This document shows positions 1 to 64,000 of a stretch of 64,000 bases of DNA, in pieces. A model generated the notes under the pieces. The model did no database searches. It saw only the letters and a list, made by a program, of their open reading frames with translations, and was not told the DNA's origin. The stretch lies in assembly GCA_019239775.1 (NCBI GenBank), contig JAFAZN010000135.1:1-64000 (forward strand). Direction: 5' to 3'. Made by a program: the position numbers and the translations under genes. Origin of the DNA: Chloroflexota bacterium (lineage in GTDB: Bacteria > Chloroflexota > UBA6077 > CF-72). Positions within the stretch are counted from its first letter, which is position 1. The number at the start of each line of letters is the position of its first letter.

Positions 1-165
1 CTCAAGCTTTCGACCGACGAGTCAGATCTGGTCGATAGCGTCGTCACCAAGCCGTTTGACATCGACATCATGTTGAACGCCGTGCGCAAGGCATTGGGCG
101 ACCCACTCGTCGAAGTGCAGCCGCGACAGTACGACGCCCAGGACTATTTTCTCCATGGCTACTGA
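1..165 (+). CDS. Response regulator receiver domain, C-terminal end (partial)
   Basis: The window opens inside a reading frame that runs to a TGA at 163-165. The 54 visible residues include V-T-K-P-F-D-I-D followed by an amphipathic helix ending in VRKALG. This is the beta5-alpha5 end of a CheY-like receiver domain, and the Lys of K-P-F is the conserved phosphorylation-site lysine. A short tail (about 20 residues) ends the protein with no room for an output domain on the C-terminal side. It is therefore either a stand-alone receiver or a protein with its output domain at the N-terminus. The phospho-acceptor Asp lies outside the window. Identification rests on this single motif block, which is characteristic. 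Confidence 0.75.
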   Translation, partial: LKLSTDESDLVDSVVTKPFDIDIMLNAVRKALGDPLVEVQPRQYDAQDYFLHGY

Positions 166-264
166 CGCCGCCCAGTAGCCTGCCAGCCCGACCCCGTTCA
201 TAGGTGCGTCCCCAAGGTCGCGTTCTGTTAAGCGCGCGACCGGGACTTTGGTCTTGGGCACTTT

Positions 265-282
265 GCCCGACACCCGTCGGGC
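265..282. other. Perfect 7-bp hairpin in the gap after the response regulator
   Basis: GCCCGAC (265-271) and GTCGGGC (276-282) form a perfect 7-bp stem with a 4-nt loop. It lies 100 bp after the response-regulator stop and 66 bp before the next candidate start. No T-run follows it on either strand, so it is not a standard intrinsic terminator. The rest of 166-347 shows no gene that I can support. Confidence 0.3.
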
Positions 283-347
283 GAAACTGGCCTCCAGACC
301 AATGCGCGGCGGCCACTATCTTTGGTTTAGTAACAAACTGTTGGTAC

Positions 348-743
348 ATGTTTTCTTCTAGATCGCAAACTTCGAGCAAGTCGCGGCCGTTGCTGCCGCG
401 ATTGCTCACGCTGCGCAAGAACTTTACCGCGGAGGAGGTGCGCATGCGGCTGCGGCTCGACAGCGCTTGCGACACGCGGACAGCGGCGGTCCACGCGGCG
501 GCCTCGCTGTCGGGTGTCTGGGCCAGCCTGCTGACTGACCGTGTCGCGTTCGATCTCGGGCGTTCGGCCAACCGGCTGCCGACGGTGGTGTTCTGGTATC
601 GCCAGGGACTATCGCCGCACGAGATTGGTAGACGGCTGTCGCCGTTTGGCACCTGCTGGGACGCCGAACGCGCCCTGACCGCCGCTGCCGAGCTCATCGC
701 GCAAGCGCTCAACCGCGGAGACGTGGCCGAACTCGTGGCCTAA
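348..743 (+). CDS. Hypothetical protein, helical, with HTH-like C-terminal segment
   Basis: This is a reading frame of up to 131 residues and I do not recognise the family. From about residue 30 on, the protein is mostly helical. The segment GLSPHEIGRRLSPFG followed by WDAERALTAAAELIAQALN resembles a helix-turn-helix followed by a long helix, so a small DNA-binding or adaptor role is possible but unproven. Two starts compete. The ATG at 348 has no ribosome-binding site. The in-frame ATG at 444 has a strong GGAGG at 434-438 with 5-nt spacing and would give a 99-residue protein. The later start is at least as likely. The stop is 30 bp before the downstream AI-2E permease gene, so the two may be co-transcribed. 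Confidence 0.55.
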   Translation: MFSSRSQTSSKSRPLLPRLLTLRKNFTAEEVRMRLRLDSACDTRTAAVHAAASLSGVWASLLTDRVAFDLGRSANRLPTVVFWYRQGLSPHEIGRRLSPFGTCWDAERALTAAAELIAQALNRGDVAELVA

Positions 744-773
744 CGCCAGCGCGGAACGTGCGCGGCACGCGGC

Positions 774-1910
774 GTGCGTTTCTGGCAATCGGTGTTCGTC
801 AGTATCAAGCTCCCGCCGGCGGAGGTTGCGCGGGCCGCGCTGGTGGTGATCGGCGTCGGCTTTGCCTCCTACCTGCTGTGGCAGGTCCAGGAGGTGCTGT
901 TCCTGCTGGTGCTGGCCATCCTGCTGGCGACCGCCATCGAGCCACTGGTCAAGCAGCTGCGTCGTGGTCCGTTTACGCGCGGCAGCGGCGTATTGGCGGT
1001 GTACACGCTGATCATCGTGGCGATCGGCCTCCCAGCCTACGTGGCGATCCCGAACGTTGTGAGTCAGGCCGCGGCGTTCATGACCGCGCTCCCTGACCGA
1101 CTCGAACAACTGCGGCCGTACGCCGAGAGCCTCAAGCCCCAGACGATGGCCACGTTGGCGAGCGGCGTCCTCGACAACGCTACGAGCCTTCTGCAAAAGC
1201 CCCAGCAGCCCGCCCAGGACCAGATCGTCCAGGCAGGCACCACGGCAGCGCACACCCTGTTCAGCTTCGTCACCGTCTTCGTGCTGGCCTTCTACTGGCT
1301 GGTGGAGCGCGCATCGATCAAGCGTGTGGTCCTGCGCACAGTGCCGCTACGGCACGCGCGGGGCGTGAACACGGTGTGGATGGAAGTGGAGGACAAGCTC
1401 GGCGGCTGGGTGCGCGGTCAGCTCATCCTGATGCTGGCCATTGGCGCCGCGGCCACGCTCGGTTATGTGCTGCTCGGGCTGCCGAACCCTGCGCTGCTCG
1501 GCGTGGTGGCCGGCCTCTGCGAGATCATCCCGATGGTCGGGCCGTTCCTTGCCTTTGCGCCGGCCGTCCTGGTGGCGCTTGCCACAGTCGATGGCACTCG
1601 CGCGCTGATGGTGGTCGCGTACGCACTGGTGATCCAACAGATCGAGAGCAACGTGCTCGTACCGCGGATCATGGGCAGCACGGTCGGGATCAGTCCGCTG
1701 ACGGTGATGCTCGGGATTCTGATCGGCGGGGCGCTCGCCGGACTGCCCGGCGCCTTCCTGGCGGTGCCAATCGCGGGAGCATTGCAGGTGATTCTGGCGC
1801 ATACGCTGCGCAGCGAGGATCCCTCACAGTCAGAAGAGCACATGGATCCAACCGATCGCGCCGAGCACGAGGGCGCAACAACCGCTTCCGAGCAGGTACG
1901 CGCTGCCTAA
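774..1910 (+). CDS. AI-2E family transporter (PerM/YdiK-type permease)
   Basis: This is a 378-residue polytopic membrane protein. It begins with two hydrophobic helices (about 20-65), then a charged extracytoplasmic region (about 95-150). A C-terminal bundle follows, with the family hallmarks PNPALLGVVAGLCEIIPMVGP, Q-Q-I-E-S-N-V-L-V-P-R-I-M and the V-G-I-S-P-L segment. These place it in the AI-2E transporter family (PF01594). Members export small molecules or ions; only some have been tied to autoinducer-2 and others are Na+/H+ antiporters, so the substrate cannot be read from sequence. The C-terminus carries a 40-residue acidic tail. The GTG at 774 is the chosen start because it directly precedes the hydrophobic N-terminus. 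A 59-residue protein follows 17 bp downstream. Confidence 0.88.
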   Translation: MRFWQSVFVSIKLPPAEVARAALVVIGVGFASYLLWQVQEVLFLLVLAILLATAIEPLVKQLRRGPFTRGSGVLAVYTLIIVAIGLPAYVAIPNVVSQAAAFMTALPDRLEQLRPYAESLKPQTMATLASGVLDNATSLLQKPQQPAQDQIVQAGTTAAHTLFSFVTVFVLAFYWLVERASIKRVVLRTVPLRHARGVNTVWMEVEDKLGGWVRGQLILMLAIGAAATLGYVLLGLPNPALLGVVAGLCEIIPMVGPFLAFAPAVLVALATVDGTRALMVVAYALVIQQIESNVLVPRIMGSTVGISPLTVMLGILIGGALAGLPGAFLAVPIAGALQVILAHTLRSEDPSQSEEHMDPTDRAEHEGATTASEQVRAA

Positions 1911-1927
1911 AATCTCTCTCGATACCT

Positions 1928-2107
1928 ATGGACGACGAAACGCCCGAGATGGAGAAGCTCACCCAGGAGATGCGCGTGGTCATGGCGCAGTGGGTGGCGG
2001 AGCCCGACAACGCGCTGCTCAAGCAGCAATATCGTGACTTGCAGCGGCGCTACCAGCGACTGTTCCTGGACCATAAGCGAGGCCAGCGCAACGGCGCACT
2101 CACGTAA
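1928..2107 (+). CDS. Small hypothetical protein (59 aa)
   Basis: The ATG at 1928 opens a 59-residue frame rich in charged residues, predicted to be almost entirely helical (EMEKLTQEMRVVMAQWV and LLKQQYRDLQRRYQRLFLDH). It resembles a small coiled-coil protein and contains no cysteine or membrane segment. It begins 17 bp after the AI-2E permease stop and overlaps the end of the convergent deaminase gene by 8 bp. Its compact layout, charged heptad-like spacing and fit into the operon support a real gene. I do not recognise a family. Confidence 0.6.
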   Translation: MDDETPEMEKLTQEMRVVMAQWVAEPDNALLKQQYRDLQRRYQRLFLDHKRGQRNGALT

Positions 2108-3470
2108 TCCCCGCACGTTTGAGGAGCGCTTCGCGCTGTTTGGCGGCCGCGGCGACGGCATCTGATTCGCTGAATGCCAAAAGGCGCCCGTCCTGAACCA
2201 GGATGCGCCCGCCAACCAGCACGTGGCGTACATCTGAGGCGCGGGCCGAATACACGAGTTGGGTATAGACGTCTTCAGGCCCAACGACGTGGGCGCGTTG
2301 CAGATCCAACACGCACAGGTCGGCGTATTTGCCCACCTCGATGCTGCCGATGTCCGCATCGAGACCCAGCGCGCGCGCACCAGCAATAGTGGCCATCTCG
2401 AACAGCTGCTGCGCGGAAACCCCGGGCGGCCCGTCGCGAAAGCGCGAGAGGAGTCCAGCCAGGCGGATCTCCTCGAACGCGTCGAGCCGATTGTTCGAGG
2501 CTGCTCCGTCCGCGCCCAACGCGACGTTCACGCCACGGTCGAGGTACTCGGCGATCGGAGCCACCCCCGAGCCAAGCTTCATGTTGCAGGACGGGCAGTG
2601 CACCACCGTCGCCCCGCCGCTGGCGAGCACGTCGAACTCCTCAGGTTCCGGCCAGACGCAATGCGCGAAGCACGCGTTGATATCGGCCAGCCCGAGATTG
2701 GCCAACAAACGAATGTTGGTCACGCCGAAGCGCTGGCGCACAATGTCGGTCTCCTCGCGCTGCTCACTGGCGTGGGTGTGGACCAGAAGGCTATTGGCGC
2801 GCGCACGGGCACCGATGCTGCGCAGCAGGTCGTGCGTCGCGGTCAACACGAAGCGCGGCGAATACGCATAGCGCAAACGGCCATCATGGCTGCCATGCCA
2901 TCTGTCGGCGAGACGATCGTTATCGCGCAGCGCTTGGGCGGTCGGCTCGAGCAGACCTGACGGCACGCCGTCGCCCGCATCCATCAGCGCCTTGCCGCCG
3001 GTGTACCGGATGCCGCTCTCTGCGGCGGCCTCGAACACGGCGTCGGTGTGGTGGACAGTGCCCATGTCGAGGATCGCGGTGGTGCCGCCGAGCAGGAGGT
3101 CCGCGATGCCGAGACTCGCGGATGCGTGCAGCGAAGCTGGATCGTGCGCGGCCTCCAGCGGCCAGATGCGTTCGCGCAGCCACTCCAGCAGCGTCTGTTC
3201 TTCTGCGAGGCCGCGAAAAAGGGTCTGGCAGAGGTGAATGTGGGCTTGCACCAGGCCTGGCACAACCACGTGGCCGCTCACGTCAATGGACTGATCCGCG
3301 GACACGTTCGAGGCAGGCTCCGCCAGTGCGGCAACGCGTCCGTCTGCGCCAACCAGGACGTCGGCATCAATGAGCGTGCGCAGCGGGTCCATCGTGACCA
3401 CGTGCGCCCCGCGGAGCGCGAGCGCGGCGTGTGGCTGTGCGTTAGCTGCCGCGGTAGGAGGTGCAGGCAT
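2100..3470 (-). CDS. Amidohydrolase-superfamily deaminase (ATZ/TRZ, SAH/guanine deaminase type)
   Basis: This 456-residue protein is a metal-dependent hydrolase. The metal-binding H-x-H is in QAHIHLCQTLFRG (residues 77 and 79). It is followed by V-H-T-H-A-S-E-Q, the A-H-C motif near 270 and the catalytic G-A-D-G-A-A-S-N-N motif near 325. This pattern belongs to the subgroup of S-adenosylhomocysteine/methylthioadenosine/5'-deoxyadenosine deaminases, 8-oxoguanine deaminase and triazine hydrolases. The gene sits last in a tight minus-strand cluster with 5-hydroxyisourate hydrolase and allantoinase and overlaps the former by 29 bp. A purine base such as guanine or 8-oxoguanine is therefore the most likely substrate. 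The exact substrate is an inference from context. Its end overlaps the small plus-strand gene by 8 bp. Confidence 0.82.
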   Translation of the reverse strand: MPAPPTAAANAQPHAALALRGAHVVTMDPLRTLIDADVLVGADGRVAALAEPASNVSADQSIDVSGHVVVPGLVQAHIHLCQTLFRGLAEEQTLLEWLRERIWPLEAAHDPASLHASASLGIADLLLGGTTAILDMGTVHHTDAVFEAAAESGIRYTGGKALMDAGDGVPSGLLEPTAQALRDNDRLADRWHGSHDGRLRYAYSPRFVLTATHDLLRSIGARARANSLLVHTHASEQREETDIVRQRFGVTNIRLLANLGLADINACFAHCVWPEPEEFDVLASGGATVVHCPSCNMKLGSGVAPIAEYLDRGVNVALGADGAASNNRLDAFEEIRLAGLLSRFRDGPPGVSAQQLFEMATIAGARALGLDADIGSIEVGKYADLCVLDLQRAHVVGPEDVYTQLVYSARASDVRHVLVGGRILVQDGRLLAFSESDAVAAAAKQREALLKRAGIT

Positions 3471-3768
3471 ATGCGGTCATGAGCAGCGGGACGTGATAGT
3501 GCGGCTGGCGGCCATCCAGGTTGAACTCGATCGTGACGCGTCGAAGGAACGGTGCGGCGCGCCCCTGCGCTTCGAGGTACGCCGCGACCTCGAACACCAG
3601 ACGGTACGCACCCTCCTGCAGCGCGCCGCCGCCAAGGTCCGCGATGCGACCTGAAGAGTCGGTCACCGCCTGTGCCACGCGGTCATCGTCGCGGTACAGA
3701 GCGACTGACATACCGATGGCAGGCGCACCGACCTCGGTATCCAGCACGTGTGTAGACATGCGGGTCAT
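3442..3768 (-). CDS. uraH: 5-hydroxyisourate hydrolase (transthyretin-like)
   Basis: This 108-residue protein opens with T-H-V-L-D-T-E-V-G-A-P-A and ends with HYHVPLLMTAYACTSYRGS. These are the two signatures of 5-hydroxyisourate hydrolase: the N-terminal His, the central R-x-x-I-E-F region, and the C-terminal Y-R-G-S tail that closes the active site. It hydrolyses the unstable product of urate oxidation to OHCU on the way to allantoin. The start codon overlaps the allantoinase stop as ATGA (3765-3768), which indicates translational coupling. An internal ATG at 3759 is an alternative start. No urate oxidase or OHCU decarboxylase gene lies next to it in this window. Confidence 0.93.
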   Translation of the reverse strand: MTRMSTHVLDTEVGAPAIGMSVALYRDDDRVAQAVTDSSGRIADLGGGALQEGAYRLVFEVAAYLEAQGRAAPFLRRVTIEFNLDGRQPHYHVPLLMTAYACTSYRGS

Positions 3769-5120
3769 ACGCGCGCTGGTTGGCCGAAACCGGGCTCAAC
3801 GCACAATCGACCGTCAGCCCAGACCTCGGTGCCTCGAACGAAGGTCGCTACCACCTGACCGCGGAACGTGCGGCCCAGGAGGGGGTGGATCGGCCAACGC
3901 GTGCGCAGGTCACTGGCCTGGAGGGTCCACGCGCGGTCCAGGTCGATTAGCACCAGGTCGGCGTCCGAGCCTGGATCGAGCACACCCTTCTTGGGATACA
4001 GCCCAAGACGGCGCGACGGCGTGCCCGAGGTCAAGCTCACCAGTTTTGGCAGGCTCATCCCGCGCGCGAGAAAAGCTTCGGACAACAGCGCGGGCAGCAA
4101 CGTCTGGACGCCTGCGAGGCCACCCCAGGCGGACCAGATGTCGTCGGTTTGCTTCATGTCAGGCGGGCAGGGCGAGTGATCGGAAGCAACCCAGTCAATG
4201 GTGCCGTCGAGCAACGCCTCCCACAGCTGGTCGACTTCGCTTCGAGCGCGGAGAGGGGGCGCACATTTGCCGAAGGAACCCAGGCGGGCGAGGTCGGCAT
4301 CGTCGAGAAGCAGGTAGTGCGGACACGTCTCCACGCTGACGTCCTGGCCCTCAGCGCGCGCAGCGGCGATCAGCCGCGCGGCGGCAGCCGTGCTGATGTG
4401 CACGAAGTGCAGCCGTGCGCCGGTCTCGGCCGCGGCAGTAAGTGCGGCGTCAACAGCGTCGACTTCGGTTTGCGGCGGGCGTGACGCTGCCCAGTCGAGG
4501 GCACTGCGGCGCCCTGAAGCACGCGCCGCCTGGCCGAGGTGTTGGGTCTGCGCGGCATCCTCCGCATGCAGCGCAAGCAGCAATGGAGACTCGAGCGCGG
4601 CGCAGCGCTGCATCGCTTCAACGAGGCCGAATTCGTCAAGGTGCGGGAAATCGGCCAGGCCGCTGTCGCACAGAAACGCCTTCACGCCCACGACGCCGCC
4701 TTGCTGTAATTCGGCCAGGTGCTCGAGCGAGCCCGGCACGAGACCGCCCCACAACGCATAGTCGATGACCGCGTGGTCGGAGATGGCTGCGCGTTTGAGG
4801 CTCAGGGATCGACTGTCTAGGGTGGGTGGGTGGCAGTTCAGCGGCATATCGCACACCGTCGTGACGCCGCCAGCCGCGGCAGCCGTTGTACCTGTGAGAA
4901 AGCCTTCCCATTCGGTGCGGCCTGGCTCGTTGAAGTGCACGTGCGCATCGACCACACCCGGGAGAACGTGCAAGCCTGAGGCGTCAACCACCCGGTCAGC
5001 CGGCCGATCGTGCTCAGGTGGCAGGATGGCGGCCACGCGACCGTCCTCGATGAGCAGGTCCGCGCGCCGCACCGACAGTTCATCGACGAGCTGCCCGCCC
5101 TTCACGAGCAGTGTTGTCAC
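3765..5120 (-). CDS. allB: Allantoinase (dihydroorotase-like amidohydrolase)
   Basis: This 451-residue cyclic amidohydrolase opens the allantoin ring to allantoate. Visible metal-site motifs are D-A-H-V-H-F-N-E-P-G-R (His 60 and 62), the carboxylated lysine in G-V-K-A-F-L-C-D-S-G, a histidine in H-F-V-H-I-S-T and the catalytic Asp in V-A-S-D-H-S-P-C. The P-G-R-T-E-W-E-G-F segment and the K-A-F-L-C-D-S-G form favour allantoinase over dihydroorotase. The GTG at 5120 is chosen as start because it overlaps the stop of the upstream aminotransferase gene in a GTGA junction and directly precedes the beta strand TTLLVKGG. A longer frame to 5207 would only add an arginine-rich shadow of the neighbour. 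Its own stop overlaps the next start as ATGA. Confidence 0.92.
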   Translation of the reverse strand: MTTLLVKGGQLVDELSVRRADLLIEDGRVAAILPPEHDRPADRVVDASGLHVLPGVVDAHVHFNEPGRTEWEGFLTGTTAAAAGGVTTVCDMPLNCHPPTLDSRSLSLKRAAISDHAVIDYALWGGLVPGSLEHLAELQQGGVVGVKAFLCDSGLADFPHLDEFGLVEAMQRCAALESPLLLALHAEDAAQTQHLGQAARASGRRSALDWAASRPPQTEVDAVDAALTAAAETGARLHFVHISTAAAARLIAAARAEGQDVSVETCPHYLLLDDADLARLGSFGKCAPPLRARSEVDQLWEALLDGTIDWVASDHSPCPPDMKQTDDIWSAWGGLAGVQTLLPALLSEAFLARGMSLPKLVSLTSGTPSRRLGLYPKKGVLDPGSDADLVLIDLDRAWTLQASDLRTRWPIHPLLGRTFRGQVVATFVRGTEVWADGRLCVEPGFGQPARV

Positions 5121-6151
5121 TCCGACCCGAGCGCTTTCTGCATGCCGCTGAGCACGTGGTGGACGGCGTCCATTCGGGCGTCGGCGCCGAGCAGCCCAAG
5201 ACGCCACTTGTCCGGTTGAAGGCGTGTGACATACACGCCGAAGTCCTCGAGCAGGCGACGCCAGCTGTGCTCTGCATCCACGCCCGCGGGAAGTTGCACA
5301 ATCGCGTAGGGTCCCTCACCGCCTGGCTCCAGGCCGAGCGCGCTGAGACCTCGACGCAGCGCCTCTCCGACCTCGGCATGGCGTCGCCAGCGGGTTTCCA
5401 GAGTCTCGAGCTGCAGCAAGCGCAGCGCTTCGCGCAGTCCATACACCAGGCTCGTCGGCGCGGTGTGGTGATTCAGCCGTTCGGGACTCCAGTACGCCTG
5501 CAGCTGCAGCAAATCGAGGTAACTGGTGCGCGGCGGCTGTGCACGCTGATGCATGCGCGCGCTGATCTCAGGCGAGTAGGTCACCAGGGACATGCCCGAT
5601 GGGGCGCCAATCGCGTGATCCACCCCGGCGACGCACACATCGATTCCCCAATCATCCACGCCAAGCTCGCAGGCGCCCAGGCCCATCGTCGCGTCTACGA
5701 TGAGCCGCGCGTCCAACGCATGGGCGCGCGCTGCCAGCGACCGGACGTCAACGCGTGTTCCCGTGAACGGGTCAATCAGTGGCGCGACCACGTAGGCCGC
5801 ATGGGCCTCCGGCGTTACGGGTTGGGCGCCGAGGCGTGCGACGATCTCAGCGGTGGAACGCGCAAACTCAGGACTTCCCGCTATAGCCACTGCAGCGCGT
5901 GCATCCAGAAGCGTGTTCAGGACCGCCTCCAGGCCGCCACTGGCGAGCGCGGAAATCGCAAAGCAATGCGGGCTGCTGGTCAGGAACGTCGCCCGAGCCA
6001 GCTGGACGACGTCGTCCATGATCGTCGTGAAGTCGGGGTCGAACTGGCCGATGAGCGGCGTCGTGAGCGCGCGCAGCACCCGCGGATCGGGGGTGCTCGG
6101 CCCGCCGCCAGCCAACAGACGGGCCGGCAGCTGCAGCTCGGCAATGGGCAT
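5117..6151 (-). CDS. PucG-like class V aminotransferase homologue lacking the PLP lysine
   Basis: This 344-residue protein has the fold of alanine-glyoxylate / (S)-ureidoglycine-glyoxylate aminotransferases. It shows GGGPSTPDPRVLRAL at the N-terminus, G-Q-F-D-P-D-F, the S-G-G-L-E-A-V segment for phosphate binding and the PLP-ring Asp in L-I-V-D-A-T. In the family the cofactor lysine lies in S-G-S-Q-K-x-L-x-A-P-P-G. Here the same place reads A-G-V-D-H-A-I-G-A-P-S-G, so His 179 (codon at 5615-5617) replaces the lysine. Transaminase chemistry by the usual mechanism is therefore not expected. The gene is first in the coupled set aminotransferase-allantoinase-HIU hydrolase-deaminase. Loss of activity, a new reaction or a regulatory role are all open. 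Confidence 0.85.
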   Translation of the reverse strand: MPIAELQLPARLLAGGGPSTPDPRVLRALTTPLIGQFDPDFTTIMDDVVQLARATFLTSSPHCFAISALASGGLEAVLNTLLDARAAVAIAGSPEFARSTAEIVARLGAQPVTPEAHAAYVVAPLIDPFTGTRVDVRSLAARAHALDARLIVDATMGLGACELGVDDWGIDVCVAGVDHAIGAPSGMSLVTYSPEISARMHQRAQPPRTSYLDLLQLQAYWSPERLNHHTAPTSLVYGLREALRLLQLETLETRWRRHAEVGEALRRGLSALGLEPGGEGPYAIVQLPAGVDAEHSWRRLLEDFGVYVTRLQPDKWRLGLLGADARMDAVHHVLSGMQKALGSE

Positions 6152-6201
6152 GCGTTACGAGTCATGGTAGGCGCCAGGACTTCGGTTGAAGCGCCGTGCG
6201 C

Positions 6202-7299
6202 TCAGAATGCGACCGAGGGCACGAATCGCTGGATGCGCGCGTTATCGGCGTCCACGACCACCAGACTGCCTGTTTCGTCGACAAGCAACGCTTCCGGCCG
6301 GCGGAACTGGCCTGGCCGACCACCCCGCTCACCGTACTCGGCGCGCGGCACGCCAAACGGCGACAGTACCTGGATACGGTGGTTATAGGTATCCGAGACG
6401 TAGATGTCGCCATGGCCGTCGATGGCGAGCCAGCGTGGGTAGTTGAACTCGCCAGGTTCGGCGCCGTACGTCCCCCAGTCGGCCGCCACGACGCCGTTGC
6501 TCATCAGCTTCTGGATGCGGTGATTGCCTGTGTCGGCCACGAGAATCGCACCATCGCTGTCCAGCGCCAGGCCGAACGGTTGACGAAATTCCCCAGCAGC
6601 TTGACCAGACTGGCCCCAGATGGCCATGACATGCCCTAGCGGCGACAGTTTTTGAATACGGTCGTTGCCGGTATCGGCCACGTAGATGTTCGTCTCGTAG
6701 TCGACAGCTACGCCTTTTGGTCCGCTGAACTGACCAGGACCACTTCCCTGCGAACCCCACGCTTCCAGGAACACGCCGGTCGAGGACAGCTTCTGAATGC
6801 GATTGTTGGCGGTATCGGCGACATACATGTTGCCAATCGGATCGAGCGCAATCGCGCTGGGGTGGTCGAACTGGCCTGGACCGGCGCCATGCGAGCCATA
6901 CGTCGCCAGCAACGCGCCGCCGGGCGACAGCTTGTACACGTGATAGTTCGCCGAATCCACGACGTAGAGGTTGCGCTGCTGATCCTCGGCGACGCCCACC
7001 GGACTGTTGAGCTGCGCCTGGGTACGACCTTCGCCAATGACTTGCCACGAACCTGCCTGCGACGTGTTGGCGACGATCGTGGTCGTGGCGAACTGCCGCA
7101 GCAGCAGCACGGTCGTTGCGAGGCCCATGAGAGCGACGGCGACCGGCCACATGACATAGCCGCGGGAGCGCGGGCGGCGACGCAGTACCCCAGCGCGCGC
7201 GGAAAGCAGCACACGAACGCGCGCTCGGCACGCAGGGCACAGCGCAGCGCTAGCCTCCGAGCCAAGTGGCTCCGCGCAGCGCACGCACTCCGTGCCCAA
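6202..7299 (-). CDS. Membrane-anchored NHL-repeat beta-propeller protein with N-terminal zinc ribbon
   Basis: This is a 365-residue protein. The first 25 residues carry two C-x-x-C pairs (CVRC and CPAC), a small zinc ribbon expected in the cytoplasm. A hydrophobic helix follows (about 49-66, VMWPVAVALMGLATTVLLL). The rest is built of about six NHL repeats. Repeating elements are V-A-D-T-A/G-N-x-R-I-Q-K-L-S followed by G-S-x-G-x-G-P-G-Q-F, at a spacing of about 47 residues. These should form an extracytoplasmic six-bladed propeller for binding a ligand or protein. The assigned start is TTG at 7299, which keeps the zinc ribbon complete. It lies between the molybdenum hydroxylase and the aminotransferase on the same strand, with gaps of 113 and 50 bp. 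A link to purine catabolism is not evident. Confidence 0.82.
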   Translation of the reverse strand: MGTECVRCAEPLGSEASAALCPACRARVRVLLSARAGVLRRRPRSRGYVMWPVAVALMGLATTVLLLRQFATTTIVANTSQAGSWQVIGEGRTQAQLNSPVGVAEDQQRNLYVVDSANYHVYKLSPGGALLATYGSHGAGPGQFDHPSAIALDPIGNMYVADTANNRIQKLSSTGVFLEAWGSQGSGPGQFSGPKGVAVDYETNIYVADTGNDRIQKLSPLGHVMAIWGQSGQAAGEFRQPFGLALDSDGAILVADTGNHRIQKLMSNGVVAADWGTYGAEPGEFNYPRWLAIDGHGDIYVSDTYNHRIQVLSPFGVPRAEYGERGGRPGQFRRPEALLVDETGSLVVVDADNARIQRFVPSVAF

Positions 7300-7412
7300 C
7301 GTGGTTGCGAGCGTACCACCGCGCCACGCGCGCTCACCCAGTTTTCATCCTGGATCCACCCTTGAGAGAGCCCGCGTCAAGGTAGCCGCGCGCGCGGAGA
7401 CGGAGTGGCGAG

Positions 7413-9710
7413 TCAGCCCCGGCGCAGGAGGGCGGCCAGGCGCGTGGGCGTCAGCGGCGTGCGGTCGATACGGACTCCGGCGCTGTGGAGGGCGTCTTCG
7501 ACCGCGTTCGCGATGGCCGCCGGCGGGGCCATCGCGCCGCCCTCGCCGAGTCCCTTCACGCCGAGCGGGTTCAGCGGCGACGGCGTGTACACGTGCGCCA
7601 CCGCGATCGGCGGGATCTGCCCAGCCGACGGCATGCAATAGTCCATCAACGATTGCGACAGGAAGTTGGCCTGCTCGTCGTAGGTCAGTTCTTCGTAGAG
7701 CGCGCCGCCAATGCCCTGGGCCACGCCGCCTACGATCTGGCCGTCGACGATGACCGGGTTGATCAGCGGCCCGGCGTCCGAAACGACGGCGTACTCGAGA
7801 ATGCGGACGGCCAGGGTCTCGCGGTCGACCTCCACGACGGCCAGGTGCACGCCGCTGGCGAAGGTTGCCCTAGGTGCCAGGAAGTAATGCGTTGCCTCGA
7901 GGCCCGGCGGCATACCTTCCGGCAGCGGCTTTCCCGGAGCCGCCGCGGCCGAGAGTTGACCCAGTGTGATACGCCGGTGTGGCGCACCACGAACGTGGAT
8001 GCCACCCTCTGAGAGCTCCAGGTCTGCCTGTTCAACCTCCAGCAGATGCGCTGCAAGCGCGAACGCCTTGGCGCGGACCGCACGCGCAGCGGCGTGCGCG
8101 GCGTTGCCGGCCACGACCGCGTTGCGACTGGCGTAGGTACCAACTCCGAACGGGATGGCATCGGTATCGCCGTGCAACACCGTCACCGCCGACGGCGCAA
8201 TATCCAGTTGTGAGGCGACGATTTGCGCCAGCGCGGTCGCCGTGCCCTGACCGTGCGGCGAGGCGCCCGTCACCAGCAGCAGCTCGCCGCTCGGGTCCAC
8301 CCGCAGCAGGCTGCTCTCGTGCGGCCCCAGGCCCGTGAGCATGACGTAGGCGCCGAGGCCAATGCCCAGCCAGCGCTCCGGTTCTGCCTTCTGGCGCTTG
8401 CGCCAGTCTGCGTAGTGCCCTAGATCGAGAACGCGATCCAGGCCCTCCGCGTAGTTGCCGCTGTCGTACACGACCGGCGTCTGGGCCGACTCCGTGCCCA
8501 CTTCCCAGGGAAACTCCTCGGGCGAGATGAAGTTCCTACGGCGCACATCAGCCGGGTCCAGCCCGAGCTCCTGGGCGACGCGGTCGACGACGCGTTCGGT
8601 GGCAAAGACCGCTTCGGGCTGGCCCGCTCCTCGATAGGCGGCCGCCGGGGCTTTGTTGGTGAGCGCCACGCGCACGTGACACTGATAGTTGTGGAAGCGA
8701 TACGGCCCGGGCAGACCGGCAGCGGTCAGGGACGGGCACAGGATGCCGAGGCTCCGTGTATAGGCGCCCTGATCCGACAGGACGTCGGCGCGCATGCCGA
8801 GGATCGTTCCGTCGTTGCGAACAGCGAGTTGCATGTCGTGCCATTGCTCTCGCGCATGCACCGCCGTGCACAGGTGCTCGCGACGACTCTCTACCCACTT
8901 GACTGGTCGACCGAGTCGGCGCGCAAGCAGGGCGATCACAACCTCTTCGGGGTAGACGTCCTGCTTGATCCCGAAGCCGCCGCCAACGTCGGGCGCGATG
9001 ACGCGGATGGCCTGCTCGGGCAATTCCAGCAACTTTGCCAGCGCCTCACGCACCGTGTGCGGCCACTGGGTGGACGTCCACAGCGTGAGTCGATTGCGGC
9101 CAGCGTCCCAGACGGCCGCCACGCCGCGAGCCTCGAGTGGCATTCCGCTGTAGCGCTGGACATAGAACCGACCACGCACCACCCGATCGGCGGCGGCGAA
9201 CGCCCCTTCTGGATCGCCAACGCGAACATCGAAGCTACCCGCCAGGTTGTCGCCGAGCTGTTGGTGAAGGACTGGCGCGCTGAATTCGACGGCCGCTTCT
9301 GCACTGGGCACGGGCTGCAGCGGCTCGTAGTCGACCTGGACGGCTGCCGCCCCGTCCTCGGCAGTCGCGCGGGTTTCGGCGGCGACGACTGCAATCGGCT
9401 CGCCGACATAGCGCACCGCGCCGTCGGCCAGAATCGGCTGGCCGCACGGACGTAGCGCCGGGTGCGGCACAACCGCGGGGATCCGCCGGGCGCCGAGGTC
9501 GTACGCGGTTGCGACGGACACGACACCGGCAACTTGAAGCGCGTCGGCAACGCGGATGGTGCGCAATCGGGCGTGCGGATACTCGCCGCGCGCGAACGCT
9601 ACATGAAGCTGACGCGGGAGCTCCAGGTCCTCGATGAAGGTGGCTTGCCCGCGCAGCAGGCGCGGGTCCTCCAGTCGCCGCATCGCGGCGCCCATGCCTT
9701 GTAAGGGCAT
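7413..9710 (-). CDS. Molybdenum hydroxylase large subunit (xanthine dehydrogenase / CoxL form II-like)
   Basis: This 765-residue protein is the molybdopterin-cytosine-dinucleotide subunit of the xanthine oxidase family. It starts with R-R-L-E-D-P-R-L-L-R-G, carries V-G-E-P-I-A-V-V, and contains D-V-G-G-G-F-G-I-K, A-Y-R-G-A-G-Q-P-E-A and the catalytic Glu in V-K-G-L-G-E-G-G. The A-Y-R-G-A-G motif is that of form II CoxL-like enzymes. The A-Y-R-C-S-F-R of genuine form I CO dehydrogenase is absent. Such enzymes hydroxylate purines, aldehydes or N-heterocycles with FAD and 2Fe-2S partner subunits, but neither partner gene is adjacent. Being next to allantoin genes, a purine substrate such as hypoxanthine or xanthine is plausible. 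It is transcribed away from an SDR gene that starts 59 bp upstream. Confidence 0.87.
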   Translation of the reverse strand: MPLQGMGAAMRRLEDPRLLRGQATFIEDLELPRQLHVAFARGEYPHARLRTIRVADALQVAGVVSVATAYDLGARRIPAVVPHPALRPCGQPILADGAVRYVGEPIAVVAAETRATAEDGAAAVQVDYEPLQPVPSAEAAVEFSAPVLHQQLGDNLAGSFDVRVGDPEGAFAAADRVVRGRFYVQRYSGMPLEARGVAAVWDAGRNRLTLWTSTQWPHTVREALAKLLELPEQAIRVIAPDVGGGFGIKQDVYPEEVVIALLARRLGRPVKWVESRREHLCTAVHAREQWHDMQLAVRNDGTILGMRADVLSDQGAYTRSLGILCPSLTAAGLPGPYRFHNYQCHVRVALTNKAPAAAYRGAGQPEAVFATERVVDRVAQELGLDPADVRRRNFISPEEFPWEVGTESAQTPVVYDSGNYAEGLDRVLDLGHYADWRKRQKAEPERWLGIGLGAYVMLTGLGPHESSLLRVDPSGELLLVTGASPHGQGTATALAQIVASQLDIAPSAVTVLHGDTDAIPFGVGTYASRNAVVAGNAAHAAARAVRAKAFALAAHLLEVEQADLELSEGGIHVRGAPHRRITLGQLSAAAAPGKPLPEGMPPGLEATHYFLAPRATFASGVHLAVVEVDRETLAVRILEYAVVSDAGPLINPVIVDGQIVGGVAQGIGGALYEELTYDEQANFLSQSLMDYCMPSAGQIPPIAVAHVYTPSPLNPLGVKGLGEGGAMAPPAAIANAVEDALHSAGVRIDRTPLTPTRLAALLRRG

Positions 9711-9769
9711 TTAGTAGCCGAGTGTAAGCTCACGCCAACGCTTTCTGCCTTCGGGGGTGCGTGTGCGCC

Positions 9770-10540
9770 ATGACGCTGTTTGATGGCAAGGTCGCCCTGG
9801 TGACGGGCGCAGCTTCGGGTATTGGCCGGGCGTCTGCTCTCGCGTTCGCGCGAGCTGGTGCTCGCGTGATCGCGGCCGACCTCGACGCCAAAGGCGCTGC
9901 GGAAACGGTGCGGCTGATCGAAGAGGCTGAGGGCGAGGCGCACTTCGTTCGCGTCGACGTTAGCGATGAACGCGACGTGGAGCGGCTGGTCGCCGAAAGC
10001 GTGCAGACCTTTGGTCGGCTCGACTTCGCGCACAATAACGCGGGCATTGGCGCGCCACCGGCGCCTTTGCACGAGGCTGATCGGCGCGCTTTCGAGCGTG
10101 TACTGGCGGTCAACGTGACCGGTGTGTGGCTGTGCTTGAAGCACGAGGCGCGGCACATGCTGGCCGCTGGACATCCTGGCGGGGCGATTGTCAACACTGC
10201 ATCGTTGGCTGGGCTCATCGGATTTCCCAGCAACGTCGCCTATTCGGCCAGTAAGCACGCGGTCATTGGCATCACGCGCACCGCTGCGCTCGAGTACGCG
10301 CGCCGCGGCATCCGCGTCAATGCCGTCTGCCCGGCCTTCGTGCACACGCCGATGGTCGACAGCTTCGTCAACGCCGATCCCTTGCACTTCAGCCTCGACC
10401 GACTCGCTGGCATGCAGCCCATGGGGCGCATGGGCACGCCCGAGGAGGTGGCCGAGGCCGTCGTGTGGCTCTGCAGCGACGCCGCGGCGTTTATCACCGG
10501 AATCGCGCTGCCGCTCGACGGCGGCACCTCCGCCCGCTAG
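9770..10540 (+). CDS. SDR-family NAD(P)-dependent oxidoreductase
   Basis: This 256-residue classical short-chain dehydrogenase has the cofactor motif T-G-A-A-S-G-I-G, the N-N-A-G motif (H-N-N-A-G-I-G), the catalytic Ser region N-T-A-S-L-A-G and the active-site Y-S-A-S-K (Tyr and Lys). The C-terminal F-I-T-G-I-A-L-P-L-D-G-G is also typical. The basic residues expected for NADPH are not evident and an Asp follows beta2 (A-A-D-L-D), which points to NAD(H). The ATG at 9770 gives the normal SDR start MTLFDGKVALVTG. The gene is divergent from the molybdenum hydroxylase gene. It overlaps the convergent gamma-glutamyltransferase by 4 bp in a CTAG that supplies both stop codons. Confidence 0.93.
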   Translation: MTLFDGKVALVTGAASGIGRASALAFARAGARVIAADLDAKGAAETVRLIEEAEGEAHFVRVDVSDERDVERLVAESVQTFGRLDFAHNNAGIGAPPAPLHEADRRAFERVLAVNVTGVWLCLKHEARHMLAAGHPGGAIVNTASLAGLIGFPSNVAYSASKHAVIGITRTAALEYARRGIRVNAVCPAFVHTPMVDSFVNADPLHFSLDRLAGMQPMGRMGTPEEVAEAVVWLCSDAAAFITGIALPLDGGTSAR

Positions 10541-12141
10541 AGAGCCAGGGCTACTCCGTCACCGCGCGGGTCGGTGGCGGCGATGGCGCAGCCGCGGGCT
10601 TGGTCCAACTGGATCATCTGGGCTGTGCCCATCACAGGGTCGACGGCTTCCGCCATTACCACCTCATGCCCGCGCGCACTCAGTTCTTCAGCGACGCGGG
10701 CGTCAAAGCGCGCCTCGAGGACGAGCGCGGACTCCGGGAACTTTCCTCCTGGCGCGCTATGCACCCAACGTGGTCGCTCCATAGCGGCCTGCAGCTCTAG
10801 GTCAGAATCCAGAAGCCCGAGGAGCAGTTGCAAGGCAGTCTGCGGCTGCCCGTCCGCCCCGCGGGTGCCAAACGCCAGCCACGGCTTGCCCGAGCGCAGC
10901 GCGAAGCCTGGCATCAAGGTGTGCATCGGCCGCTTGCCAGGTGCCAGCTCGTTGGGATGCCCGGCCACCAGGTTGAAGCCGAACCCACGGTTGTGCAGCG
11001 TGACGCCGGTGCCAGGCACGTGCACGCCCGAGCCGAAGGCGGCGTACAGGCTCTGGATCAGGCTGACGACGTTGCCATCGCGGTCAGCAGCGCACAGGTA
11101 GATGGTGTCACCATCGACCGAGCGACCCACCGTGCGCGTGCGCTCCGCAGCCGCCGTCGGCCCGACATGAGCAGCCCGCTCGCGCGAGCGGCGCGCGTCT
11201 AAGAGGAGGTCGATCGGCACCTCCACGCAGGCGGGGTCGGCCACGTAAGCATCGCGATCTGCGAAGGCGAGCTTCTTACGTTCCACGAGCTGGTGCACCA
11301 GGTCGGGCGAAGGACCCTCACCAGGCGAGAGGCCGTCGAGCATGTTCAACATCGCGAGCAATGCCACGCCCTGGCTATTTGGCGGCAGCTCGCACACCTG
11401 CACACCCCGGTAGGTCGTCGAGACGGGCTCGACCCACTCGGAACGCTGCGCGGCGAAGTCCAAGGACTCCAGGCGACCGCCGTTGCTGGCAAGAAACTCC
11501 TGGATACGCGCGCCGAGCGTACCCCGGTACATCGCGTCGCGGCCCTCCCGCGCCAGGTGCTCCAACGTGTCTGCCAGATCGGCCTCGACCAGGGCGTCAC
11601 CAGCGCTTGGCAACCTGCCGTCGGGGGTGAAGACGGCCTGACCGCCGCCGATGCGCCCGAGGAGGTCGACATTTGCGTGGATCGCGCCGGCCGCGGCGGC
11701 GGTCAGGCGGAATCCTTCACGCGCGTGCCGTATGGCCTCACGCGCGACCTGCAAAAACGGCAGCTTGCCGAACCGCTCGTGCAGGGTGAACCAACCGTCG
11801 ACTGCGCCAGGGACAGTAATGGCGAGAACACCCCGCTGCGGCATGCTCGTGTGGCCCAGCGCGCGATAGGCCTCGCCGCTCATCCCCGTACCCGCGCGCC
11901 CGCTGGCGTTCAGTCCGAAGAGCCTGCGATCGGTCGCGCTCCAGACCTGCGCGAACAGGTCACCGCCAGGACCGCACATGTGCGGCCACACCACGGCCAT
12001 GACCAGATTGGCGGCCAGCGCCGCATCGACCGCGCTTCCGCCTTCGCGCAGCGCGTGGATGCCGGCTTGCGAAGCCAGGTAGTGCGGCGCAGCCACCACG
12101 CCGTTTGCGCCATAGGCGGGCGTTCCGAACGTCTCAGCCAT
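10537..12141 (-). CDS. ggt: Gamma-glutamyltransferase family protein (Ntn-hydrolase)
   Basis: This 534-residue protein begins with the family motif V-V-A-A-P-H-Y-L-A-S-Q-A-G, followed by G-G-S-A-V-D-A-A-L-A. It contains M-C-G-P-G-G-D-L-F and ends its large-subunit region before the autoprocessing site. The nucleophile threonine lies in G-D-T-I-Y-L-C-A-A-D-R-D-G-N (usual form T-T-H-x-x-V-x-D). Downstream are L-Y-A-A-F-G-S-G-V, the P-M-H-T-L-M-P and the G-x-x-G-A-D-G-Q-P-Q-T segments. Members cleave gamma-glutamyl compounds such as glutathione or act as cephalosporin or oxamate acylases. No signal peptide is seen, so a cytoplasmic location is likely. It is convergent with the SDR gene and divergent from the class II aldolase gene (32 bp apart). 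Confidence 0.9.
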   Translation of the reverse strand: MAETFGTPAYGANGVVAAPHYLASQAGIHALREGGSAVDAALAANLVMAVVWPHMCGPGGDLFAQVWSATDRRLFGLNASGRAGTGMSGEAYRALGHTSMPQRGVLAITVPGAVDGWFTLHERFGKLPFLQVAREAIRHAREGFRLTAAAAGAIHANVDLLGRIGGGQAVFTPDGRLPSAGDALVEADLADTLEHLAREGRDAMYRGTLGARIQEFLASNGGRLESLDFAAQRSEWVEPVSTTYRGVQVCELPPNSQGVALLAMLNMLDGLSPGEGPSPDLVHQLVERKKLAFADRDAYVADPACVEVPIDLLLDARRSRERAAHVGPTAAAERTRTVGRSVDGDTIYLCAADRDGNVVSLIQSLYAAFGSGVHVPGTGVTLHNRGFGFNLVAGHPNELAPGKRPMHTLMPGFALRSGKPWLAFGTRGADGQPQTALQLLLGLLDSDLELQAAMERPRWVHSAPGGKFPESALVLEARFDARVAEELSARGHEVVMAEAVDPVMGTAQMIQLDQARGCAIAATDPRGDGVALAL

Positions 12142-12173
12142 TGCTCTGTACCGAAGCGTACCCTCAATTGGTC

Positions 12174-12881
12174 ATGGAGCTGGAGGAGCTGCGCCACGAT
12201 GTGGCGCTTGCCAATCGCATCGTCCACGCGGCGGGATTGGTAACCGCGTTTGGGCACATCAGCGCGCGGGTGCCAGACGCACCCGAGACGTTCCTGTTCC
12301 CCACGCGTGCCAGTCCCGCGCTCGCGGATGAAGGACGGTTGCTGGTGCTCGACGTCGACGGCAAGCGTCGGGCAGGCGAGGGTGAGCCAAACACCGAGTT
12401 CTGGATCCACGCGCGCATCTACGCGGCGCGGCCGGATGTGCAGGCGGTGGCGCACGTCCACTCGCCAGCGTGCGTCGTCCTGGGTCAGACCGGCCAGGCG
12501 CTGCTGCCGATCCACAATCAGGGGGGCATGTTCGCGGATGGCGTGCCGCTCTTCGAGCGCATCGGCCTGATTCGCAGCCGCGAGCTTGGCGATCAGGTGG
12601 CGGCCACGCTCGGTCGGCACCGAGCCATGTTCCTGCGCGGACACGGCGCCAACGTGGCCGAAATCAACGTGCGTCGCGCCGCGATCGTCGCCTGCTTCCT
12701 CGAAGAGGCGGCGGAACTCCAGCTTCGTGCGTTGGCCGCGGCTGGCGGTCGTCCCGACGCGCTACGCGGCTTTACGCCTGAGGAAAACGAGCGACTCCAC
12801 GAGCAGCTCGATTCGAGCGGCCCGATGAACCGCGCCTGGGAGTACTACGCGGCGCTCGCCGACGGTCGCATCAAGCGCTGA
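12174..12881 (+). CDS. Class II aldolase/adducin family protein
   Basis: This 235-residue protein resembles L-fuculose-phosphate aldolase and related decarboxylases. The N-terminal segment L-V-T-A-F-G-H-I-S-A-R-V and the zinc ligands H-V-H-S-P-A (two His), plus a later His in F-L-R-G-H-G-A-N-V-A-E, form the metal site. The substrate-binding Glu/Lys pattern of true sugar-phosphate aldolases is not obvious. In this family many members act on other substrates, for example 3-oxo-4-phosphate compounds, so no substrate is named. The ATG at 12174 is used; the upstream frame lies antisense to the gamma-glutamyltransferase start. The 3' end overlaps the convergent esterase gene by 11 bp. Confidence 0.85.
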   Translation: MELEELRHDVALANRIVHAAGLVTAFGHISARVPDAPETFLFPTRASPALADEGRLLVLDVDGKRRAGEGEPNTEFWIHARIYAARPDVQAVAHVHSPACVVLGQTGQALLPIHNQGGMFADGVPLFERIGLIRSRELGDQVAATLGRHRAMFLRGHGANVAEINVRRAAIVACFLEEAAELQLRALAAAGGRPDALRGFTPEENERLHEQLDSSGPMNRAWEYYAALADGRIKR

Positions 12882-13761
12882 ACGCGTCTGTGGCCAGTGC
12901 GCCGCAACCGGCGCCGCGCATCTCATCGGTCAGCGTGTGATCCGTGTTGGGGAAAACCGTCAGCGAGACATTGGCGCCCAGGGACTGCAACACCTGCGCA
13001 AAGCGCTGCGCACGTGCAACGCGCGTGGTGCCGAGATAGGGTGACCAGGCGCTGGGTACGTCGGCGGTGTTGTTGTCGGCGCCACCGACCCCAATCCAGA
13101 TCGGCACAACGTCGAAGCCGCTCGCGTTGAATGCCTGGCCGCCGTCAGTCTGAGCCAGGTCGGCCACGCCGTACGGGAAGTCCAGCGTCTGGCCTGTCTG
13201 GATGTCGGTTGACTGCGGCAGCGTGTAGGTTCCGGCTGAGACGGCTGCCACGCCGGCCACCTGGTCCGGGTGAACTTCGGTGAAACGCAGCGCCAGCTGC
13301 GCGCCTCGCGAGTGGCCGAAAAGCAGGACTTTGGGTTGAACGGGGAGACCCGTGCGTTGACTCAGGCTGGCGATGTAGTCGGACAGCCAGGCGATCAGCG
13401 ACGGATCTTCATGGGTGATCTGGTCAGGGTTGGTCCAGTCGCCATACTTGATCGTCGGTGCGACGAGCAGCCAGTTGTTGGCGTCGGCCTGCGCAGCAAG
13501 CGCATTGCCAAAATCGGTGCCATTGCCGCCCATGCCGTGGAGGGCGACGAGCACCTGGAGCGGCTGCGCTACGGCGTCGCTGGCTTGAGTAGCTGGGAGG
13601 CGGACGTAAACGTCCTGGACTTCGGCGGCGCCGGCCTGACGCAGGCTCGCCATCGAGGGACCTGGGGCAGCGAAGGCGCTGGCCCCACCTGGGGCAAGCA
13701 CGGCGAGCGCGGCGATGACCGCCAGCGCGCGGATGTTCGTAAGGAATGTCGTGCGGGGCAT
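12871..13761 (-). CDS. Secreted alpha/beta-hydrolase (PHB depolymerase / esterase-like)
   Basis: This 296-residue protein has a clear signal peptide: a basic start, hydrophobic core ALAVIAALAVLAPGGASA and a likely cut after A-F-A. The mature part has L-V-A-L-H-G-M-G-G-N-G (oxyanion loop), the nucleophile elbow G-H-S-R-G-A, a probable acid in G-V-G-G-A-D-N-N, and the histidine in N-T-D-H-T-L. This order matches polyhydroxybutyrate depolymerase and feruloyl esterase LpqC-like proteins. It is predicted to act outside the membrane on esters. It overlaps the convergent aldolase gene by 11 bp. A palindrome-rich gap (13762-13887) separates it from the next minus-strand gene upstream. Confidence 0.85.
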   Translation of the reverse strand: MPRTTFLTNIRALAVIAALAVLAPGGASAFAAPGPSMASLRQAGAAEVQDVYVRLPATQASDAVAQPLQVLVALHGMGGNGTDFGNALAAQADANNWLLVAPTIKYGDWTNPDQITHEDPSLIAWLSDYIASLSQRTGLPVQPKVLLFGHSRGAQLALRFTEVHPDQVAGVAAVSAGTYTLPQSTDIQTGQTLDFPYGVADLAQTDGGQAFNASGFDVVPIWIGVGGADNNTADVPSAWSPYLGTTRVARAQRFAQVLQSLGANVSLTVFPNTDHTLTDEMRGAGCGALATDAFSA

Positions 13762-13781
13762 ACGGATACGGGCGGGTTATA

Positions 13782-13797
13782 GCCGGCGCACGCCGGC
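13782..13797. other. Palindromic hairpin upstream of the esterase gene
   Basis: GCCGGC at 13782-13787 and 13792-13797 form a 6-bp stem with a 4-nt loop, 20 bp upstream of the esterase start on the minus strand. It is followed on the minus strand by a short A/T stretch. It could act as a weak terminator for the upstream minus-strand gene or as an operator. The evidence is structural only. Confidence 0.3.
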
Positions 13798-13887
13798 AAC
13801 CCAATTACACGCCCCATCTTAGCGCAAATGTCCGTACATTACCTAGATATCACGACCGCGCCTGCGGCAGCAAGTTCCGGTTGTGGT

Positions 13888-14295
13888 CTAGCCCCAGGGT
13901 CGCGGTTCGGTGGGCGGCGAGCCTGGCTCTTGCGGCGTCGGGCTTGCCCACGGCGGCGGTGGCGGCGCCGGCGGCGGCTCTGGGTTGGACCATGGCGGTG
14001 GCCCTGGGGCGGCTGCGGCGGCGGGTGCCGGCTTCTCGGCGAGGCTGTCCATCTCGGGCGGCTCGACGCCGTGGATCACCGCGTCGAGGTAGTCATACGC
14101 GGTGCGGAAGCGGCGCAGCATTCCACCCAGCGAGTCGCCCTCGCCCGCGTACGCCTCAGCCCAGCGTGCAGCGAGCTGAATGCGTGAGACGGAATCGTCT
14201 CCGCCACCTACGCCAATGCGCTCGCCGCGGTGCCTGCTGTCATCTGGCTGCGATTGCCCGTCGCGAGGTGCGCTGTCGCCCTCACCTGTCGTCAT
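13888..14295 (-). CDS. Hypothetical protein with proline-rich C-terminal tail
   Basis: This is a 135-residue protein. Residues 1-35 are polar and probably disordered. Residues 36-85 form a compact helical segment (Q-L-A-A-R-W-A-E-A-Y and M-L-R-R-F-R-T-A-Y-D-Y-L-D-A-V-I). The last 45 residues are almost pure Pro/Ala/Gly (PAPAAAAAPGPPPW and similar), like an extended linker or a polyproline interaction tail. No membrane segment or known domain is recognised. The ATG at 14295 fits the divergent arrangement with the S24-like gene at 14429; the gap between them holds a perfect 10-bp inverted repeat. Confidence 0.6.
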   Translation of the reverse strand: MTTGEGDSAPRDGQSQPDDSRHRGERIGVGGGDDSVSRIQLAARWAEAYAGEGDSLGGMLRRFRTAYDYLDAVIHGVEPPEMDSLAEKPAPAAAAAPGPPPWSNPEPPPAPPPPPWASPTPQEPGSPPTEPRPWG

Positions 14296-14350
14296 GTTGC
14301 CTTCAACTGTAGCCGACGTGGAGTAGATTTGGCCTGTATGGAAGCACCCC

Positions 14351-14375
14351 CGGATTCGGCCTCGTGCCGAATCCG
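14351..14375. promoter_or_regulatory. Perfect 10-bp inverted repeat in a divergent intergenic region
   Basis: CGGATTCGGC (14351-14360) and its exact complement (14366-14375) flank a 5-nt centre. The palindrome lies between a minus-strand gene starting at 14295 and the plus-strand S24-like gene starting at 14429, 53 bp before the latter. It may be an operator for a dimeric repressor or a hairpin in the leader. No T-run follows, so it is not a terminator. Confidence 0.5.
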
Positions 14376-14428
14376 ATCAAAGGATCTGCGCCTCCTGGTG
14401 CGGCAGTCACGCGCGCCATGGATCCCGA

Positions 14429-14806
14429 ATGGGTAGCTCGGCCGCGGCAGGAGGCGCTTTCAGCTGGAACTCGGAGCTGCCAAGCGGACGCAACCCGTAC
14501 TGGATTCGCGACGAAGCGCTCGCAGGCCTCGGCCTGCACGTCGGTGACGCCGTCAGCGTGGATACCCGCGCGGAGCCGCGCGATGGCGACCTGGTGGTGG
14601 CCGAAGTGGAGCTCGAAGACGATTCGTTGCGAACGGCGCGGCGCTACTTCGGGGCCGCTGCGGGTGCGGTTCGCCTCGAGGCAGTCGCAGAAGGCATTGC
14701 GCCCATCGAGGTGCCCAGCGAGCAGGTCATGGTGATGGGCGTTGTGGTTGCACGGCTTCGCTTCGCGGCTGACGGCGGCGCACCCGCGGAAGAGCCACTC
14801 GCGTAG
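14429..14806 (+). CDS. LexA/S24 peptidase-like domain protein without catalytic residues
   Basis: This is a 125-residue protein. Residues 20-118 resemble the C-terminal S24 domain of LexA and phage repressors: G-L-H-V-G-D-A-V-S-V, P-R-D-G-D-L-V-V-A-E-V, a charged strand, V-R-L-E-A-V, I-E-V and a final V-M-V-M-G-V-V-V-A-R-L-R. In LexA the catalytic Ser sits in a G-D-S-M motif and the Lys in T-V-K-R. Here the first region has no S-M and the second reads T-A-R-R. It should therefore be unable to cleave itself. There is no DNA-binding domain. A dimerisation or decoy role is possible. The assignment to S24 is my pattern reading, not a search. It is 45 bp upstream of the phosphatase gene on the same strand. 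Confidence 0.6.
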   Translation: MGSSAAAGGAFSWNSELPSGRNPYWIRDEALAGLGLHVGDAVSVDTRAEPRDGDLVVAEVELEDDSLRTARRYFGAAAGAVRLEAVAEGIAPIEVPSEQVMVMGVVVARLRFAADGGAPAEEPLA

Positions 14807-14851
14807 TGCGCCCGTCCCACGTCGACTCCGGCGCGCGTTATTTCACGCACG

Positions 14852-15652
14852 ATGATGTCCACCCTCAGCTCTGGTCGGCGCACACGGCGCCATGCGGTAC
14901 GTTTTAATCGACCCCACGTGGACATCGGTTCCGCTACCGACGTTGGTCGTGTTCGCGAGATCAACGAAGACGCCCTGCTCGTGCTCGAGTTGCGCGCGCC
15001 GCGCCAGGGTCAGGTGGTGCTGGCCGTGGCCGACGGCATGGGTGGCCACAAGGCGGGCGAGGTCGCCAGCGCGTTGGCAGTAGAGGCGCTGAGCCGCTCG
15101 GTGCAGTCCGCGGGCGACGCAGACGCCTACGATGAGCTGCTCGTACGCGCGGCAACCCTCGGCAACGAAACGATCTGGAACGCCGCGGCCGAAGACGCCG
15201 CCAAAGACGGCATGGGCACCACCCTGGTGTGCGCCCTGGTCGACGCCGAGGGCCACGTGGTGATCGCCAATGTCGGCGACAGTCGCGCGTACGCCTACGT
15301 CGGCGGCGACGTGTACCTCGTCACGGCCGATCACACCTGGGTGAACGAGCAAGTGCTGGCGGGCGTCATGAGTCAACGCGAAGCGCGAGTGAGCCCGTTT
15401 CGGAACCTCCTGACGCGCACCCTGGGCAACTCGCCGTCAGTTGAGGTGGACATCTTTTCAAGCTTGCAGCTGGATGCCGGCGACGGCCTCGTGCTGGTGT
15501 CCGACGGGGTGACTGGCTATCTCGACGAGAGCGACATCGCCAGCATCCTCACCGAGACTGGCTCAGCGCAGGAAGCCGCCGATCGCCTGGTGGCAGAAGC
15601 GGTCGAGCGGGGTGGGGCCGACAACGCCACCGCCATCGTCGTCCGCCGCTAA
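14852..15652 (+). CDS. PP2C-family serine/threonine phosphatase (PrpC/Stp-type)
   Basis: This 266-residue soluble phosphatase has motif 1 R-E-I-N-E-D-A, motif 2 V-A-D-G-M-G-G-H-K-A-G-E, D-G-M-G-T-T-L-V, V-G-D-S-R-A-Y, and the late motifs L-V-S-D-G-V-T-G and G-G-A-D-N-A-T. All metal-binding Asp residues of the family are visible. It should remove phosphate from Ser/Thr of proteins, normally opposing a Hanks-type kinase. No kinase gene lies in the window. The first 15-25 residues are basic and poorly conserved, so the true start could be later than the ATG at 14852. The menaquinone genes start 37 bp after its stop. Confidence 0.92.
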   Translation: MMSTLSSGRRTRRHAVRFNRPHVDIGSATDVGRVREINEDALLVLELRAPRQGQVVLAVADGMGGHKAGEVASALAVEALSRSVQSAGDADAYDELLVRAATLGNETIWNAAAEDAAKDGMGTTLVCALVDAEGHVVIANVGDSRAYAYVGGDVYLVTADHTWVNEQVLAGVMSQREARVSPFRNLLTRTLGNSPSVEVDIFSSLQLDAGDGLVLVSDGVTGYLDESDIASILTETGSAQEAADRLVAEAVERGGADNATAIVVRR

Positions 15653-15689
15653 CTGACGCCATGCGCGCGGCGCGCGCTAATGTACGTGT

Positions 15690-16507
<818 letters not shown>

Positions 16508-16511
<4 letters not shown>

Positions 16512-17413
16512 CGGCGGCGGTCGCGGCGCCGAGGCCGACCGGCGCCCGGGTGTGGCTGCTGGCGGCGCGACCAGCCACGTTACCCGCCGCGATCGTGCCA
16601 GTCCTGGTCGGCACCGGCGCCGCCCTGCACGGCCGACACGAGCTCCACGAGCACATCTTCCTGCCGATCCTGTTCGCGTCGATCCTGATCCAGGTTGGCA
16701 CGAACTTCGCGAACGACGTATTCGATTTTCGCCGCGGCGCCGACACCGAACGGCTCGGCCCGATGCGCGTGACGCAGAGTGGCCTGGTGACGCCACGCCA
16801 GGTGCTCATCGCCACATGTGTGACCTTCGGCCTGGCAACGCTATTGGGCGTGTATCTGGTGGCAATTGGTGGTTGGCCCATCCTGGCCATTGGAGTGGTG
16901 TGCGTCCTCGCCGGTGTGCTCTACACGGGCGGCCCGTGGCCTTTCGGCTACCACGGGCTCGGCGACCTGGTGTGCTTCCTGACTTTTGGCGTGCTGGCGG
17001 TCGTTGGCACCGCCTATCTGCAAATGACGGCAGTCAACGCGCTCGTGCTGTGGGCATCGATTCCAGTCGGCTGCCTGGTCACAGCGATCTTGATCGTGAA
17101 CAACCTGCGCGACATCGACACTGACCGGCGCGTCGGAAAGCACACGCTCGGCGTCATCCTGGGTCGGACGGGCACGCGCATCGAGTACGCCATCTGCGTT
17201 GGAGTGGCCTATGCCGTAGTTGTTGGGCTTGGACTCGCCAGCATGGCCGGTGCGTGGTGGTGGCTGCCGCTGCTCAGCTTGCCCCTGGCGGTGTGGCTGG
17301 TGCGCTACGTGAGCCGCACCGACGGCCGGCCGCTGAACCAGGCGCTGAAGCGCACCGGCCAGTTGCACTTGCTCTTTGGGGTGCTGTTCGCCGTAGCGCT
17401 GTGGCTGGGCTGA
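16508..17413 (+). CDS. menA: 1,4-dihydroxy-2-naphthoate polyprenyltransferase
   Basis: This 301-residue integral membrane protein of the UbiA family has about eight to nine membrane helices. The first Asp-rich motif is in [14 protein letters not shown] and the second in [14 protein letters not shown]. Both bind the Mg-diphosphate of the prenyl donor. The opening [10 protein letters not shown] and R-P-L-N-Q-A-L-K are characteristic of MenA. It joins the polyprenyl tail to dihydroxynaphthoate to give demethylmenaquinone. The ATG start overlaps the menB stop, and menE begins inside its last codons. Confidence 0.95.
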
Positions 17414-18780
17414 GTACCCCGGACTGGCTCCGTCAGCGCGCGGCCACTACACCGCGTCGCAACGCGCTGCGCGGAGCCTCGGAGGCCTGGTCTTTCGCGG
17501 AACTCGATGCGCGCGTCGATCGTGCCGCCGCGCTGCTCCTCTCTTGGAAGGTTCGCAGCGGTGACCGCGTCGGGATCCGCGCGCAGAACAGCGCAGGATA
17601 CGTAGTGGCAGTCCATGCACTGATGCGTCTTGGCGCGGTCCTGGTGCCGATCAACACGCGTTTGACCGACGCCGAAGTCGAATGGCAGGCGCACGACGCA
17701 CGACTCGCGCGCATCCTCACCGACGTGGACCTTGCCGCGCTTCTCGAGTCGCCAGCCGCGAAGTCTCACCCGCGCGAGTTCGCGTTCGAGGAGTACCACT
17801 CCGTGCTCTATACGTCGGGCACGACCGGCAAGCCCAAAGGCGCCATCCTCACCTACGGCAACCACTGGTGGAGTGCGACTGCCTCCGCGCTCAATCTGGG
17901 GCTGCTCCCCGACGACAGCTGGCTGGTGTGCCTGCCGCTCTTCCACGTTGGCGGCCTGTCCATCCTGCTTCGCAGCGTGATTTGCGGCATCACGGCCCTG
18001 GTGCAACCACGCTTCGACGCCGCCGAGGTCAACCGCGCGATCGATGAGCAGGGTCTCTCGATCGTCTCGCTGGTGAGCACGATGCTGGATCGGATGCTGA
18101 GTCTGCGCGACGGCCGCCACTATCCGTCGACGTTGCGCTGCGTGCTTCTGGGCGGAGGGCCCGCACCACTTCCACTGTTGGAACGCGCCGCCGCTCTGGG
18201 TATACCCGTCGTCCAGACCTACGGACTCACCGAAACGGCGTCGCAGCTCACCACGCTTGCGCCTGAAGACGCCATTACGAAACTGGGTTCGGCTGGTAAA
18301 CCGCTGATGGGCTCCCAGCTTCGTCTCGGACCCGAAGGCGAGATTCTCGTTCGCGGACCGAGCGTGAGTCCCGGTTACCTCAACGGCACGACCGCGGTTG
18401 ATGCCGATGGCTGGCTGCACACGGGCGACCTCGGCCGACTCGACGAGGACGGCTACCTGTACGTGCTCGATCGCCGTGATGACCTGATCGTTTCCGGCGG
18501 CGAAAACGTCTATCCGGCCGAGGTCGAGGCTGCGCTGCTGGCACACGCCGCGGTAGCCGACGCTGGCGTTATTGGCGTTCCCGACGCGGAATGGGGCCGA
18601 ACGGTAGCTGCCTTCGTGGTCCTCGCCAATGGCAGCGCAGTCACCTCTCAGGAATTGCGTGCGTTCTGCGGGGAACGGCTGGCCGCGTACAAGGTGCCCC
18701 GCAGCATCGAGTTCCGCGAGTCACTGCCGCGCAACGCCGCCGGCAAGCTGCTGAGGCGCGAGCTGCGCCTCAGCGCATGA
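17401..18780 (+). CDS. menE: o-succinylbenzoate--CoA ligase
   Basis: This is an adenylate-forming enzyme of about 459 residues. The AMP-binding signature Y-T-S-G-T-T-G-K-P-K-G-A, the Q-T-Y-G-L-T-E-T motif, G-W-L-H-T-G-D-L-G, the hinge V-L-D-R-R-D-D-L-I-V-S-G-G-E-N-V-Y-P and the C-terminal catalytic Lys in N-A-A-G-K-L-L-R-R are all present. Its position directly after menB and menA identifies the substrate as o-succinylbenzoate; by sequence alone other acids would be possible. I chose the GTG at 17401, which overlaps menA by 13 bp, because the protein then begins [14 protein letters not shown] as usual for the family. The end overlaps the convergent PEBP gene by 11 bp. menF, menD and menC are not in the window. 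Confidence 0.93.
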   Translation: MAGLSTPDWLRQRAATTPRRNALRGASEAWSFAELDARVDRAAALLLSWKVRSGDRVGIRAQNSAGYVVAVHALMRLGAVLVPINTRLTDAEVEWQAHDARLARILTDVDLAALLESPAAKSHPREFAFEEYHSVLYTSGTTGKPKGAILTYGNHWWSATASALNLGLLPDDSWLVCLPLFHVGGLSILLRSVICGITALVQPRFDAAEVNRAIDEQGLSIVSLVSTMLDRMLSLRDGRHYPSTLRCVLLGGGPAPLPLLERAAALGIPVVQTYGLTETASQLTTLAPEDAITKLGSAGKPLMGSQLRLGPEGEILVRGPSVSPGYLNGTTAVDADGWLHTGDLGRLDEDGYLYVLDRRDDLIVSGGENVYPAEVEAALLAHAAVADAGVIGVPDAEWGRTVAAFVVLANGSAVTSQELRAFCGERLAAYKVPRSIEFRESLPRNAAGKLLRRELRLSA

Positions 18781-19261
18781 ACAGCCCCATGATCTCGGCT
18801 TTGTCCAGAGTGTTGAAGTACAGCTGGAAGCCGCACAGAGCGGGCGTCGTCTGCTCGTTGACCTGTAGCTCGGCGCCGACGGCGAAGACGGTGAACAGGT
18901 AGCGGTGCGGGTGCGAGCCCTCGGGTGAGCACGGGCCGACGTACTCGTTGGAACCGACGTCGTTGCGCATCGTGACGGCTCCCGCTGGCAGCTTGCCTGA
19001 GGCAGGGTTGCCGGCGTCGAGCGCAAGCTCGGTCACGTTTGCGGGAATGTTCGCCACGACCCAGTGCCAGAACCCGCTGCCGGTCGGCGCGTCAGGGTCG
19101 AAGCAGGTCACCGCGTACGTGCGCGTGCCGTCGGGTGCACCTGACCAGGCCAGTTGCGGCGATTGATTGCCGCCGCTGCAGCCGAAGCCGTACTTCGCCG
19201 AAAGGACGTGGTCCATCGGCAGGTTGTCGCCATCCTTGAAGCTCGTGCTTGTGACCTGCAT
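18770..19261 (-). CDS. YbhB/YbcL family PEBP-like (Raf kinase inhibitor-like) protein
   Basis: This 163-residue protein starts with V-T-S-T-S-F-K-D-G and has the PEBP ligand-pocket motifs C-F-D-P-D-A-P, F-W-H-W-V-V and the C-P-P-x-G-like C-S-P-E-G-S-H-P-H-R-Y. It matches the full length of bacterial YbhB. The family binds anions or phospholipid-like ligands, and the role in bacteria is poorly known. It has no signal peptide. It overlaps the convergent menE by 11 bp. Upstream (19262-19614) is a non-coding stretch filled mostly with tandem repeats. Confidence 0.93.
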   Translation of the reverse strand: MQVTSTSFKDGDNLPMDHVLSAKYGFGCSGGNQSPQLAWSGAPDGTRTYAVTCFDPDAPTGSGFWHWVVANIPANVTELALDAGNPASGKLPAGAVTMRNDVGSNEYVGPCSPEGSHPHRYLFTVFAVGAELQVNEQTTPALCGFQLYFNTLDKAEIMGLFMR

Positions 19262-19340
19262 CTAACCGAACTGAGCCTCCTCTGTACGTACCGAATACCT
19301 CACCACGCAAGTCCCACGGTCGTCCAGTAGCAGTGCGTTC

Positions 19341-19594
19341 TCATGACCTTTGAGGTTCCTCACCCCCGAGGTCCATCACCCCCGAGGTTCCTCACCTCCG
19401 AGGTTCCATCACCTCCAAGATTCCTCACTTTCTGAGGTCCACCACCCCCGAGGTTCCATCACCTTTGAGGTCCATCACGTCTGAGGTCCATCACGTCTGA
19501 GGTTCATCACCCGTGAGGTTCATTACCCACGAGGTCATCACGTCTGAGGTCCATCACCCGTGAGGTCCATCACCTCCGAGGTCCATCACCCATG
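19341..19594 (-). repeat. Tandem repeat array 1: about fifteen degenerate 15-17 bp units
   Basis: The plus strand reads as successive units of the type GAGGTCCATCACCTCC with variable last four bases (CCCC, CTCC, GTCT, CCGT). Most units are 16 bp, some 15 or 17. Read on the minus strand the core is GGTGATGGACCTC, and three units contain GGAGGTGA, an exact complement of the conserved 16S rRNA 3' tail (TCACCTCC). GAGGT and ACCTC inside such units can pair as a 5-bp hairpin. The array lies about 20 bp downstream of the FAH gene stop (minus strand) and ends 80 bp before the PEBP gene. It fills most of the 353-bp gap at 19262-19614. No open frame or CRISPR-like spacers are seen. Confidence 0.85.
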
Positions 19595-19614
19595 TAGCGC
19601 GAACCGCCGTGACC

Positions 19615-20556
19615 TCAGACGGCGCGAGCGGCGGAGAGTTGCGCGCTGGACGCAGAAGTTGGGTCGTAAGCGGCGACGGTGTTGCGCAAGACGCCGATTC
19701 TTTCGACCTCCGCCTCCATGACGTCGCCGACCTTGAGGAACTCGCGCGGCTTGCGTGCAAAACCAACGCCGCTCGGCGTACCGGTCAGGATCACGTCGCC
19801 TGGCTCGAGCCGAAGTCCCGTCGAAACCTCCTTGATGATGCGCGGAATGCGGAAGGCCATGTAGCTCGTGTTCGAATCCTGCTTGGTCGCGCCGTTCACG
19901 CGCAGGGTGATGCGCAGCGCGTGCGGATCGCCGATCTCATCGGAGGTCACGATCCATGGCCCGAGCGGGCAGTGCGAGTCGAAGTTCTTACCCTTGAACC
20001 ATTGGCCGCCGTGGCGTCGCTGGACGTCTCTGACGGAGACGTCGTTGGCGACCGTGTAGCCGAAGATGTGCTCGTAGGCACGCTCTTCCGGGATGTCGCG
20101 GCCGGCCGTGCCGATCACGATCGTTAGCTCCACTTCCCAGTCCAGCTGATCCGAGATTGGCGCGGGGTGCCAGACCGGTGCCTCGGGCCCGACGACGCAA
20201 TTCGGCTGCTTGCTGAACAGGGCGGGGAAATCTGGAATCTGCTGGGCATCGTCATTAGGCCCGCGCATGCCCTGGCCTTCGGCAAAGTGCTCGAGGTAGT
20301 TCCAGCCGACACAGAACAGATTCCTTCGGACCGTCGGGATGGGTGCAGCCAGCTTGGCGCCGTTGAGCGGCTGACCGTCGCGGGCCGCGCTCGCTTTTGA
20401 AGCAAGCTGTTGCCACAGCGGCTTACCGGCCACGAGGATGTCGAGAACCTGGTCAGGTGCGCCTGTGACGAGCTCATCGACGGGCACCAGCGTTTGATCG
20501 GGGGCGAGGATGGCCGCGCGCGGCCGCCCATCGACCAGCAGTGTGGCAAGACGCAT
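19615..20556 (-). CDS. Fumarylacetoacetate hydrolase family protein
   Basis: This 313-residue protein has the FAH C-terminal catalytic fold: N-Y-L-E-H, a metal site formed by E-V-E-L (D-W-E-V-E-L-T-I-V-I-G), the downstream Asp in A-N-D-V-S-V-R-D-V-Q, K-G-K-N-F-D-S-H-C-P-L-G-P and G-D-V-I-L-T-G-T-P-S-G-V-G. The small N-terminal domain (residues 1-75) is also typical of 2-hydroxyhepta-2,4-diene-1,7-dioate isomerase and acylpyruvase relatives. It cleaves or isomerises C-C bonds in 2-oxo acids; the substrate is unknown. Its stop codon is directly followed by array 1. The gene stands alone and divergent from the DUF1453-like gene (124-bp gap). Confidence 0.92.
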   Translation of the reverse strand: MRLATLLVDGRPRAAILAPDQTLVPVDELVTGAPDQVLDILVAGKPLWQQLASKASAARDGQPLNGAKLAAPIPTVRRNLFCVGWNYLEHFAEGQGMRGPNDDAQQIPDFPALFSKQPNCVVGPEAPVWHPAPISDQLDWEVELTIVIGTAGRDIPEERAYEHIFGYTVANDVSVRDVQRRHGGQWFKGKNFDSHCPLGPWIVTSDEIGDPHALRITLRVNGATKQDSNTSYMAFRIPRIIKEVSTGLRLEPGDVILTGTPSGVGFARKPREFLKVGDVMEAEVERIGVLRNTVAAYDPTSASSAQLSAARAV

Positions 20557-20680
20557 ACGCGTTTCATGCTAGCCGTCCACCCGTGGGTGGAGATCCCGCC
20601 GCGCGAAGATCCATCTGGCCGCCGATGTGGCAGGCAGCCTCCTGGCGGCATGCTACGTGGCGAAGGGACAACGAACTCAG

Positions 20681-21178
20681 ATGACAAACAACTTCGCGGA
20701 TAGCTTCTCGGGACCGCAGGGTCTGCTCCTTGGCGCAGCGCTCATTCTGTTCTTCATCGTCCGGCAGTTCGGCACGCGCCGCGTCTTGAATCTCTGGAAC
20801 GTGCTTCTGCCAGCTGCGCTGCTGTACTTCGGCCTGCAGGGGCTGGGTGACCTCGACTCGATTGGTTGGCTGCTGCTCGGGCTCAGCATCTCGTTGGCGA
20901 TCGCCTTCGGCGTCGCGCGCGGGCTGACCTTCCGCGTGTGGACCGACGCGAGCGGCCAGGCATTGATGCGCGGCGGCGTGCTCACGCTGGTCCTGTGGGT
21001 AGCCACGATTGGGGTCAAGGTTGGGCTCACCTTCGCGGAAATCAAGCTCGGCCTGGCCGCCGAGAGCACCTCAACGGCCGCGTCGCTGATCCCAGGCGCG
21101 GTGACCATCGGCGCTCAGCTGCTGGTCGTCTACCTGCGGGCGCAGGACGCCCGGGTTGCCAACTACCAGCTCAACTGA
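20681..21178 (+). CDS. DUF1453/CcdC-like membrane protein
   Basis: This is a 165-residue protein with about four hydrophobic helices (starting at 11, 38, 60 and 100) and a final amphipathic helix. Between helices is G-V-A-R-G-L-T-F-R-V-W-T-D-A-S-G-Q, and L-W-V-A-T-I-G-V-K-V-G-L follows. This pattern is seen in DUF1453-type proteins that accompany two-component systems in high-GC bacteria. Function is unknown. The ATG at 20681 was preferred over 20627 because the hydrophobic part starts soon after it. It is followed 97 bp later by the histidine kinase gene on the same strand, so a regulatory or sensing link is plausible. Confidence 0.65.
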   Translation: MTNNFADSFSGPQGLLLGAALILFFIVRQFGTRRVLNLWNVLLPAALLYFGLQGLGDLDSIGWLLLGLSISLAIAFGVARGLTFRVWTDASGQALMRGGVLTLVLWVATIGVKVGLTFAEIKLGLAAESTSTAASLIPGAVTIGAQLLVVYLRAQDARVANYQLN

Positions 21179-21275
21179 CAATTCTGCTTCTCTTCAGAGA
21201 AGGTTTGGCGCATCTGCGTTGGGGCGCTCGGGGCGTATAGTGCCGAGCGTCTACACCTCGCGAGGTAAGACCAGC

Positions 21276-22442
21276 ATGAGTCCGCTGCGCATGGTCGAAA
21301 ATCTTCGGGCTCCAGGATCCGCACGGATCACTGGATCCCAGTGGCGCGGTCTGGCGGGCCTGGGCATCGTGCTGGTGGCGATCGCGCAATCAGCGGTCAA
21401 CGTCCAGGACCCGACTCGGTTGGAGATTGTGATCGGGCTCACGCTGATCATGACCGCGGGTTGGATCCTCCAGCTGGGACCGTGGAAGGTTGTCGGCGTT
21501 TGGATGCTTGGCAGCGCCGCTTGCGCGTTGATGCTGGTGATGCCTGGCAGCGGCGCGGTCATTGGCCTCATCGGGGCGCTGGTGACTGCTGGCTTGCGGC
21601 TGCCCGCTGGCACAGGTGCCCTGGCGGCAGGCATTCTCGGACCACTGTTTGTCATGATCGACCTCTGGCAAACCCGCGCGGCGCCCAATCCCGTGGCGAC
21701 CGCGCTAAGCGCGACCGGACTCGCCTTCGCGTACGTAGCAGCCATCTCGGTGCGACGTATCCGCGAGGAGCGTGAGCGTGCCGAGGCACTGCTGGAGGAG
21801 CTGCAGCGCACCCGCGCAGCCGAGATCGAGCGCGCCGCATTGACGGAGCGCACGCGCATTGCGCGGGAGATCCACGACGTGCTGGCACACACGCTCTCGT
21901 CCCTGGCGGTACAGCTCGAAGGGACGCGGATGCTCGTCGAGCAGCGGCCAGGCGACCCGGCAGCGGTGGCCGCTGTAGAACGTGCGCACCGACTCGCCAG
22001 CGAAGGTCTGGCCGAGGCGCGGCGGGCGATTGGCGCGCTGCGCGGCGACAACCTGCCCGGTCCTGAGGGCTTGCAGAAGCTCGTTCAAGAATTTAGCGAG
22101 GCAACCAGCACCCCAAGCCAGTTCGAGGTTTCGGGCGAACCGATAGCGCTGGGTGCCGAAGCGCAGCTGGCGCTGTATCGCACCGCGCAAGAGGCGCTGA
22201 CCAATGTACGCAAGCATGCACAGGCCGCAAGCGCTGTTGAGGTGAGGCTGCGTTACGCAGACGATGGTGCCGAGCTGCTGGTCGTCGATGCTGCACCTCC
22301 AGGACGATCGACGAATGGCTCCACCAAAGGCGGTTACGGTCTGGTGGGCATGCGCGAGCGCGCGGAGCTGGTTGGCGGCACGCTCGAAGCCGGCCCGCTT
22401 CCAACCGGTTTTCGGGTCAGGTTGTGGCTGCCGCGCGGCTGA
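21276..22442 (+). CDS. NarL-type sensor histidine kinase (HisKA_3)
   Basis: This is a 388-residue protein. Residues 20-160 hold about five to six membrane helices with almost no extracytoplasmic loops, so it senses within the membrane or through a partner. A short coiled coil (R-I-R-E-E-R-E-R-A-E-A-L-L-E-E-L) leads to the dimerisation domain. The phospho-acceptor is the His in R-E-I-H-D-V-L-A-H-T-L, near residue 200. The N-box E-A-L-T-N-V-R-K-H-A is intact. The usual D-N-G of the ATPase lid appears as V-V-D-A-A-P, while G-G-Y-G-L-V-G-M-R-E-R is present. The ATG at 21276 is chosen because earlier frame residues are not hydrophobic. It pairs with the response regulator at 22572. Confidence 0.92.
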   Translation: MSPLRMVENLRAPGSARITGSQWRGLAGLGIVLVAIAQSAVNVQDPTRLEIVIGLTLIMTAGWILQLGPWKVVGVWMLGSAACALMLVMPGSGAVIGLIGALVTAGLRLPAGTGALAAGILGPLFVMIDLWQTRAAPNPVATALSATGLAFAYVAAISVRRIREERERAEALLEELQRTRAAEIERAALTERTRIAREIHDVLAHTLSSLAVQLEGTRMLVEQRPGDPAAVAAVERAHRLASEGLAEARRAIGALRGDNLPGPEGLQKLVQEFSEATSTPSQFEVSGEPIALGAEAQLALYRTAQEALTNVRKHAQAASAVEVRLRYADDGAELLVVDAAPPGRSTNGSTKGGYGLVGMRERAELVGGTLEAGPLPTGFRVRLWLPRG

Positions 22443-22449
22443 TGCGCGA

Positions 22450-22503
22450 CGTGACGCTTTTTGTGACATTGCCGCCGTCACATACGGCCTTTGGCGTGAC
22501 GCT
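22450..22503. promoter_or_regulatory. Repeat-rich candidate operator between kinase and regulator genes
   Basis: The 129-bp gap between the kinase and regulator genes contains a direct repeat of CGTGACGCT (22450-22458 and 22495-22503). Between the copies is an inverted repeat TGTGAC (22462-22467) / GTCACA (22477-22482). Several GTGAC half-sites in 54 bp look like binding sites for a dimeric regulator, possibly the response regulator itself. No footprint-type consensus is known to me for it. Confidence 0.35.
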
Positions 22504-22571
22504 CCACCCCACATACTGGAGGGCGGCGGGAGGGGGGCGGCGGTGTTCGGGCGCGGGCGGCGGAGGATGCC

Positions 22572-23261
22572 ATGGCCATTGACGGCGCCGACACCAGGAG
22601 TGTGCGGGTGTTGGTGGCTGATGACCAGACCGTCGTACGCGAAGGGCTGGTGATGCTGCTCGGACTCTCGCCCGGGATCGAGGTCGTTGGCGCAGCTGCC
22701 GACGGGGAGGAAGCCGTCCAGCTCGCGCAGCGACACACGCCCGACGTTGTGCTGATGGACTTGCGCATGCCGCGCACCGACGGCGTGGCCGCGACACGTC
22801 GGATTCTGGAGATATTGCCGAACGCACGCGTGATCGTGCTCACCACCTATGCCGACGACGAATCGGTGTTCGCCGCGCTGGAAGCCGGCGCGCGCGGCTA
22901 CTTGACCAAGGACGCGACCGCGTCTGAGATCCAGCGCGCCATCCGCACCGTGCACGCCGGCGAGGCTTTGCTGGATCCGTCGGTGCAGCGGCGACTGATC
23001 GAGCGTGCGTTGAGCGCGACGTCGGCGCCGGAGACCGCTGCGCCAGCGCTCGCCGCGTACCCTGATGGGCTCACCCAGCGCGAAGCAGAAGTGCTGCGCG
23101 AGATCGCTGCCGGCCGCAGTAATCGCGAGATCGCCGAGCGGCTCGTGATCAGCGAAGCCACCGTCAAGACGCATGTCAACAACATTTTTTCGAAGGCCAA
23201 TCTGCGCGATCGCGCACAGGCGGTCGTCTATGCGCTTCACCACGGACTGGCTCAGTCCTGA
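22572..23261 (+). CDS. LuxR/NarL-type response regulator
   Basis: This is a 229-residue protein. The receiver domain (residues 11-130) has the acidic pair D-D near residue 18, the phospho-acceptor Asp 63 in L-M-D-L-R-M-P, T-T-Y and the conserved Lys in Y-L-T-K-D-A. A 25-residue Ala/Pro linker leads to the GerE helix-turn-helix (about 167-225, L-T-Q-R-E-A-E-V-L and S-N-R-E-I-A-E-R-L-V-I-S-E-A-T-V-K-T-H). It should bind DNA when phosphorylated by the kinase encoded just upstream. The start is the ATG at 22572. The nitroreductase gene starts 3 bp after its stop and is probably in the same operon. Confidence 0.95.
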   Translation: MAIDGADTRSVRVLVADDQTVVREGLVMLLGLSPGIEVVGAAADGEEAVQLAQRHTPDVVLMDLRMPRTDGVAATRRILEILPNARVIVLTTYADDESVFAALEAGARGYLTKDATASEIQRAIRTVHAGEALLDPSVQRRLIERALSATSAPETAAPALAAYPDGLTQREAEVLREIAAGRSNREIAERLVISEATVKTHVNNIFSKANLRDRAQAVVYALHHGLAQS

Positions 23262-23264
23262 TTG

Positions 23265-23861
23265 ATGGACTTTCAGACAGTCGTTCGCAAGCGTCGAATG
23301 CTGCGCAGCTTCGAGCCGCGACCGCTTGCGCCCGAGATGGTGGAACGCATCCTGGCGAATGCGCAGCGCGCTCCATCGGCTGGGTTCAGTCAGGGCTGGG
23401 CCTTCTTGGTTTTGGAAGGCGACACGGAGACACGGCGTTACTGGGATGCTGTCGGGCCTGCAGATGCCGATGCGTTTCGATGGCAGGACCTCTACAAGGC
23501 GCCCCTACTGATCGTTTGCCTTTCGCACAAGGCCGCGTACCTGGACCGCTATGCCGAAACCGATAAAGGCTGGACGGACCGGTCCGAGGCGCACTGGCCG
23601 GCGCCCTACTGGGATATCGATACGGGGATGGCCGCGATGCTCATGCTGCTGACCGCGGTGGACCTGGGCCTCGGAGCGCTCTTTTTCGGCATCCCGGTGG
23701 GCAAAATCGCCGCGTTCCGCACCGCCTTCGGCGTGCCCGAAGCGTACTCGCCCATCGGGACCGTCGCGATCGGCTATCCAAAACCGCACGACCCACCGTC
23801 GCCGTCGCTGAAACGCGGCCACCGCCCACCAGCCGAAGTCATCCACCGCGGCCGCTGGTAG
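23265..23861 (+). CDS. Nitroreductase family protein
   Basis: This is a 198-residue FMN-dependent oxidoreductase. It shows the phosphate-binding R-K-R-R-M-x-R-S-F at the N-terminus, Q-R-A-P-S-A-G-F-S-Q-G-W-A-F-L-V in strand 2, M-A-A-M-L-M-L-L-T-A-V-D-L-G-L-G-A-L and the C-terminal I-G-Y-P. Members reduce nitro or quinone compounds with NAD(P)H or act in cofactor metabolism; the substrate is not evident. It follows the response-regulator stop by 3 bp (an adjacent TTG at 23262 is an alternative start). The second half of its downstream gap is array 2. Confidence 0.9.
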   Translation: MDFQTVVRKRRMLRSFEPRPLAPEMVERILANAQRAPSAGFSQGWAFLVLEGDTETRRYWDAVGPADADAFRWQDLYKAPLLIVCLSHKAAYLDRYAETDKGWTDRSEAHWPAPYWDIDTGMAAMLMLLTAVDLGLGALFFGIPVGKIAAFRTAFGVPEAYSPIGTVAIGYPKPHDPPSPSLKRGHRPPAEVIHRGRW

Positions 23862-23877
23862 GGGCCCCGCCGCACGC

Positions 23878-24074
23878 CACGGAGGTGAATGTCTCTCACG
23901 GAGGTGAATGTCCCACGGACGTCAGGCACCCGCAGAGGTGATGTGCTCGCGCAGGTGGAAGTCCCACGGAGGTGAATGTCTCTCACGGAGGTGAATGTCC
24001 CACGGACGTGGTGCCACCTACGGAGTGAATGTCCCACACGGAGGTGGAAGTCCCTTCCGGAGGTAGTTGAGCCC
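23878..24074 (+). repeat. Tandem repeat array 2: about eleven degenerate 15-20 bp units
   Basis: Units read CACGGAGGTGAATGTC with 2-4 variable bases after it. Variants include CGCAGAGGTGATGTG and ACGGAGTGAATGTC. GGAGGTGA, the complement of the 16S rRNA 3' end, occurs in four units. A 45-bp block starting at 23878 is repeated exactly 87 bp downstream, showing a higher-order duplication. The array begins 17 bp after the nitroreductase stop, in the same orientation, and ends 105 bp before ftsK. It fills most of the 318-bp gap 23862-24179. An opposite-strand open frame across it is a by-product of the repeat. Confidence 0.85.
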
Positions 24075-24179
24075 CAGGGCGCAGCGCCGCGACCCGGATG
24101 TGCGGAGGACGATGGGCCTGGTCACGGTTCCGTTACGTAGGCCTCTGCCGCAGGTGAGCGAAGGTTAGACTCGCTCTGC

Positions 24180-26315
24180 GTGCCGCTGGCAACCACTCGT
24201 CGACGGCCTGGTCGTCCGATCCCTCGGCCGCGCCGCACCTCGCGCTCCTCGCGCGATTCGACGAGCGCGCTGGAGCGCATCGGCGAGTTCTTGGACCGCT
24301 GGGCGCCGCCAGGCGGTTGGCTGCTGGCAGCCTTGATACTGCTCACGCTCTCGACGGCAGCGGGCGTGATCTTCCCGCTGAGCCCGGCCGGCATCGCGCT
24401 GCAAATCAGTGTGGGCAGCCTCGGCGCACCACTGGTGCCGGCATGGTCCGCCTGGCTGACGTGGCTGCTGGCGCGGCACCAGCGCCCAACGGTCCTGCGG
24501 GTCCTCAGCCTGCTGATCCTGTCGGCCACCTGGCTCCTTGCGCTGGCACTGCGCGAGCCCCAGGCCGGTGGACTGCTCGGCGATCAACTCCTGGCGTGGC
24601 TCTATGCGGGCTTTGGGCATGCCGCGGGCCTGGCCTTGGTGTCGGTCGCCTCGGCCGCTTCGGTGGTCTACCTGGTCGGCCTCGACCGAATCCTTACCGC
24701 ACTTGGTTACGCATGGCGATTCGCTCAGACAGCATGGGGTGCCCGTCCAAGTGCATTGCGCGCCGCCGTGGTGCGCGTCCCGCGCGTTCGGCATGGCACG
24801 CTGACAGCTCCTGAGGAGATCGAGCCAGTCATCCTCGGACCCTCGTCACCCTCCGTTGAGCCGTCACGCGCCAGAAATGCAGAGCCGCCCAGCGGTGAGG
24901 CGCAGCGCCGGCCGCGTCATGTCGAAACCCCCGAGCACGGCGGCACTGCCTGGCGGCGGCCCGATCCCGGTATTCTCGGCCGCGCAACTGACGGGGGCTC
25001 CTTCTCTCCGGCAGAGCTCAAGGCCCGGGCGCGCATCATCGAAGAAACCCTCGAGTCGTTCAACATCCAGGCGCGTGTTGTGGAGGTCCAGCAAGGCCCC
25101 GCCATCACCCAGTTCGGCGTCGACCCTGCGCCAGGTGTGGCGGTGAACCGCATCGTGCAGCGGCAGAACGACCTTGCGCTGCGGCTCGGTGCGCCAACTC
25201 TGCGCGTGCTGGCACCCGTGCCCGGTCGACCCATGGTCGGCATCGAGGTGCCCAATACATCGGTTGCGACGGTGAAGCTTGGCGACCTGATCGCTTCGTC
25301 CCAATTCACGCGTGCGCGGCTGCCGATCGGCGTCGGTATGGACGTTGCGGGCAAGCCGGTGGTGGCCGATCTCACGCGGATGCCGCACCTGCTTGTCGCA
25401 GGCGCCACAGGGTCAGGCAAAAGCGTGTGCATCAACAGTCTGATCACCTCGCTGCTCGTCACGCGCACGCCGGACGAAGTCCAGTTCGTGATGATCGATC
25501 CAAAGCAGGTCGAGTTGAGCCAGTACCGCGGCTTGCCACATTTGCGGCTGCCCGTAGTCACCGACATGGAAAAAGTGGTGGCGGCGCTGCGCTGGACAGT
25601 CCTCGAAATGGAACGCCGTTACGGCCTGTTCGCAGATGTCGGGGCGCGCAACATCCACGCCTTCAACGAGCGCTTTCCGGACGAGCGGCTGGTCTATCTC
25701 GTGCTGGTCATCGACGAGCTCGCGGACATGATGATGACGGCCGCCGAGGACGTGGAGCGGCTGATCTGTCGACTGGCGCAGCTTGGCCGGGCGGCCGGCG
25801 TGCACCTCGTGGTCGCCACGCAGCGGCCGAGTGTGGACGTGCTGACGGGGTTGATCAAGGCGAACCTGCCGACGCGGATCGCCTTCGCCGTTTCCTCCCA
25901 GATCGACTCGCGCGTGATCCTCGACCGAACGGGGGCCGAGCGGCTGCTCGGCCGCGGCGACGCGTTGTACCAGGCGGGCGATGAGATGAACCCGCGTCGC
26001 GTGCAGGGCGCCCTGGTGTCCGATGACGAGATCGAAGCGGTCTGCGCGTGGTGGCGCGACCAGGGCGAGGCGCAGCACACCGCCGACGACGAGGCCGAGC
26101 TCGAAAAGCTGGCGCGGCAGGAGGATCCCGAGGAGCGGCTGCTGGCCCAGGCGCGCGAGATCCTGCTGTCGCACGAGGGGGAGATCACCCCCGGGTACCT
26201 GGCGCGCAAGCTGAAGATTGGCATCCAGAAGGCCAATCGCATTCACCAGACGCTAGTCGCCGACGAGGCCGCGGCCTACCTCGTCGCCGACGACACGGCA
26301 GGTTCACGCGACTAA
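24180..26315 (+). CDS. ftsK: FtsK/SpoIIIE-family DNA translocase
   Basis: This is a 711-residue protein. Residues 40-180 contain four membrane helices, shorter than the E. coli protein but normal for many Gram-positive-type FtsK/SpoIIIE. A linker of about 90 residues leads to the alpha domain (A-R-I-I-E-E-T-L-E-S-F-N). The beta motor follows, with Walker A G-A-T-G-S-G-K-S near residue 408 and Walker B V-L-V-I-D-E-L-A-D near 507. The Q-R-P-S-V-D and N-L-P-T-R-I-A-F motifs are intact. The last 60 residues are the gamma winged-helix that reads KOPS-like sites (P-G-Y-L-A-R-K-L-K-I-G). It moves DNA at the division septum. The start is GTG 24180. It overlaps the convergent PAS gene by 4 bp. Confidence 0.96.
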   Translation: MPLATTRRRPGRPIPRPRRTSRSSRDSTSALERIGEFLDRWAPPGGWLLAALILLTLSTAAGVIFPLSPAGIALQISVGSLGAPLVPAWSAWLTWLLARHQRPTVLRVLSLLILSATWLLALALREPQAGGLLGDQLLAWLYAGFGHAAGLALVSVASAASVVYLVGLDRILTALGYAWRFAQTAWGARPSALRAAVVRVPRVRHGTLTAPEEIEPVILGPSSPSVEPSRARNAEPPSGEAQRRPRHVETPEHGGTAWRRPDPGILGRATDGGSFSPAELKARARIIEETLESFNIQARVVEVQQGPAITQFGVDPAPGVAVNRIVQRQNDLALRLGAPTLRVLAPVPGRPMVGIEVPNTSVATVKLGDLIASSQFTRARLPIGVGMDVAGKPVVADLTRMPHLLVAGATGSGKSVCINSLITSLLVTRTPDEVQFVMIDPKQVELSQYRGLPHLRLPVVTDMEKVVAALRWTVLEMERRYGLFADVGARNIHAFNERFPDERLVYLVLVIDELADMMMTAAEDVERLICRLAQLGRAAGVHLVVATQRPSVDVLTGLIKANLPTRIAFAVSSQIDSRVILDRTGAERLLGRGDALYQAGDEMNPRRVQGALVSDDEIEAVCAWWRDQGEAQHTADDEAELEKLARQEDPEERLLAQAREILLSHEGEITPGYLARKLKIGIQKANRIHQTLVADEAAAYLVADDTAGSRD

Positions 26316-27532
26316 CGTGCGAGCAGCTTGCCACGGTGAGCTGGAACACTGAGCACCACGCGCACGCCGCCTTCAGGCATAAGCCCCAGGCTCAGGGTTC
26401 CACCGTGCTCCTCGAGGATGTGCTGGTTGATGAACCACCCGCGATCGCTGCCTAACCGTTCACGCTCCCGAGCTGTCAGTCGGCGGCCGTAGTCGCGGAC
26501 CTCGATTTGTGCCACGCCGGCCAGCGGCCGCCGCAGGTCGATGTCGATCCAGCAGCCGCGCGGGTTCCTGCGAACGGCGCGTTGGATCACATCTGCCACC
26601 ACTGCCTCGACGCGCGCAGCATCACAGATCGCGGTCAAGCCCTGCGGGGCGCCGAGCTTTATGCGGTGGGCGGGAGCAAGCGTGCGGAAGTCTCCCACGA
26701 TCCGCGTGATCAGCGGCACAAGGTTTACGCGGTCCGCCTCAAGCGTGAACGTGCCGTTCTGGATGGCGACCGTCGTGGTGATGCGCTCGAGGGTCTGCTC
26801 CACGTCGCGCGTGCGCGCCTCGACGACCTGCGCGAGTCGCGTTACGCGTTCCGTTTCGGCTGAGCCTGCCTCGCAGGCCAGCCTGGCCAGGTGCGCCGCC
26901 GCGCGACGTACCCGCGCTACAGGCTCGGCGATGTCACGAGTGGTCTCGGCCAGCAGCCGCTCGCATTCGTGCAATTGCGCCTGGAGCTCGTGATGGGCGG
27001 CATCCGCGCGCGCGGTGGCAAGCGACGAAACCTCGGCCTGCTGCTGGCAACTTGCGTCGCGAAACGTGAGGAGCACGAGGCTGCGCGTGCCATCGGCCGG
27101 CTCCAGCGGCGTCGCGCTGAGCTCCACGCGAAGCTCCGCGCCCGACCGATGCGTCGCCGGCACGCTGAGCGGGCGATCGCCAAATACCTCCGCCTCGCCG
27201 CTACGCCGATAGTGGGCGATTCGCTCGCGGTGCACGCGAGCCAGAGGAGGCGGCATGAGCATGTGCGCGCTCTTGCCCAACACCTCGTGCGCCGCGTAGC
27301 CAAAGAGCTGCTCGGCCGCGGTGTTCCAGCGCAGGATGCGATCCGAGGCGGTCTCGATGAGCACCAGCGCATCCCGGGAAAGCGCGAAGAGATGTTCGAG
27401 GCCGGGCGCGGTTCCCGGCGCGTCGGCCTGTACGACAGTTGACTTGGACGAAGGGGTGGATCGGAGCAGGCGCCTTCGAAGTAGAGCGCCACGCGGCGCA
27501 CGCCGGCTCCTGACCGTGAGCAGGTTGAACAA
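26312..27532 (-). CDS. PAS-domain protein with degenerate histidine-kinase module
   Basis: This is a protein of up to 406 residues. A PAS domain spans about 45-165 (L-F-A-L-S-R-D-A-L-V-L-I, I-L-R-W-N-T-A-A-E-Q-L-F-G-Y, H-M-L-M-P-P-P). A long helical region follows, then a HATPase-like part (V-E-V-x-D-Y-G form, G-W-F-I-N-Q-H-I-L-E-E-H-G-G-T-L-S). Where a kinase would carry H-E-L-R-x-P-L, the sequence reads T-R-D-I-A-E-P-V-A-R-V, so no phospho-acceptor His is present. The ATPase N-box is also poor (V-V-A-D-V-I-Q-R-A-V). It may be a pseudokinase or sensor scaffold. The assigned start is a TTG; an internal start is possible. No response regulator is adjacent. Confidence 0.75.
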   Translation of the reverse strand: MFNLLTVRSRRAPRGALLRRRLLRSTPSSKSTVVQADAPGTAPGLEHLFALSRDALVLIETASDRILRWNTAAEQLFGYAAHEVLGKSAHMLMPPPLARVHRERIAHYRRSGEAEVFGDRPLSVPATHRSGAELRVELSATPLEPADGTRSLVLLTFRDASCQQQAEVSSLATARADAAHHELQAQLHECERLLAETTRDIAEPVARVRRAAAHLARLACEAGSAETERVTRLAQVVEARTRDVEQTLERITTTVAIQNGTFTLEADRVNLVPLITRIVGDFRTLAPAHRIKLGAPQGLTAICDAARVEAVVADVIQRAVRRNPRGCWIDIDLRRPLAGVAQIEVRDYGRRLTARERERLGSDRGWFINQHILEEHGGTLSLGLMPEGGVRVVLSVPAHRGKLLAR

Positions 27533-27637
27533 CTTGAGCCTCCTGGCGGACGCGCCGGCGCATGCGGCTGCATGGCAGCGGCGCGACGAAAAATCGACGA
27601 CGGACGGATCGGGGGTCGCTAAGAGTCCGTCGTCGAC

Positions 27638-29281
27638 TTAGCCAGGAGGTGCGAGCTCGGGGAGTGTGATGCTGCCTGGTCGCCGCCGCGAGTTGGCGAC
27701 GAGCGCACGCCAGGCAGCGGCAAGCGCAAGCAGGCCAAGCGGCAAGGCGGCAGCAGCGGAGGGCGAGCTTGGCGCGCCCAGTGAGCCGCTCACGGGCGGT
27801 GGCATGCCGGCGGCCGCGGGCGGCGGCGCCGGCCCGCCGCGTTGGTCGGTGTCATGGGTGGGCGCACCCAGTTCGAAAGCTGGCGTCGGCGGCGCAAACA
27901 TCACCTGGGTGGCGCGCGGTATGACAGCGGTCACCATGGGCCGGATGGGCGCGGCCGTAGTTTCGAACTGAACCTCCCGCTCCAGAAGGGACCGGTCCGC
28001 ACCGTGCGCGGCAGCGGGCGCCGGCGCGATGGGCGTCCACGCCGCAGGGTCTCTTGCGGCACTCGGCTGAAGCGTTCCGGCGGTTGCACTCACCGTTCGG
28101 GCCCGTGCACTCACCACGGCGGGCGTCCGCAGGCTGCTGTCTCGCTGTGCGGTGAGCGGCACAACTGGTTCATCGCGAGGTGCCATGCGCGCGGGCGCGC
28201 TAGCACGGGACGCCTGGAGAGCCGCGTCTGCTTCGCTCGCGGGAGCGTGCGTCATGGCGAGTGGCGCCGCAGGTGCAGCCACCTCCCTTCCGCTTACGGC
28301 CGGCGAGGCTGGCAGCGATGGCGCCGTTGCCGTTGGTGCCGAAGGCGCGGCGGGCGGCAGAACCTGCTGGACGACGGGTCCGACGGCGCCCGGGTCAGCC
28401 GGCGGCGGCGTGGCCTGGTCCACGACAGGCGCAACCACCTGGTCGGTCGTGGCGGCAACCGTCGCGACAACCTCGTGGGTGACAGGTGCCACCGAGTCAG
28501 TCGTCGCGTCCACAGTCGCCACAAGGTCATCGGTCACCGGCGCCACCAACTGGTCGGTCGTGGCCGCAACCGTTGCGACAACGTCGTGGGTGACGGGCGT
28601 CTCAACCGACTGTGCGGTTTCAGCTACTGGCTCCACGACCTGTTGCACCACGGCGGATTCAGGTTTCGCGACGGACTCCGCCGTGGAGCTCACTGGTTTG
28701 GCCGCGTTCTGTACGAGGTCGGTAGCCGTGCGTGCTTCGGGCTGCGCAACCGCGGTGACGGCCTTCGCAGCGGACTGCACCACGCTACTGGCGGGCTTCT
28801 CCACGGATTGCGCCGCATTGGCAACCGGCTTCACAACGGTCTGTGCCGCAGTTTCAACTGGCTTTGTCGCCGCTGGCACGGCAGGACTCACGGGCTGCGC
28901 CGCAGTTTCATCGGGCTTTGTCGCCGCTGGCACGGCAGGACTCACAGGCTGCACGGCTGGCTGAACGGCATCGCTCACAGGCTTGACCGCCGGTGGTGCA
29001 GCACTGCTCACAGCCTTGACGGCCGGCTGGACGGCGCTGCTCATAGGCTGAACGGCCAGCTGGACGGCGCTGCTCATAGGCTGAACGGCCGGCTGGACGG
29101 CGCTGCTCACAGGCTGAACGACCGCGCCCGTGCTCTTGGGGACCGTCTGCGTCACCGGTGCGACGCCACCCGGCAGTGGTCCGGCCGCCTGCACGTCAGC
29201 CACGCTGACGCCAAGCCACAGCCCAGCGGCCGCCAGGCCGATGGACACACCGAACAGCCCGCCGTAGTTGGGCAGTCGCAT
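27638..29281 (-). CDS. Secreted low-complexity repeat protein with C-terminal membrane anchor
   Basis: This 547-residue protein has a signal-like N-terminus (LFGVSIGLAAAGLWLGVSV, cut near V-Q-A-A). Residues 50-180 are built of Val/Ala/Pro/Ser repeats such as P-V-S-S-A-V-Q-P-A-V-Q, with 11- and 18-residue periods. Residues 200-300 carry a different repeat (V-V-A-T-V-A-A-T-T-D-Q-L-V-A-P-V). A Pro/Ala-rich disordered region precedes a C-terminal hydrophobic helix (AAAALPLGLLALAAAWRALV), then R-R-R and a short tail. It looks like a cell-surface stalk or fibre with a stop-transfer anchor. The ATG at 29281 with GGAG 10 nt upstream is preferred over a TTG at 29305. No homologous function is recognised. 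Confidence 0.7.
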   Translation of the reverse strand: MRLPNYGGLFGVSIGLAAAGLWLGVSVADVQAAGPLPGGVAPVTQTVPKSTGAVVQPVSSAVQPAVQPMSSAVQLAVQPMSSAVQPAVKAVSSAAPPAVKPVSDAVQPAVQPVSPAVPAATKPDETAAQPVSPAVPAATKPVETAAQTVVKPVANAAQSVEKPASSVVQSAAKAVTAVAQPEARTATDLVQNAAKPVSSTAESVAKPESAVVQQVVEPVAETAQSVETPVTHDVVATVAATTDQLVAPVTDDLVATVDATTDSVAPVTHEVVATVAATTDQVVAPVVDQATPPPADPGAVGPVVQQVLPPAAPSAPTATAPSLPASPAVSGREVAAPAAPLAMTHAPASEADAALQASRASAPARMAPRDEPVVPLTAQRDSSLRTPAVVSARARTVSATAGTLQPSAARDPAAWTPIAPAPAAAHGADRSLLEREVQFETTAAPIRPMVTAVIPRATQVMFAPPTPAFELGAPTHDTDQRGGPAPPPAAAGMPPPVSGSLGAPSSPSAAAALPLGLLALAAAWRALVANSRRRPGSITLPELAPPG

Positions 29282-29374
29282 GCGAAGTGGCTCCGTGAGC
29301 CGCAAGCTTTGTGCCAGCTTGTCACTCGGCCGACACCCTCGCGCGCTCGTGCCGTTACCTTCCCGACGGTCTGA

Positions 29375-29447
29375 TATAGTCGCAGGACCCGACGACGGAT
29401 CAGCGCCATAGACGGTGTTGATTGGATTGGTTAGATCCGGAGCAACG
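29375..29447 (+). promoter_or_regulatory. Candidate -10 element and ribosome-binding site for the LysR gene
   Basis: TATAGT at 29375-29380, preceded by TGA, resembles a -10 hexamer. No good -35 is seen. CCGGAG at 29437-29442 lies 5 nt before the ATG at 29448 and supports that start. The 166-bp divergent gap to the repeat-protein gene is where a LysR regulator would usually bind. Confidence 0.35.
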
Positions 29448-30368
29448 ATGCTGTTCGGCCAGGTTCAGGCATTCATCGAGGTGGCGCGCACCGGCAATGT
29501 CAGCCGGGCTGCCGAAGCGCTGTACGTCACCCAACCCGCGTTGACCGCGCGCATTCAAGCGCTCGAAAAAGAGCTGGGGGAAGCCCTGTTCGTGCGTACC
29601 GGCCGCGGTGTGCGGCTGACCGATGCCGGGCGTGTATTCATGCCGTGCGCCGAGCGCGCCATTCAGGCGATGGAGGACGGTCGTCAGGCGCTCTCCGACC
29701 TTCGCTCAGCCAGCGCTGGTCGGCTGGCGCTGGGTGCGGCGCCCGCCGTCAGTACGTACGTCTTGCCGCCCGTGCTCAAGCGCTTTGCCAATCTGCATCC
29801 GCGCGTGGATGTGGCGGTGCGCACGGGCCACTCAGAAGAGATCCTGGCGATGGTGCTGAACGACGACGTCCAGGTCGGTCTGGTGCGCACGCTGCGCCAC
29901 CCCGACATCGACGCCATCCCGCTGTACGAAGACGAGCTGGTGCTGGTCTGCAATACGCAGCATCGCTTCGCGCGGCGGGGCACCGTCGAGCTGGCTGAAG
30001 TTGGCCGCGAGCGCCTCGTCATGTTCGACCGAACTTCCAGCTACTTTGAGCTGACGCAGTCGCTGTTCTTGCGCGGAGGTGTTGTCGCGCACACTGTGAT
30101 GGAGCTCGACAACATCGAAGCGGCCAAAAAGATGGTCGAAGAGGGGCTCGGCGTGGCGTTGCTGCCGCGGGTATCGGTCGCCCGCGAGGTCGGTGCGGGG
30201 CAGCTCTCCGAAATCGAGGTCGTCGATGCGCCGCCTGTTCGGCGCGGCGTGGAAGCCATCCGCCGCAAGGACGCCGGCTCCCCTGGAGGTGTGGTGCACG
30301 CGTTCCTGCAAGAGCTCGAAGCCACCCTGCGGTTGCGCGAACGCCGCTCCGTTCAACTCGTGGTGTGA
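29448..30368 (+). CDS. LysR-family transcriptional regulator
   Basis: This is a 306-residue protein. The N-terminal winged helix covers residues 1-60 (F-I-E-V-A-R-T-G-N-V-S-R-A-A-E-A-L-Y and T-Q-P-A-L-T-A-R-I-Q-A-L-E-K-E-L-G). A linker helix and the LysR substrate-binding domain follow (about 90-295, G-R-L-A-L-G-A-A-P-A-V-S, V-R-T-G-H-S-E-E-I). The ATG at 29448 is selected because of a ribosome-binding site CCGGAG and because it places the wing at the usual distance. It faces the secreted repeat-protein gene, which may be its target; this is inferred from position only. Array 3 follows about 60 bp after its stop. Confidence 0.94.
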   Translation: MLFGQVQAFIEVARTGNVSRAAEALYVTQPALTARIQALEKELGEALFVRTGRGVRLTDAGRVFMPCAERAIQAMEDGRQALSDLRSASAGRLALGAAPAVSTYVLPPVLKRFANLHPRVDVAVRTGHSEEILAMVLNDDVQVGLVRTLRHPDIDAIPLYEDELVLVCNTQHRFARRGTVELAEVGRERLVMFDRTSSYFELTQSLFLRGGVVAHTVMELDNIEAAKKMVEEGLGVALLPRVSVAREVGAGQLSEIEVVDAPPVRRGVEAIRRKDAGSPGGVVHAFLQELEATLRLRERRSVQLVV

Positions 30369-30428
30369 GCGCACGGCCTCAGCGTGCCTCGTAACGCGCG
30401 CGTACACGGTCCGTTGCACGTCGCCTTC

Positions 30429-30540
30429 TGGAGCTCACCCACCTGGAGGGTCAAACCACCCGGAGGGTCCACCCCAGGAGTCAACCCTCCGGAGGTCAAC
30501 AACCCGGAGGGATCAATCACCCGCAGGGTTCGGTTCCAAC
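30429..30540 (+). repeat. Tandem repeat array 3: about seven degenerate 13-17 bp units
   Basis: Units read CCGGAGGGTCAACCAC with variants GGAGCTCACC, GGAGGTCAACAAC and GGAGGGATCAATCAC. The shared part is CGGAGG plus TCA. It begins 60 bp downstream of the LysR stop in the same orientation, in the 223-bp gap between the convergent LysR and clpS genes. It is shorter and more decayed than arrays 1, 2 and 4, but its unit length and GGAGG core tie it to them. Confidence 0.7.
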
Positions 30541-30591
30541 GGTTTGAGCCCCGGGAGCCTGCGCGGCGCGGCTCAGCACGTAAGCGAGCGA

Positions 30592-30897
30592 CTATGCCTT
30601 CTCAATCGTGGCCGTCAGGCCGAAGGATTCGAGCCGCTCGCGGTACAGCTCCGCGAGCTCCAGTGGACAGGTGGTGACCACCGCCTTGCCGTGGTTGTGC
30701 GCCTCGAACATGATCTGCGTCGCGCGCCGCGGGCCTATGTTGGGTACCGACTTCATCAGGCAGCGCACCACGTAGACCATGTCATTGTGGTCGTCGTTGT
30801 GCAGAATGACCGACCACGGCCGCAACAGACCCTCTTTGCGTTCCTCGCGCGGCGGAGTCTCGATATCCGGCCGCGTCGGCACTTCCGTCGGGCTCAT
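30592..30897 (-). CDS. clpS: ATP-dependent Clp protease adaptor ClpS
   Basis: This 101-residue protein has the ClpS core W-S-V-I-L-H-N-D-D-H-N-D-M-V-Y-V-V, which carries the N-degron pocket (N-D-D and the Met on helix 1), followed by A-H-N-H-G-K-A-V-V and the C-terminal L-x-S-F-G-L-T-A-T-I-E. It delivers proteins with N-terminal Leu/Phe/Tyr/Trp to ClpA/ClpC. It lies directly downstream of an aldehyde dehydrogenase gene: the ATG overlaps the dehydrogenase TGA as ATGA (30894-30897). No clp ATPase gene is in the window. Confidence 0.95.
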   Translation of the reverse strand: MSPTEVPTRPDIETPPREERKEGLLRPWSVILHNDDHNDMVYVVRCLMKSVPNIGPRRATQIMFEAHNHGKAVVTTCPLELAELYRERLESFGLTATIEKA

Positions 30898-32447
30898 CCG
30901 ACCTCGAATCGAACCCCCTGCGCGAGCGGCAGGCCCGAGCCGTAGTTGACCGTGCACGTCTGCCGCCGCATGTAGGCCTTCCAGGCATCGGAGCCAGCCT
31001 GGCGACCGCCGCCGGTGGCTTTCTCCCCGCCAAAGGCACCGCCAATTTCCGCTCCCGAGGTGCCCACGTTGACGTTGGCAATGCCGCAATCGGAGCCGCG
31101 GGCGGATAACCACTCCGAAGCAGCGCGCAAGTCACGCGTGAACAAGCTGCTCGAAAGTCCCTGCGGTACCGCGTTGTTCAGCTCGACGGCCTCGTCCAGC
31201 GAGGCGACCTCGAACGCATGGAGGATCGGCGCGAAGATCTCTTCGGCACAGACGGGCATACTCGCGTGTGATCGCACAATCGTCGGCTCGACGAAGTAGC
31301 CACCCGGTTGCAAGTCAAGAACGCGGCCGCCGTAGAGCACGTTGCCGCCCTGTCGGCGGATCTCGTCCATGCCGTCGCGGAAGCCGTCCACGGCGCGGGC
31401 TGAGATCAGCGGCCCCATGAGCGTGCGTCCGTCCAGTGGATCGCCGATGCTCACGCTGCCGTACGCGTGCACCAGACGATCGACGAAAGTCGGCGCAATG
31501 CCGCGCTGCAAGATGAGGCGGCGCGTGCTCGTGCACCGCTGCCCGGCCGTGCCAACCGCGCCAAAGACCACCGCGCGTAGCGCCAGGTCCAGGTCAGCAT
31601 CGTCGAGCACGATGACAGCGTTGTTGCCGCCCAACTCCAGGATGGCTCGGCCGGTCCGTTTGCCGACCACTTCGGCAACGCGCTGTCCCATTCGACACGA
31701 GCCCGTGGCCTGGATCAACGGAATGCGCGGATCATTGATGAGCGCTTCACCGGTGGTCGCGCCGGGTCCGACGACCAGGCTGAAAATGCCCTCGGCCTCC
31801 GTCCCGTTGGTCACCTGCTGAAACACCCGCTGCGCCGCAATCGAGATCAACGGCGTGAGCTCGGATGGCTTCCAGAGGATGCTGTCGCCGCAGGTAAGGG
31901 CAATCGCCCAGCCCCAGCCGGGTACCGCGACAGGAAAGTTGAAGGCGGAGATGATGCCGACCACGCCGAGTGGGTGCCACTGCTCGAAGAGCCGATGCTC
32001 CGCTCGCTCGGAGTGCATCTCGCGGCCGTAGAGCTGCCGCGAGAGTCCAACGGCGAAGTCACAAACGTCGATAACTTCCTGGACCTCGCCGCGGGCTTCG
32101 CTCAGGATCTTGCCGTTTTCCAGCGAGATCAGCCGCGCCAGGTCCTCTTTGCGCTCGCGGAACAGGTTGCCGAGCTGGCGCACGATTTCGCCACGTCGCG
32201 GCGCGGGCACCGTGCGCCACCTCACGAAGGCCTCTCGCGCAGCTTCAACCGCGCGGTCATAGTCAGCCTGGTTCGGCGTCTGCACGCATGCGAGCAGCTG
32301 GCCCGTGGTCGGGTCGAACGTTTCCAGGATCTCGCCATGGCCTTCTTCGAACGCGCCAGCGTACGCGACGCCGCTCACGCTGCCGCCCACTTCGATCCCA
32401 AGCGTGGAAAGGATGTCGGCGCGGCGCTGCGTTTCGACGGCCACCAT
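30894..32447 (-). CDS. ALDH7-type aldehyde dehydrogenase (aminoadipate-semialdehyde / P6C dehydrogenase-like)
   Basis: This is a 517-residue NAD-dependent dehydrogenase. Visible motifs are the S-A-F-N-F-P-V-A-V-P-G-W-G-W-A segment and T-G-S-C-R-M-G-Q-R-V-A. The catalytic Glu is in L-E-L-G-G-N-N-A-V-I-V, and the catalytic Cys is in T-A-G-Q-R-C-T-S-T-R-R. The G-G-N-N-A and G-Q-R-C-T signatures separate ALDH7 from other ALDH families and point to lysine catabolism (delta1-piperideine-6-carboxylate/alpha-aminoadipic semialdehyde) or a similar semialdehyde. The ATG at 32447 is preferred to longer frames that run antisense to aroD. It is coupled to clpS by ATGA and is divergent from aroD with a 41-bp gap. 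Confidence 0.93.
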   Translation of the reverse strand: MVAVETQRRADILSTLGIEVGGSVSGVAYAGAFEEGHGEILETFDPTTGQLLACVQTPNQADYDRAVEAAREAFVRWRTVPAPRRGEIVRQLGNLFRERKEDLARLISLENGKILSEARGEVQEVIDVCDFAVGLSRQLYGREMHSERAEHRLFEQWHPLGVVGIISAFNFPVAVPGWGWAIALTCGDSILWKPSELTPLISIAAQRVFQQVTNGTEAEGIFSLVVGPGATTGEALINDPRIPLIQATGSCRMGQRVAEVVGKRTGRAILELGGNNAVIVLDDADLDLALRAVVFGAVGTAGQRCTSTRRLILQRGIAPTFVDRLVHAYGSVSIGDPLDGRTLMGPLISARAVDGFRDGMDEIRRQGGNVLYGGRVLDLQPGGYFVEPTIVRSHASMPVCAEEIFAPILHAFEVASLDEAVELNNAVPQGLSSSLFTRDLRAASEWLSARGSDCGIANVNVGTSGAEIGGAFGGEKATGGGRQAGSDAWKAYMRRQTCTVNYGSGLPLAQGVRFEVG

Positions 32448-32488
32448 GGCAGTTTTGTCCAGCCGGGTAATGCTACTGTTTGGCCGCG

Positions 32489-33514
32489 ATGCGCAAGCGA
32501 ATGCTGGCAGTCGCTTTCGGTCCGCCGACGATGGCCGCGGCACACGCTGGGTTGGCTCGGATTCGCGACGTGGCCGATTGCGTCGAGTTGCGCCTGGACC
32601 TGTTTGAGAAGCCATTCGACCTTGACGCGCTCCTCCGTGAACGCGGGACGCTACAGGTCGTGGCGACCTTGCGTTCGCGCTCCGAAGGCGGACGCAGTCC
32701 ACTGCACAGTGATGACCGCCTGAGGATCCTGCTGCGCGCAGCCGAACTCGGCGTTGACTACGTGGACGTGGAATGGGATGCCGTCACGCCCGAAGCGCTA
32801 GCAGCCCTGCGCAGCGCTGGCGCCCAGGTGATTATTTCGCGCCACGACTTCAATCTGATGCCGCCCGGCTTGGCCGATGAATGGTGGCCGCAACTGGCGG
32901 AGCTCGGCGCTGATGTCGTCAAAGTTGTTGGCACCGCCCTGAATGCGCGCGATTGCCTGCCCGTCCTGCGTGCGCTGCAGCAGGCGTCCCGCCCAACGAT
33001 CGCTATGGCCATGGGCGAACCGGGCGTTTGTACCCGCGTGCTCGCGCTTCGTTCGGACCAGTGCCTTCTCACGTATGCCGCCCTTGAGGACGGGACGGGC
33101 ACCGCACAAGGTCAGATCAGCATCCGGGACATGCGCGAGGTGTACGGTGCGCAGCGCATCGGCTCGAACACGCGCGTGTACGGTCTGCTTGGTCCACATC
33201 TCGAACGCGACCGCCTGCGCGAATACAACGCTTGGTTCGCTTCCGACAGCGTCGACGCGGTTGCGGTGCCCGTGATTGCTTCGAGCGACGCGGCCGCTCT
33301 CGTCAGCGGCTTTCGTGCGTTGCCGGTGAGCGGTTGGCATGTGCATGGCTCGGAGCTGCAGCACGACCTCGTGCGCGCACTCGACGACCTTGGGCCCGTC
33401 GCGCGGCGTCAGGGCAAAGCCAACGCCATTGTGCGCAGCGCGGATGGCGCGCTGGTTGGGCACTGGGTCGAATCGCCGCGCGAGCAGTACGAGCTCTGGT
33501 GCGCGGAGCGCTAA
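32489..33514 (+). CDS. aroD: Type I 3-dehydroquinate dehydratase with degenerate shikimate-dehydrogenase-like tail
   Basis: This is a 341-residue protein. Residues 1-225 are a class I dehydroquinase: V-E-L-R-L-D-L-F, the catalytic His 119 in I-I-S-R-H-D-F, and Lys 145 in D-V-V-K-V-V-G-T-A that forms the Schiff base. Residues 230-341 resemble only the substrate-binding half of shikimate dehydrogenase (V-Y-G-L-L-G-P, then A-R-R-Q-G-K-A-N-A-I-V-R-S-A-D-G). The catalytic Lys segment T-I-P-H-K is H-G-S-E-L-Q, the N-T-D motif is missing, and there is no NADP domain. So it is a truncated form of the fused AroD-AroE layout of plants and some bacteria. It is expected to perform the dehydratase step only. 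The stop overlaps the next, convergent gene. Confidence 0.85.
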   Translation: MRKRMLAVAFGPPTMAAAHAGLARIRDVADCVELRLDLFEKPFDLDALLRERGTLQVVATLRSRSEGGRSPLHSDDRLRILLRAAELGVDYVDVEWDAVTPEALAALRSAGAQVIISRHDFNLMPPGLADEWWPQLAELGADVVKVVGTALNARDCLPVLRALQQASRPTIAMAMGEPGVCTRVLALRSDQCLLTYAALEDGTGTAQGQISIRDMREVYGAQRIGSNTRVYGLLGPHLERDRLREYNAWFASDSVDAVAVPVIASSDAAALVSGFRALPVSGWHVHGSELQHDLVRALDDLGPVARRQGKANAIVRSADGALVGHWVESPREQYELWCAER

Positions 33515-33807
33515 CTGCTTTCTTTTCTTTTTCGGCCCTTCTGCAGGATCCCGCCGACGGCGCCAATCGACAGGATGCTGCCCGCGCTGCCGATGCACAG
33601 GATGCTGCCAGCACTCCCGATGCTCAAAATGCTGCCGTTGGAGCCAATGCTCAGGATGCTGCCCGAGCTACCAATGCTCGCGATGCAGGCGAAGCTGAAC
33701 AGGCTCAGCGCGCTCAGCGCACTGAAGTAGCTGTTCCAGCTGGCGATGCTTCTGCGTTCAGAGTCGACCGGCAAGCGGGCCAGGGGTCCGCGGCGCGCGT
33801 TCGCCAT
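33511..33807 (-). CDS. Small protein with tandem IGSxGSILS nonapeptide repeats
   Basis: This 98-residue protein has an N-terminal basic segment, then S-A-L-S-A-L-S-L-F-S. Five 9-residue repeats follow, of the form I-G-S-x-G-S-I-L-S (x = S, N, A, A, then a decayed A-V-G-G-I-L), and a basic tail K-G-R-K-R-K. The regular alternation of small (G/S) and Ile/Leu positions suggests a beta-solenoid or glycine-zipper-like membrane element. I recall similar unnamed small proteins in high-GC Gram-positives and Chloroflexota but no assigned function. Its stop overlaps the aroD stop by 4 bp, and its start is 26 bp from the divergent YbaK gene. Confidence 0.6.
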   Translation of the reverse strand: MANARRGPLARLPVDSERRSIASWNSYFSALSALSLFSFACIASIGSSGSILSIGSNGSILSIGSAGSILCIGSAGSILSIGAVGGILQKGRKRKESS

Positions 33808-33833
33808 AACACCTCAAAGTTACACTGGCGCGG

Positions 33834-34325
33834 GTGAGCCTCGATATTGACTCGCGTGTCCAGACCCAGCTCGATAGCCTCGGCCTGGCGTACGAGCTGT
33901 TCCCGTGCGACCCTGCCTTGGCCGATACCGCGAACTTCTGCGCCGCCTTTGGCTTCAAGCCCGAAGATTCCGCCAACACGATCCTGGTCATTGGTAAGTC
34001 CGATCCGCCCGTCTATGCCGCCTGCGTGGTGCTGGCGACCTCGCGGCTCGACGTCAATAAGGCAGTTCGCCAGCGCCTGGGCACGCGCAAAGCCTCATTT
34101 GCGCCTGCTGAGGACACGCGCGCAATTACCGGCATGGAAATCGGCGGAGTTACCGTTTTCGGTCTCCCGCCGGGTCTGCCGATCTGGGTTGACGCGCGCG
34201 TGATGGCTCGCGAGCGCGTGGTGCTGGGCGGCGGGAGTAGATCCTTCAAGGTGATCGCCGCGCCAGAGATCCTGCTGCGCCTGCCGCACGCCGAAGTCGT
34301 CGACGATCTGGCGCTTTCATCCTGA
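33834..34325 (+). CDS. YbaK/EbsC (prolyl-tRNA editing-like) protein
   Basis: This 163-residue protein has the YbaK fold pattern: F-C-A-A-F-G-F-K-P-E-D-S-A-N-T-I-L-V, Y-A-A-C-V-V-L-A, D-V-N-K-A-V-R-Q-R-L-G, I-T-G-M-E-I-G-G-V-T-V-F-G-L-P. The catalytic Lys of Cys-tRNAPro deacylases would be near D-V-N-K, consistent with editing of mischarged tRNA. A related C-terminal V-x-G-G-G-S-R-S-F-K is present. The start GTG 33834 is used. It is divergent from the nonapeptide-repeat gene. The downstream region is array 4. Confidence 0.9.
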   Translation: MSLDIDSRVQTQLDSLGLAYELFPCDPALADTANFCAAFGFKPEDSANTILVIGKSDPPVYAACVVLATSRLDVNKAVRQRLGTRKASFAPAEDTRAITGMEIGGVTVFGLPPGLPIWVDARVMARERVVLGGGSRSFKVIAAPEILLRLPHAEVVDDLALSS

Positions 34326-34348
34326 GCGCACCTTTTGGTCGAAAGAAG

Positions 34349-34670
34349 ACGGAGTGATGTTCCCCTCAACGAGTGATGTTCCCCTCAACGAGTGATGTTC
34401 TCCTCACGGAGTGATGTTCTCCTCAACGGGTGATGTTCTCCTCAGGGAGTGATGTTCTCCTCAGGGAGTGATGTTCTCCTCACGGAGTGATGTTTCCCTC
34501 ACGGAGTGATGTACCCCTCACGGAGTGATGTTCTCCTGGCGGAGTGGTGTTTCCCTCACGGAGTGATGTGCTCCTGGCGGAGTGATGTTCTCCTCAACGA
34601 GTGATGTTCTCCTCAACGAGTGATGTTCCCCTCACGGAGTGATGTTCTCCTCACGGAGTGAATTTCACTT
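34349..34670 (+). repeat. Tandem repeat array 4: seventeen 17-20 bp units
   Basis: The dominant unit is ACGGAGTGATGTTCTCCTC (19 bp) with small changes (ACGAGTGATG, AGGGAGTGATG, TTCCCCTC). Within a unit GGAG can pair with CTCC, and across units CTCC-TCAC-GGAG can pair. It starts 24 bp after the YbaK stop in the same orientation and ends with a decayed unit, then 140 bp of unassigned sequence before the convergent zinc-ribbon gene. It is the best-preserved of the four arrays and occupies most of the 486-bp gap 34326-34811. No frame through it looks like a protein. Confidence 0.9.
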
Positions 34671-34811
34671 CGTTTCTGATTCGAGCCTCCGAACGTTTGC
34701 GGCCATGGCGCTGGGCGCCCGCGCGGTCAACGCTTCGAGCGCTTAGAACCTTGGAAATCAACCAGGGAGGACCCTGGACCTGGAGGTGGTGAGTCTCGAC
34801 GCGCGTCGCCT

Positions 34812-35189
34812 CTAGCCGGCGATGCCGAGGGCTTCGAACCAGGCTGGCTGCGTTTCTGTCCGCCGCCAGGGTTTTGGCGGCCTTCCGCGCCGCGGTCGAT
34901 CCTCGAGCTCATCGTCGATGTCGGTGTAGGTCGAGAACGTCTCTAGCTCGTCCATGATGACGGCGCCACCGCAGGTCGTGCAGCGAAACTGCTCGCCGCC
35001 GCTGAGGCGGACTGCGGGCATGTGACCGTCGGCCGGCCGGAACGCGGCAAATTGCGGCAACCGACCGGCCAGCGAGCGCTGGGCGGGATCGCCTGCCGGT
35101 AGCGGCCCAACCAGTCGGCCGATGACGCGCCCACACATGATGCAGCGCAGGTCCGCCTGGACCCAGTCCTTGCGACCAGCCATGGCCAT
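34812..35189 (-). CDS. Zinc-ribbon protein with AT-hook-like basic segment
   Basis: This 125-residue protein has two C-x-x-C pairs (CIMC and CTTC) separated by 50 residues, which probably bind one zinc. A D/E-rich stretch follows, then R-P-R-R-G-R-P-P-K-P-W-R-R, which resembles an AT-hook for minor-groove DNA binding. The C-terminal tail contains Trp-Phe. It may be a small DNA- or RNA-binding protein; I do not recognise the family. I prefer the ATG at 35189 (GGAGG upstream) over one at 35183 or a longer frame. Confidence 0.65.
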   Translation of the reverse strand: MAMAGRKDWVQADLRCIMCGRVIGRLVGPLPAGDPAQRSLAGRLPQFAAFRPADGHMPAVRLSGGEQFRCTTCGGAVIMDELETFSTYTDIDDELEDRPRRGRPPKPWRRTETQPAWFEALGIAG

Positions 35190-35311
35190 GTGACGTTGTT
35201 CCTCCGATTTGCTCGGCGATCCCTGCACGCGGAGCTGCCCTTGCTCATGGATACATACGTACCGGGTGCCTCGTCCGGTTCCATCGCTTTACCTGCGCTA
35301 TGCTGCGGGGC

Positions 35312-36334
35312 ATGGCCACCGCGGATATCCGAACGAGCAGCGAGCCGCGGACGAACGGCCACGCCCCGGCGGTCATGCCCGAGGCGCGCCGCAACGCAGG
35401 TATCCCGCTCGACCTGGCCTGGGTCCGCGAAGCCCGCTTCACAAATCGATCCGCGGCCGAGCGCCGCGCCGCAACCCTTCCAGCCCGACGCAGTGTTAAG
35501 AAGGCATGGCAAGCCGCCTGGCTCCTACGAGCGGTCACCTGTCTGGACCTGACGACGCTTCAGGGCGACGACACACCGGGCAACGTCAGCCGCTTGTGCG
35601 CCAAAGCCCGTCAGCCTGTCCGCCGCGACATCCTCGAGCGGCTCGGGGCCGAGCAGCTACCGATCACTGTTGGAGCGGTCTGTGTGTATCACAACCTGAT
35701 CGAGCCGGCGGTCGAGGCCCTGGCAGGCTCGGGCATCCCGGTCGCGGCGGTCTCGACTGGTTTTCCGGCAGGTCAAACACCGTTGGAGACCAAGCTCTCG
35801 GAGATTCGCGCTTCACTGCTGGCCGGCGCCAGTGAGATCGACATTGTCATCTCGAGGGCGCACGTGCTGACCGGCAACTTTCGCGCGCTCTTCGACGAGG
35901 TGCGGGCGTTCCGCGAGGTGTGCGGCGATGCGCACATGAAAACCATCATCGCCACCGGCGAGCTCGGCACCCTGCGCAACGTGCGCGCCGCCAGCCTCGT
36001 ATGCATGATGGCGGGCGCCGATTTCATCAAGACCTCGACCGGTAAGGAGCCAACCAATGCCACCCTGCCGGGTAGTCTGATCATGCTGCGCGCGGCGCGC
36101 GACTACTTCGAGCGCACCGGCTACGTCGTTGGGTTCAAGCCAGCGGGCGGCATCAGAACGGCCAAGCAGTCGCTGGACTGGCTAGCATTGATGAAAGAAG
36201 AGCTGGGCGATAGCTGGCTCCGACCGAGTCTGTTCCGCATCGGCGCGAGCGGGCTCCTGACCGATATCGAACGCCAGTTGTGGCACACCGCCACCGGCCG
36301 TTACTCGGCTGCGCATCATCACCCGATGCCGTGA
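35312..36334 (+). CDS. deoC: Deoxyribose-phosphate aldolase (DERA, eukaryote-like long form)
   Basis: This 340-residue aldolase cleaves 2-deoxyribose-5-phosphate to acetaldehyde and glyceraldehyde-3-phosphate. The Schiff-base Lys lies in [11 protein letters not shown], and the second active-site Lys lies in [11 protein letters not shown]. The entry strand C-L-D-L-T-T-L-Q and the length match the longer animal-type DERA group rather than the 220-residue bacterial form. About 60 extra N-terminal residues are basic and probably loose. The start is ATG 35312 (another ATG at 35300 is possible). Its TGA overlaps the GTG of the ogt gene as GTGA. Confidence 0.93.
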
Positions 36335-36822
36335 GCGCAATACGCTATTCGATCGCACCTTCACCACTTGGCGACCTGATCCTGTCGGGTGCCGAGCACC
36401 TCAGCGGTGTCGCCTTCACGGACTCGCGCAAGGCCACGCGTGTGGATGCGGACTGCAGGCGCGACGATGGTGCGTTCGCGGAGGCCGCCAGCCAGTTGCG
36501 CGCATATTTCGCGGGTGAGCTCACACGGTTCGAGCTGGAGCTGGACCTTCAGGGGACGGACTTCCAACGGCGCGTCTGGGCGGCTTTGCTGCAAATCCCG
36601 TACGGCAAGACCACGACCTATGGGCAGTTGGCGTCTGAGCTCGGCGATCCGAAGGCGATGCGCGCGGTGGGTCTGGCTAATGGCCGCAATCCCATCTCGA
36701 TCATTGTTCCGTGCCACCGCGTGATCGGTTCCAATGGCAGCCTGACCGGCTACGGCGGCGGTCTACCGCGCAAGCAGTGGCTCCTCGCGCATGAGCGGGG
36801 TGAGGTGCCGTTGGCGTGGTGA
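36331..36822 (+). CDS. ogt: Methylated-DNA--[protein]-cysteine S-methyltransferase
   Basis: This 163-residue DNA repair protein takes methyl or alkyl groups from O6 of guanine in a suicide reaction. The active site is V-P-C-H-R-V-I-G, with the acceptor Cys, and the helix-turn-helix [15 protein letters not shown] and G-Y-G-G-G-L-P-R-K are typical. The GTG start at 36331 overlaps the deoC stop (GTGA). Its own TGA overlaps the GTG of the dehydrogenase gene. No Ada regulatory domain is present. Confidence 0.95.
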
Positions 36823-38822
36823 CCGTCGCCGAAATCTTCGACTCGATGGCCTGGGGTCCGGCGCCCGAAGCCGCGGAGCCGGCATTGGCCTGGCTCGATC
36901 AACACAGCCGCGAGTTCGGCCACCTGGTTGCAGGCGAGTGGCGTACGCCAGCCTCGCGCTTTGAGGTCTTCAATCCCGCCAGCCGTCAGGTCCTCGCGCG
37001 TGTGGGGCAGGGCACACCTGAGGACATTGAGGCCGCCGTCACTGCGGCGCGTGCGGCATTCCAGACTTGGAGCACAACACCTGGGCACATCCGCGCGCGC
37101 TACCTCTACGCGCTTGCGCGGCAGGTCCAGAAACACAGCCGACTGTTCGCGGTGTTGGAGTCGCTGGACAACGGCAAGCCGATCCGTGAATCGCGCGATC
37201 TCGACATACCCCTGGTCGCCCGACACTTCGCGTACCACGCTGGTTGGGCGCAGCTCATGGCCGAGGAGCTGCCGGACTACGCGCCCGTTGGGGTGGTCGG
37301 TCAGATCATTCCGTGGAACTTCCCACTGTTGATGCTCGCCTGGAAGGTCGCGCCGGCATTGGCGATGGTCAACACGGTGGTGCTCAAGCCCGCCGAATTC
37401 ACGCCGCTGAGCGCCTTGTTGTTTGCCGAAATTAGCCGCAACGTCGGCCTGCCGCCTGGGGTGCTCAACGTCATCACGGGCGACGGCGAGACAGGTGCCG
37501 CGCTGGTGGCTCACGCGAGTGTGGACAAGATCGCATTCACCGGCTCGACCGACGTTGGCCGACTCATTCGCCAGGCGACCGCAGGTTCGGGCAAGCGACT
37601 CTCGCTGGAGCTCGGCGGTAAATCGCCGTTTGTGGTGTTCGATGATGCGGACCTGGACGGCGCCGTCGAGGGGCTGGTCGATGCGATCTGGTTCAACCAG
37701 GGCCAGGTGTGCTGCGCCGGGTCGCGATTGCTCGTGCAGGAGTCCATCGAGGCAGCATTCCTGGACAAGGTGCGCAGGCGCATGTCGCTTCTGCGCGTTG
37801 GCGATCCACTGGATAAAGCGATCGACATCGGCGCGATCGTGGCGCCTTCGCAACTCGAGCGGATCAACTCGCTCGTTGAGTCTGGCCGCGCTGATGGAGC
37901 AGAAGTATGGCAGCCCGAGGGCGCGTGCCCAGTCGACGGCTGGTTCTATCCACCGACTCTGGTCACGCGGGTCGGGCCGGCCAGCGAGCTGGCGCAAGTG
38001 GAGATCTTTGGACCGGTGCTGGTCTCGATGTCGTTTCGCACGCCGTCCGAGGCGGTGACGCTGGCCAACAACACGCGCTATGGCCTGGCGGCCAGCATCT
38101 GGAGCCAGGACATCGACCAGGCGCTGGACGTGGCCCGCGGCATCCAGGCGGGGACGGTCTGGATCAATTCGACCAACCTGTTCGATGCCAGCAGCGGGTT
38201 CGGCGGCTATCGCGAGAGTGGCTACGGTCGCGAGGGTGGCCGCGAAGGGCTGTTCGAGTACGTGAAACGTCGCCCCGCCGCCCACACGCGCGCGCGCCCG
38301 CCCGCCCCCCTCCCGCCCGCCTCAAGCATACGGATGGGCCGTCACGGGAAGCGTCACGCGAGATTGAAAATCCTCCGATTGATCGGACGCCGAAGCTGTA
38401 CATCGGCGGCAAGCAAACACGCCCTGATAGTGGCTACAGCCGCTTTGTCGAAGGTGGAGAAGTCGGCGAGGGCAATCGCAAGGACATCCGCAACGCGGTG
38501 GAGGCGGCGCATGCCGCGCTTGCCGGCTGGTCGGGCACGACGGCCTACAACCGCGCCCAGGTGCTGTACTACGTCGCCGAAAACCTCTCCGCGCGGGCGG
38601 CCGAGTTCGCGCTGCGGGTTGGTGATCCGCAGGAGGTGGAACGCGCGGTCGAAGCGCTCTTCACCTGGGCCGCGTTCGCTGACAAGTTCGAAGGACGCGT
38701 GCACATGCCTCCGCTGCGCGGCGCGGCCCTCGCGATTCCAGAACCGATCGGCGTCGTGGGCGTGGCCTGTCCGAACGAATGGCCGCTGGTCGGGTTCGTC
38801 AACCTGGTGGGGCCGCTGGTGA
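36819..38822 (+). CDS. ALDH16-like aldehyde dehydrogenase, catalytic domain (frame interrupted)
   Basis: The GTG at 36819 opens a frame that encodes an intact aldehyde dehydrogenase domain (about 485 residues). Motifs are [22 protein letters not shown], the catalytic Glu in L-E-L-G-G-K-S-P and the catalytic Cys in Q-V-C-C-A-G. After [10 protein letters not shown] the frame enters a Pro/Ala-rich linker and then reads a nonsense sequence to 38822. The natural continuation lies one base back, in the frame ending at 39169. The change happens at or near a run of six C (38305-38310). The gene is coupled to ogt by GTGA. Acetaldehyde made by the upstream deoC could be a substrate. Confidence 0.8.
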
Positions 38823-39169
38823 GCATGGGCAACACGGTCGTGGCGATTCCGTCTGAGGCAAATCCGCTGGCCGCGACGGACCTGTACCAGGTGTTCGACA
38901 CCAGCGACGTGCCAGGCGGGGTTATCAACATCGTCACCGGCGCCCGTGATGCGCTGGCGCAAGTGCTGGCCGAGCACGACGACGTCGACGCTATCTGGTA
39001 CATCGGCTCGGCTGAAGGTCGTCAGACGGTGGAGATGGCCTCGGTGGGCAATATGAAACGGACCTGGGCGCATACTGAGGCAGATTTAGACGTCGCCACG
39101 CTCGCCGCCGACGAGGCCCTGCGCGAAGCGGTGCAGATCAAAAACATCTGGATCCCCTACGGCGCCTGA
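38306..39169 (+). CDS. ALDH16-like second, non-catalytic domain (continuation in another frame)
   Basis: This frame has no good start of its own and continues the dehydrogenase. It encodes about 287 residues beginning with [11 protein letters not shown]. It contains [31 protein letters not shown] and G-V-I-N-I-V-T-G, which are typical ALDH elements. It stops before the catalytic Cys and Glu region. This matches the short pseudo-domain at the C-terminus of bacterial ALDH16 proteins. Both frames together give about 783 residues, the normal ALDH16 length. The disruption is either a one-base loss in the C6 run or a -1 shift in translation. Confidence 0.75.
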   Translation, partial: PPPARLKHTDGPSREASREIENPPIDRTPKLYIGGKQTRPDSGYSRFVEGGEVGEGNRKDIRNAVEAAHAALAGWSGTTAYNRAQVLYYVAENLSARAAEFALRVGDPQEVERAVEALFTWAAFADKFEGRVHMPPLRGAALAIPEPIGVVGVACPNEWPLVGFVNLVGPLVSMGNTVVAIPSEANPLAATDLYQVFDTSDVPGGVINIVTGARDALAQVLAEHDDVDAIWYIGSAEGRQTVEMASVGNMKRTWAHTEADLDVATLAADEALREAVQIKNIWIPYGA

Positions 39170-39251
39170 ACCGGCCCACGCACCGATGGGTTCGTGCTGC
39201 GAGACTGCCTGTGGCGCGTCGGTGGGCACGCGCTGTGCGGTACCGCCGGGT

Positions 39252-39554
39252 ATGGCACATAAGACAACCTGGAAAGCACACACCACCCATGGCGAACTGG
39301 ATACGGCCGATCGCGACCGACTCCCTGACAGCGCCTACGCCTTTCCCAAGCAGCGCAAAGAGCCGCTGACCGACGCCTCGCACGTGCGCAACGCTATTGC
39401 ACGCTTCGACCAGGTGGAGGACGTCTCCGACACCGACCGCGAGCTCGCGTTCGCGAATATCAAGAAGGCCGCCGGCCACTACGGCGTGGAGGTGGAGGAG
39501 CGCAGTTGGCACGACCTCGGCAAGCGCCCGCACACACGCAACCCTTCGCAGTAG
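39252..39554 (+). CDS. Small hypothetical protein (DUF6582-like)
   Basis: This 100-residue charged protein begins MAHKTTWKAHTTHGELDTAD and contains L-P-D-S-A-Y-A-F-P, the segment D-A-S-H-V-R-N-A-I-A-R-F-D-Q-V and a C-terminal W-H-D-L-G. The pattern of aligned Asp/His/Arg and the A-F-P-K-Q-R-K-E-P-L motif resembles unannotated small proteins often found near phage or stress genes. Function is unknown. The ATG at 39252 is used. It lies 82 bp after the dehydrogenase gene and abuts the convergent membrane-protein gene with no gap. Confidence 0.65.
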   Translation: MAHKTTWKAHTTHGELDTADRDRLPDSAYAFPKQRKEPLTDASHVRNAIARFDQVEDVSDTDRELAFANIKKAAGHYGVEVEERSWHDLGKRPHTRNPSQ

Positions 39555-40019
39555 CTAGCGATTCGGCAGCAGCGGGAGCAGCCGCTCGCGCAGGACGGTG
39601 GCGCCTGCGAGGCCCGCGAAGGCGGCCCACAGTAGGGTGACCCCGAGATCGATACCGAGATCCGTGAGTTGCGGGCGCTGGTTGGTGCGCAGGTAGGCGA
39701 CCTCCCAGCGCCCGGGCGTGGCGAGAATCGCCGTTACGATCGCCAGCCCGATCGCCCACCTCAGGCCGCGCGAGCTCATGGCCGCGGCGACGAACGCCAG
39801 CACGATGCCTTCTGCTAGTGCGAAGAACACCGAGGCGGCGGCGAAGATCTCGGGCGTGGACTGCTCCAATGAGGCAGCCCACGCGAGCGTCACGATAATC
39901 GTCGTGCCGAGTAGCGGCCCGATGAACAGGCCTGGGCTGAGGCCGCGCTGACCGGGTGGCTTGCGACGCAGCGGCGCGCCGTTGCGCCGCGAGCGTGAAA
40001 GCCGTGGGCGGGCGCTCAT
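39555..40019 (-). CDS. Hypothetical four-helix membrane protein
   Basis: This is a 154-residue protein. A basic N-terminus (R-P-R-L-S-R-S-R-R-N-G) precedes four hydrophobic segments (about 30-50, 60-80, 85-100 and 125-142). It ends with L-R-E-R-L-L-P-L-L-P-N-R. The basic N-terminus suggests a cytoplasmic start. No enzyme motif is seen and I do not recognise the family. It lies directly downstream of the AceE-like gene (40-bp gap), so it is likely in the same transcript. Confidence 0.65.
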   Translation of the reverse strand: MSARPRLSRSRRNGAPLRRKPPGQRGLSPGLFIGPLLGTTIIVTLAWAASLEQSTPEIFAAASVFFALAEGIVLAFVAAAMSSRGLRWAIGLAIVTAILATPGRWEVAYLRTNQRPQLTDLGIDLGVTLLWAAFAGLAGATVLRERLLPLLPNR

Positions 40020-40059
40020 GCTTTAGCGGCCACGGACAGCAGGCCAGCGCGCACGCTGC

Positions 40060-42453
40060 TCATGCCTCAGCGGCTAGCGCTAGCAGGGCGGCGTTCACCA
40101 CGTGGCCGGCGTCGATCCCGGCGTAGCCGTACAGGTCGGCCCGCCCGCCAGATTGGCCGAAACGGTCCATGCCCAGCGGCACGGTCGGCTGGCCGAAGAC
40201 TGCACCCAGAAATGCCAGCGCGTGGCTGGCTCCGTCGAGCACCGTGACGAGCGGGGCGCGCCGCTCCTCGGCAAGGATCAAGGTGCCAAGGTGCCCAGCA
40301 GTCGGCGGCGCCGTTGAAGAGCGAACCGCGCACAGTCGCGACGTTTGCCATTCGGCGTAGAGGCGGTCTCCACTGGTGATGTTGAGGACGGTTGCCGCCA
40401 CGCCTTCGGAGGACAGCTCGGCTGCCGCATCCAGCACGTCGGGCACGATCGGCCCACAGGCCGCCAGCACCACCCGCGGTGCGCCCGAAGCCACGAGGTC
40501 GGGATCCGGCTCCAGGAGACGGTACCCGCCGCGCAGGACGTGCTCGCGCAGGGCGGCCTCACCAAGGCGGGACAGCGCTGCATCGAAGGGCGCCTGGGCG
40601 ATTGCTCGCGTGCTGAGCCGCAGGTAGGTGCTCACGCCGTTTTCACGATCGAGGCATTGGCGAAGCCCTTCCAGGACAGCCCATTCGGTTTCGCGCGCGA
40701 AGCACGGCTCGTACGCGCGTACGTTCGGCAGCTCCATTCCGAGCGATGCGGTCACTGCGCTCTGGTGGGCGCCGCCCTCGGGGCTGAGCGTGACTCCGGC
40801 AGGTGTACCGGCGAAGATGAACTTCGCGCCCGAGTACACGCTGTAAATCAGCGCATCCAGGCCGCGGCAGACGAACGGGTCATAGACGGTGCCGACGGGC
40901 AGCAGCAGCTCCCCGTTCACCTCGTGGCTGAGACCGAGTTGACCGAGCAGCATGAACAGATTCATCTCGCTGATGCCGAGCTCGATGTGCTGTCCACTCG
41001 GCCCGGGCTCCCAGCGCAAGAGGCGAGGAACGGCGGTAGCGGGCGCCTGCCAGGGGTTTTCAGCCCACACACCAGTTCGGTTCACCCAGCCGCCGAGGTT
41101 CGTCGAGATGGTGACATCTGGACTGGCCGTGACGATGCGCTCGGCCAGCGGCCCACCCATGCGCGCCAACTCAACCAGTGCATTGCCGAAGACTTCCTGG
41201 GTCGCGACGGTGGCTGGCACCCGGGTGCCAAGCGAGTCCGGCACGTCCGAGACGCGCACCGGCGGCGCATCGACAGGAGGTCGCGCACCGCGTGGGTACA
41301 GCCGCGCTGCAGTTTCGCGGCACAGTGCACCTTCGGGCGTTTCCTCTGAAAAACATGCCCACTCGTCGTCAGGTGGAACGCACAACTCCTGACGCAGACC
41401 GGCGATTTGAGGCTCGGTGAGGAGGGCCGAGTGGTTCAGCGGATCGCCGGCGAATGGCAAGCCCCAACCCTTCATCGTGTAGGCGAACAGCACCGTCGGT
41501 TGACCCGGTGTGCGGTCAGCCCGGGAAAAGGCGTCGAGCAGCTCGGCGAGATCGTGACCGCCCAGATCGCTGAGAAGGTGCGGCAGGTCTGCGTCGGACG
41601 TGTCGCGCAGGCATTGCTCCAGGTTCTCGCGATCAGTGGATGGAGCGCTGTCGATCAGGCGGGCGCGTGCCGCGGCACCGTCGAGCCGGACGAGCTCCTG
41701 GTACTCCTCGTTTGGCATGTCGTCGATGCGACGCCTCAACGCGATGCCGCCGTTCTGTTTGAAGGCGGATTGCAGTCGGCGACCGTACTTCGCCTCGATC
41801 ACCTGCCAGCCGATGCCGCGAAACAGCGCCTCCATTTCCTGCACCTTGATGCCAGGGATCACTCGATCAAGGCTCTGGCGGTTCAGGTCCACGATCCAGA
41901 GCACATTGCCCAGTCGCGTGCCGCGGATGGTCTCGTCGCCGATGGCTTCCCAGACGTTGCCCTCGTCGAGCTCGGCGTCGCCGACGATGCCGATGAAACG
42001 GCGGGTGGGGTGCGCCTGGTCCGGGTGGAAATGGGCGGCCGCGTAGCGATCCGCGAGAGCGGCAAAGAGCGGCGCCGCGGCGCCAAGGCCGACGGAGCCC
42101 GTGCTGAAGTCCACCGGGTCTGGATCTTTGGTGCGGCTCGGATACGCCTGCAGGCCGCCGAAGGCCCGGAGCTGTGTGAGATAACGGCGATCCAGGTTGC
42201 CGAGCAGGTACTGGATGGCGTGCAGCACCGGGCTGGCGTGCGGCTTCACGCTGACGCGATCGCCCGCGTGCAGCCAGCCGCCGAAGTACAGGGCGGTCAT
42301 GATCGACACGACCGAAGCGCTACTCGCCTGATGGCCGCCGACCTTGGTGCTGTCCGGATTCGGGCGTACATGATTCGCCTCGTGCACCATGCGCGTGGCC
42401 AACCACAGGACGCGGCGCTGGATGTGATCGAGGACGTCCAGGTCCGGCGCCAT
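40060..42453 (-). CDS. AceE-like 2-oxoacid dehydrogenase E1 (homodimeric type)
   Basis: This 797-residue thiamine-diphosphate enzyme belongs to the homodimeric E1 family of AceE. The thiamine-binding motif is G-D-A-E-L-D-E-G-N-V-W-E-A near residue 157, ending in W-I-V-D-L-N-R-Q-S-L-D. The N-terminal Q-A-S-S-A-S-V-V-S-I-M-T-A-L-Y and the C-terminal transketolase domain (F-A-G-T-P-A-G-V-T-L-S-P-E-G-G-A-H-Q-S) are present. It is about 90 residues shorter than E. coli AceE. No dihydrolipoyl acyltransferase or dehydrogenase gene is adjacent, so it depends on distant partners or acts as a stand-alone decarboxylase. The start ATG 42453 abuts the amidohydrolase gene (10-bp gap). Confidence 0.88.
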   Translation of the reverse strand: MAPDLDVLDHIQRRVLWLATRMVHEANHVRPNPDSTKVGGHQASSASVVSIMTALYFGGWLHAGDRVSVKPHASPVLHAIQYLLGNLDRRYLTQLRAFGGLQAYPSRTKDPDPVDFSTGSVGLGAAAPLFAALADRYAAAHFHPDQAHPTRRFIGIVGDAELDEGNVWEAIGDETIRGTRLGNVLWIVDLNRQSLDRVIPGIKVQEMEALFRGIGWQVIEAKYGRRLQSAFKQNGGIALRRRIDDMPNEEYQELVRLDGAAARARLIDSAPSTDRENLEQCLRDTSDADLPHLLSDLGGHDLAELLDAFSRADRTPGQPTVLFAYTMKGWGLPFAGDPLNHSALLTEPQIAGLRQELCVPPDDEWACFSEETPEGALCRETAARLYPRGARPPVDAPPVRVSDVPDSLGTRVPATVATQEVFGNALVELARMGGPLAERIVTASPDVTISTNLGGWVNRTGVWAENPWQAPATAVPRLLRWEPGPSGQHIELGISEMNLFMLLGQLGLSHEVNGELLLPVGTVYDPFVCRGLDALIYSVYSGAKFIFAGTPAGVTLSPEGGAHQSAVTASLGMELPNVRAYEPCFARETEWAVLEGLRQCLDRENGVSTYLRLSTRAIAQAPFDAALSRLGEAALREHVLRGGYRLLEPDPDLVASGAPRVVLAACGPIVPDVLDAAAELSSEGVAATVLNITSGDRLYAEWQTSRLCAVRSSTAPPTAGHLGTLILAEERRAPLVTVLDGASHALAFLGAVFGQPTVPLGMDRFGQSGGRADLYGYAGIDAGHVVNAALLALAAEA

Positions 42454-42463
42454 AGACGTGAGG

Positions 42464-43438
42464 CTATAGCTTTAGCAGGCGGCGGGCGTTGCCGTTGAGC
42501 ATTTTCTCTCGGTCCTCGGCGGAGAGCGGGATCGTTTGCATCCAGTCCATCCCTGGCTGGTTCTCCACGTACGGCCAATCCACCGAGAAGAGGATGCGAT
42601 CGATGCCCAATTCCATCAGCGCACACATGAGGGCTGGCGTGGAGAAGTGCCCACTCGTCGTCACCCAGAAGTGATTGGAGAAGATGCTCTTAAACGCGAT
42701 GGGCTTGCCACCTGGGCGGTTCAAGGATACGTCGATGCGATCGACCAGGTACGGAATGCCCTCGCCGAGGTGGCCGACGATGACTTTTAGCCGAGGGTAG
42801 GCGTCGAACAGGCCGCTCAGGATCATGCGCACCACCTGCGTCGCCGTATCGATGGTGAAGCCCCAGGCGGCGCTGCTGAGGAACGGATGGTCCTGAAGGT
42901 AGTCGTTGTAGTACGCCGCGGCCATCGCGGGGTGGGGTGGGCCGGGATGAATGTAGATAGGCACGTCCAGGTGCTGCGCACGCTCGTAGATCGGCCAGAA
43001 CTTCCTGAGGTCGTGAAATTCCTCGCCGCGCGAGCGACCGTGGATCATCGCGCCTTTGAAGCCGAGTTGGCTGACGGTACGTTCGAGCTCATCGGCGGCT
43101 GCTTGTGGGTCGGTCGTAGGCAGGGCGGCGAAGGCAGCAAAGCGCTCGGGATTGCGATCGACGGCGTCGTGTAGACGGTCATTGGCGTCCCTGGCGAGCT
43201 GGCGCGATTCGGTCGCATCAAGCTGCTGGATTGCCGAGGGCGCGTGCGAGAGCACCTGGAAGTCGATGCCGGCGGCATCCATCTCGCCGAGCCGCACATC
43301 GCCGAGGTCGGTCAGTCGATCGAGTAGAGCGCCCATACGGCCGCGTCCGCCGCCCTCGGTGCGAGCAAGAACGGCGGGGTCGGCGTAGTGCTCTTCGAGC
43401 GCAATCACATACGGCTTGGTTGCAGTTGCGGCGGGCAT
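42464..43438 (-). CDS. Amidohydrolase_2 family (ACMSD/gamma-resorcylate decarboxylase-like)
   Basis: This 324-residue metal enzyme has the N-terminal A-L-E-E-H-Y, F-Q-V-L-S-H-A-P, I-H-P-G-P-P-H-P, V-I-V-G-H-L-G-E-G-I-P-Y and F-S-V-D-W-P-Y motifs of the decarboxylating amidohydrolases. The E-E-H-Y opening, in place of the D-x-H-x-H of ACMSD, is that of gamma-resorcylate (2,6-dihydroxybenzoate) and 2,3-dihydroxybenzoate decarboxylases. It should act on an aromatic carboxylate, but the substrate is not certain. It is 10 bp upstream of the AceE-like gene. The start at 43438 is divergent from the GGDEF-EAL gene. Confidence 0.85.
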   Translation of the reverse strand: MPAATATKPYVIALEEHYADPAVLARTEGGGRGRMGALLDRLTDLGDVRLGEMDAAGIDFQVLSHAPSAIQQLDATESRQLARDANDRLHDAVDRNPERFAAFAALPTTDPQAAADELERTVSQLGFKGAMIHGRSRGEEFHDLRKFWPIYERAQHLDVPIYIHPGPPHPAMAAAYYNDYLQDHPFLSSAAWGFTIDTATQVVRMILSGLFDAYPRLKVIVGHLGEGIPYLVDRIDVSLNRPGGKPIAFKSIFSNHFWVTTSGHFSTPALMCALMELGIDRILFSVDWPYVENQPGMDWMQTIPLSAEDREKMLNGNARRLLKL

Positions 43439-43511
43439 AGCGAGAGCGTACGAGGTCCAGGAACCTGCCCGGGTAAAGCTGTTTCCTCGAACTGCCGATA
43501 TTCACCAGGTA

Positions 43512-45875
43512 GTGCATCGCGGGGGCATCCAGGATTCAAACAGCGCCGTTGCGCCTAGCGGCTGGTATCGGCCTCCCCGAGGCGTACTGGCGCGCGTGCG
43601 CTGGTGCTTCCTGCTGACCGCGTTTTTCAACGCGGCGATCACCCTGGCGATGATCGCCGCGTCGGATGCCGACTTGCCCATTCGCGGCCTGGGCGTCGTC
43701 GCCACCCTGTTCATGTGTTGGCGCTGGAAGCGCGGCTACGTGCGCGGCGAATTCGCAATGGTGGGCGACCTCCTGGCCGGCGTTGCGTTATTGGCCGTCG
43801 GCTTTGGCGCTGGCGACCCCATTCGCTGCGCGATGGTGCTGTACATGGGCCTGTTCCTCGAGGCGATGTTCGGCACGCGACGACGCCTCGCGATTGCCAC
43901 GTGCATTCAACTAGGGGCCTATGGCGTCGCGGTCGGCCTCTCACCCTCGCGTGAGCTCCTGACGGTCTGGTCACCCGAAGTCGTGATGCAGCCACCTGGT
44001 GCGGCCTTGGTTGCGGTCATGTACGTGCTCGGCAGCACCCTGGCGCGGCACGAGCGTGCCGCTGCGCGCGAGCACGCGCTGGCCCGCGTCGGCTCGGAAT
44101 TGGTTGCCAGCGCCGATCGCGATGCGGTGTTCAACGCAGCGCTGCTCGGCGTCGAAGCCATTGTCTCGCCGCATACCACCTACGACGCTCTGCTGGCCTT
44201 TGGTGACGCGGATCGACTCAAAGTAGTCGACACCACAAGCGAAAATGCGGCTCGGCTACGTGGGCTTACGCTCGACCTGACCACATGGCCGACCGCCGTG
44301 CGAGAACGCCTCCTCCAGGGTCACGCATACGAGGTCGACAACGCAGAGCGCCTCAGGTCGCGACGGCATCTGCAGCTCGCGGGCCGCGACGGTACGGCCT
44401 TTGTCGCTCCGCTTATGGCCAGTGAGAGTCTCTGTGGTGCGCTGGCCGTGATGACGCCTGCGAGCCTGCCTGCTGAATGCAAGGACGGGCTGCAAGCCCT
44501 GGCCATGGAGGTGGCGTTAGCGCTGCACAACGTCGAGCTGCGCGAAAAGCTCGCGCATCAGGCGCTGCACGACCCGCTGACCGACCTGGCGAACCGCTCG
44601 CTACTGTTGAATCGGTCGGAGCATGCGCTCAGCCGGTTGCCGCGCTCGGGCGGATCGGTTGCCGTACTGTTGCTCGACGTCGACGGCTTCAAAACCGTCA
44701 ACGACAGCCTCGGGCATCCGGCCGGCGACCGCGTGCTGGTCGAAGTCGCGTCGAGGCTGCGGACGTGTTTGCGCGAGTCGGACACCGCTGCTCGTCTCGG
44801 CGGCGATGAGTTCGCCATCCTGGTCGAGGACCTGGACGAACAGGCGCTCTTCACGGTAGAAAGCGTCGCCCAGCGCGTGATGGATGCGCTGCAGGCGCCC
44901 ATTCTGCTGCCCTCGACCGAAGTCTTCGTAAGCGCAAGCATCGGGATCGCGATTGCGTCGGGCCTCGAGGACGTGGATGAGCTGCTGAGCCGTGCGGACG
45001 TCGCCATGTACGCGGCCAAACGTGGCGGCAAGGCGCGATACAGCGTATTCGAGCCAAGCCTTCGCGCGGATGCCGTTCGGAAGCTGGAGCTGGAAACCGA
45101 CTTGCGACGCGCCGTCGAGGCTGGTCAGTTCGTCCTGCACTACCAGCCGATTGTCGAACTGAGTACGCGGGCGCCGGTCGGTTTCGAAGCGCTGGCGCGC
45201 TGGAATCACCCGCGCCGGGGCTGGGTGCAGCCCGACCAGTTCATCGGGCTGGCCGAGGAGTCGGGACTGATCGTCCCCGTTGGCAGATGGGTCCTTGACG
45301 AAGCCTGCCAACAACTGCGCCGCTGGCAGGTGGCCTATCCCGAGCACGCCAATTTGCGAATGAACGTGAACGTGGCCGCGCGACAACTGCGCGAGGCGAG
45401 CTTCCTCGACGACGTTCAGGCCGCCCTCGTGCGTGCGAACCTGAGTCCTGATGCGCTCGTGCTCGAAGTCACCGAAACGGCATTTCTGGATCGCTCCGAT
45501 GACGTGTTGCGTCGGCTCGAACGGCTGCGGGGACTGGGTGTGCACCTTGCCCTGGACGACTTCGGCACGGGCTATTCATCGCTGGCCTACCTGCGCGACC
45601 TTCCATTTGATAGCGTCAAGACAGATAAGTCATTTGTGGATGGCGTTGAACACCGACCCTCCCAGGCGGCATTGATTCGGGCCATCGTGAGCCTGGGCGC
45701 AGCACTCGAACTCGCCATTGTCGCTGAGGGCGTTGAGACCGCGGCTCAGGCGACGTTGCTCGCGCACCTGGGATGTGACATGGCGCAGGGCTTCCTGTTC
45801 GCTCGACCCGCGGAGGCTCGTCTCGCCGAAGGCATCCTGTTGGATGATCGGGCCGAAAGCGCGCACGCGGCATGA
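43512..45875 (+). CDS. Membrane GAF-GGDEF-EAL cyclic-di-GMP protein
   Basis: This is a protein of about 787 residues. The N-terminal part has five to six membrane helices (about 30-180). A GAF-like region (about 200-350) is followed by a GGDEF domain with the intact motif R-L-G-G-D-E-F near residue 430. The EAL domain has F-E-A-L near 560, plus E-V-T-E-T-A-F, D-D-F-G-T-G-Y-S-S-L and K-T-D-K-S-F-V. Both active sites look intact, so it could both make and hydrolyse c-di-GMP, with the membrane or GAF part as the input. The start is uncertain. I use the GTG at 43512; a GTG at 43599 is also possible. The following gene overlaps it by ATGA (45872-45875). Confidence 0.88.
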   Translation: MHRGGIQDSNSAVAPSGWYRPPRGVLARVRWCFLLTAFFNAAITLAMIAASDADLPIRGLGVVATLFMCWRWKRGYVRGEFAMVGDLLAGVALLAVGFGAGDPIRCAMVLYMGLFLEAMFGTRRRLAIATCIQLGAYGVAVGLSPSRELLTVWSPEVVMQPPGAALVAVMYVLGSTLARHERAAAREHALARVGSELVASADRDAVFNAALLGVEAIVSPHTTYDALLAFGDADRLKVVDTTSENAARLRGLTLDLTTWPTAVRERLLQGHAYEVDNAERLRSRRHLQLAGRDGTAFVAPLMASESLCGALAVMTPASLPAECKDGLQALAMEVALALHNVELREKLAHQALHDPLTDLANRSLLLNRSEHALSRLPRSGGSVAVLLLDVDGFKTVNDSLGHPAGDRVLVEVASRLRTCLRESDTAARLGGDEFAILVEDLDEQALFTVESVAQRVMDALQAPILLPSTEVFVSASIGIAIASGLEDVDELLSRADVAMYAAKRGGKARYSVFEPSLRADAVRKLELETDLRRAVEAGQFVLHYQPIVELSTRAPVGFEALARWNHPRRGWVQPDQFIGLAEESGLIVPVGRWVLDEACQQLRRWQVAYPEHANLRMNVNVAARQLREASFLDDVQAALVRANLSPDALVLEVTETAFLDRSDDVLRRLERLRGLGVHLALDDFGTGYSSLAYLRDLPFDSVKTDKSFVDGVEHRPSQAALIRAIVSLGAALELAIVAEGVETAAQATLLAHLGCDMAQGFLFARPAEARLAEGILLDDRAESAHAA

Positions 45876-47020
45876 TTCCCGAGTGGGTCGGCTGGCTCGC
45901 ACTGGGCAGCCTGGTCGTGGCTTTCAGCGCGCTGGCCTGGTGGCTGCTGTGGAGTCCGCTGCCCTCCGCACCGCCGCCGCGTTACGGACCGAAAGCGCGT
46001 CGCACGCGCTACGTCGTTGCATGGCTGGTCCTGTTGAGCGGCGTCCTGTTCAGTGCGGGCGCGCGATGGGATGAGCTCTGGCATCGAGCGTATGGCGGCT
46101 TTGGCGACGATTTCCTGTGGCCGCCGCACATGCTGATCTATGGCGGCCTCGCATTGAACGCGGGCTTCGCCGGCTGGGGCCTCGCGCGCACGCTGCGCGG
46201 TCGCGGTGGTCTGCGCGAACGGTTTCGGGCGGAGCCGCTGCTCGGGCTACTCGGGCTGATCGCCGCGTACCAGATGGCGTCGATCCCCAGCGATCTGATC
46301 TGGCACGTGATCATCGGCCCCGACATAACCGCATGGAGCCTGCCGCACGTATTGCTGGCGGTCACCACGACCGGCGTTTGGATCGCCGGTGCCGGCCTCG
46401 CGCTGTCGTCGAGTGCGGCACCTCGCTGGCGACTCACCTTCTGGCCTGGACGTCGGTCACTGCTGGTGGTTGGTCTGGCTGCCATCGCGCTGCTTGCGCT
46501 GCTGCAGATCGGCGTTACCGAGTGGGAATGGCCTGACGGGGATACGGCCGCCATTCTCCAACGACCCGCGTGGTCGTACGCGGTCGTGGTGCTGGCTGCG
46601 GGCGTCGTGCTGGCGCACACCGCCGTGTTTGCGACGCGCTGGCCTGGTGCTGCAACGCTGACTGCGCTGCTGGCGGTCGCTGGCCAGGTTGTGACGATTG
46701 TGATTGACCGTGCGACTTTGGGCAGCGGTCCGATGCTGAGCTCGTACCTGCTGGTGCTGCCACCCGCGATTGCCCTGGACGTCCTGTACGCCATGTCCAT
46801 CATCCGGCGCGCGCGACCCGCATCGCGCGTGTTTGGGGCGCTGCTTTACGCCCTGGTGTTCCTGATCGGTGTTGGCGCGATGCAGCTCGATCGCGCGCTG
46901 CCGCCACTGCAACCGGGTCTGACGATCTCAGTGGTCATCATCGGCGTGCTGACCGCCGTAGCGCTCGGCCCCGCGCTGTCCCGCTTCGCGACCTGGCTCT
47001 CAGTGCGCCAGGCCGCTTGA
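45872..47020 (+). CDS. Polytopic membrane protein of unknown function
   Basis: This is a 382-residue protein with about ten to eleven membrane helices and no recognised domain. A loop after the second helix holds D-E-L-W-H-R-A-Y-G-G-F-G-D-D-F-L-W-P-P-H-M-L-I-Y. The later S-D-L-I-W-H-V-I-I-G-P-D-I-T-A-W-S-L-P-H contains two more paired His. A conserved His set in membrane helices is suggestive of metal or heme binding, but this is only a hint. The ATG overlaps the stop of the c-di-GMP protein (ATGA), so the two are translated together. It is 1 bp from the convergent typA gene. Confidence 0.65.
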   Translation: MIPEWVGWLALGSLVVAFSALAWWLLWSPLPSAPPPRYGPKARRTRYVVAWLVLLSGVLFSAGARWDELWHRAYGGFGDDFLWPPHMLIYGGLALNAGFAGWGLARTLRGRGGLRERFRAEPLLGLLGLIAAYQMASIPSDLIWHVIIGPDITAWSLPHVLLAVTTTGVWIAGAGLALSSSAAPRWRLTFWPGRRSLLVVGLAAIALLALLQIGVTEWEWPDGDTAAILQRPAWSYAVVVLAAGVVLAHTAVFATRWPGAATLTALLAVAGQVVTIVIDRATLGSGPMLSSYLLVLPPAIALDVLYAMSIIRRARPASRVFGALLYALVFLIGVGAMQLDRALPPLQPGLTISVVIIGVLTAVALGPALSRFATWLSVRQAA

Positions 47021-47021
47021 A

Positions 47022-48905
47022 TCACGCGGTTTCGCGTTTGCGGGCTTTGGCGCGCTCCTCGGCCGTGAGCAGCCGCTTGCGCAGGCGGAAACCCAGCGGC
47101 GTCACCTCGACCAGCTCGTCGCCTTCGATGAAGTCCATCGCCTGCTCCAGGCTGAGGCGCAGCGGCGGCGACAGCCGCACAGCGATATCCGAAGTGGAAG
47201 AGCGGATATTCGTCTGCTTCTTCTCTTTGACAATGTTGAACGGCATGTCCTCAGGCCGTGAGTTCAGGCCAATCAGCATGCCCTCATAGACAGGGGTCTG
47301 CGGCTCCACGAACGTCTGGGCGCGTTCCTGCGCATTTCCAATGGCGTACGACGTCGCAACCCCAGGCTCAGAGGCCACCAGCACGCCATTGCGACTGACA
47401 CCGATGGGGCCAAGCCACGCTTCGTAACCAATCAAGCGCGAAGCCATCACACTGTGGCCGCGCGTGGCCGTCAACAGTTGACTGCGCAGCCCAATGAGCC
47501 CGCGCGTAGGTACGCGGAACTCCATGCGCACGCCGCCATGGCCGTCATGGCTCATGTGCTCCAGCTTCGCGAGGCGCTTGCCCAGCAGCTCGGCGACCGC
47601 GCCAAGGTGCTCCTCGATGGTGTCGACCACCAGGTGCTCGACTGGCTCGAACGTCTGGCCGTCGGTCTCACGCGTGATGACCTCGGGCCGCGAGACAGCG
47701 AATTCGTATCCCTCGCGCCGCAACGTCTCGACCAGAATGGCCAGGTGCAGTTCGCCGCGGCCTGAGACGAGGAACTCGTCAGCACTGTCGGTGTCCTCAA
47801 CCCGTAGGCTGACATTGGTCTCGAGCTCGCGCAGCAGGCGTGCGCGCAGCTGCCGTGACGTGCTCGACAACTTGCCTTCGCGGCCGGCAAAAGGCGAGGT
47901 GTTCACGCCGAACGTCATGCGCACGGTCGGTTCCTCGATGGCCTGAGCTGGCAGCGCCTCAGGCTCCCGCGGATCCGCAATGGTGTCGCTGATCGCGACG
48001 TCGGCTACGCCAGTCAAGGCGACGATGTCCCCAACTGTGGCGCAATCCACCGCCTCACGCGACAGGCCGGTATAGGTGTAGACCCCCACCACCTTGAACG
48101 GCCCAGTTTGCTGGCCCGTCCGCGCGAGGCGAACCACACCATCAGACGGCCTCACCGTGCCGCGCCTCACGCGGCCAATGGCGATGCGACCCAGGTGGTT
48201 GTCGTAGTCCAGCGTGGTGACCTGGACCTGCAGCGGCGCCTCGGCATTGCCCTCGGGTGGCGGGACGTGGTCGAGGATGGTGTCGAACAACGGCAGCAGG
48301 TCTTGTTCCAGGTCGGCTGGTGCGAGGCCGGCCTTGCCCTCGCGGGCAATCGCGTACAGCACGGGGAATTCGAGCTGGGCCGCGTCCGTCGCCAGGTCGA
48401 GGAACAGGTCGGAGGTGGCTTCGAGCACCCACTCCGCGCGCGCATCGCGACGATCCACCTTGTTGATCACCACGATCGGTCGTAGCCCGAGCTGAAAAGC
48501 CTTCTGCAGCACGAAGCGCGTCTGCGGCATCGGACCTTCCGCCGCGTCCACGATCAGTAACGCGCCGTCGGCCATCCCCAGGACACGTTCCACTTCCCCA
48601 CCAAAATCGGCGTGCCCCGGCGTGTCGATGATGTTCAGACGAACCTCGGCGTCGGTGCGGCGGTCGCGATAGGGGATGCCGATGATCTTCGACAGGATGG
48701 TGACGCCCTTTTCGCGCTCCAGGGGGTTGCCGGTCATGCTGTCGAGCGTGAAGCCGCTCTCGCCGAACTTGACGTGCACGAGCCCCGCCTGGGCGAGCAT
48801 CGAGTTCACCAGGCTGGTTTTGCCGTGGTCGACGTGCGCAATGACGGCGACGTTACGGATGTTGGCGCGGGTGGCGCCTTCGGAAACGCCGTCGCAAAAG
48901 CGCAC
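47022..48905 (-). CDS. typA: Translational GTPase TypA/BipA
   Basis: This is a protein of about 627 residues. The G domain has [24 protein letters not shown] (G3) and V-I-N-K-V-D-R (G4). These are followed by the beta-barrel, EF-G-like domain III and the BipA-specific C-terminal domain (R-G-L-I-G-L-R-S-Q, then [19 protein letters not shown]). It binds ribosomes and helps 50S assembly, especially at low temperature or stress. The GTG at 48905 is used; upstream residues to 49034 are antisense to prs. It is divergent from prs (36-bp gap). Confidence 0.95.
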
Positions 48906-48941
48906 GTCACGGTTATAGCTGAATTGCCTTACGCTTCGGCT

Positions 48942-49922
48942 GTGACGGCTCCAGCCGAGCGCGACCGCCTGGTCATCATGGGCGGTCGCTCGCACCCGCG
49001 CTTCGTGGAGGCCATTGCTCGCACGCTGGGCCATCCAGTGGGGGCAACGCGGCTACGCACCTTCTCGGACGGCGCGATCGAGGTAAAGCTCGACGAAAAC
49101 GTGCGCGGCCGCGACGTGTTCATGGTGCAGTCAGGTCAGGAGCGGCCGAACGACCATGTGATGGAGCTGCTGTTCCTGTTGGACGCGGCGCGGCGGGCCA
49201 GTGCGCGCAGCGTAACGGCGGTCCTGCCGTACTTTCCGTACGGCAAGGGGGACAAGAAGGATGAGCCTCGGGTTTCAATCCGCGCCCGGGTAGTTGCGGA
49301 CGCCATTCAGATCGCCGGTGCCGGCCGGGTGCTCACGATGGATCTGCACGCGGGCCAGATCCAGGGCTTTTTCCATGTGCCGGTGGACAACCTGTACGCG
49401 CTGCCGGTGCTGGTCGGGCAAATCCAGGAATGGGTTGCGAGAGGCGTGGTCGAGCGGCCGGTGATCGTCGCGCCCGACGCAGGTGCCGGCGCGTTGGTGC
49501 GCGATTACGTGCGCCGGCTAACCGGCATCGGGGCTGAGATGGCCATGGGTGACAAGGTGCGCGCGTTCCACGACGAGCGGTCGGAGGTTGCCGCGCTGCT
49601 GGGCGAGGTGCGTGGACGTGACGCGATCCTGGCTGACGACATCCTGTTCACAGGCGGCAGCCTGGCCAATATGGCGCACGCCGTGGCAGCGGCTGGCGCA
49701 CGCTCGGTGCGCGCGGTGGTCACCCATGGCCTGTTCACGGGTGACGCGGTTTCACTCCTGGGCGGCTCACCCCTGGAGGAAATTGTGGTGACTGACACCG
49801 TCCCGCTGCCGCCGGCGGCCGAGGCAGATCCGCACATCTGCCAGGTCTCGGTCGCGCCCCTGTTCGCGGAAGCAATCCGCAGCATCTACGAGGAGACGTC
49901 CATCTCACGCCTCTTCGCGTGA
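48942..49922 (+). CDS. prs: Ribose-phosphate pyrophosphokinase
   Basis: This 326-residue PRPP synthetase has the N-terminal G-G-R-S-H-P-R-F, R-T-F-S-D-G-A-I-E-V-K, the ATP loop V-F-M-V-Q-S-G, the P-Y-F-P-Y-G-K-G-D-K-K and D-L-H-A-G-Q-I-Q-G-F-F segments. The PRPP motif D-D-I-L-F-T-G-G-S-L is a variant of D-D-x-I-D-T-G-G-T. It makes PRPP for nucleotide, His and Trp synthesis. The loop L-H-A-G-Q-I is canonical, so activity is expected. Starts at GTG 48942. Its 3' end may overlap a minus-strand hypothetical gene. Confidence 0.93.
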   Translation: MTAPAERDRLVIMGGRSHPRFVEAIARTLGHPVGATRLRTFSDGAIEVKLDENVRGRDVFMVQSGQERPNDHVMELLFLLDAARRASARSVTAVLPYFPYGKGDKKDEPRVSIRARVVADAIQIAGAGRVLTMDLHAGQIQGFFHVPVDNLYALPVLVGQIQEWVARGVVERPVIVAPDAGAGALVRDYVRRLTGIGAEMAMGDKVRAFHDERSEVAALLGEVRGRDAILADDILFTGGSLANMAHAVAAAGARSVRAVVTHGLFTGDAVSLLGGSPLEEIVVTDTVPLPPAAEADPHICQVSVAPLFAEAIRSIYEETSISRLFA

Positions 49923-50281
49923 CACGCCTGCCATCCCGCCGGTCTTGTGATGCTGGCGCCAGTCGTGGCGGGCGTCGAGGCGTCCGGGGTTGTGGTGGCA
50001 CTGTCGTCGTCGGTTTCGGCGTGGCGGTCTTCGGCGCGGTCGTGCGCGGCTTGCGAGACCCACTCGCCCAGTCCGTGGTGGCCGTCGTCGCTGAGTTCGG
50101 TGCGCAGCGCGGCCATGCAGTCGCTCAGCTCGTGATCGAAGGCGCCATTCCCATCGCCGTCCGTGGCCGTGGACGCGGTCGTGAGCGACTGCTCCTGCCC
50201 AGGGGTAGAATTCGGATTGCGCCGCACGGGTAGCGGCCTCCAAAAAGCGCGTACCAAGGAGGTCACTGAACCTATGAGCAT
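49886..50281 (-). CDS. Hypothetical acidic protein (doubtful)
   Basis: A minus-strand frame of up to 131 residues covers the 351-bp gap between prs and the GNAT gene. The middle part, D-G-D-G-N-G-A-F-D-H-E-L, resembles a calcium-binding loop, although the terminal acidic residue is one place short of the EF-hand rule. The rest is rich in Asp, Ala and Thr (T-D-D-D-S-A-T-T-T). It overlaps prs by 37 bp and the GNAT start by 8 bp. No ribosome-binding site is visible. It may be a real small protein or a chance frame. The plus strand has a competing 104-residue frame rich in Arg/Gly. Confidence 0.3.
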   Translation of the reverse strand: MLIGSVTSLVRAFWRPLPVRRNPNSTPGQEQSLTTASTATDGDGNGAFDHELSDCMAALRTELSDDGHHGLGEWVSQAAHDRAEDRHAETDDDSATTTPDASTPATTGASITRPAGWQACHAKRREMDVSS

Positions 50282-51179
50282 CGACGTGCGGCCATTTCGT
50301 CGTGGTGATCGCGATCAGCTCACGCTGCTCGTGAATGCGCACGCTTCCGCGGTCATGCCGGGTGCCTCGGCCTCGGTTAACACCGTGCTGAACCAACTGG
50401 AGCGCGAGCCGTCCGAGTTCATCGTCGACCCGTGGGTCATCGACCGTCTGACGTTGGTCGCGCAGCAGCGCGAGCGCATCGTCGCCGCGGCGTATCTGCA
50501 TCGCTACGCCGACGACGACTGCGTGAACGCCTCACTGCGCAACGCCGGCCTCATCCACTGGTTTGTGTTCTGGCCCGACGCCGAGGCAGCCGCCGAACTG
50601 CTGATGCGAGCGTGCCTCGCCACACTCGACGGCTGGCATGTGGCGATGCAGGGTGCCGATGGTTCACTTCCCGTGCCGGGGGTGTACGGCATCCCCGAGC
50701 AGTGGCCACATATCCAGGCCCTGTTTGAGCGCGTTGGATTTACACACGGAGGTCGCATCGAGATCGTGCACCTCGCCAATGTCGCAGGTCTGCCAACCAA
50801 TGGCGATTCACCAATCCAGGGGTTGATCGTCCAGAGGTCAGTAGGCGCAAGTGGCACGCGCTTTTCGGCAGTCGTGCGCGACGATGTCGTCGGCTTCATA
50901 GAAGTGGAGTCACGTGAGGAACCCGGGCGCACGCCACTCCACGCAGGTCTCGCCGACATCGGAAATCTCTGCGTGATGGAAGGCTGGCGGCGCCGCGGCC
51001 TCGGGCGGTGGCTCATTGCACAAGCCGCGGACAGGCTGCGTCTCGGTCGCTTCGATCGGCTGTCGGATTACGCCTGGCCTGAAGAAGAGGACCGCCGTGC
51101 GTTCCTACGCGCGGTTGGCTTTCGCGAGATCACGCGCACACGGCGAGGCTGGCGTCGGCAGATCCACGAAGTAGCCTGA
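50274..51179 (+). CDS. GNAT-family N-acetyltransferase (two-lobed)
   Basis: This is a 301-residue protein. The C-terminal lobe (about 190-300) has the acetyl-CoA motif A with G-N-L-C-V-M-E-G-W-R-R-R-G-L-G-R-W-L-I. The N-terminal lobe (F-R-R-G-D-R-D-Q-L-T-L-L-V-N-A-H and A-L-F-E-R-V-G-F) is a degenerate GNAT fold, as in mycothiol-synthase-like tandem GNATs. The acceptor is unknown. The start at ATG 50274 is supported by a perfect AAGGAGG at 50256-50262, 11 nt upstream. This is the clearest ribosome-binding site in the window. Confidence 0.88.
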   Translation: MSIDVRPFRRGDRDQLTLLVNAHASAVMPGASASVNTVLNQLEREPSEFIVDPWVIDRLTLVAQQRERIVAAAYLHRYADDDCVNASLRNAGLIHWFVFWPDAEAAAELLMRACLATLDGWHVAMQGADGSLPVPGVYGIPEQWPHIQALFERVGFTHGGRIEIVHLANVAGLPTNGDSPIQGLIVQRSVGASGTRFSAVVRDDVVGFIEVESREEPGRTPLHAGLADIGNLCVMEGWRRRGLGRWLIAQAADRLRLGRFDRLSDYAWPEEEDRRAFLRAVGFREITRTRRGWRRQIHEVA

Positions 51180-51186
51180 ACCTTGT

Positions 51187-51384
51187 ATGAGCCAGTCTGA
51201 GGAGGACGTTCGCCGCGACCTGGTGCTTGCCAACCGCCTCGAAGACATCGCCGACGAGTCTGGCCCCAACACCAACCTCCTGGTCGTGAACATGCAGCAG
51301 GGGTTATTGGCCCAGCGTAAGCTCGGTTGCTTTCACGTAGACCGACACGTGGCCGCCGGACTCCAGGCCAAGCCGGTCGACTGA
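51187..51384 (+). CDS. Small open frame after the GNAT gene (doubtful)
   Basis: This 65-codon frame starts at ATG 51187, 7 bp after the GNAT stop. Its N-terminal part is charged and helical (S-E-E-D-V-R-R-D-L-V-L-A-N-R-L). Its last 27 codons are antisense to the end of the GntR-Mop gene. No strong ribosome-binding site is seen. It could be a small real protein (about 40 non-overlapping residues) or a chance frame. Confidence 0.3.
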   Translation: MSQSEEDVRRDLVLANRLEDIADESGPNTNLLVVNMQQGLLAQRKLGCFHVDRHVAAGLQAKPVD

Positions 51385-51984
51385 CGAGCGCGTGACGGCC
51401 GCGATGAGCTGCTGTCCTTCGCGCAGGTCGATCGTGACTTCGGCGAGCAGTTCGCCGGCACGAATGGCGGCCACACGACCGCGCACGCGATTGCGCGCGG
51501 AGAGCAGCGGCGCCTCCTGTTGGCCAAGCGTTTCGGGCACCCGCGCACCTGAGACCGGCCGGCCGTGCGCGGCGAGCTCGGCGCGCAGCGCTTCCGCGAT
51601 TTCATCCGGTTCCAGGCCCATCGCCAGCCCACGAACAGCCGTTTGCCGCGCGAGCAGACGTAACCGATCGAGCCGCTGACGCTGCAGCGCTGGCTGGTCC
51701 AGCCGTTCGCGCGCAGCAATCTCCGAGCCGCCGCCGGCTCGCGCTTTAATGGTGCCCTCGCGCGAGAGGTCGGCGTACGCGCGCCCGACAGTGTTCGGGG
51801 AGAGTCCAAGCTTCCGCGCCAGGTCACGCACCGACGGCAGATGGTCGCCTGGCTGCAGTGTTCCATCGGCAACGCCCATCCGAATGCGCCGCTCGATCTG
51901 GATGTACACCGGTGCTGGATCGTCCTGATGCAGCGTCCGCAACGACTCGACCAGGGTGTCGGCGACGAGGGTGTCGTCGGTCAT
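51304..51984 (-). CDS. GntR-family regulator fused to a Mop (molybdate-binding) domain
   Basis: This is a 226-residue protein. The N-terminal GntR winged helix covers about 20-90 (P-V-Y-I-Q-I-E-R-R-I-R-M-G-V and L-P-S-V-R-D-L-A-R-K-L-G-L-S-P-N-T-V-G-R-A-Y). A short helical linker is followed by a Mop/TOBE domain at 163-224 (S-A-R-N-R-V-R-G-R-V, A-E-V-T-I-D-L, I-A-A-V-T-R-S-S-V-D-R-L-G-L and V-Y-V-K-A-T-E). Mop domains bind molybdate or tungstate in ModE. This should be a molybdate-responsive repressor or activator with a GntR DNA-binding domain instead of the ModE one. The ATG overlaps the udgX stop as ATGA (51981-51984). Confidence 0.9.
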   Translation of the reverse strand: MTDDTLVADTLVESLRTLHQDDPAPVYIQIERRIRMGVADGTLQPGDHLPSVRDLARKLGLSPNTVGRAYADLSREGTIKARAGGGSEIAARERLDQPALQRQRLDRLRLLARQTAVRGLAMGLEPDEIAEALRAELAAHGRPVSGARVPETLGQQEAPLLSARNRVRGRVAAIRAGELLAEVTIDLREGQQLIAAVTRSSVDRLGLESGGHVSVYVKATELTLGQ

Positions 51985-52634
51985 TGTCCGAGGAGATGTT
52001 TTACCGTCCGCAGATCCTCGACGAAAGCACGTTGTTCTGATTCGCGCGTTTCGGGGTCCGGTGCGCGAAGGATGCTGGCCGGGTGGACCGTTGCCAAGAC
52101 GAAGGGCGCCAGCCCGGTGTTTTCGATCGCGCGACCACGTTGCTGGGTGACGCGGAAGGATGCCCCGAGCAGCGCCTGGGCAGCCGTTGCGCCGAGCACC
52201 ACGATCACGCGCGGGGCGACATCCTCCAGTTCGGCATCCAACCAGGGGCGACAGGCCCGAATTTCGCGCGCATTTGGTTTGCTGTGAATGCGGCGCTTGC
52301 CTTTGCCCGCGGTCCACTTGAAGTGCTTGACCGCGTTGGTCACATACACCCGCGTACGGTCGATGCCTGCTTCATCGAGCGCTTCATCCAGCAGCCTTCC
52401 CGCCGGTCCCACGAACGGCCGACCCGCACGGTCCTCCTGGTCGCCCGGTTGTTCGCCGATGAACATCACCTCGGCGCGAGGTGGCCCCTCACCAAACACC
52501 GTCTGCGTCCCCAGTGCGTAGAGGTCACATCCATGGCAGGTTGCCGCGGCGTCCTTGAGTCGTTCGAGCGTGGGTTCGGCTTCGTGAGGGAGGAACTGCG
52601 TGGCGTCCCAAGGCACGTCTTCGGTGGTAGTCAC
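51981..52634 (-). CDS. udgX: UdgX family uracil-DNA binding/glycosylase protein
   Basis: This 217-residue protein shows the UdgX features: G-E-Q-P-G-D-Q-E-D (60-68), N-A-V-K-H-F-K-W (100-107), the diagnostic K-R-R-I-H loop (113-117) and T-V-H-P-A-S-I-L-R (182-190). In UdgX the His of K-R-R-I-H forms a covalent bond to the sugar after uracil removal. Cysteines at 33, 36 and 128 are candidate iron-sulfur ligands, and His 104 stands where family-4 enzymes have the fourth. The start GTG 52634 removes a shadow N-terminus antisense to the DUF255 gene. It is coupled to the downstream GntR-Mop gene and is divergent from the DUF255 gene (17 bp). Confidence 0.93.
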
Positions 52635-52651
52635 GGTATACCCTGTACCAC

Positions 52652-54688
52652 GTGGCGAATCGCCTGGCCAACGAGACCAGTCCCTACCTCCTGCAGCATG
52701 CGCACAATCCGGTGGACTGGTATCCGTGGGGACCTGAGGCGCTCGAGCGAGCGAAAAGCGAAAACAGGCCGATTCTGCTGTCAATCGGCTACTCAGCCTG
52801 CCGCTGGTGCCACGTCATGGAGCGCGAGTCGTTCGAAAATCCCCAGATCGCCGCGATCATGAACGCCTCGTTCGTGTGCATCAAAGTGGACCGTGAGGAG
52901 CGGCCGGACCTCGACGGCATCTACATGCAAGCTGTGCAGGCGATGACCGGCTCGGGCGGCTGGCCGATGACCGTGTTTCTGGCGCCCGATGGCACGCCGT
53001 TTTACGGTGGTACGTACTATCCGCCGGCCGATCGCGCCAACATGCCCGGATTTCCACGCGTGTTGCTCGCAATTTCGGACGCGTGGCAAAACCGACGTGC
53101 GGATGTCCTGCAGAGCGGGGCTCGCCTCCGCGAGGCATTGCAGCAAGTCACGCAACTGGGGACGCCGACCTCGCTCCTGGATACCGCGCTGCTGGACGAA
53201 GCCGCAAAGGGATTGATCACGCAGCACGATCCGGAGGATGGCGGATTCGGGCGGGCGCCGAAGTTTCCACAGCCGATGGCGCTGGAGTTTCTCCTCCGCT
53301 ATTGGCGCCGTTCGCAGAATCCAGAGGCGCTGCAGGTCGTCACGCACACCCTGGATCGGATGGCGCGTGGCGGCATTTACGATCACCTCGGCGGCGGATT
53401 TGCGCGCTACAGCACCGACTCAGAATGGCTGGCGCCACACTTTGAAAAGATGCTGTACGACAACGCGCAGCTTGCGCGGGCGTACCTGATGGCCTATCAG
53501 GTGACAGGCAACGCGTTTTTCAAAGACGTCACGGACGAAGTGATCGCCTACGTCCTGCGCGATATGACCGACCAATCCGGCGGGTTCTATTCGACGGAGG
53601 ACGCCGACTCCGAAGGCGAAGAAGGCAAGTTCTATCTCTGGACGCCCTCGGAGTTAGAAACGTTACTCGGTCCGCAGGACGCCCGATTGTTTGGCGCGTT
53701 TTACGACGTCCGGACGCCCGGGAACTTCGAGGGTCGCGCCAGCATCCTGCGTGCGCTGCATACGCCGTTGGAGACTGCGCAACGGCTCGGCGTGACGGAA
53801 GCGGAGTTGCTCGCAGCCTTGGAGCGTGGGCGCACAATCCTGTTCGAGGCGCGCAGTAAACGCGTCCGCCCTGCGCGTGATGAAAAAGTTCTGGCGGCCT
53901 GGAACGGCTTGATGCTGCGCGCCCTCGCGGAGGCAGGTGCTGTCCTGGAACGTGCCGACTTCGTCGCGGCGGCAGAGCGCAATGCCACGTTTCTGCTGGA
54001 GCACATGCGTACCGCGGATGGGCACCTCCACCGCACCTGGAAGCCCGGACACGCCGCCAGGCTCAACGCCTACCTGGAGGATTACGCCAACGTCGCCGAC
54101 GGACTACTGGCGTTGTATGAAGCGACCTTCAATGCGCGCTGGCTGACCGCGGCCATGGATTTGGCTGACATCATCCTGCACGAGTTCGCGGATCCCGAAA
54201 ATGGCGGATTCTTCGACACCTCCATTCAACACGAGACGTTGATCACTCGGCCCAAAGACGTGTTCGACAACGCAACGCCGTCGGGCAATTCGGTTGCGGC
54301 GGATGTGCTCCTCCGGTTGGCGCTTCTTACCGACCGAACGGATTACCGCGACGCAGCTGAAGGTGTGCTCCACCTCCTGCGCGAGGCCATAGTGCGCTAT
54401 CCGCTCGGTTTCGCACGGGCGTTGAATGCGCTGGACTTCTTCCTGGACGCACCACGTGAAGTGGCCATCGTCGGTCCGGCCGACTCGGCGCAGGGTTTAC
54501 GGCAGGTGGTATTCGAACCGTTCGTGCCCAATAAGGTCGTTGCCGGCGGCGGTGCAGACATTGCCCTTCTGCATGGAAAAGAGGTCCACAACGGTCACGC
54601 AGTGGCCTATGTTTGCCAGCACTACGTGTGTAAGGCGCCGACCAGCGATCCAGTGGAGCTGCGTAAGCAAGTTGTGGGGGAGGTCTAG
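52652..54688 (+). CDS. Thioredoxin-domain DUF255 protein (YyaL/SPATA20 type)
   Basis: This is a 678-residue protein. Residues 1-160 form a thioredoxin-like domain with N-P-V-D-W-Y-P-W-G and the redox motif C-R-W-C-H-V-M (Cys 50 and 53). The rest is an (alpha/alpha)6-barrel of the N-acylglucosamine-epimerase type ([24 protein letters not shown]). The whole length and layout match bacterial YyaL and animal SPATA20, whose reaction is unknown. The GTG start at 52652 gives the expected N-terminus [15 protein letters not shown]. It precedes a hydrolase and an LLM enzyme gene with overlapping ends. Confidence 0.94.
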
Positions 54689-55473
54689 TGCAGTCACGAA
54701 CGTTGGACTTGCGGAGCAACCACAACCAGGTCGTCTACCAGGTCGGTGACGGACCGCCACTGGTCTGGTTGCACGGTCTGTACGGGGCCGAAGCGGACGT
54801 ACGCATCATCGAGGCGTTAGGGCGCGACTTCTCGGTGTACGCGCCACTCGCGCCAGGATTCGCTGACCTCGCCGAGTTAGACTCGATCCGTGACATCCAC
54901 GACCTGGCACTCCACTACGACGACCTGCTCGAGGCGCTCCAGTTGGAGAGTCCGGTCGTCGCAGGACACTCGCTCGGCGCCATGATCGCCGCGGAGCTTG
55001 CCGCGCACGTTCCGAAACGTGTTTCACGGCTGGTGCTGGCCTCACCACTCGGGCTGTGGAATGACGCGTACCCGGTCGCCGATCTCTTCGCGGTTCCAGC
55101 GGCCGAGATGCCAACCCTCCTGTATACGGACGCGTCGGCTGTGGGCGGTGCTCCGGGTGGTCCGCCGGACGTGGAGCGGGTGGTGGCGCTGGCGCGCGGC
55201 ATGGCCACCGTCGCGCGGTTCCTGTGGCCGATCCCGGATCGAGGTTTATCGCGGCGACTGCATCGTGTGCAGTCACCAACGCTCATCATTCACGGCGCCG
55301 TTGACCGCTTCGTGCCCGCGGAGTACGCCGACGAGTTCGTCGCCCGATTGCCGCATGCGTCCCGCGAGATCATCCCCGGTGTAGGGCATATGTTGTTCGC
55401 CGAAGCGTTCGAGTCGACCGTATGGTCTATCACGAACTTTCTCACCAGGGTGGAGGTCTTAGCAGACGCGTGA
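54688..55473 (+). CDS. Alpha/beta-hydrolase
   Basis: This 261-residue hydrolase has L-V-W-L-H-G-L-Y-G-A-E (oxyanion side), the nucleophile elbow V-A-G-H-S-L-G-A-M, an Asp in I-H-G-A-V-D-R-F-V-P and the His in G-V-G-H-M-L-F. This is the classical catalytic triad. The substrate could be an ester or a C-C bond of a meta-cleavage type compound. The start GTG 54688 overlaps the preceding stop by 1 bp, and its own TGA overlaps the LLM gene start (GTGA, 55470-55473). The three genes form an operon. Confidence 0.9.
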   Translation: MQSRTLDLRSNHNQVVYQVGDGPPLVWLHGLYGAEADVRIIEALGRDFSVYAPLAPGFADLAELDSIRDIHDLALHYDDLLEALQLESPVVAGHSLGAMIAAELAAHVPKRVSRLVLASPLGLWNDAYPVADLFAVPAAEMPTLLYTDASAVGGAPGGPPDVERVVALARGMATVARFLWPIPDRGLSRRLHRVQSPTLIIHGAVDRFVPAEYADEFVARLPHASREIIPGVGHMLFAEAFESTVWSITNFLTRVEVLADA

Positions 55474-56720
55474 AGTGTCATTTCTTTCACCTGATGCCAT
55501 ATCCGCAGCTGCCGGATGATTTCCGCGAACGCTATCACGGAGTCTGGGTCGACCTACCCTCAGCTGAGCTGTTCGATCCCCGGGTCGGACACCAGGCGTA
55601 TAACGATTACCTGGATGAACTGGAGTACGCTGACCAGGTCGGTTTCGACGGCATTTGCGTCAACGAGCACCACCAGAACGCTTATGGTCTGATGCCTTCG
55701 CCGAACCTCATGGTTGCAGCGCTGGCGCGACGCACGAGCCAGGCCCGCCTGGTGGTGATGGGAAATTCCGTCGCGCTGTACAACCCGCCAACGCGTGTGG
55801 CCGAGGAGATGGCCATGCTCGACGTGTTATCTGACGGGCGTCTGGTGGCAGGTTTTCCAGTTGGCACACCCATGGATACCACCTACTGCTATGGCGAAAA
55901 TCCCACGACGCTGCGTGACAAATACCGTGAAGGCGTTGGACTGATCCTGCGCGCCTGGCAAGCTACCGAGCCATTTGCCTTCAATGGGCGCTACACGCAG
56001 CTGCGCTACGTCAACCTCTGGCCGCGACCGATGCAGCAGCCGCATCCACCGGTCTGGATTCCTGGTAGTGGCAGCGTCGAAACGTGGGAATGGTGTGCCG
56101 ACAACCACTTCCTGTACGCCTATCTTTCGTATTTTGGGTATTTGCTCGGGAAGAAAGTGATGGAGGGCTACTGGGAGACCATCGCCAAACGCGGACTGGA
56201 GCCAAATCCGTACCGCGCTGGCTTCCTCCAGTTCGTGGCAGTGGCCGAAAATGATGCGGAGGCGGAGCGGCTCTATTCGCGCCACGCGCGGTATTTCTAC
56301 AACCGCTGTTTGCACCTTTACCCGGGCTTTGCCAATCCGCCCGGCTACACCAGTATCGCCACAATCCGACGCGGCATTGAAGGGCAGGTGAATCTGGCCG
56401 CCGAGCGCAGCAAGGCGCGCGAGTCTGACCTTACCTGGTCCCAGATCCTGGAGCGCGGATATGTCGTGGCGGGCTCGCCAGATTCAGTCGTGCAGCAATT
56501 GATGGAGATGGAGCAGACGATGCGGGTTGGCCATCTCATGGTGCTGCTGCATTTTGGAGACATGCCGAAAGACACGGTGCAATACAACACCCGTCGGTTT
56601 GCGGAGGAAGTGATGCCGCGGCTCCGGCCGGTATGGGACGAGTGGACCGACGAATGGTGGACCCACGCTCCAGCCGTGTCCGCCAACGGCGCCGTGGCGG
56701 CTCAGCCCGCCACGCGCTGA
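55470..56720 (+). CDS. LLM-class flavin-dependent oxidoreductase
   Basis: This is a 416-residue luciferase-like monooxygenase. It starts V-K-C-H-F-F-H-L-M-P-Y and includes E-Y-A-D-Q-V-G-F-D-G-I-C-V-N-E-H-H, A-R-R-T-S-Q-A-R-L-V-V-M-G-N, R-V-A-E-E-M-A-M-L-D-V-L-S-D-G-R and a C-terminal V-V-A-G-S-P-D-S-V. These mark the bacterial LLM fold that uses FMN or F420. The partner hydrolase just upstream suggests co-action on an ester or lactone substrate, possibly a monooxygenase-hydrolase pair. The GTG at 55470 is chosen because of the GTGA coupling. The 3' end overlaps the convergent DUF6194 gene by 19 bp. Confidence 0.93.
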   Translation: MKCHFFHLMPYPQLPDDFRERYHGVWVDLPSAELFDPRVGHQAYNDYLDELEYADQVGFDGICVNEHHQNAYGLMPSPNLMVAALARRTSQARLVVMGNSVALYNPPTRVAEEMAMLDVLSDGRLVAGFPVGTPMDTTYCYGENPTTLRDKYREGVGLILRAWQATEPFAFNGRYTQLRYVNLWPRPMQQPHPPVWIPGSGSVETWEWCADNHFLYAYLSYFGYLLGKKVMEGYWETIAKRGLEPNPYRAGFLQFVAVAENDAEAERLYSRHARYFYNRCLHLYPGFANPPGYTSIATIRRGIEGQVNLAAERSKARESDLTWSQILERGYVVAGSPDSVVQQLMEMEQTMRVGHLMVLLHFGDMPKDTVQYNTRRFAEEVMPRLRPVWDEWTDEWWTHAPAVSANGAVAAQPATR

Positions 56721-57145
56721 AGGCGCTTCACCGCGTTTTCATGCGCCTCGGTCAACAACGGCACGATCGACTGGAACGTTGCGTCACTGGGGTTCAAGAC
56801 GGAAACCCACGATTGTGGCGCATACACCGGGTGCGGTAGGAGCGTGTCCAGCGCGGTGTAATCGTAGACTGCGTCAGAGATCGGGAATAACCGGCGAAAC
56901 GTGTCGCGGCTGACGCCGATGTTCAGCCGGAACACGCCCGGGCGGTCCAGGTCCGAGAGGTTATCGAAATCGCCATAGTCCTTGGTCACGATCGTGGCGA
57001 ACGGAAACTGCTGGTTGCCTTCCAGGATGCCTTGCGGATCGTAGAGAAAAAACGTGTCATCGGCCGCGACCGGTCCCGAACCAAAGATGACGCGTACTCC
57101 CTCGAAGTGCTCGCTGATGTAGTCGACGATTCCCTGTTGATCCAC
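56702..57145 (-). CDS. DUF6194-family protein
   Basis: This is a 147-residue protein of a small unnamed family. It contains F-G-S-G-P-V-A-A-D-D-T-F-F-L-Y-D-P, F-P-F-A-T-I-V-T-K-D-Y-G-D-F-D-N-L-S and the ending L-L-P-H-P-V-Y-A-P-Q-S-W-V-S-V-L-N-P, which is a common block in this family. It folds as an alpha/beta domain, with no signal or membrane segment. Function is unknown. The GTG at 57145 is the start, 8 bp below a remnant of an LLM gene on the same strand. Confidence 0.85.
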   Translation of the reverse strand: MDQQGIVDYISEHFEGVRVIFGSGPVAADDTFFLYDPQGILEGNQQFPFATIVTKDYGDFDNLSDLDRPGVFRLNIGVSRDTFRRLFPISDAVYDYTALDTLLPHPVYAPQSWVSVLNPSDATFQSIVPLLTEAHENAVKRLQRVAG

Positions 57146-57153
57146 GGCTCAGT

Positions 57154-57354
57154 CTAGCTGTGCAATCTTTCCGCCAGCACACTTGTCTGACGGAACCAGT
57201 CGCCAGCCGCAACGCTGAAGACCAACCGTTGCACCCCCGCTGCCGCGTCTGCGCTGATGACCTCACCCAGTGCGGAGGTCCCGCCGCGCCAGACCACGTT
57301 GTCGGCCTGATCAGCCGGAATGCCGAACATGCCGTCCGGGTCCGTGAGCCGAAC
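57154..57354 (-). pseudogene. Remnant: C-terminal end of an LLM-class flavin-dependent oxidoreductase
   Basis: On the minus strand an open stretch of 66 codons ends in TAG (57154-57156) and is closed upstream by another TAG. It reads G-G-T-S-A-L-G-E-V-I-S-A-D-A-A-A-G, then V-Q-R-L-V-F-S-V-A-A-G-D-W-F-R-Q-T-S, then L-A-E-R. This is the typical C-terminus of an LLM enzyme (A-A-G-V-x-R-L-V-F-S). No N-terminal part or start codon is present nearby. So this looks like the decayed tail of a lost paralogue. The remaining part of 57146-57412 holds nothing else I can name. Confidence 0.55.
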
Positions 57355-57412
57355 CTATGTCGAGTGACTTCACCCTCGATATTGTGGTTTCAGCACGTCG
57401 AGCCCGAGGTAG

Positions 57413-59305
57413 TTATGCGGCGCCCTCGACGGCTTCGGCGAGTTCCGCCCACCGCGCGGTGAGATGCTGCACCTCGGCCAGTAGCCTGGAGTGCTCCACG
57501 GCGAGGGCGCCGAGGTCACCGTCGTAACTGGCGGGATCGCTCAGCGCGGCCTCGACGGTGCGAAGCCGTTCTTCAGCCTGGGTGACCGCACGCTCCGCCT
57601 CGCGCAGATCCGCGGCGAGTCGACGACGTGCGGCCGGGTCCGTTTCGGCTGGCGACGGGATGCGCGCCCGAGGCGGTGGTGATGCTTCTGGCGGCGCGGC
57701 AGCCGAGGCTTTGGCACGCTGGTAATCAGCATAGGTGCCGGGGTACACGCGGATGCCGCCGTCGGCCACCTCGATGACCTTCGTCGCCAACTGGTTCACC
57801 AGGTAGCGATCGTGCGTGGCCACGATGAGTGTGCCCGTATACGCCGAAAGCGTGTCCTCGAGACGTTCGCGGGTGGCGATGTCCAGGTGGTTCGTCGGCT
57901 CGTCCAGCAGCAGCAGGTTGTTTGGACGCAGGAGCAGCTTGGCCAGCGCGACCCGGCTGCGCTCGCCACCCGAAAGCGTGGCGACGGATTTGAACTGGTC
58001 GTCGCCACTGAACAGGAACCGGCCGAGCAGGTCGCGAACGGCCTGTATATCCCAGCTGGCGGGGGCGGCCTGGTAGACCTCGTCGAAGACGGTGTTAGCG
58101 GGATCCAGGTGCTCGGCCTGGTCCTGGGCGAAGTACGCCGGCCGCACACCGATGCCAAACGCCGCGGACCCTCGGGTTGGGCGGTCCTTTCCGGCCAGCA
58201 GCCGCAACAGCGTGGATTTCCCGGCGCCATTGGGTCCGATCAGCGCCACACGCTCGCCACGCTCCAATACGAGGTTGACCTCGTCCAGAACGATGCGTTC
58301 GCCATAGGCGCGCCGCACCCGGCCCAGGGTCACCACCTCGCGCCCAGACGGTGGGCAGGCGGGAAACGTGAACTTCACCACGCGATCGGCGCGCGGGGCC
58401 GTCACGCGTTGGGCTTCGAGCCGCGCGAGCATCTTCTCGCGGCTCTTGGCCATCGTCGCGCGGTTGCCTTCCTTGTACCGCCGGATGTACGCCTCAACGC
58501 GTTCGATTTCCTCCTGCTGGCGTTGGGCGATGTCCTGCTGCGCTTCGTCGCGGCGCGCGCGTTCAGCGCGATACGCCGAGTAGTTGCCCGGCGGGAAGGT
58601 CTCGATACCACCCTGGCGCAGCTCGAAGACGCGTTGGACCACCGCATCCAGGAAGTACCGATCGTGGCTCACGATAAGAAGGGTCTGGCGCGAGGCTTTC
58701 ACATAGTCTTCCAGCCATTCGGTCGCAGCCAGGTCCAGGTGATTGGTCGGCTCGTCCAGCAAGAGCACATCGGGACGACCGAGCAGCAGTCGAGCCAGGG
58801 CGATGCGCATTTGCCAGCCGCCGGAGAACTCTTGCGTTTGCCGCTTCCGATCCTCCTCGCTAAAGCCCAAACCGTTGAGGACGCGTCCAACTTCCGCTTC
58901 GATTGCATACCCGCCGCGCCGCTCGAACTCCTCCTGCAGGTTCGAGTGCTCGTGCACCAACGTGTCCACGTCACCCTGGCTAGCCGAGATTCGCTCCTCG
59001 AGTGTGCGCATGGAGTCTTCGAGGGCCAGCAGGTCGCTGACCGCCGACAGCACTTCATCGTGCAACGTGCGGCCCGCCGCGACGCCCGCGTCCTGCGCCA
59101 GGTAGCCCACGATCAGTCCCGACGGGACAAGCACACGCCCAGCATCGGCTTCCTCGAGGCCAGTGATAATTTTGAGCAGCGTCGACTTCCCCGCGCCATT
59201 GGGTGCCACCAGCGCGGCACGCTCGCCAGGCTTGATCGCCAACGTCGCGTCGTCAAGCACGCGCTGGCCGCCGTAGTCTTTCCGCAGATGCTCGATGCGC
59301 AGCAC
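57413..59305 (-). CDS. ABC-F family ATP-binding protein (Uup/YdiF type)
   Basis: This 630-residue protein has two ABC cassettes and no membrane part. Walker A is P-N-G-A-G-K-S-T in both halves (near 36 and 361), the signatures are F-S-G-G-W-Q-M-R and L-S-G-G-E-R-S-R, and Walker B is L-L-L-D-E-P-T-N-H-L-D in both. The linker is charged and helical, and the C-terminal region is a coiled coil (R-E-A-E-R-A-V-T-Q-A-E-E-R-L). ABC-F proteins act on the ribosome, in translation or antibiotic resistance. The start ATG 59305 is divergent from the next gene (18 bp). Confidence 0.94.
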   Translation of the reverse strand: MLRIEHLRKDYGGQRVLDDATLAIKPGERAALVAPNGAGKSTLLKIITGLEEADAGRVLVPSGLIVGYLAQDAGVAAGRTLHDEVLSAVSDLLALEDSMRTLEERISASQGDVDTLVHEHSNLQEEFERRGGYAIEAEVGRVLNGLGFSEEDRKRQTQEFSGGWQMRIALARLLLGRPDVLLLDEPTNHLDLAATEWLEDYVKASRQTLLIVSHDRYFLDAVVQRVFELRQGGIETFPPGNYSAYRAERARRDEAQQDIAQRQQEEIERVEAYIRRYKEGNRATMAKSREKMLARLEAQRVTAPRADRVVKFTFPACPPSGREVVTLGRVRRAYGERIVLDEVNLVLERGERVALIGPNGAGKSTLLRLLAGKDRPTRGSAAFGIGVRPAYFAQDQAEHLDPANTVFDEVYQAAPASWDIQAVRDLLGRFLFSGDDQFKSVATLSGGERSRVALAKLLLRPNNLLLLDEPTNHLDIATRERLEDTLSAYTGTLIVATHDRYLVNQLATKVIEVADGGIRVYPGTYADYQRAKASAAAPPEASPPPRARIPSPAETDPAARRRLAADLREAERAVTQAEERLRTVEAALSDPASYDGDLGALAVEHSRLLAEVQHLTARWAELAEAVEGAA

Positions 59306-59323
59306 AGCCGCGACATACTAACG

Positions 59324-59704
59324 GTGGGCTGCCGCACTCGGCACCTCACGTGGCTCGGTCTGCTTTGGGGATTACCCAACACCGTTATCGGCTTGGCCTT
59401 CGCCGCCTTCTCGCTGGCAGTACCACACCTGTGCGAAGGGTTGTTAGTGGCGCCGTCCAACCGTGGTCTGGCGGACTGGTTCCTGACTCGGCGCGGTTTT
59501 GGCGCGATCACGTTTGGACGGGTCGTGATCTCAGCAGTGCCCGTCACGCCGCGGCTGCTCGTGCACGAAAGCCACCATGCGCGCCAGTACGAAATCCTGG
59601 GACCGTTCTTCCTCCCGATCTATCTCACAATGCACGCCTGGCGTGGCTACGCCGACAATCCGCTGGAGCGCGAGGCTGAGGCATGTGGCGCGTCCGCGAG
59701 GTAA
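59324..59704 (+). CDS. Small membrane protein with HExxH-type motif
   Basis: This 126-residue protein has a hydrophobic N-terminal segment (W-L-G-L-L-W-G-L-P-N-T-V-I-G-L) and a second one later (G-P-F-F-L-P-I-Y-L). Between these is L-V-H-E-S-H-H-A-R-Q-Y-E-I-L, a pattern close to the zinc-protease H-E-x-x-H. The C-terminal D-N-P-L-E-R-E-A-E-A also resembles a family of small putative membrane metalloproteins. Without a known third ligand, activity is uncertain. The GTG at 59324 is used. It overlaps the next gene by 22 bp. Confidence 0.65.
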   Translation: MGCRTRHLTWLGLLWGLPNTVIGLAFAAFSLAVPHLCEGLLVAPSNRGLADWFLTRRGFGAITFGRVVISAVPVTPRLLVHESHHARQYEILGPFFLPIYLTMHAWRGYADNPLEREAEACGASAR

Positions 59705-60408
59705 CCGACCCGAACGACGCCGCCATTGCGGGCTTCGGCCGAATGCAGACGGCCGCGTACTTCGCGCCCGAGACGTTAATCCCGGCGAGCTACGTGCCGC
59801 GCATGCTCGAGGGTGAAACGGGTGCCCGACCCAACTTCCTGGTTGTGGCAGAAACCGACGACCACGTTGTGGGAGGAGCGTTGTTCCATTGGCTGGCCGA
59901 CGCGGGCAGTGGGTTCTCCAGTTTTTTGGGCGTGGAGCGTTCATGGCGTGGCAAGGGCGTCGCGCGGGCACTGCACCAGGAACGCTTCCGCATCCTGGAC
60001 CGCGCCGCGGGCGGCCACGCCGTTGGCGTGTTCATCGACGTGGTGAACCCGACCCGCCTGTCGATCGAAGACGTGGCGCGTGAACGCCAGGCCGGCAGCG
60101 ATCCGTGGGACCGCCGTCGCGCGTTCGAACGGCTCGGCTTCCGCCAGGTCGATATTCGGTACGAGCAGCCCGTCGGCGGACCGAATGGCGGGCCCGTCAC
60201 GATTCTCGATCTGCTGTACTGCCCGCACGAGCCGGCCGAGACGGTGGCGACGGCGTTGGTTGTGGCGACGATGCGGGCGTACTGGTCGCCCTGGCTCGGG
60301 CGTGATGCCGCGCGGCACGCTGGCACGCTTGAGTCGCGCGCAAACGGCGCCGCATGGTTGGCGCTGCTGTCGCCCGTGCCGCCGCGCACGACCGATCAGT
60401 CATACTAA
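59683..60408 (+). CDS. GNAT-family N-acetyltransferase
   Basis: This is a 241-residue protein. The acetyl-CoA pocket is S-F-L-G-V-E-R-S-W-R-G-K-G-V-A-R-A-L-H, a good motif A, and D-R-R-R-A-F-E-R-L-G-F-R is a normal motif B. An N-terminal strand V-R-E-V-T-D-P-N-D is typical. The C-terminal 60 residues are extra and carry no known motif. The acceptor is unknown. The ATG at 59683 overlaps the preceding gene; the DUF47 gene follows 15 bp after its stop. Confidence 0.88.
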   Translation: MWRVREVTDPNDAAIAGFGRMQTAAYFAPETLIPASYVPRMLEGETGARPNFLVVAETDDHVVGGALFHWLADAGSGFSSFLGVERSWRGKGVARALHQERFRILDRAAGGHAVGVFIDVVNPTRLSIEDVARERQAGSDPWDRRRAFERLGFRQVDIRYEQPVGGPNGGPVTILDLLYCPHEPAETVATALVVATMRAYWSPWLGRDAARHAGTLESRANGAAWLALLSPVPPRTTDQSY

Positions 60409-60423
60409 CGGCGGATTGAAGGA

Positions 60424-61065
60424 ATGCTTGCAAGATTACGCCTGATCCCTCAGGACGATCGCTTCTTCGACCTGTTCAATCGTGGCGCCGAAAACACCCT
60501 TGAAGGCGCGCGGCTCTTGCACGATCTGCTCAACAACTACGTTGATGTCGACCGCAAAGCGCGCCATTTGAAGGACATCGAGCACACCGGTGACGAGATT
60601 ACCCATGAAGTCTTCGGTGCGCTGCATCGCACGTTTGTTACGCCAATCGATCGAGAGGACATTTCAAACCTGGCTTCGTCGCTCGATGATGTGATCGACT
60701 GGATTGAGGAGGTTGGTCGACGCATTCGGCTGTACCGAATCGACAAGCCGACGGCGATTGCCTGTCAGTTCTCAAAAGTGATCCTGGAGCAAGCCGAGCA
60801 GATTGCCCGAGCTGTGCCGCTGCTCGAGCAGCGCAGCCAGTCGGATGTGCTGCAGCGTGCAACCCAGGAGATTCATCGGCTCGAAAACGAAGGCGACGAC
60901 CTGTTGGCCGATGCCATCGCCACGCTGTACGACGGCGTCACCGAGGTGCCGCAGTTGATCTACGCGATGCGCTGGAATGACCTCTATCAGCTGCTCGAGG
61001 ACACCACCGACAAGGCCGAGACGGTGGCGACAGTGCTGAACAACATCGCCCTCAAAAACGCTTGA
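60424..61065 (+). CDS. DUF47/PhoU-like Pit accessory protein
   Basis: This is a 213-residue all-helical protein of the PhoU-like DUF47 group. It has E-H-T-G-D-E-I-T-H-E-V and F-V-T-P-I-D-R-E-D-I, and L-A-S-S-L-D-D-V-I-D-W-I-E-E is the typical family core. The proteins regulate or assist the low-affinity phosphate transporter Pit. The next gene, pit, starts inside its stop codon (TTGA, 61062-61065), which supports co-translation. The start is ATG 60424. Confidence 0.93.
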   Translation: MLARLRLIPQDDRFFDLFNRGAENTLEGARLLHDLLNNYVDVDRKARHLKDIEHTGDEITHEVFGALHRTFVTPIDREDISNLASSLDDVIDWIEEVGRRIRLYRIDKPTAIACQFSKVILEQAEQIARAVPLLEQRSQSDVLQRATQEIHRLENEGDDLLADAIATLYDGVTEVPQLIYAMRWNDLYQLLEDTTDKAETVATVLNNIALKNA

Positions 61066-62078
61066 CATTGCCAACGCCGAGTGTGGAGCTGGCAGTTCTG
61101 CTGCTGATCCTCATCTTGGGCCTGACGTTCGACTTCATCAATGGCTTTCACGACACCGCCAATGCCATCGCGACGGTGGTGGCCACACGAGTGCTTTCGC
61201 CTGGCAGGGCCGTCCTCATGGCCGGCGTGCTGAACTTCGTCGGTGCCCTCTCAGGCACGGCCGTGGCGACCACCGTCGGCAAGGGCATCATCCCGCCGGA
61301 GCTGTCGACGCAAACGCTGGTCGTCTCAGCCCTCGTGGCGGCTATCGTGTGGAACCTGGTGACGTGGTATTTCGGCCTGCCGTCCAGTTCCAGCCACGCA
61401 CTGATCTTCAGCCTGACCGGCGCTGGTGTCGCCAGCGCGGGCTGGGGCGCGATCCAGTTCGAAGGGCTCGAGAAAACCTTTCAGGGACTGGTTTTTTCGC
61501 CCGTCCTGGGCTTTCTGGCCGCGTTTCTGGTGATGCTGCTGCTGCTCAACCTGTTCCAGCGCGCATTCCCGGCGACCGTTACGCGCATCTTCGGCCGTGC
61601 CCAACTGCTGTCCGCGGCGTATATGGCTTTCTCGCATGGCTCCAATGACGCCCAGAAGACGATGGGTGTGATGACCATGGCTCTGGCGAGCTATCTCCAC
61701 TGGGGCGGCACCGACTGGCAAGTCCCGCTGTGGATCATCGTCGGTGCGGCCATCGCCATGGGCCTGGGTACGTCGGTGGGCGGTTGGCGCATCATCCGCA
61801 CCATGGGCTTGCGGGTGGTCCAGTTGCGACCGATCCACGGCTTCGCGGCTGAAACCGCGGCCGCCACGGTGATCGAAGCGGCGAGTCGGCTCGGCATCCC
61901 GGTTTCGACGACGCATACGATTGGCTCCGCCATCATGGGTGTGGGGGCGACGCGGCGCCTCTCCGCGGTGCGCTGGGGCATCGCCGGCCAGATCGTGCTT
62001 GGCTGGGTGTTCACGATTCCGGCGTGCTTTTTGCTGGCGTGGCTGATTCGCAGCCTGTTGGGCCTGGCTGGAGCCTGA
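61062..62078 (+). CDS. pit: Inorganic phosphate transporter (PiT family)
   Basis: This 338-residue membrane protein has the two PiT signatures: D-F-I-N-G-F-H-D-T-A-N-A-I-A near the N-terminus and A-F-S-H-G-S-N-D-A-Q-K-T-M-G later. The second half shows V-S-T-T-H-T-I-G-S-A-I-M-G-V-G. There are about ten membrane helices. It imports phosphate with a metal-phosphate/H+ symport mechanism. The start is a TTG overlapping the DUF47 stop. The start is unusual, but the TTGA coupling makes it likely. Confidence 0.95.
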   Translation: MTLPTPSVELAVLLLILILGLTFDFINGFHDTANAIATVVATRVLSPGRAVLMAGVLNFVGALSGTAVATTVGKGIIPPELSTQTLVVSALVAAIVWNLVTWYFGLPSSSSHALIFSLTGAGVASAGWGAIQFEGLEKTFQGLVFSPVLGFLAAFLVMLLLLNLFQRAFPATVTRIFGRAQLLSAAYMAFSHGSNDAQKTMGVMTMALASYLHWGGTDWQVPLWIIVGAAIAMGLGTSVGGWRIIRTMGLRVVQLRPIHGFAAETAAATVIEAASRLGIPVSTTHTIGSAIMGVGATRRLSAVRWGIAGQIVLGWVFTIPACFLLAWLIRSLLGLAGA

Positions 62079-62083
62079 GTTCG

Positions 62084-63169
62084 ATGTCACCCCGTCCGCG
62101 CGAGTTCATCGCCCGACTCGACCCCTATGAATGGGAAGCCATGGCCAGCGACGTCGCCGCCGCGGCCGGCATCGCCGAGTCCGATGTGGTGCGCTTCGAC
62201 ACCAACACCTCCGCCTGGCCGCCAGTGGCCTGGGAACGGACGGTGCTGGACGTGGCGCGGCTTCCCGCCAACGAGTATCCACATCCTTCGAACGAGCCAC
62301 TGCGGTCCGCCCTGGCCACCCGCTTCAACGTGCCCTCTGACCACGTTGTTGTCACCTGCGGCGCAGATGAAGCGCTGTTCCTCTTGGCGAGTGCCTATCT
62401 CGGACCGAGTCGCGTCGCCGTGACGTCCGACCCGTGTTTCTCGATGTTCCGTGTGGTGACCGAGTCGGTTGGCGCCACGCTCCGCACCGTCCCGGTCGGC
62501 CTGGATTGGCGCCTCCCACTGGAGCCGCTACTCGCCGAGATTCGTCAACCAAACGTCAGTGTGGTATGGCTGTGCAGTCCTAACAACCCAACCGGTTTGA
62601 CGCTGAGTGAGGATTTCGTCCGGACGGTCTTGCGGTCTGTGCCCGACTCGCTCGTCGCCCTGGATGAAGCGTACGCCGAGATTGCCGGCCACTCACTGGC
62701 TGAAGTCGTGCTCCAGGAGCCGAACGGCGTGTTAGTGCGCACCTTCTCAAAGGGCTATGGACTCGCGGGCGCCAGAGTCGGCTACCTCGTTGCACATCGC
62801 GACGTGGCGCAAATCGTGGAGACCATCCGACTGCCGCAGAACATGACCGCCTTCGGCATCGCTGCCGCGTGCCGCGCGTTGGACGACCAGGAAGGCCTGC
62901 ACGAGCGCGTTGCGCAGATTGTCTCCGAACGTCAGCGTCTGAGCGGTGCGCTGTCCGCGCGCGGCTGGGACCTGTTGCCATCCGAAGGCAACTTCGTCCT
63001 GGGCAGCCCTCCGAACAACGCCGTGGACCTGGCGAACTGGCTGCAGGGTGCCGGGTTGATCGTGCGTTCGTATCCGTCGCACCCAAGGCTGAAGGACTGG
63101 CTGCGCATCGCCGTGCGGTCGCCCGAAGAGGACGACCGGCTGCTCAGCCGCCTGGACGCGTTTCGCTGA
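62084..63169 (+). CDS. Class I/II aminotransferase (histidinol-phosphate aminotransferase-like)
   Basis: This 361-residue PLP enzyme is of fold type I. Residues include R-F-D-T-N-T-S-A-W-P, N-E-Y-P-H-P-S-N, S-P-N-N-P-T-G-L, D-E-A-Y-A-E and the PLP Lys in T-F-S-K-G-Y-G-L-A-G-A-R-V-G-Y. The C-terminus carries the carboxylate Arg in L-R-I-A-V-R. It is close to HisC but lacks histidine genes nearby, so the substrate may be another amino acid such as an aromatic one. The ATG at 62084 is used, 5 bp after pit. The 3' end overlaps the convergent ftsH by 26 bp. Confidence 0.9.
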   Translation: MSPRPREFIARLDPYEWEAMASDVAAAAGIAESDVVRFDTNTSAWPPVAWERTVLDVARLPANEYPHPSNEPLRSALATRFNVPSDHVVVTCGADEALFLLASAYLGPSRVAVTSDPCFSMFRVVTESVGATLRTVPVGLDWRLPLEPLLAEIRQPNVSVVWLCSPNNPTGLTLSEDFVRTVLRSVPDSLVALDEAYAEIAGHSLAEVVLQEPNGVLVRTFSKGYGLAGARVGYLVAHRDVAQIVETIRLPQNMTAFGIAAACRALDDQEGLHERVAQIVSERQRLSGALSARGWDLLPSEGNFVLGSPPNNAVDLANWLQGAGLIVRSYPSHPRLKDWLRIAVRSPEEDDRLLSRLDAFR

Positions 63170-64000
63170 AGGCGGCCGCGGGCATCGCCGCCCGTGGCGA
63201 TTCATCGGTGCGCGCTGCTGGCGGCAGCTGCGTGACGCGCAGGATCTCCTGCTCGTCGAGCGTTTCGTGTTCGAGCAGTGCGTGCGCCAGCCGGTCGAGC
63301 GCGTCACGATGCTCGCCCAACAAACGCACGCCGTCGGCGTAGCACTCCTGGAGGATGCGTTCGATCTCGTCGTCGACGACCTGCGCCGTCGCCTCGCTAT
63401 AGGCCTTGCTCGAGCCACCGAACGGGTCGTTGCGCAAGAACGGATCTTCCCGCGCCGCCAGCGTGACCGGGCCCAACTTTTCGCTCATGCCCCAGCGCGT
63501 GACCATCTGGCGAGCGAGATCCGTCGCTTGCTGAATGTCGTTTTCGGCACCGGTGGTGCGGCCACCATAGACAACTTCCTCGGCCGCGCGACCGCCCATC
63601 GCGCCCACGATGCGCGCGCGCAGGTACTCCTCGCTGTAATTGTGCCGGTCATCTTCGGGCCGCTGATACGTCACCCCAAGCGCCTGGCCGCGCGGCATGA
63701 TCGTCACCCGATTCACCGGGTCGGCGCCCGGCACCAGCAGACCCAGGATGGTGTGGCCACCCTCGTGATAGGCGACGCGTTCGCGCTCCGCGGGGCTCAT
63801 CACCACGTTCCGTGCAGGCCCGAGGACAAGTTTTTCGAGCGCATCGAGAAAATCGGACTGATGCACCTTGTCCTCGTTGCGTCGGGCGGCCATCAGCGCA
63901 GCCTCATTCACCAGGTTGCGCAGGTCGGCACCGACCAGACCTGGTGTCGAGGCAGCCACGATCTTGAGATCGACGTCGGAAGCCAGCGGCACGCCGCGCG
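63144..64000 (-). CDS. ftsH: ATP-dependent zinc metalloprotease FtsH, C-terminal part (partial)
   Basis: The frame runs off the window at 64000. The visible 285 residues hold the end of the AAA+ lid (S-T-P-G-L-V-G-A-D-L-R-N-L-V-N-E-A-A-L) and the M41 peptidase domain. The zinc motif reads H-E-G-G-H (codons at 63753-63767) rather than the usual H-E-A-G-H. The third zinc ligand Asp lies in A-E-N-D-I-Q-Q-A-T. It degrades membrane and regulatory proteins. It is convergent with the aminotransferase gene and overlaps it by 26 bp. The N-terminal membrane anchor and ATPase sites lie outside the window. Confidence 0.95.
   Translation of the reverse strand, partial: RGVPLASDVDLKIVAASTPGLVGADLRNLVNEAALMAARRNEDKVHQSDFLDALEKLVLGPARNVVMSPAERERVAYHEGGHTILGLLVPGADPVNRVTIMPRGQALGVTYQRPEDDRHNYSEEYLRARIVGAMGGRAAEEVVYGGRTTGAENDIQQATDLARQMVTRWGMSEKLGPVTLAAREDPFLRNDPFGGSSKAYSEATAQVVDDEIERILQECYADGVRLLGEHRDALDRLAHALLEHETLDEQEILRVTQLPPAARTDESPRAAMPAAAFSETRPGG

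What the first reader, a model, noticed from the sequence alone, without database searches (positions are those of the whole stretch)
19341..34670. Family of four intergenic tandem-repeat arrays with a 16S-complementary core
Four gaps (19341-19594, 23878-24074, 30429-30540, 34349-34670) contain 7 to 17 tandem 13-20 bp units. The units differ between arrays but share a GGAG(G)T-G-A-T-G like core. When each array is read in the orientation of its preceding gene, the core resembles an extended Shine-Dalgarno sequence. GGAGGTGA is the exact complement of the conserved 16S rRNA 3' tail. Each array begins 17-60 bp after a stop codon (FAH gene, nitroreductase, LysR, YbaK), always in that gene's orientation. 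Units also hold short GGAG/CTCC pairings. Non-identical but related arrays at four places in 15 kb imply a mobile or frequently regenerated element, or selected 3'-end RNA function such as ribosome or anti-SD binding, mRNA stabilisation or termination. I know of no described class that fits.
Basis: partly seen in the sequence, partly recalled or inferred. Interest (0 to 1): 0.82.

Follow-up and report, generated by a model that had tools for sequence, protein, structure and literature searches.

The report
Genome-wide lineage-specific bacterial minisatellite family
The four repeat arrays are part of one DNA family found at roughly 320 gaps between genes in this uncultured bacterium and absent from its relatives, so this looks like a bacterial genome heavily colonised by satellite DNA rather than an RNA device that binds ribosomes.

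Summary
The four arrays are real, at the stated coordinates. They belong to a genome-wide family of imperfect 15-19 bp tandem units (main consensus CCCACGGAGTGATGTCTCC). Sampling 1.3 Mb of the same 7.2 Mb assembly suggests about 44 array-bearing gaps per Mb, roughly 320 in the genome, and about 6% of intergenic DNA. The family is lineage-specific: GGAGTGATG-N7-13-GGAGTGATG occurs 80 times here, never in two same-genus genomes, and 3 apparently unrelated times in 399 other genomes of the phylum. Relatives keep the gene order at all four loci without the array.

Only co-directional gaps can test orientation: 14 arrays are sense, 9 antisense (p=0.52). Most units read GGAGTGA, not the anti-SD complement GGAGGTGA (277 against 32). 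Folding and covariation tests find no RNA structure.

Arrays favour convergent gaps and the stop-codon side of co-directional gaps, in either orientation. A fixed 73-bp string of diverged units recurs 28 times, so multi-unit pieces were copied between loci. No inverted-repeat ends, target duplications or Y1 transposase were found.

Best reading: dispersed satellite DNA, spread by copying and slippage, kept where harmless. How it spreads, and why the unit core is conserved, remain unknown.

The parts
19347..19592 (-). Array 1: about 15 units of 16 bp (minus strand ACCTCGGAGGTGATGG type), between the PEBP-family gene and the FAA-hydrolase gene, both on the minus strand
   Evidence: TRF; sequence; few close relatives in the genome; same-genus G001 keeps both genes with a 228-bp gap in which no such array is seen
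23878..24064 (+). Array 2: about 10 units of 17 bp (CACGGAGGTGAATGTCC type, main family), between nitroreductase and FtsK/SpoIIIE genes
   Evidence: TRF; G001 has a 47-bp alignment gap here against 299 bp in the window, and G002 also lacks the array
30433..30538 (+). Array 3: about 6 units of 15-17 bp (ACCCGGAGGGTCAACC type), convergent gap between LysR and ClpS genes
   Evidence: TRF; few close relatives in the genome; gap 236 bp here, 25 bp in G001, about 0 in G002
34349..34661 (+). Array 4: 16.5 units of 19 bp (CACGGAGTGATGTTCTCCT, main family), convergent gap between the YbaK-like editing-domain gene and an unassigned ORF
   Evidence: TRF; as a query it finds 58 matches in the own genome; gap 508 bp here against 22 bp in G001
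19615..20556 (-). Fumarylacetoacetate hydrolase-family gene preceding array 1
   Evidence: Pfam PF01557, E 3.7e-74
18770..19261 (-). Phosphatidylethanolamine-binding-protein family gene following array 1
   Evidence: Pfam PF01161, E 9e-39
23265..23861 (+). Nitroreductase-family gene preceding array 2
   Evidence: Pfam PF00881, E 5.4e-24
24180..26315 (+). FtsK/SpoIIIE-family gene following array 2
   Evidence: Pfam PF01580, E 1e-62; 79-80% identical orthologues in G001 and G002
29448..30368 (+). LysR-family regulator gene preceding array 3
   Evidence: Pfam PF03466 and PF00126
30592..30897 (-). ClpS-family gene convergent to array 3
   Evidence: Pfam PF02617, E 1.5e-18
33834..34325 (+). YbaK-like aminoacyl-tRNA editing-domain gene preceding array 4
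   Evidence: Pfam PF04073, E 2.8e-21

Best explanation
A lineage-specific, dispersed bacterial minisatellite (satellite DNA) family. An ancestral array of diverged roughly 17-bp units, including a fixed 73-bp string of variant units, was copied to hundreds of intergenic sites. Each copy then drifted and was remodelled locally by slippage or unequal recombination (multi-unit duplications), which gives arrays with different periods and consensus units. Copies survive mainly in convergent gaps and just downstream of stop codons because insertion upstream of genes is harmful. Shown: dispersal, lineage specificity, absence at orthologous gaps, shared multi-unit block, local multi-unit duplication, placement bias, lack of orientation bias, conserved unit core. 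Inferred: that spread is copy-type recombination or repair (templated insertion, gene conversion) or mobilisation in trans, and that retention is largely neutral.
For: Family size: 58 matches with one array as query; 75 motif arrays in a 1.305-Mb sample; 23 array-bearing gaps in an unselected 520-kb subsample, about 320 for 7.2 Mb, 6.3% of intergenic bases. Lineage specificity: 12-mer 173 copies here, 0-4 in 28 other genomes of the class; paired pattern 80 against 3 apparently unrelated matches in 399 phylum genomes. Empty orthologous gaps. Common origin: 73-bp string of distinct variant units, 28 copies here and 0 in 60 relatives. Local remodelling: 50-181 bp duplications at 98-100% identity within arrays; units more alike within than between arrays, 0.71 against 0.63. 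Placement: convergent gaps 24/190, co-directional 29/771, divergent 9/181 (convergent vs co-directional p=2e-5, vs divergent p=0.01); nearer the upstream stop in 22 of 29 co-directional gaps, p=0.008.
Against: The unit core ACGGAGTG varies half as much as the rest of the unit within arrays (6.7% against 13.4%, lower in 37 of 46 arrays, p=4e-5), which neutral satellite drift alone does not predict and which hints at a bound protein or at a core required by the copying process. No copying enzyme was identified. Arrays 1 and 3 are only loosely related to the main family. Empty sites come from relatives too diverged (79-80% FtsK identity) to show insertion junctions.
Confidence: 0.62

Rival explanations
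1. Arrays of binding sites for a lineage-specific DNA-binding protein (nucleoid or topology protein, or transcription regulator); the core ACGGAGTG is the site and the linkers drift.
For: Core positions are twofold less variable within arrays and arrays have a single unit orientation throughout; lack of bias relative to genes fits a DNA rather than RNA role.
Against: Spacing between cores varies from 15 to 19 bp and is often irregular; arrays are missing in same-genus species, so the partner would have to be new as well; arrays are scarce where regulators usually act, in divergent gaps.
Confidence: 0.18
2. A non-autonomous mobile element (MITE-like, as BrickBuilt) carrying a minisatellite and mobilised by a transposase, reverse transcriptase or rolling-circle enzyme in trans.
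For: Lineage-specific intergenic insertions; a conserved 73-bp block in 28 arrays; BrickBuilt is a precedent (PMC4596501).
Against: No inverted or direct repeats in array flanks beyond shuffled pairings; apart from array units and the block, no common words were found in the flanks, and the window flanks recur only weakly (array 4 right flank); the block lies inside arrays, not at their ends; no Y1 transposase in the assembly. Other transposases and reverse transcriptases were not searched.
Confidence: 0.13
3. One reading: sense-strand 3' repeats that bind ribosomes or the anti-SD, stabilise mRNA or terminate transcription.
For: Arrays sit soon after stop codons; predicted pairing of array 24-mers with a canonical anti-SD averages -8.9 kcal/mol against -6.0 for regions upstream of genes and -5.3 for random 24-mers.
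Against: No orientation bias (14 sense, 9 antisense); the consensus pairs only -9.8 kcal/mol against -22.4 for the true complement; no stable or covarying structure; no Rfam match.
Confidence: 0.05
4. Assembly or binning artefact of a metagenome-assembled genome.
For: 507 contigs, contamination 5.09%; 19 of 75 motif arrays lie at the edge of a fetched stretch, many of these at contig ends.
Against: All four window arrays lie inside one 64-kb stretch, and gene order at each array is shared with same-genus G001; units within arrays differ from each other, which is unlike a collapsed or chimeric assembly. Exact copy numbers may still be wrong.
Confidence: 0.02

Closest known systems
Dispersed non-coding prokaryotic satellite families (Subirana and Messeguer 2019, PMC6749651; e.g. 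Chloroflexus aurantiacus Fam_1_14_23, Leptospira interrogans families)
   Same: Tandem repeats with a related unit scattered through one species' genome, mostly species-specific, attributed by those authors to transposition.
   Different: The largest bacterial family they list has 23 members (a heptamer-derived family); here about 320 array-bearing gaps are estimated, units are 15-19 bp, highly imperfect, with a conserved core and a shared multi-unit block. With an approximate re-implementation of their criteria this genome has about 19 satellites/Mb in the unselected sample, against 14.4/Mb for C. aurantiacus and 12.8-23.0/Mb for Burkholderia mallei and pseudomallei chromosomes in their table.
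BrickBuilt minisatellite MITE of Porphyromonas gingivalis (PMC4596501)
   Same: Imperfect 23-nt tandem units, intergenic, species-restricted, variable copy number, conserved and non-conserved positions within the unit.
   Different: BrickBuilt has 19 copies with leader and tail segments and small terminal inverted repeats; none of those terminal features was found here, and copy number is more than ten times higher.
STRR (short tandemly repeated repetitive) sequences of heterocystous cyanobacteria
   Same: Tandem intergenic repeats in many places of a genome (own knowledge; STRR mentioned in PMC2670836).
   Different: STRR units are heptanucleotides (own knowledge); units here are 15-19 bp.
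REP/BIME palindromes with RAYT transposases (PMC3733652)
   Same: Preference for convergent and unidirectional gaps, high copy number, patchy lineage distribution.
   Different: No GTAG/CGTC-tagged palindromic unit and no Y1 transposase gene in the assembly.
MIRU elements of mycobacteria
   Same: Oriented tandem intergenic repeats containing start/stop-like TGATG (own knowledge).
   Different: MIRU units are several times longer (own knowledge); periods here include many values not divisible by three and orientation is unbiased.

Membership tests
Dispersed prokaryotic satellite family (PMC6749651) | Tandem repeats with at least four repeats of the same decamer in 800 nt and mostly constant period | tested here: met
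   Arrays 1, 2 and 4 of the window pass an approximate re-implementation (array 3 does not); 19.2/Mb in the unselected sample
Dispersed prokaryotic satellite family (PMC6749651) | Related units at many non-coding places in one genome, usually species-specific | tested here: met
BrickBuilt-type MITE minisatellite | Terminal inverted repeats at element ends | tested here: not met
   Flank-to-flank inverted matches equal shuffled pairings, mean 6.3 against 6.4
BrickBuilt-type MITE minisatellite | Conserved leader and tail at the two ends | tested here: not met
   A conserved block exists in 28 copies but lies inside arrays; no common terminal words found
REP/RAYT system | Palindromic unit with GTAG or CGTC tag | tested here: not met
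   Unit consensus has at most a 3-4 bp palindrome; 5-bp stems are mostly fewer than in shuffles
REP/RAYT system | Y1 (RAYT) transposase gene in the genome | tested here: not met
   PF01797 gives 0 hits in the own assembly (91% complete), 1 each in G001 and G003
STRR | Heptanucleotide unit | tested here: not met
   Periods 15-19 dominate
Anti-SD (16S 3' tail) complement | Core GGAGGTGA exactly complementary to the 16S tail | tested here: not met
   277 GGAGTGA against 32 GGAGGTGA in motif arrays; own 16S not in the assembly
Sense-oriented 3' RNA element | Orientation bias relative to the upstream gene | tested here: not met
   14 sense, 9 antisense in co-directional gaps, p=0.52 by gap
CsrA-binding RNA (GGA in hairpin loop) | Conserved hairpin presenting GGA | tested here: not met
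   CsrA gene is present, but no structural conservation or stability and no orientation bias
Protein-binding site array | A protein that binds the unit specifically | not testable with these tools
   Core conservation only

The most novel reading that the evidence does not exclude
A new kind of bacterial mobile satellite: a transposon-end-free minisatellite copied as multi-unit segments into hundreds of gene ends within one lineage by a dedicated but unidentified copying activity that recognises the conserved ACGGAGTG core.
Probability: 0.2. Interest if true: 0.8.

Novelty: new variant of a known kind. Interest (0 to 1): 0.52.

Why it matters
Satellite DNA that spreads through a whole genome is treated as a eukaryotic feature; the published prokaryote survey found dispersed non-coding families rare and small (at most 23 members in bacteria, PMC6749651). 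This genome appears to hold an order of magnitude more, absent from same-genus species, with orthologous empty sites and a traceable shared block. That makes the question of how bacterial satellite DNA spreads and what limits it testable in one clade.

Tried and rejected
RNA hairpin or GGA-loop (CsrA-like) units: unit palindromes not better than shuffles, array folding z near 0 and no convincing covariation, 5-bp stems mostly fewer than in shuffles; the block has only a -3.5 kcal/mol consensus fold. Anti-SD complement: minority form. Known RNA families: none. Phage or plasmid origin: no plasmid match; two pattern scans of viral contigs empty, a third gave only simple 8-bp repeats and a coding repeat. 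RAYT mobilisation: no Y1 transposase. MITE ends and target duplications: none. Coding potential: periods are mostly not multiples of three, and no motif array fell mainly in a called gene. Naming the host by homology in the GTDB contigs did not succeed (best hit 60% identity, mixed phyla). Gene calls are from a simple codon-usage caller written here, not Prodigal; gap classes inherit its errors.
Full report
OBSERVATION. The four arrays exist at the stated places: array 1 at 19347-19592 (minus-strand unit ACCTCGGAGGTGATGG), array 2 at 23878-24064 (CACGGAGGTGAATGTCC), array 3 at 30433-30538 (ACCCGGAGGGTCAACC) and array 4 at 34349-34661 (CACGGAGTGATGTTCTCCT). Each starts about 17-60 bp after a stop codon. 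No Rfam family or tRNA is in the window.

GENOME-WIDE FAMILY. The window lies in a 7.2-Mb assembly of 507 contigs, 91% complete. Array 4 used as a query finds 58 matches there. I fetched 1.305 Mb of that assembly, called genes with a codon-usage script and ran TRF and a motif matrix. Most intergenic arrays share one unit, consensus CCCACGGAGTGATGTCTCC, period 15-19 bp, with a single unit orientation inside an array. In 520 kb chosen without regard to hits, 23 gaps carry arrays, 44 per Mb, which extrapolates to about 320 gaps; arrays make up 6.3% of the intergenic bases of that subsample.

LINEAGE SPECIFICITY. CACGGAGTGATG occurs 173 times here (reversed control 0) and 0-4 times in each of 28 other genomes of the class, including 0 and 3 in two same-genus genomes. 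The pattern GGAGTGATG-N7-13-GGAGTGATG occurs 80 times here and 3 times in 399 other genomes of the phylum, with different spacer sequence. Viral contigs and plasmids gave nothing related.

EMPTY SITES. Same-genus genomes keep the gene pairs but not the arrays. Alignment gaps: array 2, 299 bp here against 47 bp in G001; array 3, 236 bp against 25 bp in G001 and about 0 in G002; array 4, 508 bp against 22 bp in G001. For array 1 the G001 gap is 228 bp against 404 bp and holds a different dispersed palindrome. The arrays are therefore gains of this lineage (or losses in both relatives, which is less simple).

ORIGIN BY COPYING. Seventeen places in the sample carry a conserved, non-identical 73-bp string (GTTCCTTACGGACGTGATTCCTCACGCAGTAACGGTCCnGACCAAGGTGGAATCCTnTCCGGGGTGAAGTCCC, mean column identity 84%) that reads as four different diverged units in fixed order inside arrays. 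A model of it finds 28 copies in the whole assembly and none in 60 relatives. A fixed order of four different variants cannot easily arise independently, so multi-unit pieces were copied between loci. Within arrays, 50-181 bp stretches are duplicated at 98-100% identity, and units are more alike within than between arrays (0.71 against 0.63), which fits continuing local slippage or unequal recombination.

PLACEMENT. Arrays occupy 24 of 190 convergent gaps, 29 of 771 co-directional gaps and 9 of 181 divergent gaps (convergent vs co-directional p=2e-5, vs divergent p=0.01). Among gaps with at least 40 bp outside any array the same ordering holds (22/84, 27/331, 9/145). In co-directional gaps arrays lie nearer the upstream stop in 22 of 29 (p=0.008). 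Orientation is not biased: 14 sense, 9 antisense, p=0.52 counted by gap. This is what avoidance of the region upstream of genes would give.

NO RNA STRUCTURE. Unit hairpins are no better than shuffled units, array folding averages z of +0.26 (sense) and -0.21 (antisense), pair positions show no consistent compensatory change, short inverted repeats of 3-4 bp are enriched (they are the motif itself) while 5-bp stems are mostly fewer than in shuffles, and the block has a consensus energy of only -3.47 kcal/mol with no covariation support. CsrA is encoded, but nothing ties it to the arrays. The consensus pairs with a canonical anti-SD at -9.8 kcal/mol against -22.4 for the true complement. Array 24-mers are still somewhat better than random 24-mers (-8.9 against -5.3), as any GGAG-bearing sequence would be. 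The anti-SD used is the canonical one because the assembly has no 16S gene.

CORE CONSERVATION. Aligning each array to its own consensus, positions ACGGAGTG differ at 6.7% against 13.4% elsewhere, lower in 37 of 46 arrays (p=4e-5). This is the one sign of constraint. It could mean a bound protein, a core needed by the copying process, or unequal age of positions, and it remains unexplained.

MECHANISM. I tested for mobile-element hallmarks: no inverted or direct flank repeats beyond shuffled pairs, no common leader or tail at array ends, no Y1 transposase in the assembly. Copying by recombination or repair, or mobilisation by an unidentified enzyme, both remain open; I rank the former first only because no terminal signals were found.

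COMPARISON. The nearest described kind is the dispersed non-coding satellite family of prokaryotes (PMC6749651: rare; largest bacterial family 23 members, in Chloroflexus aurantiacus) and the BrickBuilt minisatellite element (PMC4596501: 19 copies, leader, tail and inverted-repeat ends). This family meets the satellite definition and fails the BrickBuilt, REP/RAYT and STRR features tested. The host's phylum is not named by the tools; the size range of its 400 sampled members (0.9 to 13.7 Mb, with complete genomes near 1.5 Mb) suggests Chloroflexota, which is an inference only.

LIMITS. The genome is a fragmented metagenome assembly, so copy numbers per array may be off. The loads of relatives rest on 163 kb (2 small intergenic arrays) plus whole-genome motif searches, which would miss arrays of unrelated units. 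The genome-wide total is an extrapolation. The gene caller is simple. Several tests were chosen after seeing the data, so p-values near 0.01 should be read as descriptive.

Noticed in passing
L033 17458-17588, L053 227-367, L060 100-237, L107 6340-6477; G001 L222 near 1596-1647 and 4022-4073: A second dispersed intergenic repeat, a long REP-like palindrome (AAGTTCGGCCGAC...GTCGGCCGAACTT), 10 exact 13-mer matches in 1.3 Mb here, 12 in 94 kb of same-genus G001, 0 in 72 kb of G002. In G001 it sits in the gap that holds array 1 here.
   Followed up: partly
window 34661-34811: The non-array right flank of array 4 has a 71%-identical 113-bp match in L088 3713-3822 and short matches elsewhere, so it may contain a further low-copy intergenic repeat.
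   Followed up: partly
L053 5115-5221 and 5302-5400; L068 6307-6405; L077 10362-10438; L090 2253-2444: Intergenic tandem arrays with units unrelated to the main motif (e.g. AATCCTGGACCTCTCTA, GCGCCTTGGTGCCTCT), so the genome is rich in minisatellites of more than one origin.
   Followed up: no
L274 153-338 and L275 1489-1550: A subfamily with period about 31 (GAACCCTCCGTGAGGTTCAACCCTCCGGGAGAT), two alternating half-units, related to array 3.
   Followed up: no
window 28435-29124 and 33571-33696: In-frame tandem repeats (periods 54, 33 and 27, multiples of three) that look coding, unlike the intergenic arrays.
   Followed up: no

Follow-up and report, generated by a model that had tools for sequence, protein, structure and literature searches.

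A GntR–Mop fusion protein as a candidate molybdate-responsive repressor in a genus of soil Chloroflexota

Analysis of a 64,000-nt stretch of DNA from an uncultured soil Chloroflexota bacterium (contig JAFAZN010000135.1, hereafter the window) identified a gene, gntR-mop, that joins a YtrA-like GntR DNA-binding domain to a single Mop/TOBE domain and overlaps the end of a udgX gene. On balance we favor, with somewhat better than even confidence, the reading that its product is a molybdate- or tungstate-responsive repressor of molybdate uptake that acts through a site shared by modA and modB, with udgX as a passive operon partner. The window genome (G000) is a 7.2-Mb assembly of 507 contigs that is 91% complete. 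The genus was sampled with three genomes (G000, G001, and G002), all fragmented metagenome-assembled genomes (MAGs) of 89–93% completeness; the two nearest congeners are also Chloroflexota MAGs.

Domain architecture of GntR-Mop

The gene and its domains are located in the window as follows, with the basis of each assignment in parentheses.

51304–51984, minus strand: gntR-mop, encoding a YtrA-like GntR regulator with a single Mop/TOBE domain, 226 aa (profile matches)
51721–51906, minus strand: GntR winged helix-turn-helix, residues 27–88 (PF00392)
51565–51693, minus strand: helical segment, approximately residues 98–140, like the short YtrA-type C-terminal part (profile matches; low-confidence model)
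51310–51504, minus strand: Mop/TOBE domain, residues 161–225 (TIGR00638; gap-free alignment to Tub, 9BEB)

A preliminary description of the window had called the product a GntR regulator with a clear Mop domain, a fusion unusual in comparison with ModE, and the three relevant profiles all score above their curated cut-offs. The Pfam GntR model (PF00392) matches residues 27–88 with 53.4 bits (cut-off 27), which places the protein in the GntR family, and the Pfam TOBE model (PF03459) matches residues 162–223 with 52.1 bits (cut-off 22.3). The NCBIfam model TIGR00638 ("Mop") gives 64.9 bits (cut-off 55), and by both this score and its residues the second domain is a Mop/molbindin domain. The ModE model PRK10676 matches through the Mop part only, with 24 bits (cut-off 369). 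Because the DNA-binding domain is of the GntR type and not the N-terminal HTH of ModE, the protein is placed outside ModE, yet would act like it.

Regulators of the YtrA subfamily carry a short helical C-terminal region (~50 aa, two helices) behind the winged helix, and most of their genes share an operon with an ABC transporter. Approximately residues 18–140 of GntR-Mop resemble free-standing GntR proteins of 135–157 aa, with profile matches that reach residue ~137. The protein differs from YtrA-subfamily regulators in its additional C-terminal Mop sensor and in its operon partner, which is udgX and not an ABC transporter. An AlphaFold2 model built from three sequences placed helices after the winged helix, but its confidence was low (mean pLDDT 52.8; Mop part under 50), and it was set aside as a basis for interpretation.

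The type-2 oxyanion site of the tungstate storage protein Tub is formed by Ser4, Arg6, Ser40, Lys60, and Ala61 (PMC11980592). In a gap-free alignment to Tub (9BEB), residues S162, R164, T198, K218, and A219 of GntR-Mop fall at these positions; a Thr also occupies the Ser40 position in both ModG domains. All five residues are invariant in the three members of the genus (protein identity 81–88%), in agreement with the Mop domain described earlier. Because the mapped site residues are intact in the alignment, GntR-Mop should bind molybdate or tungstate at Mop–Mop interfaces.

The udgX–gntR-mop pair and its conservation

The genes and motifs on the other side of gntR-mop are listed below.

51981–52634, minus strand: udgX, homologue of the cross-linking uracil-DNA glycosylase (TIGR03914; PDB 6iod and others; junction)
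52284–52298, minus strand: codons of the KRRIH R-loop of UdgX, residues 113–117 (translation; motif per PMC10359453)
52635–52649, plus strand: imperfect palindrome, GGTATACCCTGTACC, in the udgX–DUF255 intergenic region (only −10-like pieces recur in the congeners)
52652–54688, plus strand: divergent DUF255/thioredoxin-like (Thioredox_DsbH) gene, neighbor of udgX in the three congeners (profile matches)

UdgX is defined by its covalent cross-link to AP-DNA, formed after uracil excision. The udgX product scores 278 bits against the TIGR03914 "UdgX family" model (cut-off 190), matches solved structures of UdgX from Mycobacterium smegmatis (6iod and others; E ~1e-65, residues 11–211), and contains the GEQPG, KRRIH, and HPASILR motifs. 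KRRIH, the R-loop motif as defined in PMC10359453, and the profile score together assign the protein to this family. The KRRIH loop and the GEQPG motif are common to the M. smegmatis enzyme and the window protein; motif B differs (HPASILR in the window versus HPS(S/A)(L/V)(L/V)R), as does the GntR-Mop neighbor, which is found in the window genus only. The start of udgX is uncertain by at least one codon, as the congeners start at an ATG that aligns one codon downstream of the GTG in the window.

The udgX stop codon and the gntR-mop ATG overlap as ATGA (junction GGACAATGACC), as had been described, and the overlap is kept in all three species of the genus. Start/stop overlaps of 4 nt occur in 7 of the 50 tiled same-strand neighbor pairs in the window, some of whose ORFs are spurious; because such overlaps are common in the window, the one at udgX needs no special explanation. 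It is probable that udgX and gntR-mop share one transcript and are coupled in translation, with udgX carried along passively; the coupling most likely reflects mere operon layout and not a link between molybdate and DNA repair.

Outside G000, full-length gntR-mop orthologues turned up in the two congeners alone (88% and 82% identical). All three genomes have the gene order DUF255–udgX–gntR, in which the DUF255 gene is divergent, and typA flanks the pair at the opposite end. Scans of 400 Chloroflexota and 396 Actinomycetota genomes, in which approximately seven candidates per genome were scored at strict thresholds that weak fusions could escape, resulted in no further full-length, intact GntR-Mop, and no record in a plasmid collection covered at least 80% of the protein. 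G011, a genome from another family of the same order, encodes a diverged GntR–TOBE protein (L167:7357–7920, plus strand) in which the SARN and KA positions are gone and whose gene is not near udgX. Several relatives encode stand-alone Mop proteins of 67–71 aa with the same SARN...TRSS...KATE signature, and in G009 one of these is encoded directly upstream of modA–modB. The simplest history suggested by these sequences is that a YtrA-type GntR protein was fused with a molbindin within the genus. Conservation of the gene pair, proposed earlier as a check, is seen within the three species of the genus and goes no further: UdgX homologues (51–64% identity) in six other genomes have neither a GntR nor a Mop neighbor.

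Autoregulation is common among regulators, and the region upstream of udgX was considered in this light. The palindrome GGTATACCCTGTACC was rejected as an autoregulatory site, as it is exact only in the window and the congeners share just the TACCCT and TATACC/CATACT boxes; it is probably two overlapping −10-like boxes and not a conserved operator. No mod-type motif was found at the promoter of gntR-mop itself. The udgX and DUF255 starts lie 17 nt apart (52634–52652), each start codon closely preceded by −10-like boxes, and the two genes are a probable leaderless divergent pair.

A shared candidate site upstream of the mod genes

The candidate sites in G000 and the molybdoenzyme gene of the window are located as follows.

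G000:C253, around 3137–3157: candidate mod site of modA
G000:C415, around 5310–5330: candidate mod site of modB
7413–9710 of the window, minus strand: molybdoenzyme, CODH/xanthine-dehydrogenase-type large subunit (profile matches)

In G000, modA and modB are on different contigs, and comparison of their upstream regions revealed the same 20-nt sequence, TGTCCCTGCTACATTGCGTC, before both; these are the only two exact copies in the 7.2-Mb genome. This shared site, with its consensus WTGTNCNNGNTACATYGNNTC, is what is new here at the mod genes. That an exact 20-mer taken from modA should predict modB is not circular, and the chance of such a match is ~1e-5 if random sequence is searched over 14.4 Mb, both strands counted. 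Genome-wide searches allowing up to two mismatches resulted in two exact copies in G000, one exact copy in G001, one variant in G002, and none elsewhere. The variant TGTCCCTGATACATCGCATC precedes modA of G002, and the variant TTGTCCGAGATACATTGACTC is directly before the first gene of the G002 modB operon, a MoeA/Mog-like gene that overlaps modB. In G001, the exact copy lies before a gene that the contig end interrupts; no modB above the cut-off was found in G001, and the interrupted gene is plausibly a truncated modB.

Across the three genomes of the genus, five sites match the 21-nt consensus WTGTNCNNGNTACATYGNNTC perfectly; this count is descriptive, since the consensus was drawn from these five sites. 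No perfect match was found in the five relatives without an intact GntR-Mop (G003, G004, G005, G009, and G011). Matches to the 21-mer with two mismatches were rejected as noise, being about as numerous as those to a reversed control. Within the consensus lies a WTGT-N7-ACAT core, which is compatible with the general GntR consensus NyGTNxACNy (PMC4494728). The candidate site also contains a −10-like box (TACATT/TACATC), and at the modB-type sites the start codon follows this box by 5–8 nt, as expected of leaderless transcripts. The possibility that the shared element is a known RNA was checked against Rfam, which gave no matches at the mod loci.

The preliminary description had further suggested that the regulator controls the molybdoenzyme of the window, and sites were to be sought upstream of positions 9710 and 52634. 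No candidate site is present at either: the best scores for a mod-type site are 0.4 before the molybdoenzyme gene and 6.0 before udgX, compared to 29.6–35.7 for the five sites, and none of the matches to WTGTNCNNGNTACATYGNNTC listed by the consensus search is on contig C480. The suggestion is accordingly not supported. Among the tested ORFs adjoining the molybdoenzyme gene, none encodes a FAD or Fe-S partner subunit; its neighbors encode an SDR, an NHL-repeat protein, and amidohydrolases.

Several other features of the mod loci were observed. ModA in the genus is a fusion of a molybdate-binding protein with a C-terminal Oxidored_molyb domain (PF00174, 36–37 bits, cut-off 24; L186:3205–4815 and L188:5240–6892). 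The MoeA/Mog-like protein that heads the G002 modB operon (345 aa; L200:6848–7885, minus strand) has no Pfam match, and its best PDB matches are MoeA (1uz5) and Mog (2g4r), with E values of 0.07–0.08. A sulfite-oxidase-type molybdoenzyme is encoded near modB of G000 (L199:2479–3537, plus strand). Downstream of a second modA in G002, at the edge of a contig, is a dyad, ATGTACCTGCTACAT (ATGTA-N5-TACAT; L189:111–126), that resembles the core of the mod site and whose target gene is cut off.

Regulatory model and alternative explanations

A search of G000 with PF03459 (E ≤ 0.001) found GntR-Mop alone; further PF03459 matches in the congeners are weak and fall in long frames, which leaves GntR-Mop as the only strong Mop domain there. 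The candidate mod site accompanies GntR-Mop in each of the three genus members, and intact forms of both are absent from the five relatives. Because of this co-occurrence, and because no other Mop sensor was seen, GntR-Mop is proposed as the reader of the candidate site. Against this, no genomic linkage between gntR-mop and the mod genes was seen, and the motif is missing from the promoter of gntR-mop itself. In the proposed model, a YtrA-type GntR repressor and a molbindin would form a one-component regulator responsive to molybdate or tungstate, in which oxyanion bound at the Mop–Mop interfaces would determine how the winged helices are arranged. Once loaded, the protein would occupy the WTGT-N7-ACAT sites that overlap the −10-like box at modA and at modB, and the dimer on the site would block RNA polymerase. 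The logic would be that of ModE, with the oxyanion-loaded regulator shutting off molybdate uptake when molybdenum is sufficient. More tentatively, and just short of an even chance in our estimation, this may be a separate class of molybdate-responsive repressor, one that took over from the stand-alone Mop in a single genus of Chloroflexota and controls dispersed mod genes via its own 21-nt operator.

GntR-Mop might sense molybdenum or tungsten and have its targets elsewhere, with a different regulator reading the shared mod site. The proposed pairing of protein and site is indirect, several other GntR-type matches exist in G000 (a genome 91% complete), and a Mop-less regulator could read a motif that is in part a −10-like box. 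This reading nevertheless seems unlikely to us, given that GntR-Mop is the sole Mop-domain protein found in G000 and accompanies the site, intact, in three of three genomes, with intact forms of both absent from five relatives. A local role, in which the protein controls the divergent DUF255 and udgX–gntR genes through the palindrome at 52635–52649, is improbable: the conserved order of the three genes and the single exact match to the palindrome pattern in the window, where none is expected, speak for it, the latter with a pattern taken from the palindrome itself, but the palindrome is missing from both congeners, in which only the two −10-like boxes recur, and YtrA-type sites are almost never located between divergent operons (PMC4494728).

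A constitutive GntR regulator that keeps its Mop domain as a storage or structural relic is harder still to credit. The GntR–TOBE protein of G011, in losing its SARN and KA positions, indicates that such fusions can decay, but every mapped site residue of GntR-Mop is invariant across three species whose proteins are 81–88% identical. Finally, the preliminary description had linked molybdate sensing to uracil-DNA handling; in this reading, udgX expression would track molybdenum supply. The conserved ATGA overlap is in keeping with this link, which we regard as very improbable: the pair is restricted to the genus, UdgX homologues in six other genomes lack such a partner, 4-nt overlaps are common in the window, and no mod-type site precedes udgX.

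Comparison with known systems and significance

ModE acts on mod genes as a one-component regulator whose oxyanion sensor is a Mop domain (PMC11980592). Among the TOBE-domain regulators of human gut genomes, the major architectures are an HTH of the ModE type joined to one or two TOBE domains and the TaoR-like HTH–PBP–TOBE (PMC11980592). GntR-Mop likewise joins a DNA-binding domain to a Mop oxyanion sensor in one component; it differs from ModE, which has one or two Mop domains, in its GntR/YtrA winged helix and single Mop domain, in not being encoded beside mod genes, and in its candidate site, WTGTNCNNGNTACATYGNNTC. Like the TaoR-like proteins it is another DNA-binding type joined to TOBE, with a different DNA-binding domain and without the PBP domain. 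Its whole Mop domain aligns without gaps to 9BEB, MopII, and both ModG domains; the molbindins Mop, Tub, and ModG are storage or homeostasis proteins, whereas the Mop of GntR-Mop is fused to a DNA-binding domain. The main text of the GntR survey of Suvorova and colleagues mentions neither TOBE nor molybdate (PMC4494728). Our literature search found no paper combining GntR, a Mop domain, and molybdate, and nothing on a GntR–Mop fusion or on udgX gene neighborhoods.

The case of udgX is a warning that operon adjacency is no proof of functional coupling. The uncultured soil Chloroflexota concerned carry aerobic CO-dehydrogenase-like molybdoenzymes, and GntR-Mop and the mod site offer a directly testable protein–DNA pair from these organisms. 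If the model is true, a GntR-based sensor with a predicted operator would indicate that molybdenum sensing can be rebuilt from a molbindin and an unrelated repressor.
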